A stretch of DNA of 64,000 nt, taken from Arbacia lixula. Its lineage: Eukaryota > Echinodermata > Echinoidea > Arbacioida > Arbaciidae. The position numbers and the translations under genes were made by a program. Each line of letters opens with the position of its first letter. The stretch's first letter is position 1. Shown piece by piece: positions 1 through 64,000 of this stretch. The stretch spans positions 18,809,736-18,873,735 of the forward strand of contig OZ022580.1 of NCBI GenBank assembly GCA_963669155.1, written 5' to 3'. The notes under the pieces were generated by a model. It was not told the origin of the DNA, made no database searches, and saw only the letters and a list, made by a program, of their open reading frames with translations.

Positions 1-253
1 TGAATTTTATGAGGGAGCAGAATGAGGAGATTAATTGCCCTCCTGCCCTAGAATAATTTGAATGGTCTGTTAGTAATTCCTGTATTGTTAGTTCGTATCA
101 GCTGACCAATACACTAGGTGATAGATGTGTTTCAACGTCCTAAATCCCCTTATTACCGTGATTACACCTCTTTTAGTTTATATATATTTTTTTACATTTC
201 AAGGGAGGGAGTTCAACGTTCCAAACCCAATTTTTACCCACTTTTTCTTCAGA

Positions 254-408
254 TGATTGACATCGGCACCGTCACGGTCTCCTCAAACATTCTTTTTGTG
301 CGTTTTAGTCAAGGTCACGGTGTTCCCGACGATGATTATTGCGCTGCGGACGCCAGGGCGGTGGGATTTTACGATTTTTTTTCCTGCACCGAAGTGTTGA
401 ATCAGTGA
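254..408 (+). CDS. Possible exon of a plus-strand gene (low confidence)
   Basis: A good acceptor (tttttcttcag) precedes an open frame reading IDIGTVTVSSNILFVRF and ARAVGFYDFF. The spacing of an S-S-N-x-L-F-V-R-F strand followed by G-F resembles the end of a CUB domain. No convincing donor or second half is visible, and the gene would lie mostly outside the window. It may be chance. Confidence 0.2.
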
Positions 409-2770
409 TTGGATTGTAACGCGAGAGTTGATCGGTCAAGATCTAAGTGCTGGCCAGGAGATCTTTTACTAGTGTATATTGTCCTCGTGTACGTACACTT
501 TCATTGAAGTGTATCTACGGTACACATAAGCTAGTTCATGAATCTGTTGTAATGACCGTTGCTTTTGTGTAGCTAACAATGACCTTTACATATCTAGGCC
601 TACTTTTTCCAAGAAATTTGTAGGGTCGAGGGAGTCGTATGTTGCAATCTTACCTGTCATTGTGGGGTTTATACTTTGTGACCAAGGAGACCCGAAGGCC
701 ATGAAAACGGAACATACATACAGTATGTATCAGCTTGTTTTGTATTGTACAGCATGTTTGGGGATCTATTTTCATTATATAGTATGTAAGGCTTTCCTGT
801 TCAAAACGCCATTGGTTTACACTACACTGACAATGCTCAATCAATCCTTGCTATTGCTAAATATGCTTCTCACGTCTCTTTCTGTATTCATGGTACCCCC
901 CTCTCTCTTCCTCAATCCAATTTCCCCCACTCCCCCCTTTCTTACTCAACGTAGGCAATACTCGCAGTGCGAGCACAAGGCGCAGTGTATGAAACCGTAT
1001 GGACCATCATGGCTGGGTGTGTTAGTTTCCAATTGATCGAGAGCAAATGTTTTGTTCCCCCTTCTAAAGGTCGATTTATTACAATTCCCCTTTCTATTAC
1101 TTGACAACAGTCAATGGAAATAGTGATAACAGGTAGAAATAAGTTCACGTAGTTGCGCTTGACCCGGATAGGATTTAGCCGAAGCACCCATCATTTTTGT
1201 TTAGCTCCGAATGTCTCTCTTACCGACTTAATGCAAGAAATACTACTACTTGGCCAAACCTATATCGTTGTATGTCATTCTATAGTATAGAGCTCTACTT
1301 CGTCGTAGCAGGAAAACAGGCTTCGAAACTGTACTATTGATAACATTGCGGTGTAAAATACTTTTTATAGGTGTTCTGTCAAAGATTACCATTAGAGGGC
1401 GTTTGATCGTGGCGCATGGTTGATTAAGCTGAAATTATTGGCTCGAACGCTTTCCCTGTCATAATCTGTTTGCTTTATCTGCAGGAGAGAGGGTGAAGAC
1501 TGTCAACACACATTCCGATTCGGAATCAACATGAATGGCATGCTGTATAAAGAAGAAACATTTCTGTTTTATCTTGCTCTACTTCTTTATCTGTGTCTCT
1601 ATTATGTGATGCAGCTTTCATTGTTCCTTCAAGCCCATACCTCTCCCCCCTTTTCCTCCCAAACCCCCTCTCTCTCCCATTTTCATTATAAACCAGATCA
1701 GATCAGTAATGCATTATGACCATTTGAGGTTTACAACAATTTGAGATATCACAGGCGAGGTCAAAATATTTCGCATCGTTATAATCCAAACACATCCCAC
1801 ACCCACGCGACCATAACTCTCAAATATACAGTCAATAAAACGATCTCTTTTATGTATGTGGTATTAATATGCATTACTCATTTTTTTTCTTGAAGCTTTC
1901 CAATTTGGAAAATTTCGACAGTTAAAAACTTTCCTGTCATGTGTGTTCGTGCCTCAAACTTAAACCTGTGCCAGCCTTTTTCTCATATTTCATCTTTTCT
2001 TGACATCAACACTCGATTGGCTCGAGCGAGTTAATCTTTTTTGCACGTAGTATTTCAAAGTAGATTATAATCATGTACAAGGAAATGTTTTGACATTATG
2101 CGAAATCTCGTCCAACTATCGTTCATAAGTGAGTACAACCATGAAAATCCCACCTGCTGTATATCATGTTTTGGGCAAAGCAGAATTAGTAAAATTGTTT
2201 TGCATATGATAATTCAAACAAAAGTCTGTATGACCCGTTAACATTTGAATAATACTTTAAAACAATGCCATGTCATATTACTTTTCGCAATTAAGATTAC
2301 ACGTATTTCGACGTAGCGTATTCCTTAGGCTGACCTAAAATACACAGTTTATGTGAATACCATAGTAGAGAAAAGAAGAATTTACCTAAAGATTTAGGCT
2401 CTGACAAAGATATTTTAATTGGCTTTTGTTGCCCGGTGCGTATTCGGGGGATGACATGTTGGAGATGTTGTTATCTATTAACAATCCTTATCATGAATTA
2501 CTTTAAAGTAAACTTTGAAACGGTCTGGCTTTTTAAACTATTCCGACCCATAGGTAACTTGGCAAAATGATGTGCAGTAGATATGTGATCCTTGACCCCA
2601 TAACTCTTTGAATGGACTTTCAGAGACAACACTTATCATGTTTAATGTCATCACCCGGCAGGGAGCCGCTGCGTATGTATCTCTGATTCTATTATAACAT
2701 TTCGATTTTACAGCATGCATACCTGCCCCCATCTCGCTCAGGCATACAGTCACACTCGATACCTGCAATC
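409..2770. other. Intergenic, nothing recognised
   Basis: AT-rich DNA with no open frame showing domain features and no splice-site arrangement that I trust. Short open frames here have no recognisable composition. Confidence 0.5.
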
Positions 2771-2830
2771 CTGCTCTCTCTCTCTATCTCTCTATCACGC
2801 TCTCTCACTCCATCTCTTTCTTTCTCCTTC
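2771..2830. repeat. (CT)n pyrimidine-rich tract
   Basis: Imperfect CTCTCT and TCTATC repeats form a pyrimidine tract of about 60 bp. The following bases to about 3940 hold nothing that I recognise. Confidence 0.8.
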
Positions 2831-3939
2831 CCTTAATGCAGTAACACAGACACTAATATGTCCTGAAAAATGAGCAACCTCTAGGTTTTGTTTTCATTGG
2901 TCGTCGATGGTATTAATCATCAAACTGCGCAGAGAGAAGTGCTTGCTATTCATAGATGATTTCATTAGTTCTTGAGAGCCCCGTTTTTAAACTTTCAACG
3001 AGCAGCGATGTAGACCCTCTGTCATCCCCGCATCGCTATAAAGGTGACGTCCATAACGGCCTATCGAACCACAAGACATCTGACATACCTCCTAAACCGC
3101 ACGAACGGCGAAACAATGACGCAAGTCAGGAGGCACAATTTGAGTTTTAAACTGGTCTTAATGGAATAATTTATCCTGGAACTAACTTTAAAATTAACTT
3201 TGATAAATCATTAGAAATATGTTTTTGCACACACACCTGTATAAAAGCATATTCCGTTGTCAAAAACAGAAAAAGAGCAATAACAAAAACATTTGTTCTT
3301 TCATTGGCCTTTGTTCAAGGCACACGCTGGCGTGTCAATTTTATACGTATATTATCAGTAGTTAAGAGCATCGTTATTAAATTATCCACGAATCCTCGAT
3401 TCAGCCACTTTTCTTTCATTTTCGCTGTCCAAAAAAGAAGGTGACGACCTATTGTACACAAAGGCGCACAAACACGGCTAGGAAAGATGTAAGGAAATTT
3501 GACTATGTGTGATTTTCTTATTATTCCTGTTGATGCTGACGCAACTCACAAAGCAAAACATTTGTTCAAAACTTTTGTCATATGATGGATGATTGTACAT
3601 TAACAATGCTATTCAATACCTGAAAAAAAATCTGTAAATTACGTATTGACATGCATATGAAAATGATTCAAAAAGCAAAAACAAACAAACAGCATAAAGG
3701 CTTTTTGCTAGATAAATGCAATGATTTTATTCAAAGAAAATGCAACAGTAGGCCTAAATAATGTAATTGATGACATATCATTCCTTCCATGGTCATTTCC
3801 ATGGTCAAAGCTTACTAAGAAAAACTACTTAGAAAAACACTCGGTAAACCCATGTGGCTGTATTATTTTGGTTATTTAGTAATACTGAGAGAAAAAAAAG
3901 AGAAATGAGAAAGGCAAAGTGTGGAGAAGTTGAAGTAAA

Positions 3940-4025
3940 TAAGTCCGGCTGATGAACAAAGCATACTCCCGAAACGTCGAGACTTTCAGATTTTGAAATA
4001 AACATAAAGTTGGTTGCAAAACTTA
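3940..4025 (+). mobile_element. Penelope-like element tail with hammerhead-like core (candidate)
   Basis: CTGATGA (3949-3955) and CGAAACGTCG (3970-3979) occur 15 bases apart, followed by AAATAAAC. CTGATGA...GAAAC is the hammerhead ribozyme core, and this pair typically marks terminal repeats of Penelope-like elements. Clear base pairing for stem II is not obvious, so the ribozyme may be inactive or the match coincidental. Confidence 0.4.
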
Positions 4026-4065
4026 CTATAAGTTCTCATGTATTTCATTTTTCACTCTATAACTT

Positions 4066-4245
4066 CCCTTAGACTAGCCTTTAGCCAAGGCATTCGGCGC
4101 GTTTATTTCCCAAAATGTGCCGAACGAGTCTGCATACATAAGACTATCATGCGAGGCGCTCACTACCGTAAACGCACACTAATTTAGTCTTTTTTCAAAC
4201 CTTTTCGGCGAGCGAGGACTCGACCAAAGGCTACCCTTAGACTAG
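4066..4245. mobile_element. Small MITE-like insertion
   Basis: A 12-bp direct repeat (cccttagactag) at 4066-4077 and 4234-4245 flanks about 156 bp. The ends of that segment are partly inverted (AGCCTTTAGCC against CCAAAGGCTAC). The direct repeat could be a target-site duplication or part of the element. Confidence 0.45.
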
Positions 4246-4365
4246 TTCACAACTCTTATCACCGCCTCTTCCATTTCCAATTCGTCCCATTAATTTTCGT
4301 TTTAAAACACTGAAAATTGAAGCTAAAATAGTATTGTGTAAGTGCTATACAAAAAAAAAAATATT

Positions 4366-5215
4366 TCGTCTTCTCATTCTTTCTTTCCCTTTCTTCACGC
4401 CATAAGTGGGACACCGAAAGAACACAACCACATGGCTTTAAGGAAAGTTGTACAGTTTTCTAAATAATATTCATTAGTACATCTTTTATCTTCATTTGAC
4501 CAACCACTCACTAGCATGATATTATTTCAGAATGTACAAATAGGTTTGAGGATCCATACCACCATTGGATTATATTGAAACGTGTAAATGGTTTAACATG
4601 ACAATACACATCTTTCTGAGTACATGATTTGATTAAGATTTAATGAAGATTACATTCATGAAATATATCGCTGTTTCAGTGCTTATTTTGGCATACAAAA
4701 CACCACCTTGAGTATATTATTATTATACAAGATTATAACAAAATACGTCAAAAAACTTTGTCATGTAGATACTTAAATGTCATATTATCAAATCAATACA
4801 GAGATAATAAAGCTTACTATGCTGTAGTGTATGAATGGTGATAATTGTAATGAATTGATATTTTTCACAACTTCAATGGAACTCCAAAAACCATTATCTA
4901 AGGATGGATCCCAACATGAAGGTAGACTGTGAGGTCAAAGGTCAATGGTGTTCGTCAAAGTTGGGTAAAACTTGCCCCAAATTGATTTTTCACAATACAA
5001 ATCCAATGATTAAAATCCAACTAAACGTTGTTCAAAGATAGATCCCTACATGAAAGTAAATTGATATTTTGGGTAGAATCCCTAAAAGGTGAAAGATCAC
5101 TAAACTTCCCCAATATTGGCTTAAGAGAGATATGTAAGTGTAAAACCAAACAGTGAGTAGGGACAGAGGTTATTACTACTGCCCCACTGATGGTGGGAGA
5201 GGGTTACTAATTATT
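4366..5215. repeat. Dispersed repeat, copy 1 (~850 bp)
   Basis: This copy shares long near-identical stretches with 5722-6268 (for example aggtttgagg, acaccacctt) and with 10705-11450 (gtgaggtcaaaggtcaat, cactgatggtggga). It is the longest of the three copies and has no coding frame. Confidence 0.85.
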
Positions 5216-5307
5216 ATATCCCTCATTAACATATTCCAGTTCGTTGATTGGTTGAGAGGGTGTCACATGACCACAAATAGATGAACTATTTGAAGGAAGA
5301 GAGCTCA

Positions 5308-5400
5308 GAGGGAAGAAAAGTACTATTTCGTGACGTCAGAGGGAAAAAAAGTACTATTTCGTGACGTCACGTCAAAAATAGTCTTATTTTTCCCTCTGGA
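5308..5400. repeat. Tandem ~30-bp repeat with CRE-like palindrome
   Basis: Two copies of cagaggga(a)gaaaagtactatttcgtgacgt are followed by GTGACGTCAC and then an inverted copy of the same segment (tattttt ccctctg). TGACGTCA is the CREB/ATF palindrome, but its occurrence here may only reflect repeat structure. Confidence 0.65.
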
Positions 5401-5721
5401 CTGTCGATATCTGGGCTATTGGTGATCGATACAATTTTCATCGATTCATCCCAGGTAAATGCGCGACACGCAAAATCTACGCGATACATTTCTTTCCAGC
5501 TGCCTTTTGACGTTTTAACGGAAAATAGTACCGCACGTCCTCCACTTAACCTCGGTGCAAATAGATTCCACAAGATCCCTCATGGTCATGAAATATTTGT
5601 GTACTAGTACACATCAGACAAGGTGACAGGAGAAAAATAACAGCACATTACAAAAGCAAAAACGAAGGCATTAATAATACAAGTTCAACATAATATTTAG
5701 TCTTTTCCTCAGTTCAACATA

Positions 5722-6268
5722 ATATTTAGTCTTTTCATTCTTTCTATCCATTTCTCTACCCTATTAGTGGGTCACTTAAGCGGAAGAGTACAACCACATG
5801 GTTTTACTGAAAGTTGTACTGTTTTCTAAATAGCATTCATATCATTAGTACATCTTATATTGTCATTTGACCCACCACTCACTAGCATGATAGTATATCA
5901 GAATGTAGAAATAGGTTTGAGGATTTATACCACCATTGGATTGTATTGAAACATGTAAAGGATTTATTATGATAATACAAATTGCTCTGAGTGTATATGC
6001 TTAATAGCAATTTACGTTTTGTTAAAGATTACATGAAGATTACATAGTCTTTATACCTAAAACTAATATTTGTTTAATATGAGATTACTCTTGAATATCA
6101 AAATTCATGGATTATATCGCTGTCTATATATATATCACTTATTTGACATACAAAACACCACCTTGATTATATTATTATACAACACTGTAATAAAATACGC
6201 CTTTAAACTTTGTCATGTACATGCTTAAATTCCATATTATCAAAACAATACAGAAAATAATAATACAT
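5722..6268. repeat. Dispersed repeat, copy 2 (left part)
   Basis: This segment matches the first ~530 bp of copy 1. The similarity stops at about 6268 (cagaaaataata), where unrelated GC-richer DNA begins. It is preceded by a direct repeat of ttcaacataatatttagtctttt at 5688 and 5712. Confidence 0.8.
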
Positions 6269-6589
6269 ATTAACGCGAAAAGAGTTAATATGATTTACAG
6301 CTGTGTCTGAACCTTTCTAAAGGGTCTTGTCGTTCCCACGCGTATCGGCGGTAGATTTCAAAGACAGGGCGAAGCGTATCCGTAGTTTGCGCGTCAGTTA
6401 CAATTTTGCGCGCGTGTTAATTACAATTCTGCGCGCACAATTATGCTAGCCAGAGGATGGGAACAGAGAGGCATAACTGACTGTGGATTTAGATGAAGTG
6501 GAGGTAAAAAGTTTTTAGCTCCTTTTTTTTTTTTTGGATTTCATAGATATTGGGCATAGGCTATACCGATAGGAGCGTTAGTCTGTAAA

Positions 6590-9500
6590 TAGTCCAGGCA
6601 TTTTGTGAGAAAAAAGGGGTCAACCTCCCACTAATTGCAACAGAAAGTCTTTCAAGTGTTTTGTACCCAGAAAAATGTCCTCTATAACATATCGAAACTC
6701 TTAAGAAATCCTGGTGGTGGAAAGTTCTGATATTTTCTGATATTTTCTTATGACTCTGTTTCTAAATAGCACAGAACTTTGATTTTAAGTGCTAAACATA
6801 CATTTTCAAGGACAAGGAATCAAATGAAACACATTTCGGTATGCTGAACTTGGCACAAAATGCCGAAATGGCGGCCATTTTGAAAAATGGCCGCCATAAA
6901 CACATATTTTCCTATGTCTCCGCTTCTAAGTGGAATGGAGATTTGATTTGAAGTGCTAAATATACTATTTCAGTGACAAGGAATAAAATGAAACACATTT
7001 CAGTATTCTAAACCTGACCACAAACCCAAAATAGCAGCCATAAGCAGATATTTTCCTATAACTCCGCTTCTAAGTGGCATGGAGATTTGATGTAAAGTGC
7101 TAAACATACTTTTTCAGTGCTAAGGAATCAAATGAAACACATTTCGGTATGCTAAACCTGGCTACAAAGCCAAAATGGCAGCCATTTTGGAAAATGGCTG
7201 CCATCTAAAACTTACATTTTCCTAAATCTCCGCTTACAAATAACACAGAGATGTGATTTTAAGTGCTAGACATACATTTTATGGGGCCAGAAATGCAAAT
7301 AAGCTAAATCTGACTTATTGAAATACATTTCAATAAGCCAAACCTGACTAATCCAATTATTGGATTTATTGAAATGTGTGTCTTTGAATTCCTGGCCCCA
7401 GAAAATGTATGGTTAGCACAAGAAATCGAGTCAATTGGTCATTAAACAGCGGAATTATATTGAGAAATATCAGGTTTATTTGGCGGTTATTTGGGATAAT
7501 GGCTGCCATATAATCTTTTTAGTCAGGTTTAGCTTATTGAAATGTACTTCATTGGTTTCGTGGTCCCAGAAAATGTATATTCAGTACTAAAAATCACATC
7601 CCTGAGTAATCAAGAAGCGATGATATTGAGAAATATCAGGTTTATATGGTGGCTATTTTGGGAAATGGATGCTGTTTCAGCTTTTTGACCAGGTATAACT
7701 TATCAGAATGTGCTTCATTGGATTCCTGGACCCTAAAAATGTATGTTTAGCACTAAAAAACAAGAGCCCTGAGTCATTTAGAATCAGAGATATGGTGAAA
7801 TATCTGTTTTTTAGCGGCCATTTTTGAAAATTTCTACCAAATAGGCTTTTTATTCAAGTTTAACTCCTTGAAATGTGTTTCATGGCCCCAGAAAATGTTA
7901 TTTAGCACTGAAAATTAAAGCCCTAAGTAATTCAGAAGCAGTGATATTGGGAAATATCAACGTTATATGGTGGCTTTTTTGGAAGATAGATGCAATTTAA
8001 GCTTTTTGGCCAGGTATAGCTTATTACAATGTTTTTCATTGGATTCCTGGCCACAGAAGATGTATACTTAGCCATGAAAATCAAAGCCCTAAGTCATTTA
8101 GAAATGGAGATATTGGGAAATATCATGTTTATATGGTGGATATTTTGGAAAATGGCTGTTGTTTCAGTTTTATAGCCAGGTTTAGCTTATTGAAATGTGT
8201 TTCAGTGGATTCCTGGCCCCCCAAAATGTATACTTAGCACTGAAAATCAAAGTTCATTGTCTATGCAACATATTTCAGAATCGTCCATCAGATATTTGGG
8301 GAACATTTGGCGCAAGTTTTAAAAAAGTTGAAGGGGGTCGGGTTATAAATTGTCTAATAATGAGTTGATTTGCCGCTGATTGACTGGCATTGTAGTTATG
8401 ATTATGATTTATACCATCGAATCGAAGTGCTAACAACAGCTAGGTCACCCTCAGACACACATACACATACAGTCGGGCAAACCTAGAATCTTCTAGACTG
8501 CAACTACTCTGGTTTGCAGACCCTAATAATACTACATTATTACTACCTTTGCACGGATGCATGCCTGTTAACTTTAACAGGGCGACTTGTAACATTCAGC
8601 TTTAGGCCAGTCTACTATGTTTACCAGTACCACACCAACTACACTTACCAACAATAGAGCGTACTTATGTAGCAATCTGGCAGCGAATGTCACTTGTGTC
8701 ACAAGCACGGTGACATCTGGATTTGGCTGCCTTTTGGGCTTATTAGTCAGATTTAGCTCATTAGAATGTACAGTGTATATCATTGGATTAGTAAGGTTTA
8801 GCTTATTGAAATGTATTTCAATTGATTCCTTGCCCCATATAAAATATGTCTTGCACTTCACATCAAATCTCTATGCCACCTCGAAGAAAAATGGCTGCCA
8901 TTTTGGTGTTGTGGCCAGGTGTATACCCGAATATGTTTCATCTGATTCCTTGTCACTGAAAAAGTATGTTTAGCACTTCACATTAAATCTCCATGCCACT
9001 TAGAAGCAGAGATATCGGATAATATCTGTTTATGGCCGCCATTTTGGAAAATGGCACTGAAAATCAAAGCCCTAAGTAATTCAGAAGCAGTGACATTGGG
9101 AAATATCGGGATTGTATGGTGGCTTTTTTGGAAAATGGATGCCATTTAAGCTAACAACAGGTCACCGTCAGACCCACATACAATCGGGTTAACCTAGAAC
9201 CTTCTAGACTGCAACTACTCTGGATTGCAGACCCTAATAATACTACATTATTTTGGAAAATGGCCGCCATTTCGGCATTTTGTGCCAGGTTCAGCATACT
9301 AAAAAATGTATTTTATTTGATTCCTTGTCACTGAAAAAGTATGTTTAACACTTCACATCAAATCTCCATGCCACTTAGAAGCGGAGATGTCGGAAAATAT
9401 CTGTTTATGGCGGCCATTTCGGCATTTTGTGCCAGGTTCAGCAAACTGAAATGTATTTTATTTGATTCCTTGTCACTGAAAAAGTATGTTTAACACTTCA

Positions 9501-10020
9501 CATCAAATCTCCATGCCACTTAGAAGCGGAGATATCGGAAAATATCTGTTTATGGCGGCCATTTTGGAAAATGGCCGCCATTTCGGCATTTTGTGCCAGG
9601 TTCAGCATACTGAAATGTATTTTATTTGATTCCTTGTTACTGAAAAACTATGTTTAACACTTCACATCAAATCTCCATGCCACTTAGAAGCGGAGATATC
9701 GGAAAATATCTGTTTATGGCGGCCATTTTGGAAAATGGCCGCCATTTCGGCATTTTGTGCCAGTTTCTGCATACTGAAATGTATTCTATTTGATTCCTTG
9801 TCCCTGAAAATGTATGTTTAGCACTTAAAATCAAAGATCTATTTTATTTAGAAACAGAGATATAGGGAAATATCAGATTTATGGCGGCCATTTTGAAAAA
9901 TGGCCGCCATGGAACTTTCCCCCATCAGGATTCCTTAAGAGTTTTAATATGTTATAGAGGACATTTTTCAGGGTATAAAACAGTTGACAGACTTTCTGTT
10001 GCAATTAGTGGGAGGTCATA
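6590..10020. mobile_element. Foldback element: long inverted repeats of ~190-bp subunits
   Basis: Both ends carry the same sequence in opposite orientation: cctcccactaattgcaacagaaag at about 6625-6650 and its complement at about 9989-10015. Moving inward, each arm is a series of diverged ~190-bp subunits. These contain ATGGCGGCCATTTT, a GATTCCTTG segment and CTCCATGCCACTTAGAAG or their complements. A ~110-bp segment with cttctagactgcaactactctgg is duplicated at 8432-8546 and 9146-9255. There is no coding capacity. This is the form of foldback transposons such as the sea urchin TU family; identity is not proven. Confidence 0.7.
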
Positions 10021-10042
10021 TCAAATAATGCCTTGACTAAAA

Positions 10043-10700
10043 ATGCCTAAAGCGAAAATAAAAACCAAAGGAGCTGGTAAAGCTGTCGGGAGGGGCTGGA
10101 AGGAAACGCGTCTGCGTTCGGGCAATGAGGCTGCCGTTGCTGTACCCAGTACGTCGTCGGAGGGAACCCGATCAGTCGCCAATCTCCACAATGCAGGTGA
10201 GTTGGGGAGTGTGTTGGTTTCAACGGAATTGTTGCTGTCCCCTTGGCCGACGATAGGGGGAGTTTGAGTGAGCAGGGCGATGTGGTGGAGGCCGCAATGG
10301 CCCATGGGTATGGAGAATTCCTAATTTATCTCGGCCTAATATAGTAGTGCAGGTGGGAGATTGCCCGGGGAGATTGCTTAGGGTCGGCTGTTCCGCTCAG
10401 AGTAAAGCAAAAGATATGGAAAGCCGGGGATATAAAGAGGAATTTGTGGATCTTGGGCCTATTGTTGAAAAATGTACCCAATCATTCTGAAGCTAGCACT
10501 ACCTTCGGGAACAGACTTGCAGCTGCAACCACAGCGCAAAACAACCCCAACCCGTATTACAATCATCGATCAGTGGAAAAGCGCATTTCTCGTATTGCAT
10601 CCATTTAAGGGAGCGCTCAATTGAACTTTTCAAATACATAGATGCAGTGCGCACGGCGGCTCGTTTCGAGGGGCTATGGGTGGCGAGATTATGACTTATT
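10043..10700 (+). pseudogene. Decayed gag-like retroelement fragment
   Basis: This is a GC-richer island between the foldback element and repeat copy 3. An open frame (10043-10264) starts MPKAKIKTKGAGKAVGRGWK. Further along, in shifted frames, GYKEEFVDLGPIVE (about 10429-10470) and ELFKYIDAVRTAARFEGLW (about 10624-10680) resemble the Y-(I/V)-D-L and Y-x-x-x-(I/V)-R-x-A motifs of DIRS-type and related gag proteins. Stops and frame changes show that it is dead. Family assignment is tentative. Confidence 0.45.
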
Positions 10701-10704
10701 ATGA

Positions 10705-11450
10705 CAAATAGGATTGAGGATCCATACCACCATTGTATTGTATTTAAACATTTTAACATAACAATACACATTGTTCTGAGTACATATGTTGCTAAAGATT
10801 TAATGAAGATTAAATAAACTTTATACCTAAAACTGACATTTGTTTAAAATGAAAATACTTTTGAATATCAACATTTATGGAATACATCGCTGTTTCAGTG
10901 CTTATTTTGACAGACAAAACACCACCTTGAATATATCAGTATACAAGACTGTAATAAAATACGCCTTAAACATTTGTCATGTGGATACTTAAATGCTATA
11001 TAAAAAAAATACAGAACATAATAAAGCTTACTATGCTGTAGTGTATGAATGGTGATAATAGGAATTGACTGATATTGTTTTTGCAATGCAACTCCCCCAA
11101 AACATTAGGATGGATCCCAACATGGAGGTAGACTTGCGATATTCTAGGTAAGATGCCTGTGAGGTCAAAGGTCAATGATTTTCGTCAAAGTTGGGTAAAA
11201 CTTGCCCCAAATTGCTTTTTTTTTCCCCACAATACAAATCCAATGATGAAAATCCAACCAAACGTTGTTCAAAGATATATCCCTACATGGAGGTAAATTT
11301 AAAACATTTTGGGTAGAATCCCTAAAAGGTGAAAGATCACTGAACTTTCCCAATATTGGCTTAAGAGAGAGAGTGAAACCAAACAGTGATTAGGGACAGA
11401 GGTAATTACTAGTGCGCCACTGATGGTGGGAGGGGGTTGTTCTAATTACT
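10705..11450. repeat. Dispersed repeat, copy 3 (right part)
   Basis: This segment matches copy 1 from about 4545 to its end and overlaps the region already present in copy 2. It is followed by ggaagaaaaataacagcacatta, the same segment that precedes copy 2 at about 5628. Confidence 0.8.
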
Positions 11451-11574
11451 ACCACACTTCAGTAACGAACAATAGCAAATCCTATTTCTGACCAGGTGGC
11501 GGAAGAAAAATAACAGCACATTAACCAAAGCCAAAACGAAGGCATTGATTAAACTTGTCTTGCCAATAGGCTAA

Positions 11575-12068
11575 ATTTGGTAGCGGACGCCTTAAATTGG
11601 TCATTGACATTTTCATTTCGCTTATTTGCTTCAGGACATATGTTTGAGGGTGAAATGATGGGGGCATCCCTTTGTGTCAATGCTCCTATTTTTGGCTAAA
11701 TAACTAACACTCTGTATACTTAAATCGACAGGTGCATCATAACATTTCACGTAAATGTATTACACATACACATGAAGGCATTCAAAATTGCATTAGATGT
11801 TGTGCACGATGCATTTTGCCCTATGCATTAGAACATGAAAAAAAAAAAATTCATGGAAGGCCAAACAATTATACAACTGTGTACGTAGGTTTGACTGCGA
11901 TGGAATTAATGCACTTGACAATCACATACATCGCATGCAAGTGCTTCATATACTTCATTCCGTTCTACTGTAAAGCTAAATATTTTAACACAACGATCCA
12001 CCCTTGAACACTTCAGTAGTAGTTGAAATAATCACATAAGGTTATTAAACATGTCCCTCTTTAGAATG
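11575..12068. other. Intergenic, nothing recognised
   Basis: AT-rich sequence beyond the candidate end of the large gene. An open frame at 11732-12007 has no recognisable features. Confidence 0.5.
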
Positions 12069-12074
12069 TTTAAT
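12069..12074 (-). promoter_or_regulatory. Candidate polyadenylation signal ATTAAA
   Basis: TTTAAT on the plus strand reads ATTAAA on the minus strand, about 200 bases past the stop codon. I found no AATAAA between here and the stop codon. A variant signal in AT-rich DNA is weak evidence. Confidence 0.25.
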
Positions 12075-12275
12075 GAATTTTGTAATCCATCTAGCCATAA
12101 TAATCCCAATATCTATATACCTTTCATGACATCATAGATACTCAGCAGATTAATCAATACAATGAAAGAATAGGGCTCCTCAAGTTATGATGTATTTAAG
12201 TATTTTTGTGTCCTCCTCTTTCTTGAGTGGTGCTCGAGAAGAGTTTGGATCGGTCAGTCCGTTTCAGATGTTACT

Positions 12276-12326
12276 TTAGAAGTACACATATTGGTCATCA
12301 TGCATGGGGTTTCGTTCCACGTGCGC
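12276..12326 (-). CDS. Exon 54: C-terminal end and stop
   Basis: This exon has 51 coding bp, phase 0, with acceptor TTTATGCAG. It encodes [16 protein letters not shown] and a TAA stop at 12278-12276. The 3' UTR continues to lower coordinates. The first signal variant I see is ATTAAA (minus strand) at 12074-12069. A good acceptor, the exact phase fit to exon 53 and the tail-like composition support it. Confidence 0.65.
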   Translation of the reverse strand, partial: AHVERNPMHDDQYVYF

Positions 12327-15300
12327 CTGCATAAACAAAAATCACATGTTCAGGAGAGACAAATCATTTACAAAGTTCAAATAGCTATATCACCTTAGAA
12401 TAGAGCTCAGTGCAAAGCGAAGTTTGACATGGTTTTCATTCAATGTACCTTACAATAAATGACACAAAACTACCAAAATGATCAGACAACATGACCAGCA
12501 AGATGTACACTATGTGATATGAGCATTGCAATTTTGGGATTATTTTCCTAAGGTATAACCCACGCTCTAGCAAGTGTATAAAATTATGTAACCGTTGTGA
12601 AGGTGCCGACTACCCACCTCTTTGAATACTCGCTATAAGATAATCATTTAAGGAGCATAAATGGAACAGACCGTTGCCTGCTCGCCCTAATGGTGAACAT
12701 AAGTTTTGGATAAGACAATATAACCTGTCACTGAAATGAATAATAGCGGTGTGAGATCTCAGTATCAGTCTCAAGAGGAAAGCATCGTAGTAAGTTACCA
12801 TTAGTTACCTTAATGAACTTATGCACGTTTTGCTAGGCCCAATCATAATCAATACATATGTGGTAAGACATGACTAACTTAGGAAAATGGTAAGGCACGT
12901 GCCTAAATGGAAAACAATGTCAGGTCAGATAAGTGAGACTTCCCTTGCAGACCGGAGTTCCGATGCATACAACTTACCATTAATGGTAACTTTGTCATAA
13001 ATGGTAACTAAGATGGTAACGCTGCTCAACAGCCTATCAAATTCAAGGTTACCATAAAAAGTGACCTTGGAAACAAGATTACCATTAACGGTTAGAGTAA
13101 TGTAACGGGGCTGATGAACACATATGGGCTTAGCCTAATTTTAAAGGTTACCCCAGCAGGCCCATTGCAAAATATCTGGCATACTTCAAAAATGTCCAAA
13201 TTAGAATTTGCTGCAATTATTAATGGTGTGGGCGATTGTTGGTGACAGGTGGCAAGGTGAAACATTCTTGTCATAGTCCTTTCAATATCTAACTCAATTT
13301 GAAATGTTGGTAAATCATTGTGTGTATTAGATAAATACACACCATGACGCACAAAGGGGTCGACGCGTCATTTATGGGTGTATGGGAGGCGCATCTCCTA
13401 CGAAGAAAATTGGCACTCGGTGGAGTATGACCAACTTTTCCCGCTTGGTCTGCCAGGGTATGCTCTTAATGAAAAGTAAACGTCTTCCATTTTCCGGTCT
13501 CTGAGTTTAGATAATTACTTTTTGCACATGCTTCTCAGTTGGTCATTTAGCTAATAGTGGTAGTTTTCCAAGAATTTGGTCACATAACCGTAAGCACGTC
13601 TCCATGACCTGATTTGTATTGCATTGACTCAATGTCTCATTCATTACCTCGTACCATTATACGAATGACGCACAATGTGTATGGTTATGTATAGTGAAGG
13701 AGACTCTTGCATCTGCCATATCCCAGGAATTGATAAGAAGTAGTAATAATATTCAATCATCAGTATGTACTCACCGATGAGCCGACACTTCCATCCACAA
13801 GGTACGGTGTCATGAACCCGGGATTTGGACGTTCTCTCCCCTGAAAGATCAAAATGATAACCGACACAGTCAGTAGTTTGTTATCATATTCAACTCTTTG
13901 TTGAACTGGAACTGTCTAATGAGCCCATGTCTGCAGTATTATATAATCAACTCACCTACCTTGTAGGCCTATGTTACATGTGCTCGTAAGCTTACTCCTT
14001 GAGATATTATATGTTGTGTAAAAAGAATTGCATTCAATTGTAAGAAGGGCTATGCGTGAAAACTAGTCGATTACTTACCTCATTTAAATGCTAAGTCTGA
14101 ATGTCACCGTAAATGACATCATTCATTCTGTGTAATTTTCCTTTGTTGTAAATCAAAAACAAAATAGAGCCTGCGATACTATTGTGTAGAGTGATATTCT
14201 TGCAGTAGAGTGGACACGTGTCATAGATAGAATGTTCCGACCAGGGAATTACAATTGTATAACCACACATAATCAGTGATGATTTTTACAGCTAACAGGA
14301 GCAGGTCAACCAACTTACGTGTGAGCTTCTGTCGTGATGAATCTGGGCGATGGCCCTTCCAACGCCGAATTCACGCCGATCCAGAGAATAGTCGGAATCC
14401 CATTCGTTTGCTCTGCGTTCGACACCCGCGTTCAGGGGGGAGCTGTGAATGCTGGAATGGGAAGGGGATCAGGAACGATAAGGGGTGGAGAGAAGGAGAA
14501 GGGATAACTCGGTGAGAAGATGGAAGAGGAAGGAGAGAAAACAGGGGGACAAAAACATAATGAGAAGGGGATATTAAGAAATAGTTCGAGAGAAGGAATG
14601 CACGAAGGGGGGGGGGGGATTAGGGGAAGGTGGGCGGAGGACGTGAGGGGAAGAAATATACAAATATTGAAGCGAGAGGGTGGAGAGAAGAAAATAATAG
14701 GGAGAGAAGAAGGGGCAATGATGGTTAGGAGAAACCAGGGAGAAAGAGGGCAATGATTGGTGAGGATAAATGTGAACCAAGAAAGAAAAGTACAGAGATG
14801 CAAAAAAAAAAAATAATAATAATAATAGAGATATGCTTAAAATCGTTCCTCAAATTACTGTAACATTGTCACATATTGATTAAAGACAGGGTGTTCATTT
14901 GCAGGTAAAAAAAAATATTGTGAAAAAAACGGACAATGGAAGATGATACTGCAACGTCCCTCCCAATAATGCAACTGGCCATTGTTTTTCAGTGTAATTA
15001 GAACAATCTAATCTAGTTTAGAGACATGAGACCGCGTAGCGACATGGTCCCCACCACAGTACATGCGTTCAATGTAAACAGTGCCCGGACCGCGCGCTGA
15101 CAGGGACAATACGATAATGTAAACTATGATCGGTACGTTTCGAGCGTAAACAAGGATAGTTTTCACTTTTTCTGAAAATGTCTGACTGTGGGATTTCATA
15201 CACGTTATAGTTAGGGTGTACTGCTGATTCCTGCCGATTTCCATGACTTTTGCAAATAGGACACCTTGTCTTTGGTTAAAAAAGTGATTCTGATTGGCAT

Positions 15301-18300
15301 GATGACATGATGACGTGATGTCGAAGTAAAGTTTTCTTACTCCATCAGGAATTTAGTCTCTTGGATTCTCCTGAGCTGCACCATGTACATGCAACATCCA
15401 CATGATATCATGAAGACGAGCACAGCACCAACTGTACCCAGAGCGATTCCAATAATAGCGCCTGTTGACAGGCCCTGAGAAGGACGATCTGCACGAAGAA
15501 AACATCAGACACGATTTAAGGTTGCGCACCTCCATACACGACATTGCAGCCCTACAATCCAAAAATACATATATGAAAATACGAACTACCAATCAAGTTA
15601 TTCTAAAAAGAATGAAACGGAGAAAATGACTTTAAGCTTAATTCTATTAAACGTGTTTTCTTTTTTCCTCGCTTTTGTTTAGAGGGGGTGAATTCATATA
15701 TCATACTTTTCTAAACGAAGTACAGATTCTTCGTAGTAATGCCCGTTACGCTGATAGCCGTGGAAACAGTCAACAAGCTGACGGCAATGTGCTTGCTATA
15801 ATAAACAGATAAGTTTAGTAATCAACACTTTGTCACAATTTCGATTGAAGCCTTAGAAGACTAAATACACCTTCCACATTTAAAAAGGGTTATTTTTAAT
15901 TAGGATTTGACAACATGTTACTTACCCACATCAAAACTAGCAAATGTATAATTTGCAGTATCTTCCGGTATGTTTGTAAGGGATACATCAACTGCCCTCT
16001 GAAATGCTTCATTGCTTGTGCCACCAAACGTCCGTATGGTCAACAAAGCGATGATACTACCGTCCTCCACACCAGTCAATGTTACTTGGACATAGTTACC
16101 AAGGCTTCCAAGGTTGGCAATGATCTAATGATTGTATATAAAAAAAACATTATTTCCTCATACAGATGCTGCAAACTGTGAGCGTAATCTGCTGTACAGT
16201 ACCAAAGTAACATTATCAACATTATATTATCATATGATGTAATAAATCTAGAAGTACAAATTTATATTAGAATATATGGGATTATGCAAGAGAGGTGAAC
16301 AGTACAATAGAGGTACGTTCACACAGACGCACAATTGCCACTAACATGCCAGTTCTGCCCCACTCTGGTACAGCAAGACAACTTAGATGCAAGTTTGAAA
16401 TGCCACTGCTCAGCTAGAGAGCAGGGGCCATATTTATTACTAAGGCTACTATTTAGTTATTAAAGCTCCTTTCGCTACATATATTTTAGTTAGCAACTAG
16501 ACTAGTAAGGTGTTATGAATATGGACCATAAAACGTAATGAATAGCCCTAATGATGTGTTGTTTTTAATACCAATGTGACCAATGTGCTTGTGTACATGT
16601 TTCAATCTTTTACTTTTTACGAATTTCACATCCGAACCATCTTTTCATGCAATCCGTGAATGCGTCGACACGCATCACTATCTAATATTTGTTCCGTACA
16701 GGAGCTTTGGGCTTAAAAAACCCCGTTTAAAAGGAAAAGAGCAGAAGAGAGATTGACTGATAAAAAATGTACAGTATATATAAATATTGAAATGATTAAC
16801 AAGAGAGATTCATTAGAAGGTAATTCATTATAAACATGGCTACATTCTATCATGATTTCAATTTTACTGCACACGTGAGGCTGAAATAATTATATATTTA
16901 AAAAGATTTATTTTCTTACAATATCCGCTAAGTCTGATCCCAGTTGTCGGAATTCCTCACTGTTCGAGTTCATCAACGCAGTTGTGACACTTGCAGTATT
17001 ACCATTGAGAGTGCTGATAGTAAGTCTCGCGGTCAGATCCACAAAGTCTGTTCACACACACACACAAAATAACAACCACAAAATAGGTCTGCACGTAAAA
17101 ACGACATCACAAACAATTAGATAGCTTGCCCATTGTGCAGAATCTGTTAAAATGAACACACGTTGATGAAAAAATGCATACGTGTCTGATGTACATGTTG
17201 ATACTCTATACAATAACCACATTTGCTAAACATGTTGATACCATCTGAAATCTAGATTCAGCACCTCATTTAAAAATCATTTTCAGACACAAACCGTTAT
17301 TGCAATATGTTTGAGGGTCTACCATTGGAATATTCTGAAATGAATATATAATTCATTGACACTACACGATCACTGACAGCAGTTTGACAAAGACAGGTTT
17401 TCTATCAAAATTATGTAGTCAAGTGAACGAATAATATGTATTAAATTTACTATGTTTCGAGCTACTAGCTGCCCCCTCCACATCGCATACATATACAAAC
17501 TATCATCGGGAGTAATTTCTTGCTTTCAAATACAGGTAGGGCATCATTCATATAGAACAGCCGTTTTATCACTCGTTCATGGTTACACTGAAAAACACGT
17601 AGTTGAAAGCAATTGCTCCCATGCATATCAGACGGACTACAGATTCCTTGACAAAATATTGTATAGCCTACATACAACTTTCTATTTTTGATTTTGTCTT
17701 CACATGATTTGGACCAGATTTTAGAAGTTAAAATGTGCTAGCTACATGCAATGCATTGGACATTTCAAGAAATTGAGATATTCAGCATAGAAAAGTATTC
17801 ATGATTGAAAGATTGTAGACGTTGGACATTACTCACATTGACAAAGATCTCTAAACAAGGCCTGTCCTTCTGAGCAAGATTGTAGAGTAGGGCTTGTTGT
17901 TGGTGACAGGGTTGTCACGGTCGCGGTTTGTGAAACTGCATCGGAGCTTGTGTCGGTCGTCGCAGAGGTACTTTGTGTGATTTCGTTGGAGCTTGTGTCT
18001 ACCATGTCCGTAGCACTTACAGTCGTCGCAGAGGTACTTTGTATGATTTCATCAGAGCTTGTATCTATCATGTCTGTAGCACTTACAGTCGTCGCAGATG
18101 TACTTTGCATGATTTCATCAGAGCTTGTGTCTACCATATCTGTAGCAACTGCGGTCGTTGCAAATGGAGTGTGTACGATTCCATCAGAGCTTGTGTCCGC
18201 AATATCTGTTGCAATTGCGGTCGTCGCAATTTGAGTCTGTATGATTTCAACAGAGCTTACGTCCGTACTGACTGTAGCAGTTGTAAAAGCGGTTTGGGTC

Positions 18301-21300
18301 GTTTCGACTGCCGGCGTGGCAATAAGTTCTGTAGAGGTCATCAAGACTTCTGTTTGGCTAATCATTAGTGTCATAGAGATGGATGGAGTGGCCATAATGG
18401 TACTGTCCACTTGTGATGATGTCGTGTTTGCCGATACTGGTAGTCGAAATGAAGGATAAAAAGTTGATATGAAAAACTACCTAATTTTATAATATCATAA
18501 AGTAACATGTAAGTTTATCAATAAATATGACACATTAAATCACATTGGGTTTCAGTCTCAGTGGAACACATTTAAAGGGTTACTAATTTAGAAAAATAAA
18601 TTCTATGTAAAATTATCCACTAAACACGAATTTCACATTCGTTTGCCGCAATAAGGCTCATTTTGACGAAAATGTAGAAAAAAACACGCCTCCAGTGACG
18701 TATGAGACGTCAAAATGCCATAAATGCCAACGGCGTAAATAAAATATTCTATTCACGCCATTCAAACAATGCGTTACCAATGGGAACCTCAAAGCTTGTC
18801 CGAGGTTTGTCTGAGTAGCAACAACTAATAGATTCAAAGTGCATTCCATCCATCGAATCTGAGTGACAATGCAATAACGCGTTACTACGCAGTTAGGGGG
18901 AGAGTTGAGAATTCAATACGAAAATGTTCTATCGGTGACTTCCGTACAATCTATGGAATTTTGACTTCTCATACGTCACTGGAGGAGTGCGTTTTTTCAA
19001 ATTTTCGTCAAAATGAGACTTTATTGTGGCAAACGAATGTGAAATTCGTTTTTAGTGGATAATTGTACATAGATTAGTGGGAACTTATTTTTCTAATTTA
19101 GTAACCCTTTAAATCCAAAATCGAACAACATTACAAACAAAAGACAGAAAGTTCGGATTCATAATGAAAGCAGAATTAAACTGATAATCAATTTGGGATC
19201 AATTCATAACCAGAATGGAGCACATTGACAAAGAGAACGTATAGCTCTATGTGTTATAGACTTTACATAATTATTGTTGAATAATACATCAAATGTGTCA
19301 GTGCAATTGCATTTAGGATAATGGATGTTCTTCAATTGTTATCTTTAGCGTGGCCATGCCATTAAGGGGTTACTAAATTAGAAAAATACGTTCCCACTAA
19401 TCTATGTAATATTATCCACTGAAAACGAATTTCTCATTGGTTTGCCGCAACAAAAGTCTAATTTTGACGAAAATTTGAAAAAGAAACACGCACACCTCCT
19501 GTGACGTCAGAAAAGTCAGAATGCCATAAATGCCAATGGCGTGTACGGAAGTCAACAATAGACCATTTTCGCAATGTATTCACAACTTTCCCCCTAACTG
19601 CGTTGTAACGCGTTATTGCATTCACCTTGTCGTTGATATTCAATGGATGGAATGCACTTTGAATCTTTAAATATTTGTTCCTACTCGGACAAACCTCGGA
19701 CAATCTTTGGGGTTCCCACTGATAACGTACTGTTTGAACGGCGTGAATAAAATATTTTATTCACGCCGTTGGCATTTCTGGCATTTTGTCTCTTCTGACG
19801 TCACTGGAGAAGTGCATTTTTCCACATTTTCGTCTAAATGAGACTTTATTGCGGCAAACGAATGTGAAATTCGCTTTTAGTGGATAGTTATACATTGATT
19901 AGTGGGAACATATTTTTCTAATTTAGTAACCCTTTAAATAAAAAAAAATTAGCGCATTTCTCATCATGTGTAATATTGATGAATTAGTGCAAACATCTTA
20001 GCGGCTTTATTTCAACACACATGCGGTAAGAAGGTTAATACTATCAAATGCATTTACACCTACAAAGGATGAGAAGTTAAAATGTGAGGCAGAGGCGGAT
20101 AGATATGAATAGGAGGATAATGATAGAGGGAAGGAGATGAAAATAGGGAAAAGAAAGAGGAAGAAACATGGAGATAAGGAGAAATAGTGAGATGGGGAAT
20201 GAGAAAACGGGAATTAGAGATTTGGAAAGGTAAATAGAAAAAGAGACGTGTAAATATAATCATGGAATAATACATAAAGATCCAACGAAGGTGAAAGAGA
20301 GAAACCTGCGGATTGTATTATGTTCATATATTATATGTCATAGCTTTATGAGAGAGTGCAATGCGTTATTTACCTGGGGTGCAGGTGATTCCATCTCCTG
20401 TCATGTTGTCAGGGCAGGGTCCGCAGATAGGTGTAGTCAATGGTGGCGCAGTGTCAGTGCAATTCACACCATCAAAACATGGACTGCCTGCGCAAGAATC
20501 CAGGTCTTCCTCGCAGTAATCGCCAGTGTATCCGTCCGTACAATTACATGAAACAACCTGGGTAACGAAATACATGGCTAGTGTTTGAATCGTCGAAGTA
20601 ACAATAAGGGAACAGGGGGTGCATATTCTGACATTTGCTATTATCCAACATTACCCCAATAACAGATTAACACTTTTCCAGGGAAGCAATTAGGCGCATA
20701 TGAACACTGTAATCTATCCAAAATAATGTATCATTAATCTGTTTAAGTCATTGTGTTTATCAAGTAACCCTTTGTCCGCTAGAACATACTATGTTGTGAC
20801 ATTTATGCGGATTACTTGAATGCCTCAGTGTTGGTTTATTACATGATCGCCTAACCATTCAGGGGCAATCCTCAAGGATGCGGAGTTTCTCATGAATACT
20901 CGCTCCGACCCGTTACATTATCAATATATATTCGTTTTCCAACCATTAATATTCCAATTTGAAAATAATTAATGCGCGGAACATAGCAGTAAATGTGTGT
21001 ACCGTGCTTGTACACAGTATGCATTCTGCTACACACAGATTTACATGCATACACCACATGTTGATTCCCCTTCCACATCTCTCTCACTTTCCCCCTCCCT
21101 CTCTTCCACGGCCCTTCTTCTATCACTCTCATTTGTCTTGGCACATAATTAGTACATGACCAAACCAGATATTAGTAATTTTTAAAGTTAAATTTTAACG
21201 CCTGGAACCTGGAAAATTTGGGTTACAACAAAAATCAAGAATTGAAATATTGATTGCTCGATAGCAATGGGTTCATTTACTTGGCAAATGCGATAAAAAT

Positions 21301-24300
21301 GCCGTAAACCAAGAGAGTTTTGATGAAAGATGAATGCTGCGTTGTTCCCACAAAATGGAAGAAGTTAATCCAGTCTGCAAAAATTACGATTGTTCTCAAA
21401 TGCTAACCGCTTCACACCCAAAAATATCATGTATACAAACCTCTTTCTTTCTCCCCCTATGTAAAAACATATATGTATATAACATTTATCGTAGTTGGAT
21501 ATGAACTCATATCGTTGCATCAAATAACTGGAAAATGTCCGATTACGGCAGAATGATAGTGCTCTGAAATTTGCTTTTATTCAGAAGAATCTAGCCTCTT
21601 CTGGCATTTTGTTAAAGAAAACGGACTGGATAAAAATGGGATGGTGCGCGGTGTTGCACTGTTCCAGGCTCCATTATTGCAATGAATTATCAATGGATGT
21701 CATTTGACCTCACCAATTAACACATCTTAACAAGCCCTAGTGCAAAATAAATACAGTAAATCTCGTAAAGCTATAACTTACTGCAAAGTTATCAGTCGCA
21801 AAATCTTGTCCAGGGGCAAATTCATTAAAGAGGCATGTCCCATTGTTGCGACAGTCACACAGTTTGACTTTGAATAGCACTGAGGTTCCCACAGTTCCGT
21901 CCGATATCAGGACTTCCACCGAAGAACCGTTACGGCTAGCGGGGGTCCATGTCAACCGACCGGCTGTGTGACAAACATTACATAAACTGGTTTGATACGA
22001 GCACAAACTACTTAATAATATATCTCTAACTATTTTGGCTTATTCCTGTACATTAGTTAGCATACTCTAACTTTATAATCGCATAGTTGTTGTGAACGAG
22101 CAGAATAATGTCTTTAACTCCCTTTCCAAACTTTGTATAGAATTAGAGTTTATATGCATCATACACATTTACTGAACTTAAAAGTATTTTTTTATCTGTC
22201 CGAGAAATACATCCATTGTCAACACTTTCCAAAGAGCTAACTTGGCAACCGTCTCAGTACCGACGCAGGAAAATCTCACTGACTTATTACACACGTAATG
22301 CACATATGGCATTGGGAGGGTTAGTCAATATCTGTTAGACGAGTACCTGAATCAATAATCGCCCCATCAGGCACCGGGTCCCTGATGTCGTAGCTGATGG
22401 TGTCTCCTTCAGGATCGCTGGCATTGATCTGAATTGTGTAGTTACTGTTGACTACCACGTGTAGCGTGTCATTGCCAATGAGTCCCACTGTGTCACTGCG
22501 CTCGACAATTCCATCAACGACTGGTGGGAAGTTGCCTAAACAATAACACAAATGTATTACATTGTATTACACGTGCATGTTGCAGGTCTCATATTTTGAG
22601 CTCAGCACAATCTTCTCATAATTACCCTACATCTTAAAGGTAGGGTGGTTCATTTACAGCAACCTCTAACATTAATATGTATGAAATACAGCAGCCACAG
22701 CTCCACTAATATTGAGGAAAAATAATATAGAGGCATCATTAAATCGCAAATATTGTTTGGTATACATTGGAATGCTTTCGCAGTAGAATCCATGCTTATA
22801 TTAAAAATCAAACATAATGTGAATATAGTGTGTCTTACTTAAACGATTGAGTTCGATTGTAATTGCGTTGGAAAACGTTTGAGTTGATATTCCTGCCATG
22901 ACATCTTCCGTTGCCAGAGCATCATAAATACATGCCGCTTCTCCGTTGCAGATGTCTGTGATATTGTTGACATCGACACTGGAATTCGCCATGAGCTCGC
23001 TCAGGAACACAGGAGTGAAGTTGGCGTCACTGAAGTCACTGCTGTTTTTCCCCATTGGGTAAGTGAAGGCGGATTCTTCGGGGGTGATCAGCCCTGCAAA
23101 CAAGGCAAACATGGCAAAAGAGCAGTCAGGACAAATGCGATATGAATTTCATATTTACATTTCTTCGTCTATCTCCGCCATGAGGGAACTATCAAACTTG
23201 GACTCTATACGCTTAGATGTATCGGTCTTACTGATAGCCCACACCGTGAAAACATGGCTTAGTACTAAAATCATAATGCATTTTAATAGCTCTTGTAAAT
23301 TTCCACTAAATTTTTCATAGTGTAGATTTCAGCCAAGGAAGAAATATCCAAAAACATTTCATCAGTTAAAATTGATTTATCTTCCTGATGCTCGCCAAAT
23401 GATAAGATTCCCATATGTGATGTCATTGTAATGAATTGTGCTATATACGGTACAAAGAGTCGGTAATATCATTTACATGATACCATTTTGCAACATGTTA
23501 GGAATGACCTACATGTATCAGTAAGAAATAGTTCATTATTCACATACATTACTTAATTACGATTATCCATCTTCAATATGATGTTCTCATCTTTTTTAAA
23601 GATTACAATGCCATATCTTCATTTACTCTCGTATCCCGGATTGGCCTAAGATATTAAGAAAGGTAGACTTCATCTACAAAATCTTGCCCCCCAAAAAAAA
23701 AAAATTAAAAAAAAAAGAAAAAAAAAATGGACAAATTTCCAAGAATGTTCATTAAACATGTTAAATGATTCCTTAACGTATATGAACACAATTTGCAGCA
23801 TGCTTATTCGTGAATGAGTCCGCGCTTTACAAAAATACGACTTCTGGACATACAGATATTTCCCATAACCAAAGGACACTACGTCAAGGGAACCCATCTA
23901 TCCATGTATCTAGACTATTTTTCGCCACTGCTGAATCCCAAATCATTCCAGTTTAAGTCCACATATAGAGGAAACGCAGAAGTGTGTTATCAGTGGGGAT
24001 TTAAACAATGCCACGAATTCCTACAACAAAGTATTAATTCACGTTGAAATGACATTGTTCTAACCACTCCAAGGACTTGGGAAGGAGAAAAGATATCACA
24101 TATTGTAATATCTTAAGCATTAAAACAAATAGTTCGATTAATGTTTTGCGAGATTGATTTACGTAATGGTCACACATGGGGCGCCCTTAAAACTTATGAT
24201 GGCATGATATGGCAGAGCATTAACAGAAAGCTACGTAATGATAGGAATAGTGTACGTCCAACTTAGATGTATGTTGTACTTAGTAGGCTTACAATGGGAA

Positions 24301-27300
24301 AATGCAAGAAATGTAATGATATCCTCATATTGAGTATTTTGTACATTTGTGCTGAGAGAGAAAATCATAAGAAATTGTATTTTGAATTCATGTAAATTCA
24401 CTCAACACGTTAGAATTTTTTAGTCTTTCTGAAACTAGGCAGAAAAAAATACAATTGGTGAAATTATTACAATACACTCTGCCACCAAATTCAAAAACAA
24501 TAACATGCATTTTGATACAAATACAGTTCTTCGTAGTGGTACATTTCAACAATAGCATGATCAGCATAATGAGCAAGAAATTACTAAAAGAAGAAGTGTT
24601 TAGTCCATATGAAAAAGTAACAATGCTTACATGACTGTCCAAATTCAAATAGATCCGCATCACTAAGGCTTCCATTGATAGGCACGAAGAGAGTAGTCCC
24701 ATTTCTGAATTTGAAGTCGTCAGATGTTTTTCCGTTCCAGACACCTATTTATGGTATGAGAACAGAGTCAAGGATGATTTATCTCAGGTAAGGAAACAAA
24801 CAAGATACAACACATATATTGCTCACTCGCTGCATATGTTCAGATGCAATTACATCAACAATAGCAGCAGTAAGAATGATATTGATATTCAAACTTGTAA
24901 TATCTATTTAAACAATAGCAGCTTGTGAGGTTGTTTTTTGAGTAAGATATGACAATTCAGTAGTGAGCAAAAAACACTAGTAATTTACACTTCCCTCCAA
25001 TTGTGAAAGGCATTATACGGCAGACCTGTGGAACGTTAGCTTAAGTATCCCTTTCCCCATGGTCATCATTGCGATTACAAGAAACGATCGTACCATCAAG
25101 AAATGTCTATCAACTACTATTTCATTCAATGATGCTAAGATTACAATTGGGAGAGGAAAAACGCATTACCTAGCAGACCGCAAGTGTCACCCAATGTAGA
25201 GTAGATGGCAGGGGTGCCTAATGTAAACGCCAGACTCTTGTAGCCGACACTGACAGAGAGGGAGATAATGGCGTTGGCTTCGCTGTCCACCAAAAATGAT
25301 GCCACATATTCTGAGGAGTTCTTGAACATGTGGGGACCTTCATAGGTTAAGGAGAAGGTTCCTTCTGAAGAGTTGAAGCCATCTGATCACACAGAAAAGG
25401 GAAAAGTACATGTGACTCATACGTCAACGGAGAAATTCAATCGAGGAAGAAATTTATTCAGTCTGAACAAAATACTTCGTGAAATAAAACTGACTGAAAT
25501 TAAGCCAAAAACTTGAGAATATGGATTATGTGGAGAATGTGGATTATCGCACGAAAAAGAAGAGATACAATGATATTTGATGGACATTTTAAAAGAATAA
25601 AAAAACCCGGAAAAATATGAGGTGATGACAAAAAATTAATAGTTTTACAAGTCTTCTATTTTGATTGGAAGGCATCGTTAATTGTAAAATTAACGTGGTA
25701 AGGCTTTGTATTCACAGATGCAGTATTTGACAGAAAACAGACACCAATGATCCCACAAACATATGATCAAATCTCATATATATACGCAAATCTGCCTCCA
25801 ATCTGTCGAAACATTATGTTTATATACTACGTGAAATTATTTAGAACTACTGTCTTTAATGTAACGAAAATTACACTTTGGTTGCACGACCAAAACAGAA
25901 AAAAATGGATCAGCATCATGCCTTTGATAGTTCCTTCGTGAAAAAAAAAACAATCGCGTCAGATGTGTTACGTCTAATGTGCTACTTATATGTGCTACTT
26001 TCACAAATTAACACACATTTAATAGAAGGGAGTTGATGACTCTTAACTCTCAAAGTGCAACTCAGGGATCATTTCACCATCAATACACACAAATATCATT
26101 GTCTGGAACTCAAAAGGCTTAATGTTCTTAACTTTGACCCAACACCGGACTTGTAAGGTTACCTCTTAAGATGATAGGTCGGCTGCAAATTACACATCTA
26201 CCTAAAAATCCTACCACAATCAAGGAATAGTTGAACTGGACATTTTTTAAAGTCTACATAACTAGTTGAGCCCTGAACCACTGAAACACCTGCAATACAT
26301 GATGTTGGGAAAACGGTTTTCAAAAAAAAAAATATCAAAGGCAGCTCTAGGCAAAGTTGAAACTATTCATTAACAAGTTGAAAGCTATCATGCTAATCAA
26401 AAAAGGATAATGATAAACTTACTCGTTATAAATTCTTCGGCGGTCATGTTGATGGTTGCATTCACAAGAATGGACAACTCTGTGCGGCTAACATCATCCA
26501 ACGCAAACTCCACCTAAAGTTTATACTCGAAACATTATTAATATTACTTTTTTTTTTTAATAAAATGTTTTTGTTACAAAGACACAAATATATTTAGACA
26601 ATGTATGATCGCTTCTAATAATGTATGTAGCTTTGTTTTAAGTCATTGAATGCGTCACACTGTTCTAGCAAATAAATTTAATATACGGATAATAAACAGG
26701 ATATATCTTGCTGTCAGCTGTTTCCTGGATTTCTTACAATTCTATTTCATTTATTTCACATTTGATTTCACCTGGCTAGTCTTTTCAGTTACAAAAAATG
26801 ACCTTTCAAAGCGCTCCGGAATAAAATAAGTATAATTTCAAAGTGACAAAAACAGGATACAAAAAAAAACATCCATCCCGGGACAATGTAAGCAAGTCTG
26901 CTTTCTTGCCTTTTTTTCTTCTTCATCTGCATTGGTACCTCAACATAACGTTGTGAATATAGGATTTTTTCTTTACCAAAATAGGTGACAACTTAATCAT
27001 ACTCCCGTTTAAATTGACATATCGAACATCCATTTCTTTCGTGTGTTTATATTTTATTGTCTGAAATATTATTTATATTGATACTATGCCTAGTAGTTCA
27101 CCAAAAACAACAACCATTCACTAAGAAAACAGCACATTGTTCCACATACCAAGTTGGAGACAGGAAAACATTGCATTGGAACGTTAGTGAGAGGTACAAA
27201 CCTTAGTGTTTCCATGCTGTGCGGCAAATGCGATAAACACAGTTCCTGTATCAACAGGGTTGTCGTCGGCATCCCGTGCCTTGGCTGTTCTAGCTTGCAC

Positions 27301-30300
27301 GACGAGGTCAGTGGCATTGATGAACTTCAGCATCATGTACTCGCCCAAACCATTGAATATGTAATTATTGCCATCTAGGGTCATGATGTGCGGGTCACCC
27401 CAGAAGAATGCTAAATGTGAACAAGAAAAAGAAAAGGAGTATTAATGCAGTAACATGTGGATGATGTTGGTCCGTCTGAAGGAACATTTTATCGAATGAA
27501 TAAGCGTCGTACACCTGGATGCTTATTAACCCTTTGTGTGCCATATTGATTGCTGCCATGGGATGTGTGCATTAACTCAGTAGAAATACAACAGTCGAAA
27601 ATAAAAGAGTTAATCACAAATTGAATGGGACACCTTCATTCCGAAATTAAACAAACTTCTTCTATTCCTTGTCTTCCAGACTCCAGACCGCTCTTTTTGG
27701 ATGTGTGTGTATGTCATCAGCGCTTAAGTGCCTCAAATAAATATAGGCTTTATTTTTTTCTGATCATCTAACCTCTTTCCTGTTTGGAACAACTATTCAT
27801 ATGCTACGTGCCCACCAGTAATGTACATAAATGCTATTGAGTATCATTTTACGTAGCACACGAAGAGGTTAATTTTGGAACCTTCAACATATCGAACAGA
27901 AAAAGCACTTTTTGAAGAACGAGATGTAAACCAAAAAGTCTGTACCTGATTGGACGTGACGCAATAGTATAAATTTGTTCTTAAAAGTGTGAATACTAAA
28001 TGCTGTGAAGCGTAGAATTACTTCACTGCAGAATAAAGAAGAACAATGATATACAAAATCCTCAGAAAAATGATTGGCAAGCTGCAGTTTTACATTTAGG
28101 ATCTGTCTTGGTACAACATGGAGTCTGGCGCAGAAAACTGAAGATGGAAAATTTGTTCACTTTAAATTCCCCATATGTAATTTCAAACAAGAATGTCCTT
28201 TTGTAGAGAGGCATGAATAGATTTATCATCCATATACGAACTTTACGTTAATGTGACACGCACACATATACTGACCTCAAAATAGTGATAAGATCCCATT
28301 CAGCCTAAATTCTACTTGGTGTTCAAATCTTTTGTAGCTACTTACTACGGAAAGTTACTACTTCTTTGAACCCTAGATTAAAAAACACTTAATAAATCCA
28401 TAGATATCTTTAAAAACGGAACATATATCAGTATTGGAGTAAAAACAGGGGAAGAGCGGGTCTGCCATAACATGTCATGTCCTCATGCAAACACTGCAAA
28501 TTGCATGGGCCTTTCTGCCTCGTATACATACACCGGAATGGTGGAGAATAGTCAGCACAAGAGGCCGTCGGTCGTAGCTCTCTGTACAAGTCTTGGAACG
28601 TTTCATCCTGTGACCGCTCCATGCAGTAAAACCGTGCCAAGATGTCTTCGTCTAAAGGATACATGAGAAAAAGTTCATGGTGACACGTTATCGTTAGGGT
28701 ACTGGTCAATACTAAGTGATGTATGGACAATTCGGAGAACAACCTTGTACTTGATATCACGCATCCACACTTAAGAAGAATACTGAAAGGCCGAAGTACT
28801 ATCGGAAATATATAGACAATGATTGAGAAGGAGAACAACTTAGTAAAGATAAGGCACACATCATTATGGAGCAAGAGAGAGAAGGAAACACGTACAGAGT
28901 AATAGCAAGGTAGAAAAAGTGTGGTCAATAGAAAATATGCCGATAATTAAAATATCAGATACAGACAATGGCAGGGAAGAAGAGGAACAAAATATCACAC
29001 TATGTCAAGACAATTGTATCTGGGTAGTTAAAGTGGCTATTGTACAAAACAAATCTATTCAGTATCATATACCATAGAGATCCTGCTCGGCTGCGGTTGA
29101 ACGAGCAGTAACGCTCTGTTGCGTGCTGTATGAGTGAACCCCTTGATATTCCGTGATGAGGCCGAAAGTCTGAAGATCGTACGAACACCTGCTCCCAGGT
29201 CCTTGGAAGGGGAATCCTGGGTAGTCATTGCCGCTGTACGTCCCGAATCGTTGCTGGTGACACAAGACGCTTGAGATATCTGTATGTGAGGGTAGAAAAT
29301 TAAGTTTAAAGATATTACTAATTTACATTTTAAACAATAATTTATGGTCAAGCCTCGTTCATATAATTTACAGTGTCAGGTTCATTACTTGTTTAGTCAC
29401 ATAGGTAAATTAAAGTGTCCTGTAGGCTATTATCATAATCATCAAGACCACAAAGGGTGCCAACTTGCGTGTATAACCCTTGACACTGATCGATGGCTGT
29501 CCTGGGGATTTGAGTGTTTACACCATTTATAAATTTCTTTTTTTTCACCATAACCCGGCCACCAACATGCCGAGTACGCATGTAATACCAATCACTGTTA
29601 ATGATGTAATGTAATATGTTATATAATTGTGTTGATATTTAGGGAACATAAGTCTGGAGACTTAATATGTATTTTCAATCTTTGGGCTGAATGAAACGAC
29701 TTGGGAAGGTCAGGATAATGCATAAGCGATACCCATGACAACAATGACTCTGATTTAAAGTTAATTTTTGACAAACTGATATCATGTATCATGTATCATA
29801 TATACACTAACTTGCGTCCTTCTAAAATGCTTGTAGAACGCTTTACAATTGTGAACCGCATTATTTATATCATGGACCCTCGTGGTAGTGTCTATGATTA
29901 GGGGTACTACGCACCTGCAGGATCGAAACCATTCACATATAGTCCGGAAGGTGGCTGGGAGCAGAAGGTGTATCTCCTGTCAAAGAAAGCCTGCCATAAA
30001 GTACAAGGGCAGGGTTCAATAAATGAAGAGGATATCCTGGTAGTGGTGGTATGCCACTCCCTACACGCCCTGCGCGGGTTCACGTAGCTGTCGGTGTTGT
30101 CGTCCAAGCGGAAGGCGTAGTGTCGCCCGGGAACCATTTCGTCACTCGCATCCTGATCGGGGCGGTAGCTTGCGTCCTTGTCATCCTGATACAGTAACTC
30201 GGACGAAAGACTGGTTCGGTAACCAATCAGAGCTGGGGACATCTGCTCAGCACTGGACCACTGAAGCTGGCCTTGGGAGAAGATGAGGACTGCGACTGTA

Positions 30301-33300
30301 TGACGGCCATCTGTTGCGAGGATAGCCTGGAATGTGTTTATCTGCAACAAATCAAGGAGGCAAGACATTTATCAGAGTTTGTACTCAAGTTGTTTAACAA
30401 TGGTAGTATAGCACTTACACAGGAGCAACATTAAAAAACCCAAGTTGTTAGCGGTCTAAGTAGAAATTCTAATTATTGTTAAAGATAAAGGACAATTGTG
30501 TCAAATCTACTGGCCCCATAAATGGATCAAAAATACGCCATGATGATGAGTTTCATTCTACGATACATATAAATGTGTTTGAATGAAGTTTGATACTAGT
30601 TTTATTCCGGTTAACCTCAATAAAATCATATACAAAAGACGCGTATTTTGGGGAATTTAGCAGATTATCTTGATTTCCGCGATGACGGCAGAAAAATATT
30701 CTCAGAATGACAGGCCACAATTTAATGCAATTCAAGTCAATTTCAAACCTTTGTAGTGATTAAATTTTATTCAGCAAACTGCCTGCAAGAGTAAGGACAG
30801 CTGTTATTTTTGTGTGTGTATTACTTCCGCGCACAACGTTTTTGCCCACGGCCTGCATTCCGTAAGTCACACTTGCTCCGCGCGCATTCCAGTTTTATCG
30901 GCCACCAATCAGGGGCATTAATGTTCACCTCGTGACTTGACTCAGCCAATGACCATCGTCACTCGCCATGCTGCCGAGTCGGCTAAAACTTTCCTCTGAC
31001 ATTGCACGGCCTTCTGGAGTCATTCGCTCCTGGAACTCTGTCGAGCAAACACCATGCGAAACGAGCCATGCAAGGAGTCGAGTCACGGAAACCTCTTGAA
31101 TTTATATTTTGATCTTTATTCCTCACGCGAAGCTACAAGTGCAAGCGTCGCTGTAGATATTCGCCGGAAAGACACCCGCGTGATTCGAGGCGCCGCTGTA
31201 CCTCAACCACGCTAGCGGAGGAATTCTCTAATCTCCAGAGCCCCCGGGAAAGCCTCCGGTCGCTGTCGGCCACAGCAAGCAGCTCTGCAGAGTGAGTAGG
31301 AAACTCGGTGCAGCCCGTAACACCTTCATAATCCTATTTTCTATACGACCACAGCACGTTATCTGTAAGGTAGGATACGAAGCAGTCGTCACATTCACTG
31401 ATATTTACCTCATCACTCGAAGGATTTCCCTTTGGTACAAGGTCGACGAACGTGACCTTTAGTGCAAACACTAAGTCTGTCTTGACTGAATCCACGCCAA
31501 GGTCTGACGAAACATTGTCGAGCCGAGCGACAATATCTGTGAAGGCGGTGATGTTTTTATCTTCACGACTGAACGTCTATGTGGATGAGAAACATACACA
31601 ATATATTACAATGTATTACAATTGTTGCAAGAACATTCTTAATATGATTACAGCATTCATGAAAATGTATGTCCCAAATAAGAAATGCATTGGTTACTTG
31701 GAAAATTAAACATTTTTTTTCCAGCTGATTATTTGCCTCGATAATAAAGACATACAATTCTTACACAAAGTATTACACAAAGGTAACGTAATGTGTACAT
31801 CCAAACCTATATTTAAGAGTCTACTTCTCTACAAATTAGAAGCTTTCCTCTTTATCTAAGCTCGTATCTAACACTTGGTATCGTAAAAAGTGATAAAAAT
31901 AAAAGCAAAAATGGGGTGAAAGTGTAAAACATATTATGTCAGTTTTAGTTATTTGCAACTTCTTCACAGATTTACTCCAACAGGGTACATAATGTGGATT
32001 ATCATATTTTCTTCACCTGGTAGTAGATTGCAGAGTTGCTATCGCAGAAATTTACAGGTGAACCAAATATATATACAACATCTCTGTCATTGTTTGATGT
32101 AGGAGTCAGGAAAGAGTCCAGATTCTCGTTGGTGGTATTGGTGAAAACTAACACTCCCGATGAAGTTATCTGCAAGGCAGTGACGTCAATAAAAGGACAA
32201 CATGTTGTATGAACGTGATATCAAATCTGTTGCATCTCTTGATATCAAATCTCTTTCATCGTATAACCATTATACTTAAAAAAAAATATTTTTTCGTGAT
32301 TACTTAACTGAAATGGTCTCTCTTTTTCATTTGTTTGTAATAAATATAATTTTCACCATTGACATCATTTTCATTTTGTTTTCACAAGAGATAATGTCTA
32401 TGTTCCATTCTGCACAGTGTATAGCTGTATAGCTTACAAGTTGTTTGCCTATGGTGAAAACGAGTACCTGAAAACAGGTACACGATATAAGACGTGAAAA
32501 GAAGTACACCCAGGTACAATGTGGAGATATCTTGAACAATGATAATAACAATATGTATTTCAATAAATGTTTGAAATCCAACAAATATTTATTTTATCGC
32601 AAGAACATTTACATAACGTACAATGAATTAAACACATCTATTTCAATTTTTTGGGAGTACTAAAATATGGAAAAACTAGATTTTCTTTTTTTTCTTAGTG
32701 TTGAGAGTAGCATTTGGCAAGTAATATTTGGATAACACTAAAATACATAATAACTGAAACTGACTGAGCGGAATTAAATTGATTGCTAAATTGCGAATTG
32801 GTTTTTGACGGGTAGTCCAAAACCTAGCGGTTCATGTAGCCTACAGGCCGGAGAATGAATTTAGATTATGGTTGCCAAAGTGCGATGTGTTCTATACGTA
32901 AACAAGGATGGTCTTTCACTTTTCTTAAACAAAATCGTAAAATATGATTGAGAATGCAAACATGTTATTTTTACGGCATACTCTTGATCAAAGCAGAGTT
33001 TCATGACTTTTGTTCAAGCGCCATTCTGTCTTTAGATAATTCTTTAGCTTTTTCACACAATTTTCGTGAGCTTTGATAAAGTGAAATATATCTAGCCAAC
33101 ATGTAATTTTGTAATGGTTCTTGATATTTGATACTTGGTTGGTAATGCCAAAAGTGTTAAATGAAAATAAATACATGAATAAACGTTTAACAGTTCAAAG
33201 ACAGCCGCTCTGACCTTCACATAGTTGTAGACGTTATATTGGCCGACCGGGAAACCGTAGTCAAGATAAATCGGGGCAGAGACAGAGAAACAGTTTGAGA

Positions 33301-34505
33301 AGGCCTCTGTGTCTTTCGACACAGCTGTGTCTCCTGCGTCTTGACCATAATCCACATAGATAGATTCTGGAGAGAAAGAAAGCAGTAAGATGATATGAGG
33401 CAATATGTTGAATCACACCAAGATTTACATTCGATCATGACTACAAATATGCAAAGAATGAACATTTTTATTGTGCATGGGATGTAGCAAATTAAAAATA
33501 CTCGTCTTCATTTTAAAATCCTCAGGCTTGTATCCAAATGCCTTTGTGGAAATGCTCCTGTCTATCTTACTGAACTCATCAAACGATACCAGCCTTGTCG
33601 TTATCTTCGTTCTTAATCAAAAAATCTCCTCTCTTAAATTCGTGTACAATCTAAGATATTCGGTAATAGGTTTTGCAAATACGGCACCCAAATTATAGAA
33701 TAACCTTTCCTTAGGTATAAGATCATTGACAGACTTCAATCAATTCAAAACAACACTAAAGACAAATCTGTTTGATAATTGTGAATTATATTCAAATTCT
33801 GACATAATCAAATTTTAGTTTCACACGCACAGAGACTACTTGAATGGTATTATGCGTCTTCAAGAATTGAATATAATAATAATTATTATTATTATAAAAA
33901 AATGGAAAGAAAAAACTAATTCAATAGTCCCCATGTGACAATAGATTCCATACTTCGACACATATGGGACATCTTCAACATGGTCACACGTTATTAGTTC
34001 TCTCAAAGTTTCATTCTGATTTTCCTCACCAATGCATGTGTTGTTTTTCTCCATCTGACCAGGTGGACAAGTGGGTTCAACGATCACTGTGTGCATAAAA
34101 TCGGTGAGATTAATTTTTCACTCAAAAAGTCAGAGAAAGGAGAAGACACTACATGTGGTTTCATAAACATATGCAGCCTCAATGTAATCTGGAAATGACG
34201 AACATCGACTGTAATCTACGAGACAAGATGGTTCTCTAAATAAGCTACATAACAAACTTGATTTTAGTATCTCTAAAATTTCACATTGATATAGCCTTCA
34301 CCTCCATTAAACGAAAAAGTAAATATCAAGCTGCTTTAATGTCTGACAGCGCATTTAAAGTGTCTAGTAAAGGCTAACAGGATGATTTTTTCTTTACCTC
34401 ATCAGACATTCCTCATTTTAGGGAAAACTTCCTCTTGTTGAAGATTTAGTAATTATTTCCTTTTTATTTCGCTTTAAAAGATTCTTACAAATATGAGACA
34501 CAAAC

Positions 34506-34541
<36 letters not shown>

Positions 34542-37500
34542 GTTGCTCCGAAAAATGTAATCTTTCTTTCGACGCAAATCCCATTTATTAAGTACATGCT
34601 ATCAATAGTGATAGCCACACACCGCATTGCTGCATAGACCTGAAGCATGCCCTCTAGACCAGCTATCGTGTATTTACTTGATTCCTGTGGACTAATAGAC
34701 AAATTCTGGCTCCACCTATCTGAACAGGCTCTAGTGTTTCTACGTGTTTTGCATCGTTATGTATACATTATGGTTGATATAACTGTCATCATGGTGGCAA
34801 TATAAAAGATATGATGATGTTGTCGTGTTCACACAATTACTAATAATGCAACACACATTGTGATAGGGTGGCAACAATTATAATAAACAGAGCGCCATCA
34901 AATAATGAAGGACAAGTGAAATATCTCCTTAACATTTGGGCAGCAGACTTCTGACAAGAACTCAAGAAATGTAATACGATGCTAGTACAGTTTTCACCTC
35001 CTTGCTAATACTTACAGGTGCATGATGTGCCGTCTCCTGTAAAGCCCGTATCACAGGTGCAGTTGTAGCTTCCAGGGGTATCATTACAAGTGGCGTTTGC
35101 ATGACAGGTGTGCTCCCCCGTGGAACACTCATCTGTGTTTATGCACACGATCGTTGCGTCTCCAGAAAAGCCAGATGGGCACGTACAAACATATGAACCT
35201 CGCGTATCCCTGCAATTTGCATTCTCCCCACATGGCGCCTCCAGAGTGCACTCATCTATGTCTGATACGAGATTGAGGAACAGGGAGAAAATTGCATTAC
35301 ATTGATTCCAAGTCGATAAATTTTAACCACGATTTTTATATCAAATGAACATAATCTCTATCACATTAACAAACAACCCACCATTTTTTTTTTGTAAATT
35401 ACCCACTTTTTCTTTATTATTCATTATCAGTATTAAATCACGTTTAACACTGCATACTGTACAAATGATTGTCAAATTGTGAGATGGTACACCTCTTTCC
35501 GGTATAAATAAAAGTACCTTAACTTTAGCAATGGTTGCAAAGTGTTTTTTTCTAAGATGGAAGAGATGTAAAGGATCCTACATTCAAAATACAAATAGAT
35601 CAATTTTGCCCGAACATTTTCATATATAGATTGAGGATAGCATAGACAGGCAGCTTACAGAGCTCATGTTAATCAACTAATTTCAATTCAAATAAATTGC
35701 CTATAACATATTTGCAAGGGTAAGTGGCCTATCTGTTTGTTTGAAGTTTTGCTGACATTTATGTTTGATCTCAGTTATTATCATATTAGTTTATGAAATT
35801 TCATAATTCCCATGATTAAGTTATTGTCACATTTTCTCATAGTTTAACCATGTGAATGCCAGATGAAATGCTGCTCTGTAGGATGTGTGTGTTTTAACGG
35901 TGAAAAAATTCACCAGTGGCATGTTAGAGGTGACGCGCTTACCTTTACAGGTCTTTCCATCTCCGTCGAAGCCAGTCAAACAGGTGCAGGTATAGTTGCC
36001 CACTGTGTTAGTGCAATTTGCGTTTGCACTGCACGGTGAGTCTAAGCACTCATTGATGTCGGAACACACGTGCCCATTACCCATGTATCCCACATCACAA
36101 GTGCAGGTATAGGAGCCCTCGGTGTCGGTGCACTCTGCATGCTCACTACAAGGTGACTCCGTGGTGCATTCATCAATATCTGGTTGAACGAAACACGATT
36201 AATTTCATTTTCAACTTTAAATTATGATACTCTTTCAAATCTCACGTAACTACAAAAATCCAACATATCATGTCGTGAAATTCGGGCAGCCATTTGTGAT
36301 GTTTATGGGTTCTTGAAGTGTAAGTGTTTCTATCAAACAAAACCCGTCATTTGTCACAGTTCACACTCTTCACCCTCACAGTTCAAAACGGGATATGTTT
36401 ACAGAACAAACCGTCTTGCTAACATGCTTTGATGTTACACAAGAACAATTCAATAGCAAATACTTACTTTCACAATCGGTGCCATTTCCACTGTAGCCAG
36501 GGTTGCAGGTGCAATTGTAATCCCCAGGCAAGTTAAGACAGGTTGCATTTGCGTGACAAACATCAATGGATTGTGAACACTCATCTATCTCGGTACACAT
36601 GACAATGCCATCACCAGAGTAGCCGCTTTCACAGGCGCACATGAAGCTCCCTTCAGTATCCATACATGAAGCATTCTCAGCACACGTACTTGTGTCTTCA
36701 CACTCGTTAGTATCTAATCATGCATGGATGGTGACAATTGAACGAACGTGTTTTCAAAAGATCAACAGTGCTCAGAAATTAACGTTTTAATACAGATGTT
36801 CAATGCTTTTTCTTTAAACAGTGATGTGATACCTGCGTTCTTTGCAAACATAAACTGCAATGCCACAAGAAAAATACGGGCTTCTCCGTTTGATCATGTC
36901 TATTAGCGGTAGGAATTTCTCATTCCCTTTTTTTTGGTTCAATAGTTCTGTTATAGATTAACAGATTAGCCACATCTCTTTTAGGTTTCACTGATTTTTC
37001 TCCGGATTCTCTCATGTGCTAAGTATTGCTAGGTATGATCACTACAATAGAATATTATATATTCACATAGATATATCCCATATCATTTTACATTTGATAC
37101 GATGTAATAGTGATGCAGCATTCCACATATTCTAAATTGGCCTTACATCATACCAAGATAAGATGTAAGTGGTGAAACAAAAAATCCAATGTTTTATATA
37201 TTTCATTATATGTGGCCTTTCGAGCTGTTTCCCAAAATTGTATAGCATGAAGATGAATTGACGTCCTTCCCTATATTGGTATGCGAACACATTCAAATTA
37301 AAGGACCAATGACTCACATAAGCCCTTTAATTGATTTATTGGCCTACATTTAGAGCACATTTGATACCCTAAAATTACTTACTGTTACAATCGATTCCAT
37401 TTCCGTTGTAGCCCGATTGACAAGTGCAACTATACGACCCAGGAGTGTTTGCACAATCCGCATTGGAGTCACATGGGTTATCGTCACACTCGTTAATATC

Positions 37501-38812
37501 TGGAGGATTGGGAGGACGAAGACGGATGAACGAGACGTGAAGAAGGTGGGATTTAGTGAAGGGACAGGGATTGATAAGGAGAGGGATTTAGAGGGTAGAG
37601 ATGGGTGTGGGAGAGAAGAGAGTGGTATGGGGGGGGGGGGGATTCGAGAGAAGAAAGGAATGGGACAAGAAGAGTGAGCCGAACAGGCAATGGTGGAGAT
37701 GAGAAATGGGAAAGGGGATAGAGAGAGAAGAAGTGGACGGTTACAACTTGATGGCTCACAATGTAGTACATTTATATTGTACTTTTTTCGCTTGGACACA
37801 ACTTGTATACCTTCTATAAGATCATGATCTCAATGTCTTATCTTAGTCCAACAGCATGTTAGACTGTGCATTGGCTGTTGTTAATATGTCAAACAGGTTT
37901 TTAGCATTCTTTTAATGACACACTACATTGTATCTTTGCTCTAGAAAAATTAAAAGATGCAAATGTATTATGCATCATGCTGAGTTCTGTTTCACAAATT
38001 CAAGAAGAGTGCACTAATTTTGGATAACATCATTAAAAAAATAATAAATGCAATGTGAAATGCAACTGCTTCATAAACCTTCATGATTTTTCATCATAGA
38101 TTTATATGCTTCATATTGTACATTCATAATGTTGTTTGTCTGTAAAAGTATCCTTTAAGCAACAATGCTTTTAGCATTACCCTGTAATTCAATACAATGA
38201 TAAATATGCTATGAATCATACTGTAATCTATAGTGATAAGATGGAACACTCTAGACAATTGGGATAGGAAAAGAAAATACCAAATTGAAATACACAATGC
38301 AACAGGGAGAGAGACAATATAAAAAAGGAATACCTAAAATGTAGGTATTCCTGCCTGTGGGTGTATACTAATCTATCTTTGTTTAGACAGATATTCTCTC
38401 TTTTATGTACATATATATGTATATATGAAAAGGCGCCAAGAAAATATAGTCTACGACCGTGGATGTAGCTATCACTCATGATTGTAATATATACAGATAT
38501 ATATATATATATAAAGACAAACAAATTAAATGAAGCGCCGGAGAAGAATGAATGAATGAGCAATTTATACAAAAACATGATTGCGTACGACGAGCGTATT
38601 TTGAACTGAAACTAGAGGCGCTTATTACATAGTATTACGTTGTAAACATAATAGGCGTAAAGTTAAGTTTAAGTTTATGTTTAATGAAGGCTGTAATTTG
38701 CAATTGCTGATAGCGATCGACTGTATAGGAGCTAATGGAGAAAATTTGATTGACTGGAGTATAGCTTGAGTTGTACAGACTGTTTCGCCAGAAGGTTCAT
38801 CAGCATATATGG

Positions 38813-38849
<37 letters not shown>

Positions 38850-41800
38850 GTAGCATATATATATACATATATCGTACATATATATATATATATATATATA
38901 TGTTTGCATTGTATGTTTGCGTACGTGGCTGTGTGTCCACGTCATTAGTGTACGGAAATGTTGTAAAAAACACTCACCACTGCATTGTAGGAGACCATTT
39001 CCTGTGTATCCCTCAGAGCAGGTACACATGTAGGTTCCATCCTGATCTTGACAGTCAGCATTAGGCGTGCACGGAGAAGACACACACTCATCGACATCTA
39101 TATGATAAAGAGAAAGAGATGGGGTGGGGTGGGATGTGAATAGAAAAAGTGATTTAAGCACCCACTATTGTCAAAATGAAAAGTATCTAACCTGCTGAAA
39201 CTGACCATTGTTTTCTTTTCATGCTGAAGGCGAAGCATAGTTGAACATCTGTGATAAAAATAACGTTGACTTTAGAGAGCTGAAATTAATTCTACTGTAG
39301 CAGCTTTGATGTATATGAAATTATATGCAAATTACAGAAACAAAATACAAACCACATTATCACAGCTTTAATTTGTTGTTCCCACACGTTTAAGCTGTAC
39401 TGCAATTCATTTCGTTTGCGAATCAATCAAGAACTATATTTCCGTTAAAATCATAATACTCGGGGATCTCTTCAATAAATTTGAGAGAAGAAAACTAATT
39501 GACATGGCAATACATTAAATTATATCTTTATAGACCTTTGCAGAATGCCATATGCTTAGTTTGGCCAAAAACATATGCTGACATTATGCTGGACTGAGCT
39601 GTATGAATGGATTGACATACAACAGGCTTTTACCAAAAAAATAATATGGTAGTATGATAGTAATATTACCACGGAATTCATACTACCACCAGTACTAATA
39701 ATCATAATAAGACTTCCACTTTTACCTCTAAAGTTACAAAGTAGTCTTCAACCTGTCTATAAAGGCGACCTGGTCTTAATAGCGACAACCTGTCAGATTT
39801 CCCTTCAGCGGCCGCTCACCACAGATTTGTTTCTATCGGGATATTACCACTACAATATAATCATGGTATTAGTATCTACTCCCTTTACGAAGGTGCAGAC
39901 ACCATAGCGATCTTTTCAATAACGGAAATATTGGTTTCTCACTTGAGCAGTTCCCTCCATTGTAGGCGTCGGTTCCGTTGTAGCCTTCACTGCACTGGCA
40001 TATATAACCTCCATCAGTGTTCATGCAGTCTGCATTGTCCGTACACACCGTCGAGTCTTCCGTACACTCGTCCACGTCTGTACAACAATCGACCAAAATT
40101 AATTTTGACACATTTTCCCCGACAATCAACATTTCCAAACCCGACCTACCCATCAAGTCGTAGAGGTGTTTTGGAATAACATTCATTAAAAGGCTACTTT
40201 ACAATTTCACTGTGCCCTCCCCGATTACCCAAATATAAGCAGAAAAGTTCCACCGCGTACAAGCCTGGTCTTTCTGTTTGATTTCCCCTACAATAGGGAA
40301 CAATACAACCACATGAGGTATATCAAAGTAAATGATCTTAGTAGAATATGGCACATGCAAGAAACAATAAAGTGAGGTTACAGTGATATTGGCGAAACAT
40401 CCTGAAAACCTCCACGCTCGATCTCACCAAAGGAGTGGACAGTATCTTCTTAAAGTGCAAGAAAGCGTAATAAGCTTACCAGAGCAATTCCTCTCATTGG
40501 CGTCAAGCATGTAGCCTTCGTCACACGAGCAAGCAAATGAACCTTCGGTGTTATTACAGGTCATCTCGCACAGACCATAAGCATCACACTCATCAATGTC
40601 TGAAAATGGATGCATAGAGGCAATGAATTGTATTAGTTTCTGAAAAAAACAAGAGTAACATATGTAGGAACATAACAGTCACTTATCTTCACATATCAAT
40701 TGATAACACGTCTCGTTGCTTATATAGGACATAACCTCGATATATCCTTACATGACAGCTGTAAGAAAAGGCCCTGAAAAACTAGGCTTCATGAAGTGTC
40801 GAACAACCTGACTTGCGTGGCTGTATTTTATATACATAAGCCAAACAGTGCATTTTGCTCATTTGTTTAGTACGGAAATTGTATCATGAAAGTTACACAC
40901 TAATTTAACATTTGATGTCAAGTAGAATAGCATAGAATAGCATGAAATTAATTAAATGGAGGATGATGGATGATGATGAAGCAATATAATGCTTTAGCTA
41001 GCGGAAGGGTGTGGTATTTCGTAGTCGATCCTTTACTTGACTTCTGATGTAGTGGATAAAGCTTCTACCCCGACAGCGGTTACATGTGGAACTCGGTCCG
41101 ACGGAAGAAATATAGGTACCTTTCTTGATAGGAACCGTCGATCATGTGTGTATCCTCACAAGATGACATCAAACAAAAACGTATCTTGACAGTGTAGACT
41201 TCACACAAAGTCCAACATCATGACGTGTGTGATTGTTTGTATTTAACTACATACAACAAACACTGTATTCTACTTATCGAATCAATAAAGAAATTATCCC
41301 ATTTAAAGAGTATACACTGTCATGTTATTTATAGAATTATCAAGTATCAAATTAGAATCAAATAAGTATAGTGGTGAAGTGGTAACAACAATTTATAATT
41401 ATATTAAAAACCTCGTGACATTTTATATTTTTCAATCTTAAAAAACCTGGAATAGTATAAATAGTTCAAATCACCAGTCATAAATGTCTCATTCAAAGAG
41501 TTGTAGAGAATATAAGGCATAAGAATGTTTTGGGGATTTTTTTTGGTTAGCAGTAATATTCTATATAGGCTACCTTATAATAGATAGTGTACTACGGTAA
41601 TTGGTGAAGAGAGACACATTTGCCTACCTTGACATGCTACATCATCCACCAGCTCGAATCCAGCTTGGTTACAGGTGCACGTGTGATTGTTATTCACAAT
41701 TACACAAATCGCACTATCATTGCATGGGTTACTGCTCGTTTCACATGTTGCATTGACATCAACTGCAACAAAGACACATGTGACATGTTAATTTCGCTTT

Positions 41801-44800
41801 ACAGTGATCGCAAAGCACAAAAAGTGTTACTAAGATTGTGAAATCCAGTGATCAATTAGCATTAAAATTCATTGTATGTATTGGCAAAAGATTTCTAGAA
41901 ATGACATATCATTGAATTCATCTTTAAATAATTATATAAACTGAACGGCATTTCCTATTTGCAAAGAAGAAAATTTCACGTCGACCAATTCAAAGGGCCC
42001 CTGTCATCAAAATATATGTTGACTTCTGTTGATGCAACTTAATATGTATATAACAAAATGACTAACTGTTCAATGGAAATGTGTCCTATATTCTTAAATA
42101 ATTTCTCTATATCTTTTTTCAGTACTGATAAGCCCCACCTCCAAAATATCCTCCAAATAAAGATTCCCCCTGTGACGTCATCAAAGGTAGAAATTAGCAG
42201 GATAGTATACATAATTTATACACAAACTCAACATTGCAATGACTACCTGCAAGTGCTTATGATACATAAATATATACATACTTCACATAGCTTGCACATT
42301 TCTGACATAAGGAAACGATTATTCCCACATGAAAGGTTGTTAGATGGTTTTGTGAGAAGAACAATGGAATAAGGGTCGGGATAGGTGTTAGTGCATCAAG
42401 AGATGGATGATAAACAGGGAAAGGACATAAATTATGCACCAGAAATAGAATTCATAGAAAGATGATATTGCAGAATCTCAAAATTACCCTTGTGACTTTC
42501 TAAAAGTCACAATTTTGCATTTAATGTGTGCTCACTCATGCATGACTGAATGGATTAATGGGATTTCCACACGGAAGTTAGTCAATGAATTCACAAACAC
42601 TTCTGCCAAATTATATTGCTCAACGTTTTTTTGATCAAAAGTTATACTATTGTGCTTGGGGGATTACTTTTTTTGTACCTTTTGTACATTTTTTTTCCTT
42701 GTAGTTTTCTGATTTTCTGGCTGCATAAAATGTATTTAGATAGTAATGCGTGATCAAGGAAAAGGCCTGACGGGCTCATATAAAGCAGTAAGGATAATAA
42801 TTTTGTGTACATGAACCTATACAAAATGTCGCTTTTTGTCAAATTTTGGTCTGACATGCGCTTCATTACAGAATGTTGCGTATCCTCTGAACGGAGTGTC
42901 CAATTTCTTAAAACATGGCCTCAAAAAGACACTTGAAAACGTAATAAAACGGCGTAACACTATATGCAGTGGTTGCATCAGTCGCGAATTTCGTACGGGG
43001 GGGGGGGGGGGGGGAATGCCACCCTCAACCGCCCCTCCCCCTCCCCCAGCCAGAATAGGATTAAATGCAAAACATGTCGATGTCTTTAGGAGAAAAAATG
43101 AAGGGATAGTGGAAACCACTACAAACTAGTATACATTCTTTGAAATCAATCACAAGTTTGAAATTCAAAAGAAAAACTTGAACGTATGTTACGTAAATTA
43201 CACACCCATTTTTAATACACGAGTTAACATTTTTGCCTTCAAGACTGCGGGTAATTACATGTACCTTCACATGTCCTGTTATCCGCTTGAAGAATAAACC
43301 CTTCGTAGCAAGAACAACTGAACGCTGGTTCATGATTGGTGCATTCCTGAGCGCAGTCGTCAGTACGTATCTGGCACTCATCAACGTCTATAAAAGGGCA
43401 AAAAATACAGGAAGGTTCGTTATTCCGAACGTTACGCGACAAATGCTCGGATTAACGAACCCTTTTTCGTTTTCGGACTAACGAGCATCGAGGTAGTAGG
43501 CAATTTACGTGTTTCGGAAATACGAACCTTCGAAATAAGGAATCGAACTGTAACCACAAGTGCCATGGTAAATAATACAGTATACAATATGAGATATCAC
43601 TCATTCTTAACCTGAGGAACACGCAAACGTCTATATCAATCTTTAATCACCTATTTATCAATATCCATATTTAAATGTGTTATCATTCAGCATTCAAGTT
43701 ATACATTATCTCTTTTGTTTTTCGAGAAATTCTGAGTTACTCTCATTTAGATCGTATCTAAACTACCCAAGGTACAATTATTAGAAGCATTCATACACAA
43801 ATATTTGACAACAAAAAGCACATTATTTGAACTATTCTTTTCACACACTGTGCAACTATCACAAATATCAGTGCGATGAAGACTTTAGCTGTGATGAAGT
43901 TATATATGACCCAATCACTGAAACTCACATATGATTATGTTACATATAATATACTTACCTGTACATGTGAAGCCATCACCCTCGTAATATTCGTCACATA
44001 GGCATGTATACGAGCCATTGGTGTTCGTACATGAAGCGTTAGGAGCACAGGGGCTGTTCTCACATTCGTTTATGTCTGTAAAACAACCACCGTGCATATT
44101 TAGATCAAGTTATGAAGTAAATCATGCTGCAGAAGCAATATCACACATTGATAAAGAGCAATGTCATTGCAATGTAATTGTTCGCATAATAAATGGATAT
44201 ATGGGTATATACCAAGGATAAATGTGGAAGCAGGAATAAAAAACCGACGCCCACACACGCACACATACACACACACACGAACGAACATACGCACAGCATA
44301 CGTACACTCACACAAAAACCAAGTACAATGCACACCTCGGAATATATTGTACAGTACAAGGTACAAATATGATGAACCACTTTTACTCAAAATAAAGCAT
44401 AGCATCGGAATGTAGGTCGGTTTTCATAATTGTTCCCACTTGAAGGTTTACCCTTCAACCATTCAAGTACACGCCCCACCCCCTTGTGTATAGCATTCAA
44501 ATGCTTGGAGAAAAGCATATAAACATGAACACTTAAACCCCTGTCTTACCCCCCCCCCCCCCCCCCCCCCGCGAAAGAAAATACTCACCCATACATGCAC
44601 CATCAGAGAAAGTATAACCGTCAGTACACGGGCACTCGTACGATCCTATCGTGTTGTTACACTCGGAACCAAATGGACAGGAAAACAGGGCTTCCACGAG
44701 GCATTCATCCACATCTGTAGTTTAACATTTAACATATTTTTATTAAAAATAAAAGTGTACATTTCCATATCCGCTAAATATCATTGGTTTGTAATGTGTG

Positions 44801-47800
44801 TTGGAGAGATTTTACAAGAAACAAGAAACCACTTGTATATATTATATTTAAGATACTTTTTTAAATCTTCATCTGTAAGCAGGTCTTGAGGTAAGGTGTC
44901 CCGTTCACAAAAAAAAAGTTATGTAGAAGGCTAGATGAATCAGCATTAAACCAAAGTATACCAGGTACGAACACTAAAAGTCCCATGGTCATAGTTCCAC
45001 TAATGACTTCAGGAAGATTGAAAACACAACCTTCTTTTCAAGCGACAAATAGTCATAGAACTTATACTATAATCAGCATAACGTGTGCTTTGCTCTGGCA
45101 TCATCTTTATCATTGTCCCCCCTCGTTTCCTGTAGTTTTAGATTTTTTGTTTATTTCGGAAAGAAGGGGGTGTGTTTTCCGGTGTTGCACCCAGTGCAAT
45201 CGAAATTTTTCAATATGGTGCGGAGAGGCGTGATGATATTCGCTGATTCGTTATCGCTAGGCTGCAGGAAATGCTGAATTTAGGACGACCCGCCCAATAG
45301 TCCAGTCGTAATCTAGCAGTCAATATCATTCGGCTTAAAATCATTTTTATTTTTACTTTTGTGAAGGGAGTCTTACCAGCCTTTACCAACTTTTTCTTAC
45401 CAGCAAGGAGACCTCAATGTCTGCTGTCTAAATGCTCTCCGAAGAAAGAAATTCTCGAAGCATTATGATAGCCCATCGCACAAATTACAAGATCCTTTCG
45501 AAAATGACTTTTGCACCCAAGGTTTGATCATGAAGACAACTATTTCATTTAATAGACTAGATCATCAACAAAGGTCAATTGAACGGAAACGTCTGTCCAC
45601 CAGTCTACTAACAATGTCTTTCCACCTGGCTGCTATGACTTGTTCCTATGATCAGAAAGGTTTTCATGCACTTCGTATAAATAAATTGTTGTGGTTTCGC
45701 ATAACACCGTAAGCGAGGTTAAGAATGGCATTGGCTTAAAAAAAACATTCATATAACATGAAATTGAAAAGAATGATTTATTGCCTCACCTGTACAATTC
45801 CGTTGATCTTCTTGGAGCATCCAGCCTTCATTACAAACACAACTAAAACTCCCAGCATTGTTAGTGCAGTTGTGCTGACACGGGCTGTCGCCCTCACACT
45901 CATTGACATCTGAAACAAAACAACAACGCATATGGAAAAGTTTGCCTTTATTTCGTCCATTTAATCGGAGCCCCCAAACCCACTTCGCACGCAAACCGGC
46001 CATTAAATTCAGGCGTGGAGTCAGTCTACACAGCGGCCTCATCAATGATGAGAGATAGACATGATAGAGGTGAGCGCGTTCCACGGAGGGGCGACACACG
46101 GGTATTGTACTTGTATTCACGTACAGTGTGTAAACGCGTACGAGATGCATGGTATTTGATGGTAGTACCTGTATTGTGTCGAGTTTCTGAACTTATGTGC
46201 ATTTAGACATTTGTACGTTATGTGATGTTTTTAAATCATTACGTGGACATGCATTTCCAATTTTGTATAAATCACGTTTTAAATTACAATCCGTCCGGTC
46301 AGCATCACGTTGTTCCTTGCGCACTAACAATGTGAGATCCCTACCATACATCACAGTTTCGACGGAAACCCGACATGTTCAAGGGTACAAATCTCACTTG
46401 TCCTAGAAAGAAGTATACTCTTATACCTATGTATTTCATCTGCAGATGCTATCTTCTCAGATAAATATGGTTGCAGTTTGTGAATCATAGAATCAAAGCC
46501 GAAAATGGAAGCAAAATCACAGGGTTTTACAGTGAGAAGTCGACGTGATCATACATAACCGCAGTCAATCATTCTTACGCTATTTTCAGTATTGCGCGCG
46601 CTCGTACGGCTATATACAAACAATAAATAAATGGGGCGACGTAAGCGCGCGCGCTGCATGAATTATCGAGCAATCATCCAATCAAAAACATTTTAACCTC
46701 ATAAGCACCGTCAATATCTAAGCTCTGTTTTGACGTGCGACGTGCTAGTGTGCTAAAAATGGCCCACACAATCAGATTTGGTGCTGGATTGAAGGCGGCA
46801 TGTTCTCCCTCAAATGGCCGAAATGCTCCTTCCTTCCATACAGAATGAGAAATTAAGATTTTACAAGAGCTCATCTGAAGCTCAATTTTGGTCCCAAAAT
46901 GAGTTCAGAGCTCGACAAAAACAATTTATTTGAAATTGAAAATTCGAAATCTCCGCTTTCATCACATTTCCATTACCCAAATTTGTTGGTCAACGGATTT
47001 TGAAATATCATGTTGAGTGTATGGTTTGGTATATTAATATACTTGTGTAAAATTGATGATCCGTAGAAATGAATGTGTATATACCCATATACCCTAAAAT
47101 CCAGGTATATCACACACATTATACGACATTACCCTTACATGACTTTAATCAGTCCGTGAGGAAGTCGCACGAGTTTGCCAAGGATGTCATGCTTTATCCC
47201 TGCGTTTTTACACCGAAAACGCGCAAAAATCCCTTAAATTTCGTTATCCGGTGCATGACAGTTTGAGTTTACCTGTGCAGGTCATGTTGTCGTCTTCCAG
47301 AAAGTACCCTTCTCTACATGAGCAATAGTAACCACCATCAGTGTTGGAACAGTTGTGTAGACATCCATGTCCCTCTCCCGAACACTCGTTAATATCTGTT
47401 CAGAAATAGACAAATTATTAATAGTTGTTCTTCCAACGTGACGTGGCGTCAGCTGGGCTGTCCAGACGACAACACCAATTACTAACACTGCTGTTAATGA
47501 TGATAATACTCAGTTTTGATGTAGTGCTTGATGTGAAATAGTATCATCTCTATGCACTTTGCGATCTTAATTCTCCGGTCAACAGAGATCTTTGTGACAC
47601 CTGTCCGTTTCCAAGGGACCATTCAGGATCACGGCAGCCACTAAATCGTACTCATTCCATTCCTATTGTGTACCCATGCATACACCTGGGTTAAGAGCAG
47701 CAATGTGAATTACGAATTTTTGCTGCAGTACACAAGTGTCATGGATGGGGTTGAAACATGGGACCTCGAGACCTCCACAGAGTGCTGGAGTGTGCAAAAC

Positions 47801-50800
47801 ACATCAAAGAGTGAAAGCACCTGGTAAGGTTTAAATCCTAGTATGTGAAGCAAGAGCTAGCTGTAACAACGTCAGTACATACACATATGTAAAAAAAGAA
47901 GGATGTCCGAATACCCACAGAAAATCACGCTTTGAACATTTCACGAGCTATTCATGAAGTAATGCAACCAGCATTGGAACAGTTCTTATTTATTAAGCAC
48001 TGATGTATATATATATATATATATATATATTATATTTTCTCTGTTAAGCTGAATACTGAATGGTAATGAAACATTTCGTGAGAATATACCGTTGCATGTG
48101 AAGCCGTCTTCGTCGAGATCATATCCATCTTCACACGAACAGGTGTAGTTCCCATCGATGTTGTTGCAAAGTTGGAGACATAGCGCCTCGTTATTCTCAC
48201 ATTCATCGATATCTACAAGGGTGTTAAACAAAAATCATGAAAATATTGTTCCTCTCAGCCACGATTTGCAGCTGTCGTCCCGCTAACATTTTTTTTTTCA
48301 AAATAGTTTGTACATTATATCCTCTGGAATCAACGGTTACATCAATTTCCTTGACCCGAATTCATGTTTTCTAGGCTTGAAAAAAAAAAAAAACTTTGAA
48401 GCTGTGTCAAACCTTGAACCATCTGGATCCTTGAGAAAGCTGAAAACCAGAAAGGATATATTTAAATAGGAACAAAACTGAGAGTGAAAACGAAAGAAAT
48501 GAAGCTGCATGATATACTAATTTCAAGTAATGCTACACACGAATATGCAGTGCAAGTAGTCTGCATGTTAAACACAATGTGTATAAAATACATTGACATG
48601 TACTCTTGGCAAGAACATCTGATAGAATCACGAACACTTCCTTCATCGACATATTCCAAGCCAAGAATATGAATATCTACGAAGAAGATCCATAGCTGCG
48701 CAGGATAATTACTTCTCTTAGTATTACAACAGTACATTTTATGCCAACAATTGTATGGAATATATCTCAAATATTAGAAATTAGGCCAGAAAGCGTCATA
48801 TCATGACGAATTATGTGTAGAACGCCTATTTTTGTATTAGAGGTGTGCTTACCCATGCACGTTCTTAAGTCATTGTTGAGTGTATATCCATCGTCGCACA
48901 TACAGTCATAGCTTCCGTTAGTATTCGCACAAATCATTTCACAGCCGTGATCTCCAAGACACTCATTGGAGTCTGTGCGGGGAAATGGAAATCATGTTAA
49001 TTAAAATATTTTTAAAAGGTTAATAGGTTAGTTAGATTCCATCATAATATGCCATATCAGGGTCTTAATGATATATTAGACTGAAAGATCGATACATCTA
49101 TACATCAGTTATTAAATATCTGAACTCAATATTCTAGCCGACACTACGCTCATCGTCATAATAAGCAGTATCAGTGTGTGGACGATATATATTTTTACAT
49201 CCAAATCCATAGCCTGAATATATAATTCAGTGATATTTTTTAGTTGGGCTACGTTGGAGATTCGTGTTCTCCGAATACTGGGCTGAGATTGAAGGACGTG
49301 TAAACATGGCACATAGACCAATAAAGGTGTACAATCAAAACTCACACACAAAAAAAAAACCGTTCGGGAAATAATGCACATTCGTGATAACCGTCTGCAT
49401 ATCTTTAAATGAGCACGGCGGTCGGAAGCCCAATAATATCGTGTAAAAATATTTATAAGAAACAGTTACAGTAAGAAACAATTACCTGAGCAGGATACGC
49501 TGTCGTTATTGAGGGAAAACCCTGTATAACAGCCACATGACGATGATGCCAGCCCGTCGATGCACACCTGGCTGCAGTTATTTCCTACTTCTAAGCACTC
49601 ATTGATCTCTGTTGAACGATACCAACACTCATGAGATAAATAAGCACGTTGATCATATCTTTTTTTTTCTATTGCCACAAGTTTGTTAAATGTGGTCTCT
49701 TTAATTGTGAGAAATTTGTTACAAAGCGCATAACGAACGTTGTATACTGCTCATAACTCAAGTTATCAGATTCGAACAGTAATAACATGAATTCAGTTAA
49801 TAAGGGTGTATGAAGATTTACAGTCATCGGAGCCTTCGGCGCATATTGTTTCCTCGGAGTGAATCTGAGTACAGCAAGATTGATTCTGACGCGCAGGCAG
49901 GGGCAGCAACATGACTCCAAATCAAATCAATCGGTTAGTAAACGTAGCCATAGGCCAATCACTGTGCTCCGGTAATAGTTGAAAATATATTTTTCTTTTA
50001 CTTGAAGGATAAACGCCGCCTTCATGTATATTTTTGACTACCAAACAGTATTGTAAAAAGAGAACTGATCAATTGATTATACAGTAGCATTCGGAATAAA
50101 CAGCGTTTTTTTTATGTATGAGCCAAAGAAAAATATGAATTAGAACAGAGGATCGAGCATGAGATACAGCTCGTTAAAAAGATACTATTCCACCTTTATC
50201 AAAATAGCTTTCGTAGTCACTAGCAGAGTAATTATCATCAAAAACTCGTTATGTGGCATGTGCTGAACGTATCGTATTTATGCATATGAACTCAAATTGC
50301 ACACAATGACCTCATACACTGTACACTTCGTTACCCATGAGTGTTAGTAATTATTCATTCATTGACTTTTTATCCTTTTGACATTATTGAAATCTTTGAG
50401 ACGAGGCATGAAACTCAATTGATACATGCTAGGCAATATTTTAAAGATTATGTGTAGTTGTTCATATTGCTTTTGTCCCAACAATCCTTGGCATGAGTTG
50501 CAAAGTATTAATGCCAACTCACCAACACACCCTGCATCCGCTTCTCTAAAGCCTACGCCGCACGTACAGGTGTAACTACCCTCAGTATTATCGCATATTC
50601 CACCGGGGCCGCATATATCCGTGAAAACCTCACATTCGTTGATATCTGGATAGAAAGAAACACACATAGTTATTCATGAGAACAAACAATTTCCCTATTG
50701 AATGAAACAATTTATTTCTACTCCTTATTTTCCTCAACCCTTTGTGTGCCAGGAAAACTGATGCTCTATCGGATTTTACTGAAAATATCCGTGCAAAAAT

Positions 50801-53800
50801 GCATAGATTGTCCATGAAGAGTTCAGTAATGAACAACTAGGGGTCGTTAAAACCCTCCGTTTCCCACCCCTTCTATTTCTAGCTTTTGTAGAACACAGGT
50901 AATACCGTCATGTCTCTCTTACTCTTACTTCATACTATCTGCTAATTTTAAACTTGTATTTGTCAATTTTACACACATGAACTAGCAGCACATGTAAATC
51001 CAGAGCGCTTTAGGATGACATAATGGCATATTCTCAAACTGATACTTGACAGTAGCAATGAGCACGGCACTGCAGTGTAGAATGACATGATGGCATGTTC
51101 CCTACCTGATAGTTCACAGTAACCATGAACATGGCACTGCAGTGTAGAATGGCACAATGGCACATTCTCAACCAGATACTTCACAGTAGCATTGATCATG
51201 GCACTGCAGTGTCGGGTGACAAAATGGCATATTCTCAATCTGATACTTCACAGAGGCAATGATCATGAAAATGCAGTGTTGCCGTTAATACGACTCCCAT
51301 TACATTTACCACTTCTATTTATAACCTTTAACGGCATCGACTTCAAATTTTAGGGAAATTTTTATTTGTATAGTACACAAAAGGTGGGTAGTATCATAAG
51401 TGGTCCACAAACCGGCCCCTATCCTTGAAACCGGCCCCCGCGTATTTCTGCGCAGTGCGCGTTATCGAAGGTTGGATGCGCGATTTATTATGTATTTACG
51501 CATTAGTAAACCAAATGCAAGATTTTCGGAAGCAAAATTCGACAAAATGTGCACTTATTTGGCAATTGCACATTTTCGTTCGAAACATCTCCGTTTTTCA
51601 ACTTGCGTTCGTACTTCCGTGATTTTCTCGTCGATCGCCGAAACTTTCCCGTCATTTTTTCACTGCACTGGAACGAGCATGATCGAGACGCAATACTGGT
51701 GAAATGTCGCCACTGTACTCGTCGGATTGACGGAGATATCGCACATTATCGGTAGGGGCCGGTTTCAAGGTTCAGTGATGTGAATGTGCGACGATTTATC
51801 GAGCGATATTCGAAGCGCAATTTCTCCGAAATTTTATCGTTAATCTTCAATCCAAAAATAGTTTTTGAAAGAACATTATTTTGCTGATTTGTGTGTGAAA
51901 TTTTAGAATTTTATTTGGTTATCTTGGAATGAAAATATTCAAAAGAAAACAAGGGGGCCGGTTTGAGGCACCCGCATCATACTAACCATAAGCAACATCG
52001 CTGTTTGGTTCAAGACGAAATGTCCCCTGGTTCTCAGTCAGACCGTTGTAAAAGAGTTCTTCTAGCACGGTCATATTGATGGCATTGCTTGTGGGAACGT
52101 CTATGCGGAATGTGACCTGTATCGGTCCATCAGTTGCTGTGAAGTTATAGATTGAGACCGCTAGCACATCGCTAGCTGAGTCCGTGGAATTCAGCAACAA
52201 GAAAACCTAGAGAGGTAAGTACCGTAAATATCAAGAGTTACAAATCCGAACATTAATTATAGCACATGCTGTCCGGAAAAGAGGAGCTCTTGATAAATAG
52301 GGCTTTACATTTAGCTTATTAATTGGGAAGGGTGGTTCCTCTGACGGCTTTGGCCGAAAGCTTATTATTTTATCTCCCTTGTTTAATATACAACTAACCT
52401 ATGTGCTGCTATGATCTGGTAAATCTATGAACGAGGTGGGGCGAAATATCACCATTACCCGAGGCTTAAGCCGAGTAATGGTCATTTTGCCCCCACCGAG
52501 GTGATAGATTTACCAGTTCATAGCATGCATCACATTGATTAGTTGTTTTATATCACTCATCGACAATGACAAAATAAAATATATTCTATTGAAAATTATG
52601 CGAAAGGTAGCGCAGTTTCATAATGTTCATTTTGTTTCCTTACGTCTAGGAACGTACAAACGCACATATTTTGGTAATATCGCGTACTAGTGTGTACGTG
52701 CGCGCGCGCAGTACTGTAGGCCTACTGTAGGTACGTATTGACGGTGCGGTATTTTCATGGTTGCCTACCAACAGTTGCTAATGACGCGACACTGAGACAG
52801 AAGCGCACGCGTAACACGCGTAGCCATGAGCTAGTTGGTTTGGATACATCCCGACCGGCCGTGATATAGTACTTTGCCCATCCATCACAAAATACATTGC
52901 GCGAGCTGGTTATGAGTGATATAATTTAAAATAAGTATAATAGAGAATATTTATGTTGACTGCATTGTATTTCTATCAGTAAAAAGGAAACACGTTATGG
53001 TCATTCTGGCAATTAAAAAGGTGGTTGAACTTTGACCTTTTACATAAATACAAATAAGAGGATTCCTCTATCTAAAGTTTGGAGTTGATGTGACTGAAGA
53101 TATCGAGTTTTTAAGTTTCAACTCCACCAGCACGAATTCTTAATCCATACTTCTTTTAAATATCTAACGCGCACTTTAATGTGTGAAACCCCTATACCAA
53201 AAAGAAAGAGCAAAGGCAAAAGCAAACGACGGACGTACAAATACAACCACGCAACAGTGCATCCGACGATTTTCTAGAACAGGCATAATTAACATTGCCT
53301 GGGAGCTGGTCGAGCATGTACATTTCTCTTTCAAACGGACTCACTTGATAAATGCCGCATTGTTTCCTCCACTGTTTGCTACAACAATAAAGTTGGCAGA
53401 CTTGCATAAACACATAAAGCTGGACCGCATATGTTGTCTTACTCTCAGTACAAAGATACTTACAAACCGTGTTCCACGTGCATATCCTGTGAACAAAGTT
53501 CATGGCATGAGCATTTCTAACTAAAAAAAAAGTTAATGCATTACAAAGGATACGGGCAATATCATACATTAGTGAACAAATTCAAAAATTTCAAATGTTT
53601 GTTTATGAGGCTACAAAGTTCAATGTTAGTTTATATTTTTGTTATGTTGTATGTTTTGAGAGTGCTTTCATTCGCGCCCATTTTTAGCATTCAAATCTTG
53701 TTTTATCATTTCCTTTTGATACTGCAATCCAACCTTCAGGTATTGACATGTAACAATTAAAAGAAAATCAATTAAATCAATTAAAATCAATTAAAAGAAA

Positions 53801-56307
53801 TCATATCAATGCATCTTTTTACAGCACTAAAAATATATTGGGAAAGGTACCATAAATGTAAGGTAGTAAATCGTGAAATTACCCTTAAGGAGTATTTACT
53901 CACATCAGCAATAAGATCCCTCTGCGTGGAATCCGAAGCTAAACTCTCAGGGTAGACCGATACGCTTAATCCTTTGATGGAGCTAAACATGACACTTAGG
54001 TACAGCGTGTTGGAAGCTATGGAGGAAAAAAAGAACATCGCACAGTTATTTATGAAATACCGAAACTAAAATATTATCTGTAACATCGGATACTTGAATG
54101 TCAAGTGTAAAGTCAGAAACGCAATTTAAATGTGTGCAGTCGAAAAATATTAATTCATGCCTGAAAATCTAATACATTTTCCTTAATCTCTACAAAGCAC
54201 AACATAATCAACCATCAATATATCACTGAACAATAGCTGACTGAATTTATAGAAAATGTACTGATGAAAGCAGCATGAGGTCATCAGCAATCAATGAAAC
54301 TCACGTTGGCACATATCGTTAATATCGATAGTCATGTCCATGCAGTCGCATCTGAAAGAGCCAATTGTGTTAACGCAAGTTGTGTCATTGGTACAGTCGT
54401 GAGTGCCTTCTGTACACTCATTAATATCTGGAATAGAATCGGAAATGTTATGGAAGAAAAATCAAATACAGAACAGGAAGATTCTTCGAAAATGATAAAT
54501 GTAGAAATACCTTTATTGAACCATGCAATAAACTACAAGCTTACTACATAATTCTGAAAATCTACCGGTAAGATTTGCATAGTGAATGAGACGTGTCATA
54601 ACAAATTCATTATGAAGTGGAACGACCTGAATTACAATACAATTGCCGTTACAAATTGTATGAATGTGACAAAGAATATGATTATTTTGTAATCATGATT
54701 ATAATTCCGTCCGCATATTTACCAATGCACTCCTTAGGCGATGAGTTGGTGTAGCCCTCTTTGCATGAACAGTTGAAATCTCCAGGTGTATTCATGCATG
54801 TCGACAATTCTTCTTCACACGAATCCACGGTATTTGCACATTCATCATAATCTGGTCAATGAATAGACAACGAATCATGTTAGGAATGCAAACCAGAAAT
54901 ATATATATATATATATGATATATATTTGTATGTTTATATTTCAGCACAGTTTAATGTACCTGTAGAAAAAAAAATACTTACACATTTCCTTTGCTTAGGG
55001 AAAATTTGAAGCTCTTTTATTAATATTTGGGTGTGTGTGAGTGTGTGTGTCAGGAAACTAACAAATATATTTTGCAAATCCAATAGTCCTATTTGTGGTT
55101 GAACAGTGGATCTCATGTAATTCACACGAATATATATTGGAGAAAATACAAATAAACGTAAGACGTAGCATGTCTGTCGAAGTCGGGGAGCTGCCCCAGG
55201 CCCGTTTTTTTTTTTTTTTTTTGTTACCACAGAACATGATAGATCATCCTAGAAAATGTTGTGAACACTAATATATACCTGTGCAGGTTCCATTGTCGTC
55301 AACATAACCAGTGTGGCACGTGCAGAAAGCAGACCCAATTGTGTTTGTACAGTTTGAGTTCGTTCCGCAAAAGTTCATGTTATCACATTCATTCATGTCT
55401 GCGTAAAAAGAAATGATGATACAGGGAGAAAATTCAAAGAAATCACCAAACACATGCTTAGCTGTAAATTTGGTGCTTTGTCAACAGTGGGTATAAAAAC
55501 AAATTAGACGTATAAACTAACAAATGCATTTGTTAAATTATATAATTTTCCTAGAAGTGATTTGTCTCATTCCAGCAAGACAGCACCCGACTTGTAGAAT
55601 CGGTTTTGCATCGTAAAAGTGCTCTGTACCTTTATGGTACAGCACGTTAAAATGAATATATTGTACTGGGAAGACAAAACACCTTTAAAAGGGCCCGAAC
55701 ACTTTGAAGATTTGTGATATGAGGGCATATCACTTTCAGAAAGTTTCTAAAATTCGGCAATAGACCTTGGTAGGAAGATTGCTCATGATCATCATTTTCA
55801 TTGTTTGTCTTTCCAGTACAGTTAATTTCCTTTAACGTACTTCAGTCGAATTAATACTTAATCTTTTTTATAAGTACGCATGGAACAAGTCCTTGGTCAC
55901 GCTGAACATAAAAATTATGGATGCCTTGGTGCTTAATCTAAAAGTTCGTCTGAAAAGAACAATGCTTTACATTTTCTATCAAATCTTGAATATTCCACAT
56001 AAAGATGATTTTGCTCTGACAATGGCATACCATGGTTAAGTTTCCCCATATATATATATATATATATATATAAATGTAAGAAATTATACATATACAACAG
56101 CTTTGGCAACTCTTTTATTTGAATATTTTGTGAAAGAAATGGATGAAGAGAACAATGGTAGGTGTAGCTTAAATCAAGGTTCCCCAGAGCTATCTACCCT
56201 TTGGAAAAATTGGTGATGCCGAAAAAATGTCTCTGCCGGGAATCGAACCCGGGCCCCCAGCTTTGAACGCCGGTGCCTTAACCACTAGAACACTAGACCA
56301 CTAGACC

Positions 56308-56339
<32 letters not shown>

Positions 56340-59300
56340 GTGTGTACCAAACAACGTTTGGTGCTGTACTACACGAACATGTAAACATGTTTTTATTGGT
56401 GGAAAAATTTATACACGGCACATAAAGTGATATTACCTGTACAATTGTCTCCCTGCTGTGTGAACCCGGTCTTACAGCTACACGTGTAGCCTCCTGGCGT
56501 GTTATCGCAGTCTGCAACGGGGTGACATATGTTTGGGTCATCAAGGCATTCGTCGATGTCCGTACATTGCGTGAAACCATCTCCTCGGTATCCCGCGAGG
56601 CAGCTACAGATGTATGATCCGTCCGTGTTACTGCAATTAGCTTGACCAGCACATACGCTGCCGTCTTCGCATTCATTGATATCTTAAGATGAATGTGGTT
56701 AGGAAGTATAATCAGCTTTGAGTATCGAATTCTCCAATGCAAGACCAAGTGGTTTCATCTTTTTTTCTTTTTTTTTTACTTCTGGCAAATGAGGCTATAG
56801 ATTTATATCTCCTGGTAAGCTATCTGGTATCTAGCGTCTTCAATTCGTAGGATGATAGCTGAATTAGAAGTTTCCTCCTCTTCGTATCGCCTGAGCTATT
56901 ATATCTTTCAAAGTTTCAGAAAATTATGCACATTTACATGTAACAATGGAAGAATCGATTTGCATAGATGTCATTGCATTTCCTTAGTCTCTAGAGCCTA
57001 AGCTTACATATGAATTGATCTGAATCCCATAAATATCAAATATCCCCCCTTTCCACCACCGTGATGATATCAAATCTGTTCTGCCAAGACTGCGGCCTGA
57101 TGATTTACGACTTCTTCCCATATCCTTAAATAACAAAGACATCCCGATTATTTTACAAATAAAACTAGATGTATCAAATAAATTGTGACCCGGATTGGAT
57201 TAAGTATCTAACCTATTACGCACAACAGTATTTCGGTTTCACCACATATGCACACATAACACATCAAACAGTACTTCCTTTGGTACAAACGGAAGGTAAG
57301 ATAACTCTCATACCTGTGCAGGTTACTCCAGAATCTTGGGAAACGTAGCCATCTCTACATACACAGGAGTAGGAGCCAAGTGTGTTGTTACAGTCCGCAT
57401 TGTCGTCACAGGGAGACGATTGACACTCATTCACATCTGTTCGATGCACACATAATATACCTTAGTTTACAAACAATGAACATTTGATAAACAGCTACAC
57501 TTCAGTGGAAACATGATCAGGGCATGGGAAAAAATGTTTCCATTGCGACAGATTACATCCAACAATAACTGTTGCAAAACATGATATTGTCAAGAGTGTT
57601 ATACATGTATATACTTTGTTATTTCCTGTGCTTACCGAAGCAGTTGAAACCATCTCCAGTGTAACCGCTCATACAGTGGCACTCAAACGATCCAACCGTG
57701 TCATTGCAGTAAGCGTCATGGCTACACGGTGTCATTCCACATTCATCGATATCTGAAATGTAATTAAAATTGAATTTAATGAGGTATCATTCTCCATAAA
57801 AAAAAGCTTAAAATCATAATTCAAGCAGAAGATATATAAAAGCTAGACGATTGTTGCCCCCAAACCCGCTCTTGTCTCACACACTAGTCATTATTTAACT
57901 ATTCTTTAAGTGCCAGATAAAATCTACATTTATTGTGCAAAAACACAATCGGCACACCAAGAGTAAATCGTACAATGTGCCACTGCTGCTTTCTCGCATG
58001 AGTGGATTACATATAAATCCCACAGAGCAGAATATTTCTTGGGCACTGGATAAGATAAAAATTAGTCGTGTTGCGATGAAACAGTACACCGAGTTATTTC
58101 CAAAAGGGGTTAAACACCACAACTACCATCATGCACAACCACTGAGTGTGATTGTTCTTTTAAAGAAGGGATTTAACTTCTTTTGTTCCCTTCATAACAT
58201 CTACCCTTCTTGCTCTCTTACAATTTCCAACATCAGTATACGTGAAGTATGATATTACACTTGTAAGGAGACAACTGTGATTCATGTTACTGCTTCATGA
58301 ATACCAGTGATATAACTAATGCATAAATTAATAAATTAGACTTAATATCTAAATATATATTTACTTTCACACTTTCCGCCATTGTAGGCTGTGCCATTGA
58401 ACCCATCTTGGCAATGGCATTCGTAGCTGCCCTCGGTGTTGGTACAGTCGGAATCTTGCACACATACGGAAGGGTCGTCCTGACATTCGTTTACATCTAA
58501 GAATCGCAGAGAGAAAACAAATCACATCCATATTTACGTGAATGAAAAACTTATATTTGTTGTGTACTTCGCATATTTATAGAAGAGGGGAAAAAGTCAA
58601 GATGAAAGAAGGAGAGGCGGTAAGAAGGAAACACGACAATAGAGAATATAGCTGACGGAAGCAGATAGACATGTCTCACATGCTATTGGCTGGACTAAAA
58701 TATTCCAAGGGTAAAGAGAGTTGTAAAATAGAAAAACATATAAACATACAATTAATACAAATCAGGCTAACAAAAACATGAAGGACATTAAGAAGAACAA
58801 AACGTGCATAAAAATACAATGTAAAGAGGAGAACAAGGAAGAAATAAAAAATGACGAAGGATGCCAACGGGGTGTGAAGAATAAAGATAATATTGAACAA
58901 AATTTCATTATTCCCACTCTCAACAATATGTTCATTCTCAGTATAGCAAATTAACAGATGGACAGAACATTCATAAGTGAAACAAGTACAATTTTGCAGT
59001 GGAACTGAGTATCTACAGCAGAGAAAGTATGTGATATACTTCATCGAAATGTTTTGTTTTCTATTTTTAAAGGAATACGCTGTGGGGAAAACTGTGATAA
59101 AAAGGCAAAAAAAAAAATACTTCTTCAACACCAACGTTTCCTAGAAGTGATTGCCAGACGCAATATAAAAGTGTATTTGGATGGGTATATGCACAAACTC
59201 ATAGGGAGCGAGGGTTGTGTGCTAAATAGTACTACATGCAAGATGAATTTAGATGAATGTTCTGGTAATATCATATGAAGTTATCGGCAAAAAATGTTGT

Positions 59301-62300
59301 TAAGTATTGGTCATAATTCATTTAAGTGGAATCAGAAAACAGTTTGTAACAAACGAAAAAAAACCCACTATCAATTGAATCTGGTTTGTTTATGTATCTT
59401 TATATTTTTAAAGAAATAAAAAAGATATATAAAACGATGACAACCTAATACAGTTCAATAAACTTGAGTGAAACGAAATGCATATATTAGACATTAAAAT
59501 ATAAAGTAAATTATTGACGTAACACATCATACCAGAACAGTTCCGCTTATTGTCGTCTAGAGCGTATCCATCTTCACAGTCACAATGGAATGACCCAAGG
59601 GTGTTATTGCAAGATGTCTCGCAAACATCGATTGTCTCACATTCGTCGATATCTTTATTTTGGGAAGAAAAGGACAAATCTTATAACATTATCACTTAAA
59701 ACAAAGATTGATCTCCATGACGGAATACAGAACATTAATACAAAGCAATTGATTTATTTTAAAAATATGTTTAGTACAAGATTATTTTTTTTTTCCTTTG
59801 GGGAGGTCTTTATATTCCTGCTAGGATTGTTTCCATTTTCCGCTGGCCGTTAAATTTAATAGACTATGCAAAGCTTTCATTTGAGGTACAAGAGGATTTC
59901 GATATAAAAACTAATAAGAACTTGCAAATTAATTGTAATGATTTTCATTCATTATCATGATACTTTTTACTTTTTTGTCCGCTTTTTTTGTCAGCCCGTA
60001 CAATGTCGCCTGGCGAGAAATGCTCCCTACCGAGTGCACACTTTGATTTCAGGCTACAAATATGTCCAGTACCAGGGATTTTTGTGGTTGGATTGGACAA
60101 GAGGTTAATAATTGAAGGATTATATTGATTACGTATATAGATGACGTATAAATACATATTTTCGTCCTTTTTCTATTTCCCTATCATTTTGCGTAAGAAA
60201 GCAAACAAAGTACGGTAGGCTGTTGACTTCAAATGGCAAGGTGAATATAAAGAGATGAATGATACCGGATGATCATTTACCCACACACGTTGTTTTATTC
60301 GAGTCTAGTTCGTAGCCTGTCACATTACAAGCACATACAGCAGTCTCATTAACAATGATGCAAACTGTGAATCCGTTCATGGCACAGTTATTAGCATCCT
60401 CCTCACAAGTAGCATTTTGAAGAGCTGTAATGGAGACACAAATCAATAAAGACATGCTATCATGATGAGCATAATTAGGCGCGGATATATTATCGTATTA
60501 TTAATTTCATTTATGTCTTCATTTTGCAGATATGTCCCTCAGTTCGTCAACTGCTTTGTAGGTGAGCCTTGCACATGTATATGAAAACAAAAATACATCC
60601 ACATATTTACATGAATTATACAATACATTAAAGAATTATTGAATAAATAACATACAAACGAAATTATATAAGTAATGTAGGAAAAAAATAGCGACGAGAA
60701 TAGACTAGAACAAAATGGTTATATTATTGGACAAAAACGTACCAATATTGCATATTTTGTTATGTATAATTTCCCAGATATCAAAGGTACCGACATTGTT
60801 ATGTCTTGTCATTAAAATACATAATAAAATAATCTGGGATTTGACTTCATTTAATTTCATTTATGTAAAGGAACCCTCAAAGAGCGAATAAGGTTTATTT
60901 TCATCACCCAGGCCGTGGCTCTAACAACACTGATAACAAACATCTTCGGGCTTTACAAATATAATACACTTTAAAACTAATGCAAAAACTATGAGAGGGA
61001 TAAACGTACAAGTCTTCGGAAACAAACAAACACACATAAACAATAATGTATAAAGTGTCACAAAGATGAGGAACCAGATGATATCACATTTACACAATTT
61101 CATTGTCAATATTTCGGCCCCATGTGCAGATGATGAAAGAGGTTCATACGTACGATAACAGGTGCGATTGTCTACATTCAGTGAAAAGCCCGATTGACAG
61201 CTGCAGTCGTATCCAGCTTCTCTATTAGTGCATTCTTGCGAGCAGTCGTCAGTCAGTAAAGCACATTCATCAATGTCTGAATTTTAGAGAGGAATAAACA
61301 TGGCATGTTGCTCCTTGATACAATATCATAACATATCAATCTCTTGAACTTTCTAACAAAACTCAAATATGTGTTTGCCACACTGGTACTGTGTGTGAAT
61401 TGCGTGTGTTAATGTATTACTGGTTAATCAAGAGGCAACCTTTAGCTAACGTAAACAGGCTGGTCCACGTGTAAAGTATATATAGGAATGGGCATAGGCG
61501 ATATAAAAAGTCAAAGAAACGACGTGACACAACCTACTTGATATGGTTGTCTTGTGTTCTATCTTGTGTCGTATCATATCAAAACCATACTCTTGTTAGA
61601 AAAATGCAACCAAAGCTATCATGTGTGTCAGTCCCCATTAGTTTGGTTGATAAAAAAATATTAACAAATATAAAGGGATGTCTTGGGATTAGTGCTGGCT
61701 TCGGGGCATTGCAAAGGCACATAACATTCTTACCTGTGCAGGTGAAACCATCTCCTTCGTAGTAGTGATTGCACATACAGCTAAATGAGCCATTTGTGTT
61801 GGTACATACTGCATTCGTATCGCACGGGCGTACTTCGCACTCATCAATATCTGGATAGGAATGAAAGGGGGTTTGTGTTAGTGGGTCAACAACAATATCC
61901 TGTAATTTTGCATGAGCAGATTCTCACTTAGAATTAAAAATCGATTGATCATTAACTCACTGTGAAAATCTATTCATTCCCCATCCCTTTACCTTTCACT
62001 GCAGTCATATCTTTTCCTTCTTATCCATATCTTCTAGATACCCCGTTTACCTTGATACCGATGTAAATTTGTCCTATTATTATCCTATTTTGTAATTTAA
62101 TAGGCCTATTGCTCTTCCGTACCTATTTATATTTATCTGTACACAATGAATTTGGTGTGTTTGCATGTTTTTATATAAAATATAAATTCCCTTCAATCTA
62201 ATTCAATTCACCTCACCGTATTTGGAAGGTTACTGATGCAGGCATGAACCCTCTTAATGACTTCATTAACATTTCTTTATCTAGGTTTATTTCCCTTCTT

Positions 62301-63831
62301 TTGTGCATTTGTGTATTTATATTTTTTTCTTGCCTGTAAGCGTGGCTGGTAACGTGTAGTACAGACCTAATACGATGGTTTGGTAACCAGAAATATAAGA
62401 AAAGTCCTGGTCCGTGCTTGAGTGTATAATTGGAATCGCAGGTGACATCCTGGGGAAATTGTACTTACCTGCACACAGTCCATCCCCAGTAGCATTGTAG
62501 CCCTCAAGGCACGGACATTCGTAAGAACCTTCTGTGTTGTTGCACTCAGAACCAAAGGGACACGAATTCAGACCATCGTTAGCACACTCATCTGTGTCTG
62601 TTTTGGTATCGAAGAGAGTGCGAGAGATAAAAACATGGTACATCGTTTAATTGCTTACTCCTCTTAAAGAACCACATGTTTTGTGTAAATGTCAAAAGAA
62701 TATCATTGAACAGAAGTCCGATTCAAAATAAATGAATATTTCATAAAAAAAAATGATAACATGGTATACGTACGAATATTCGATGAATATGTAAAACTGC
62801 ACATCTATTCAACTGTCATGCTAACAGAGTTAACTCAGGTTATGTTAGTGATCTTTAGACACTGTAAAGGCCACAATGTAATTGTAAAGATTACTACGAG
62901 AGCTGTTTAAGAAACCATAATTATTGCTATCCAAATTCAAACTATCACGCAGATTTATATCTATGAACACAAACAGAAGTTAAAACACAGTTTTATGTAA
63001 ACAAAATTAATGATCTCAAATGAAGGTTATGAGATGAAAAAAACAAGATGATCACAATGTTTGCTTAACGTGTATGTTTTGATACTAGTTTGTCTAATTA
63101 TACACCGACAAGAGATGAGTTTTATTACCCAAACACATGACTCCGTTTCCATTGAAGCCTGACTGACATTCACACATGTAGCTGCCCTGCGTGTTAGTGC
63201 AGTTTGCATTCACACTACATTCGTCAGTGCCCATATCACACTCGTCGACGTCTGTGCAATTGTTGATGTAGCCTGTTCCCGTCCAGCCTGTGTTACACGA
63301 ACAGGTGTAGAAGCCCACTTGGTTGTGACACGTGGCCTGCTCGTCACAGTCATTTAGGTCAGGTAGCATACACTCATCTTGATCTGCGAGTTGAACCAAT
63401 GGAAGAGAAATTCAGGAAAATAATGTACCAAAAGGTACACTACCCCATGCCACTTGTGTGTATTAATGCTCAAATACATACAAGGCACACGATACACAAA
63501 TCATTTGATGTATATTGCATCCGAAAGAATGTGTAATGCATGGCAAATTTCCAGGTAAACTTTCAACCAGTCTGGACTTATGAAATTAAACCATATTATG
63601 CTTTTAGAGATCGTACGCTCGAACATGAGCCTTCCTGAATACCCCACACAACACGCAGGTAATTAGCACCGTCTTATGAATGCGTTTGTAAAGTGTGACA
63701 CCAACCTGTGCAATTTCTGCCATCACCGACGTACCCCGTGACGCATGCACATATGTAGCTTCCTTGCACGTTCCCACACATGCCAACGTCATTTGCGCAG
63801 TCGTGGGAAAAGTCCAGGCACTCGTTTATAT
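12276..63831 (-). CDS. MUC4-like multi-EGF transmembrane protein, 3' part of gene (54 exons)
   Basis: The spliced gene runs right to left and its 5' end is outside the window. Joining the 54 exons listed below gives one uninterrupted frame of 8,699 bases ending in TAA at 12278-12276. Approximate residues counted from the first complete codon: EGF array 1, 1-667; SEA1, 669-779; EGF array 2, 779-1596; NIDO, 1616-1805; AMOP-like, 1866-2026; VWD, 2025-2233; C8-like segment, 2234-2318; cadherin-like segment, 2319-2416; EGF-like segment, 2417-2503; mucin stretch, 2504-2703; SEA2, 2704-2812; transmembrane helix, about 2821-2844; cytoplasmic tail to 2898. Proteins with the NIDO-AMOP-VWD set are cell-surface mucins or adhesion proteins, so a role at the epithelial or embryonic cell surface is likely, as inference. 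EGF exons are bounded by phase-1 introns, the arrangement that permits exon duplication. The species and the exact ortholog are unknown. Confidence 0.9.
12795..13110. repeat. Cluster of GGTAAC/GTTACC motifs in intron
   Basis: GGTAAC or its complement occurs many times in about 300 bp, including accattaatggtaac palindromes near 12975-12990. Some of these look like donor sites but flank no reading frame. Confidence 0.6.
13775..13835 (-). CDS. Exon 53: cytoplasmic tail
   Basis: This exon is 61 bp, phase 2 to 0, donor GTGAGTAC. It encodes [20 protein letters not shown]. The frame requires the AG at 13837-13836, five bases downstream of a canonical TTTCAG (13843-13841). Use of the upstream AG would shift the frame to an early stop. 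NPGF resembles an NPxF adaptor-binding motif. Confidence 0.62.
14440..14790. repeat. Purine-rich tract in intron 52
   Basis: The plus strand is almost entirely A and G for over 300 bp, with a poly-G run near 14608. It is open in several frames because of composition and has no protein features. Confidence 0.85.
15341..15488 (-). CDS. Exon 52: transmembrane helix and start of cytoplasmic tail
   Basis: This exon is 148 bp, phase 1 to 2. It encodes a helix ([20 protein letters not shown]), then CGCCMYMV, which could be palmitoylated, and a basic stop-transfer [13 protein letters not shown]. It ends in donor GTAAGA. If that donor is skipped, the same bases read GAG TAA and the protein stops at 15337. 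Confidence 0.88.
15926..16124 (-). CDS. Exon 51: SEA domain 2, second half, with G-S cleavage site
   Basis: This exon is 199 bp, phase 0 to 1, donor GTAAGTAA. It contains [12 protein letters not shown], with G-S codons at 16061-16056. This matches the GS(V/I)-V-V-x-L-T-(L/I) site where MUC1-type SEA domains cut themselves. The exon also encodes a second helix and NYTFASFDV. Confidence 0.87.
16920..17047 (-). CDS. Exon 50: SEA domain 2, first half
   Basis: This exon is 128 bp, phase 1 to 0, donor GTAAGA. It encodes [16 protein letters not shown] and [17 protein letters not shown]. The L-x-N-x-x-S-x-x-(F/Y)-x-x-L helix is the SEA N-terminal half. It has the same phase pattern as exon 15. Confidence 0.85.
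17837..18436 (-). CDS. Exon 49: Ser/Thr-rich mucin stretch with 22-residue repeats
   Basis: This is the longest exon, 600 bp, phase 1 to 1, acceptor TACCAG, donor GTGAGTAA. It encodes about 200 residues rich in Thr, Ser, Ala and Val, suited to O-glycosylation. Within it, units such as [20 protein letters not shown] repeat with a 22-residue (66-bp) period. One unit near the C-terminal end has lost seven residues. It ends [13 protein letters not shown], a small Cys motif before SEA2. The open frames seen on the opposite strand here are by-products of the in-frame repeat period. Confidence 0.9.
18572..19112. mobile_element. MITE-like element, copy 1, TTAA-flanked
   Basis: This is a 541-bp element beginning TTAAAGGGTTACTAATTTAG and ending with the inverted counterpart CTAAATTTAGTAACCC-type end, TTAA at 19109-19112. 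The inner part contains tttgccgcaataa / ttattgtggcaaa and tgacgt boxes arranged as an inverted repeat. It is not coding. The TTAA ends suggest piggyBac-type mobilisation. Confidence 0.75.
19362..19937. mobile_element. MITE-like element, copy 2, TTAA-flanked
   Basis: This is a 576-bp relative of the previous element in the same intron, separated from it by about 250 bp, with TTAA at 19362-19365 and 19934-19937. The middle part (accaatgg... cgcgttattgcattca) is in the opposite orientation to copy 1. Each copy is strongly self-complementary. Confidence 0.75.
20085..20240. repeat. Purine-rich tract in intron
   Basis: An A/G-rich plus strand (gagggaaggagatgaaaatagg...) of about 150 bp follows MITE copy 2. 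Confidence 0.75.
20374..20557 (-). CDS. Exon 48: EGF-like Cys-rich segment
   Basis: This exon is 184 bp, phase 0 to 1, acceptor CCCAG, donor GTAAATAA. It encodes [19 protein letters not shown] and [15 protein letters not shown]. The first part closes the EGF begun in exon 47. The rest is a second EGF-like unit. The next intron contains two TTAA-flanked MITE-like elements. Confidence 0.92.
21782..21963 (-). CDS. Exon 47: cadherin-like end and EGF-like start
   Basis: This exon is 182 bp, phase 1 to 0, donor GTAAGTTA. It encodes [20 protein letters not shown], then the Cys run [13 protein letters not shown]. It links the cadherin-like segment to an EGF-like region without the DxDEC signature. 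Confidence 0.9.
22347..22535 (-). CDS. Exon 46: cadherin/Ig-like segment
   Basis: This exon is 189 bp, phase 1 to 1, acceptor GTTTAG, donor GTACTCGT. It encodes NFPPVVDG and [15 protein letters not shown]. The N-x-P-P start and the D-P-E-G-D turn are typical of cadherin-like folds. Confidence 0.88.
22839..23093 (-). CDS. Exon 45: C8-like segment after VWD
   Basis: This exon is 255 bp, phase 1 to 1, acceptor TTGCAG, donor GTAAGACA. It encodes (W)[15 protein letters not shown], then FTPVFLSEL, then [15 protein letters not shown]. The [10 protein letters not shown] box follows VWD in MUC4 and in SUSD2-type proteins. Confidence 0.92.
24631..24744 (-). CDS. Exon 44: VWD domain, end
   Basis: This exon is 114 bp, phase 1 to 1, donor GTAAGCAT. 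It begins [16 protein letters not shown], finishing CGLLG-VWNG across the junction, and ends LFEFGQS, the F-G-x-x-W exit from VWD. Confidence 0.94.
25170..25382 (-). CDS. Exon 43: VWD domain, part 3
   Basis: This exon is 213 bp, phase 1 to 1, donor GTAATGCG. It ends [11 protein letters not shown], the start of the C-G-L-x-G-x-x-(N/D)-G motif completed by exon 44. Several N-x-S/T sequons are present. Confidence 0.92.
26423..26513 (-). CDS. Exon 42: VWD domain, part 2
   Basis: This exon is 91 bp, phase 0 to 1, acceptor CTTTAG, donor GTAAGTTT. It encodes [20 protein letters not shown], the V-(E/Q)-(V/F)-x-L strand of MUC4-type VWD. Confidence 0.88.
27202..27410 (-). CDS. Exon 41: VWD domain, part 1
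   Basis: This exon is 209 bp, phase 1 to 0, donor GTTTGTAC. It encodes [20 protein letters not shown] and GLGEY, the classic VWD opening (G-D-P-H-x-x-T-x-D-G-x-x-Y-x-F-N-G-x-G-E-Y). Confidence 0.95.
28532..28651 (-). CDS. Exon 40: AMOP-like domain, end
   Basis: This exon is 120 bp, phase 1 to 1. It ends [13 protein letters not shown] plus R. The donor GTATGT at 28531-28526 is chosen over the GTGTAT two bases earlier because only it joins in frame to the FFWGDPH start of VWD. The Y-x-x-x-R-P-x-x-x-C-x-x-Y-x-P-P string is typical directly before MUC4-type VWD. Confidence 0.85.
29073..29279 (-). CDS. Exon 39: AMOP-like domain, middle
   Basis: This exon is 207 bp, phase 1 to 1, donor GTATATGA. 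It encodes [12 protein letters not shown] and [11 protein letters not shown]. Family members usually have Q-C-C-Y at the first site; here only one Cys is present (L-C-H-Q). It matches GPGSG plus a following helix in MUC4-type proteins. Confidence 0.85.
29915..30341 (-). CDS. Exon 38: end of NIDO and start of AMOP-like domain
   Basis: This exon is 427 bp, phase 0 to 1, the second longest. Its start, [20 protein letters not shown], is the NIDO signature N-T-F-Q-x-x-L-x-T-D-G-x-x-(S/T)-x-x-x-F. It then has a charged linker and CREWH...[14 protein letters not shown], which is the AMOP start (C-x-x-W, P-C-P-x-x-x-x-Q-A-x-x-D). The donor is GTGCGTAG. Confidence 0.92.
30810..31320. promoter_or_regulatory. 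CpG-rich island in intron 37
   Basis: About 500 bp are clearly richer in G, C and CpG than the AT-rich surroundings. The island has CCAAT boxes on the plus strand at 30905-30909 and 30946-30950. It ends CTCTGCAGA followed by GTGAGT at 31292, a near-perfect plus-strand donor. There is no long open frame. It could be an internal promoter with a noncoding first exon, or a piece of mobile element. Confidence 0.4.
31409..31576 (-). CDS. Exon 37: NIDO domain, part 3
   Basis: This exon is 168 bp, phase 0 to 0, donor GTAAATAT. It opens TFSRED and later has [20 protein letters not shown], which fits the NIDO central strands (A-x-x-x-T-W-x-x-V). A CpG-rich island lies directly in the intron on its downstream (lower-coordinate) side. 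Confidence 0.85.
32017..32169 (-). CDS. Exon 36: NIDO domain, part 2
   Basis: This exon is 153 bp, phase 0 to 0, acceptor TTGCAG, donor GTGAAGAA. It encodes [11 protein letters not shown], the N-x-N-G-x-(I/L)-x-F strand of NIDO in modified form. It ends SNSAIYYQ, as in the V-x-x-(R/Y)-(E/Q) strand before the T-F-x-R motif of the next exon. Confidence 0.85.
33215..33366 (-). CDS. Exon 35: NIDO domain, part 1
   Basis: This exon is 152 bp, phase 1 to 0, acceptor CTCCAG, donor GTCAGAGC. It encodes [13 protein letters not shown] and [19 protein letters not shown]. The (Y/F)G-D start and the P-x-x-F/Y-G hydrophobic strand match the start of NIDO (nidogen extracellular) domains. Confidence 0.82.
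33520..33900 (+). pseudogene. LINE reverse-transcriptase 3' end remnant
   Basis: Two short stretches match the conserved C-terminal end of non-LTR reverse transcriptases: [16 protein letters not shown] from 33548, and, in another frame, APKL[20 protein letters not shown] then KTTLKTNLF near 33690-33775. An internal stop where Trp is usual, plus a frameshift, shows that it is dead. It ends in an AT-rich (aataat)n tail. It lies in intron 34 in the opposite orientation to the gene. Confidence 0.75.
34030..34086 (-). CDS. Exon 34: short Cys linker before NIDO
   Basis: This exon is only 57 bp, phase 1 to 1, acceptor CACAG, donor GTGAGG. It encodes [17 protein letters not shown], a two-cysteine linker, possibly a half EGF. 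The frame stays open beyond the donor. The GTGAGG site was chosen because it restores GAA at the start of exon 35. Confidence 0.7.
34508..34541. repeat. (AT)n microsatellite
   Basis: An uninterrupted AT/TA dinucleotide run in the intron between exons 33 and 34. Confidence 0.9.
35016..35261 (-). CDS. Exon 33: two fused EGF domains, end of array 2
   Basis: This exon is 246 bp, phase 1 to 1, donor GTAAGTAT. The domains start DIDEC and NTDEC, with cores [12 protein letters not shown] and [12 protein letters not shown]. Its last codon is completed by exon 34. Confidence 0.92.
35943..36179 (-). CDS. Exon 32: two fused EGF domains
   Basis: This exon is 237 bp, phase 1 to 1, donor GTAAGCGC. The domains start DIDEC and DINEC, with cores [12 protein letters not shown] and [12 protein letters not shown]. 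There is no counterpart after block A. Confidence 0.92.
36468..36713 (-). CDS. Exon 31: two fused EGF domains (end of block B)
   Basis: This exon is 246 bp, phase 1 to 1, donor GTAAGTAT. The domains start DTNEC and EIDEC, with cores [12 protein letters not shown] and [12 protein letters not shown]. It is the same size as exon 11. Confidence 0.9.
37383..37499 (-). CDS. Exon 30: calcium-binding EGF (block B)
   Basis: This exon is 117 bp, phase 1 to 1, donor GTAAGTAA. It starts [10 protein letters not shown] and has [17 protein letters not shown] long purine-rich tract begins immediately upstream of its acceptor. Confidence 0.9.
37500..37740. repeat. Purine-rich tract directly upstream of exon 30
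   Basis: The plus strand is A/G-rich for about 240 bp with a poly-G run near 37629-37640. On the minus strand this forms an extremely long pyrimidine tract ending at the exon 30 acceptor. Confidence 0.85.
38816..38901. repeat. (AT)n microsatellite pair
   Basis: Two long AT runs are separated by acacacgtagc and catatcgtac. They lie about 80 bp past the exon 29 donor. Confidence 0.9.
38978..39097 (-). CDS. Exon 29: calcium-binding EGF (block B)
   Basis: This exon is 120 bp, phase 1 to 1, donor GTGAGTG. It starts [10 protein letters not shown] and has [12 protein letters not shown]. The intron just past the donor is a cluster of (AT)n tracts (38816-38901). Confidence 0.9.
39943..40077 (-). CDS. 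Exon 28: calcium-binding EGF (block B)
   Basis: This exon is 135 bp, phase 1 to 1, donor GTGAGAAA. It starts [12 protein letters not shown] and ends [11 protein letters not shown], the same long last loop as exon 8. Confidence 0.9.
40480..40599 (-). CDS. Exon 27: calcium-binding EGF (block B)
   Basis: This exon is 120 bp, phase 1 to 1, donor GTAAGCTT. It starts [11 protein letters not shown], has [16 protein letters not shown] and ends ERNCSG. It pairs with exon 7. Confidence 0.9.
41628..41762 (-). CDS. Exon 26: divergent EGF without calcium signature (block B)
   Basis: This exon is 135 bp, phase 1 to 1, donor GTAGGCAA. It starts [14 protein letters not shown] and has [14 protein letters not shown]. 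It lacks DxDEC like its counterpart exon 6. Confidence 0.87.
42998..43014. repeat. Poly-G run with C-rich partner
   Basis: A run of about 16 G is followed within 20 bp by ccgcccctccccctccccc, so the region can pair with itself. The neighbouring ~250 bp (gaacggagtgtcc...) look like a repeat element, but I cannot name it. Confidence 0.7.
43265..43387 (-). CDS. Exon 25: calcium-binding EGF, short C3-C4 type (block B)
   Basis: This exon is 123 bp, phase 1 to 1, donor GTACATGT. It starts [12 protein letters not shown] and has CAQECTN. It corresponds to exon 5 (same length, same TDDC, QECTN and DNRTC). A palindromic repeat begins about 24 bp upstream of its acceptor. Confidence 0.9.
43411..43531. 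repeat. Inverted repeat with TTCGTTA-TCCGA motifs
   Basis: The left arm gaaggttcgttattccgaac (43411-43430) pairs with gtttcggaaatacgaaccttc (43511-43531). Between them, gctcggattaacgaa and ttcggactaacgagc are further copies of the motif in both orientations. The ~120-bp palindromic element starts about 24 bp upstream of exon 25. Confidence 0.75.
43959..44075 (-). CDS. Exon 24: calcium-binding EGF (block B)
   Basis: This exon is 117 bp, phase 1 to 1, donor GTAAGTAT. It starts [10 protein letters not shown], has [12 protein letters not shown] and ends [11 protein letters not shown]. It has the same length and ending as exon 4. Confidence 0.92.
44549..44571. repeat. Poly-C run
   Basis: A run of about 20 C sits about 18 bp from the exon 23 donor. 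Confidence 0.9.
44589..44714 (-). CDS. Exon 23: calcium-binding EGF (first exon of block B)
   Basis: This exon is 126 bp, phase 1 to 1, donor GTGAGTAT. It starts DVDEC and has [18 protein letters not shown], nearly identical to the exon 3 core. A ~20-bp poly-C run lies just past the donor. Confidence 0.9.
45790..45909 (-). CDS. Exon 22: calcium-binding EGF, short C3-C4 type
   Basis: This exon is 120 bp, phase 1 to 1. It starts [11 protein letters not shown] and has [16 protein letters not shown] and [11 protein letters not shown]. The donor is GTGAGGC. It is the last of the run 18-22. Confidence 0.9.
47273..47395 (-). CDS. Exon 21: calcium-binding EGF, short C3-C4 type
   Basis: This exon is 123 bp, phase 1 to 1. 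It starts [12 protein letters not shown] and has [16 protein letters not shown]. The donor is GTAAACTC. Confidence 0.9.
48090..48212 (-). CDS. Exon 20: calcium-binding EGF, short C3-C4 type
   Basis: This exon is 123 bp, phase 1 to 1. It starts [12 protein letters not shown] and has [16 protein letters not shown]. The donor is GTATATTC. An (AT)n tract lies about 60 bp downstream in the intron. Confidence 0.9.
48853..48972 (-). CDS. Exon 19: calcium-binding EGF, short C3-C4 type
   Basis: This exon is 120 bp, phase 1 to 1. It starts DSNEC and has [16 protein letters not shown] and [10 protein letters not shown]. The donor is GTAAGCAC. It belongs to a run of similar domains (exons 18-22) that look like recent relatives. 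Confidence 0.9.
49486..49608 (-). CDS. Exon 18: EGF, short C3-C4 type
   Basis: This exon is 123 bp, phase 1 to 1. It starts EINEC and has [16 protein letters not shown]. The usual N-x-x-G-S-(Y/F) core is replaced by DGLASSS, so the hydroxylation consensus is lost. The donor is GTAATTG. Confidence 0.85.
50523..50645 (-). CDS. Exon 17: calcium-binding EGF, start of array 2
   Basis: This exon is 123 bp, phase 1 to 1. It starts [12 protein letters not shown] and has [14 protein letters not shown]. The donor is GTGAGTTGG. Confidence 0.9.
51003..51285. repeat. 67-bp minisatellite, about four units
   Basis: The anchor atggcat/atggcac occurs at 51023, 51090, 51157 and 51224, exactly 67 bp apart. 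Each unit carries gatacttcacagtagc and gcactgcagtgt variants. The period is not a multiple of three, and the short open frames across it are not credible genes. Confidence 0.9.
51401..51972. mobile_element. Nested inverted-repeat element ending beside exon 16
   Basis: The outer ends CAAACCGGCCCC (51408-51419) and GGGGGCCGGTTTG (51953-51965) are inverted. The inner 16-mer CCTTGAAACCGGCCCC (51423-51438) has an exact inverted partner at 51755-51770. The body is more CpG-rich than its flanks and shows no recognisable protein. It stops about 15-20 bp from the exon 16 splice donor. Confidence 0.65.
51987..52206 (-). CDS. Exon 16: SEA domain 1, second half
   Basis: This exon is 220 bp, phase 0 to 1, acceptor CTCTAG, donor GTTAGTATG. 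At the beta-turn where cleavable SEA domains have G-S, the protein reads [12 protein letters not shown], so the nucleophilic Ser is Pro (codons at 52128-52123). The rest continues with an amphipathic helix and [13 protein letters not shown] repeat element ends within about 20 bp of the donor. Confidence 0.78.
52398..52537. mobile_element. Hairpin element with ~70-bp arms
   Basis: A near-perfect inverted repeat is centred on GGCTTAAGCC (52463-52472). The arms contain ctggtaaatctat and gaggtggggcgaaat with a few mismatches. A second, looser inverted pair, atatcactcat (52551) and atgagtgatat (52911), lies just beyond. Confidence 0.7.
53904..54016 (-). CDS. Exon 15: SEA domain 1, first half
   Basis: This exon is 113 bp, phase 1 to 0, acceptor CCATAG, donor GTGAGT. 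It encodes [20 protein letters not shown], then a DLIADV helix. The hydrophobic pattern and the phase change match the first half of a SEA domain. The second half follows in exon 16. Confidence 0.72.
54305..54427 (-). CDS. Exon 14: calcium-binding EGF before SEA1
   Basis: This exon is 123 bp, phase 1 to 1, with strong donor GTGAGTTT. It starts [12 protein letters not shown] and has [12 protein letters not shown]. The last loop ([11 protein letters not shown]) lacks the usual GY/GF turn. It is the last EGF of array 1. Confidence 0.87.
54723..54851 (-). CDS. Exon 13: calcium-binding EGF
   Basis: This exon is 129 bp, phase 1 to 1. It starts [12 protein letters not shown] and has [12 protein letters not shown], with an extended first loop. 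The donor is GTAAATATG. Confidence 0.87.
55279..55398 (-). CDS. Exon 12: calcium-binding EGF
   Basis: This exon is 120 bp, phase 1 to 1. It starts [11 protein letters not shown] and has [12 protein letters not shown], where alanine replaces the usual aromatic-side residue. The donor is GTATATAT. Confidence 0.88.
55663..55819. mobile_element. Short MITE-like element
   Basis: The ends GTACTGGGAAGACAAAACA and, inverted, GTACTGGAAAGACAAACAA bound 157 bp of noncoding DNA in the intron between exons 11 and 12. Confidence 0.5.
56041..56330 (-). mobile_element. tRNA-derived SINE with (AT)n tail
   Basis: On the minus strand the element reads: (AT)n, a tRNA-like head (56298-56228), an unrelated body of about 150 bp, and a second (AT)n run (about 56048-56072). 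The head has a tRNA A-box-like TGTTCTAGTGG and a perfect B box GGTTCGATTCC. A head-body-simple-tail order is the normal SINE plan. No target duplication could be defined because both flanks are AT runs. Confidence 0.65.
56228..56298 (-). tRNA. tRNA-like head or tRNA pseudogene, anticodon UCA if folded
   Basis: The 71-nt segment folds with a 5-bp T arm (CCGGG/CCCGG) and a 5-bp anticodon stem (CCGGC/GCTGG) around loop GTTCAAA, giving anticodon UCA. Only the first four acceptor pairs form (GTCT/AGAC); the next three mismatch. The variable loop is short, so it is not a selenocysteine tRNA. It is probably non-functional as a tRNA. Confidence 0.45.
56437..56682 (-). CDS. Exon 11: two fused EGF domains (end of block A)
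   Basis: This exon is 246 bp, phase 1 to 1. It encodes two EGF domains, starting DINEC and DIDEC, with TAG-type acceptor TTAAG and donor GTAATATC. It is exactly as long as exon 31, its positional counterpart, and both have C-T-(D/E)-I-D-E-C at the join. Confidence 0.9.
57314..57436 (-). CDS. Exon 10: calcium-binding EGF (block A)
   Basis: This exon is 123 bp, phase 1 to 1. It starts [16 protein letters not shown] and has the core [12 protein letters not shown]. The donor is GTATGAGAG. By position it corresponds to exon 30, which has SNADC and GSYSC. Confidence 0.9.
57636..57752 (-). CDS. Exon 9: calcium-binding EGF (block A)
   Basis: This exon is 117 bp, phase 1 to 1. It starts [10 protein letters not shown] and has [12 protein letters not shown] and YTGDGFNC. 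The donor is GTAAGCAC. By position it corresponds to exon 29. Confidence 0.9.
58365..58496 (-). CDS. Exon 8: calcium-binding EGF (block A)
   Basis: This exon is 132 bp, phase 1 to 1, donor GTAAATATA. It starts DVNEC. The last loop is long ([11 protein letters not shown]). The loop NGTxAYNGGxC recurs only in exon 28. Confidence 0.88.
59533..59652 (-). CDS. Exon 7: calcium-binding EGF (block A)
   Basis: This exon is 120 bp, phase 1 to 1. It starts [11 protein letters not shown], has [20 protein letters not shown] and ends KRNCSG at donor GTATGATG. It matches exon 27 (also 120 bp, ending ERNCSG). Confidence 0.9.
60281..60424 (-). CDS. Exon 6: divergent EGF without calcium signature (block A)
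   Basis: This exon is 144 bp, phase 1 to 1, donor GTAAATGATC. Instead of DxDEC it starts [10 protein letters not shown]. It keeps six cysteines and has a hydrophobic [13 protein letters not shown] core. The nearest relative in the window is exon 26 ([15 protein letters not shown]). Loss of the acidic start predicts no calcium site. Confidence 0.85.
61154..61276 (-). CDS. Exon 5: calcium-binding EGF, short C3-C4 type (block A)
   Basis: This exon is 123 bp, phase 1 to 1. It starts DIDEC and has the CSQECTN pattern, with three residues between cysteines 2 and 3. It ends VDNRTCY at donor GTACGTATG. A second GT four bases downstream would break the phase-1 pattern, so the first was chosen. It pairs with exon 25 (CAQECTN, DNRTC). 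Confidence 0.87.
61734..61850 (-). CDS. Exon 4: calcium-binding EGF (block A)
   Basis: This exon is 117 bp, phase 1 to 1. It starts DIDEC and ends with the distinctive [11 protein letters not shown] loop, shared with exon 24 of identical length. The donor is GTAAGAATG. Confidence 0.9.
62469..62597 (-). CDS. Exon 3: calcium-binding EGF (first exon of duplicated block A)
   Basis: This exon is 129 bp, phase 1 to 1, donor GTAAGTAC. It starts DTDEC and carries [18 protein letters not shown]. The same unusual [10 protein letters not shown] string recurs in exon 23, its likely paralogue. Confidence 0.9.
63129..63383 (-). CDS. Exon 2: two fused EGF domains
   Basis: This exon is 255 bp, phase 1 to 1. 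It encodes two EGF domains in one exon: the first starts DQDEC and the second DVDEC. The intron that normally separates them is absent. The second domain has the [12 protein letters not shown] core, which matches the Asn/Asp beta-hydroxylation consensus. The donor is GTAATAAA. Confidence 0.9.
63706..63831 (-). CDS. Exon 1 of window: calcium-binding EGF
   Basis: This exon is 126 bp, phase 1 to 1, with acceptor CAG and donor GTTGGT. It encodes one EGF domain with six cysteines. It begins D/x-I-N-E-C, the calcium-binding signature, and has the [12 protein letters not shown] core. It is the most upstream exon visible; further EGF exons probably lie beyond the window. Confidence 0.85.
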
Positions 63832-64000
63832 CTGAGATATGGGGCAATTCAGAATAAACGATGTGAAAGTGTAGTTATTGTAGTTTCAACCGTGTACATG
63901 TCAGGGAGCTTTATGACATTAATGAATACTCCTGAATGTCGCTTCACGGTGACAAGCAACCACAATTACATCATCCTTATTCTTTGTTTTGTCGAGAGAA

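Follow-up and report, generated by a model that had tools for sequence, protein, structure and literature searches.

Two collinear runs of ten EGF domains in a large predicted gene of the sea urchin Arbacia lixula

Does an array of EGF domains grow one domain at a time, or can it gain a whole run of domains in a single event? According to the available part of a survey of domain repeats, which used vectors of length nine for clustering, such repeats often expand by several domains together, as exemplified by a seven-domain, four-exon block in nebulin; for EGF domains, growth one at a time was inferred to be the likeliest mode (Bjorklund, Ekman and Elofsson 2006, PMC1553488). The 64-kb stretch of A. 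lixula DNA analysed here, referred to as the window, raises this question, as its initial annotation described a nine-exon EGF block duplicated in tandem within one gene. Our analysis indicates, with a probability of about 0.92, that exons 3-11 and exons 23-31 of the predicted gene are two diverged copies of one ancestral ten-EGF run encoded on nine exons. This probability covers the homology of the two runs only and not the proposed steps of the mechanism.

Organization of the predicted gene

The minus strand of the window contains part of one large gene, which is predicted to encode an extracellular protein with EGF arrays. Forty exons with AG/GT borders were modelled from position 63831 to 28534, yielding a single open frame of 2023 residues without any stop codon; the start phase of exon 1 was taken from the exon's own frame, and the 5' part of the gene appears to lie past the window edge. 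The model comprises 36 EGF domains, all of which possess six cysteines, spread over 31 exons, and exons 15-16 interrupt the array (Table 1). Every one of the 31 EGF exons is flanked by phase-1 introns on both sides. A scan covering exons 1-11 matched the EGF_CA family (PF07645) with an E value of 7e-93. Downstream of the EGF array, NIDO was found with 47 bits (curated cut-off 25), and weak matches were obtained for AMOP (17.2 bits, under the cut-off of 25) and, in the raw open frame past the modelled exons, for VWD (20.3 bits, under the cut-off of 22.9). The gene is thus predicted to encode calcium-binding EGF arrays and, downstream of them, NIDO, AMOP-like and VWD-like regions, with sub-cut-off matches for the latter two. 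An assignment of exons 15-16 to SEA was rejected, as no Pfam match was obtained even at an E value of 10.

Table 1. Features of the predicted gene in the window
Feature	Position	Strand	Description
Exons 1-2	63129..63831	-	Three EGF domains 5' of block A
Block A (exons 3-11)	56437..62597	-	Ten EGF domains
Exon 6	60281..60424	-	EGF domain without calcium N-terminal motif; four N-glycosylation sequons
Exons 12-14	54305..55398	-	Three EGF domains after block A; without collinear counterpart after block B
Exons 15-16	51987..54016	-	Non-EGF segment of ~111 residues, SEA-like by eye only
Exons 17-22	45790..50645	-	Six EGF domains preceding block B; exons 18-22 mutually alike
Block B (exons 23-31)	36468..44714	-	Ten EGF domains that are collinear with those of block A
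Exon 26	41628..41762	-	Partner of exon 6, also without calcium motif; three sequons
Exons 32-33	35016..36179	-	Two double exons encoding four EGF domains; probably a second copy of exons 29-31, lying next to them
Exons 34-40	28534..34086	-	Hand-set borders; NIDO and weak AMOP match

EGF domains in series are likewise present in Notch, fibrillin and NELL2, and among the PDB sequence matches to block A, Notch1 and NELL2 were among the best, with fibrillin-1 in the best 60 of 90. The domains flanking the arrays of Notch, fibrillin and NELL2 differ from those of the gene described here. MUC4-like proteins containing NIDO, AMOP and VWD have been described in cnidarians, and the N-terminal additions of the anemone mucin4-like proteins are CUB, ZP and FN3 in the part of that study available (PMC9080433). 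The order of NIDO and the weak AMOP and VWD matches is the same in the sea urchin gene, which may be close to the MUC4-like proteins, the AMOP and VWD matches remaining below cut-off; in contrast to the anemone proteins as covered there, however, it has at least 36 EGF domains before NIDO (PMC9080433). Further along the minus strand, at 17829-18476, a Ser/Thr-rich open frame containing 4.6 tandem copies of a 66-base unit is mucin-like by eye and is possibly a further downstream part of the same gene.

Collinear pairing of the two ten-EGF runs

For the comparison of the two runs, all 36 EGF domains were aligned against one another and the scores were centred across rows and columns. The highest-scoring diagonal extends exactly from exons 3/23 to 11b/31b and has a score of 29.8, whereas the best diagonal in 2000 shuffles of the domain order averaged 7.0 and never exceeded 16.3, which bears out the claim that the nine exon pairs correspond one to one in order. 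The sum over the one-to-one pairs (34.8) exceeds that of all 200000 permutations (maximum 29.0), and the optimal assignment of the ten block A domains to the ten block B domains is the collinear one. By raw score, seven of the ten pairs are reciprocal best matches; exons 10 and 30 rank first in one direction and second in the other, and the pairs 9/29 (8th and 11th) and 11b/31b (6th and 5th) are not reciprocal best. The adjoining domains are unmatched, both on the 5' side (2b/22, -1.5) and on the 3' side (12/32a, -0.2). An extension of the block further outwards was rejected (2a/21, -1.7; 1/21, 0.4; 13/32b, -1.5; 14/33a, -0.9).

The same pairing is found in features other than the alignment scores. 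The spacing between the first and the second cysteine is 7, 4, 6, 6, 5, 6, 4, 4, 5 and 6 in both blocks, an agreement in ten of ten pairs that was reached by only 7 of 100000 permutations. Agreement is seen for nine of the ten pairs in the second cysteine spacing (2262 of 100000 permutations as good) and for merely five of ten in the fifth (7193 of 100000). The exon-length agreement was equalled by 40 of 100000 permutations, or by 336 when the double exon was left out, and the residue split by the intron preceding exons 9 and 29 is Asn in both cases, where Asp is usual. All 18 paired exons could be confirmed: they have AG/GT borders, their frames are open and their lengths are as originally given. 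The sequence signatures that had been quoted for the pairs are also present, except for the final G of the eleven-letter signature of exons 4 and 24 and of RNCSG, which results from reading a split codon through the donor; the spliced residue is Asp. RNCS is nearly matched in exon 22 as well (QRNCT). The double-EGF exon had been put forward as a further pair-specific mark, but exons 2, 32 and 33 are also double, which makes it weak evidence. Position 38978, formerly listed as the start of the duplicated interval, is the end of exon 29, and block B extends to 36468.

A maximum-likelihood tree of the 36 EGF domains, which is based on just 42 columns and whose bootstrap had not settled, recovered the pairs 3/23 to 8/28 as sisters in 951, 982, 973, 890, 965 and 979 of 1000 bootstraps, respectively. 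The pairs 9/29, 10/30, 11a/31a and 11b/31b were not recovered (0, 83, 161 and 39 of 1000), and exon 9 was placed with 33a (770 of 1000, but with an SH-aLRT of 0) and 31b with exon 13 (91/84). The initial annotation would have taken a failure of paired exons to group as nearest relatives as a refutation: six of the nine exon pairs do group in this way, whereas 9/29, 10/30 and 11/31 do not, and forcing each of the four unrecovered domain pairs was not rejected (p-AU 0.273, 0.287, 0.252 and 0.398). For these four pairs, it is the order of the domains and their cysteine spacing that point to homology. The history of a block can hence stay unsettled in trees of single EGF domains and yet show in the order of the domains. 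The tree additionally contains a sister pair of exons 1 and 17 (841 of 1000, SH-aLRT 63), which was dismissed as it is unsupported by the scores, neither exon being in the other's top four. A reading of exons 17-22 as a third partial copy was also rejected, since 327 of the 720 possible orders match blocks A and B at least as closely as the actual one; contrary to this, however, the tree places exon 18 with exons 5/25 (83/84) and exon 20 with exons 7/27 (85/78).

Age, origin and alternative explanations

Over the 402 aligned codons, 55% of the residues are alike between blocks A and B, and the agreement at third codon positions is 38%. At fourfold sites, the two blocks agree in 21 of 74 cases, compared to 770 of 2686 in unpaired domains and a composition expectation of 0.27. 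With the exons masked, a search for intron similarity returned two chance-level matches only (E 0.19 each), and the intron lengths are uncorrelated between the blocks (rho -0.19). Because the fourfold sites are at chance and the introns are without detectable similarity, the duplication is judged to be old, and too old to be dated from the window sequence. It had been proposed that the introns diverged after the copying of a segment of ~6-8 kb. The introns indeed no longer align, and the duplication of ten EGF domains is strongly supported; the 6-8 kb, however, describe the present span, and the size of the original segment is irrecoverable because the introns cannot be aligned any more. Nor are the copies in tandem: they are separated by ~11.7 kb containing exons 12-22 (three EGF domains, the non-EGF exons 15-16 and six EGF domains), and the block starts lie 19 domains apart. 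Within this stretch, four tandem copies of a 67-base unit (51011-51279) lie in the intron that follows exon 16.

Since phase-1 introns surround every EGF exon, any run of whole exons could be copied without breaking the frame. The ten-EGF run would have been copied via unequal or non-homologous recombination in introns. Exons 12-22 would then have entered or expanded later, or a larger copied unit would have shed its matching edges. Exons 32-33 probably arose when the last four EGF domains of block B were later duplicated. Expansion by multi-domain units is a known way in which repeat proteins grow, so that the event proposed here fits the general rule but departs from the tendency of EGF domains: as in nebulin and similar cases in the available part of the survey, neighbouring domains and their exon pattern would have been copied jointly within one gene, whereas, unlike its EGF inference, the unit comprises ten EGF domains with copy starts 19 domains apart (PMC1553488). 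As far as the survey text goes, the gene would clearly exemplify an EGF array gaining ten domains at once, as opposed to the one-at-a-time growth inferred there (PMC1553488). Among the titles listed in a literature search, none names such an EGF block, and the block is not put forward as unpublished.

Copying could have been confined to exons 3-8 and 23-28, with exons 9-11 and 29-31 being merely generic calcium-binding EGF domains. Tree support is limited to these first six pairs, exon 9 and 31b are placed elsewhere, and identity drops from 145 of 245 residues in the first six pairs to 78 of 157 in the last four domains, compared to a mean of 41% in the 616 other domain pairs. However, an ordered match is seen over the last four domains taken together: only 13 of 100000 random quads are as good, 9-11b/29-31b rank first among 20 consecutive quads, and the collinear order is the first of 24 possible orders. 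Their first-to-second cysteine spacing agrees in four of four cases, and the pair scores fall off immediately past 11b. A copy of the first six pairs only is thus considered unlikely.

It also appears doubtful that the two halves stem from two related genes, which were fused or recombined, rather than from a duplication within one gene. Separated copies with unmatched flanking domains, as observed here, are not expected from simple head-to-tail duplication; yet the gap between the copies is equally explained by a later insertion or by single-exon expansion, as exons 18-22 are alike among themselves in the way that single-exon growth would give, with exon 22 scoring equally high with exon 27. 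Furthermore, EGF domains share a strong common pattern, and identities among the 616 other pairs reach a maximum of 65.8%, which could raise the suspicion that the pairing reflects convergence or recent gene conversion. The match is, however, position-specific across ten domains, and fourfold sites at chance level argue against recent conversion, so that this explanation is highly improbable.

A probable second copy of four domains and a possible hinge

Under the favoured reading, an ancient copy of a ten-EGF run within one gene, exons 32-33 are likely an adjacent, later copy of the last four EGF domains of block B (35016-39097 for exons 29-33), a copy that the initial annotation did not mention. 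The domains 29, 30, 31a and 31b match 32a, 32b, 33a and 33b in order with a sum of 8.78, to which none of 100000 random quads is equal; 1 of 5000 shuffles was as good in an adjacent-quad test, and when block A was left out, the best diagonal was equalled in 14 of 3000, the quad length of four having been picked post hoc with the data already seen. Exons 32-33 are closer to block B (8.78) than to block A (3.62), suggesting an origin after the copying of the ten-EGF run. The single exons 29 and 30 would in this case correspond to one double exon, exon 32. Of the four pairs, the tree joins only 29/32a (770 of 1000), and forcing 30/32b or 31a/33a was not rejected (p-AU 0.24 and 0.234). Against such a copy, 32a is nearest to 33a and 32b nearest to exon 24 by score.

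In exons 6 and 26, an aligned NAT-C replaces the calcium motif, and both have an N-glycosylation sequon immediately ahead of their first cysteine. In view of what is generally known about calcium-binding EGF pairs, each block might form a rod stiffened by calcium, whose weak point would be the fourth domain with its missing calcium motif. Several exons speak against such a hinge: according to the patterns used, exon 18 also lacks both calcium motifs, 31b fails the N-terminal calcium pattern and exon 12 the hydroxylation pattern, and 31b and 33b each carry three sequons, the same number as exon 26. The failure of exon 1 in the N-terminal pattern is an artefact, as the residue preceding it is not in the model. 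These counter-examples further lower the likelihood of a wider reading, which seems rather improbable: that selection acted on the ten-EGF run as one structural unit, a rod stiffened by calcium and hinged at its glycosylated fourth domain, and that the array grew by nested runs of ten and then four domains at phase-1 introns. If true, this would run counter to one-at-a-time growth of EGF arrays.

Two other repeat regions are present in the window. An inverted repeat at 18570-19939, with arms of ~578 aligned bases and 82% identity, resembles a foldback element, and positions 4360-11549 are densely packed with diverged repeats in direct and inverted orientation, among them tandem arrays of 144-166-base units.
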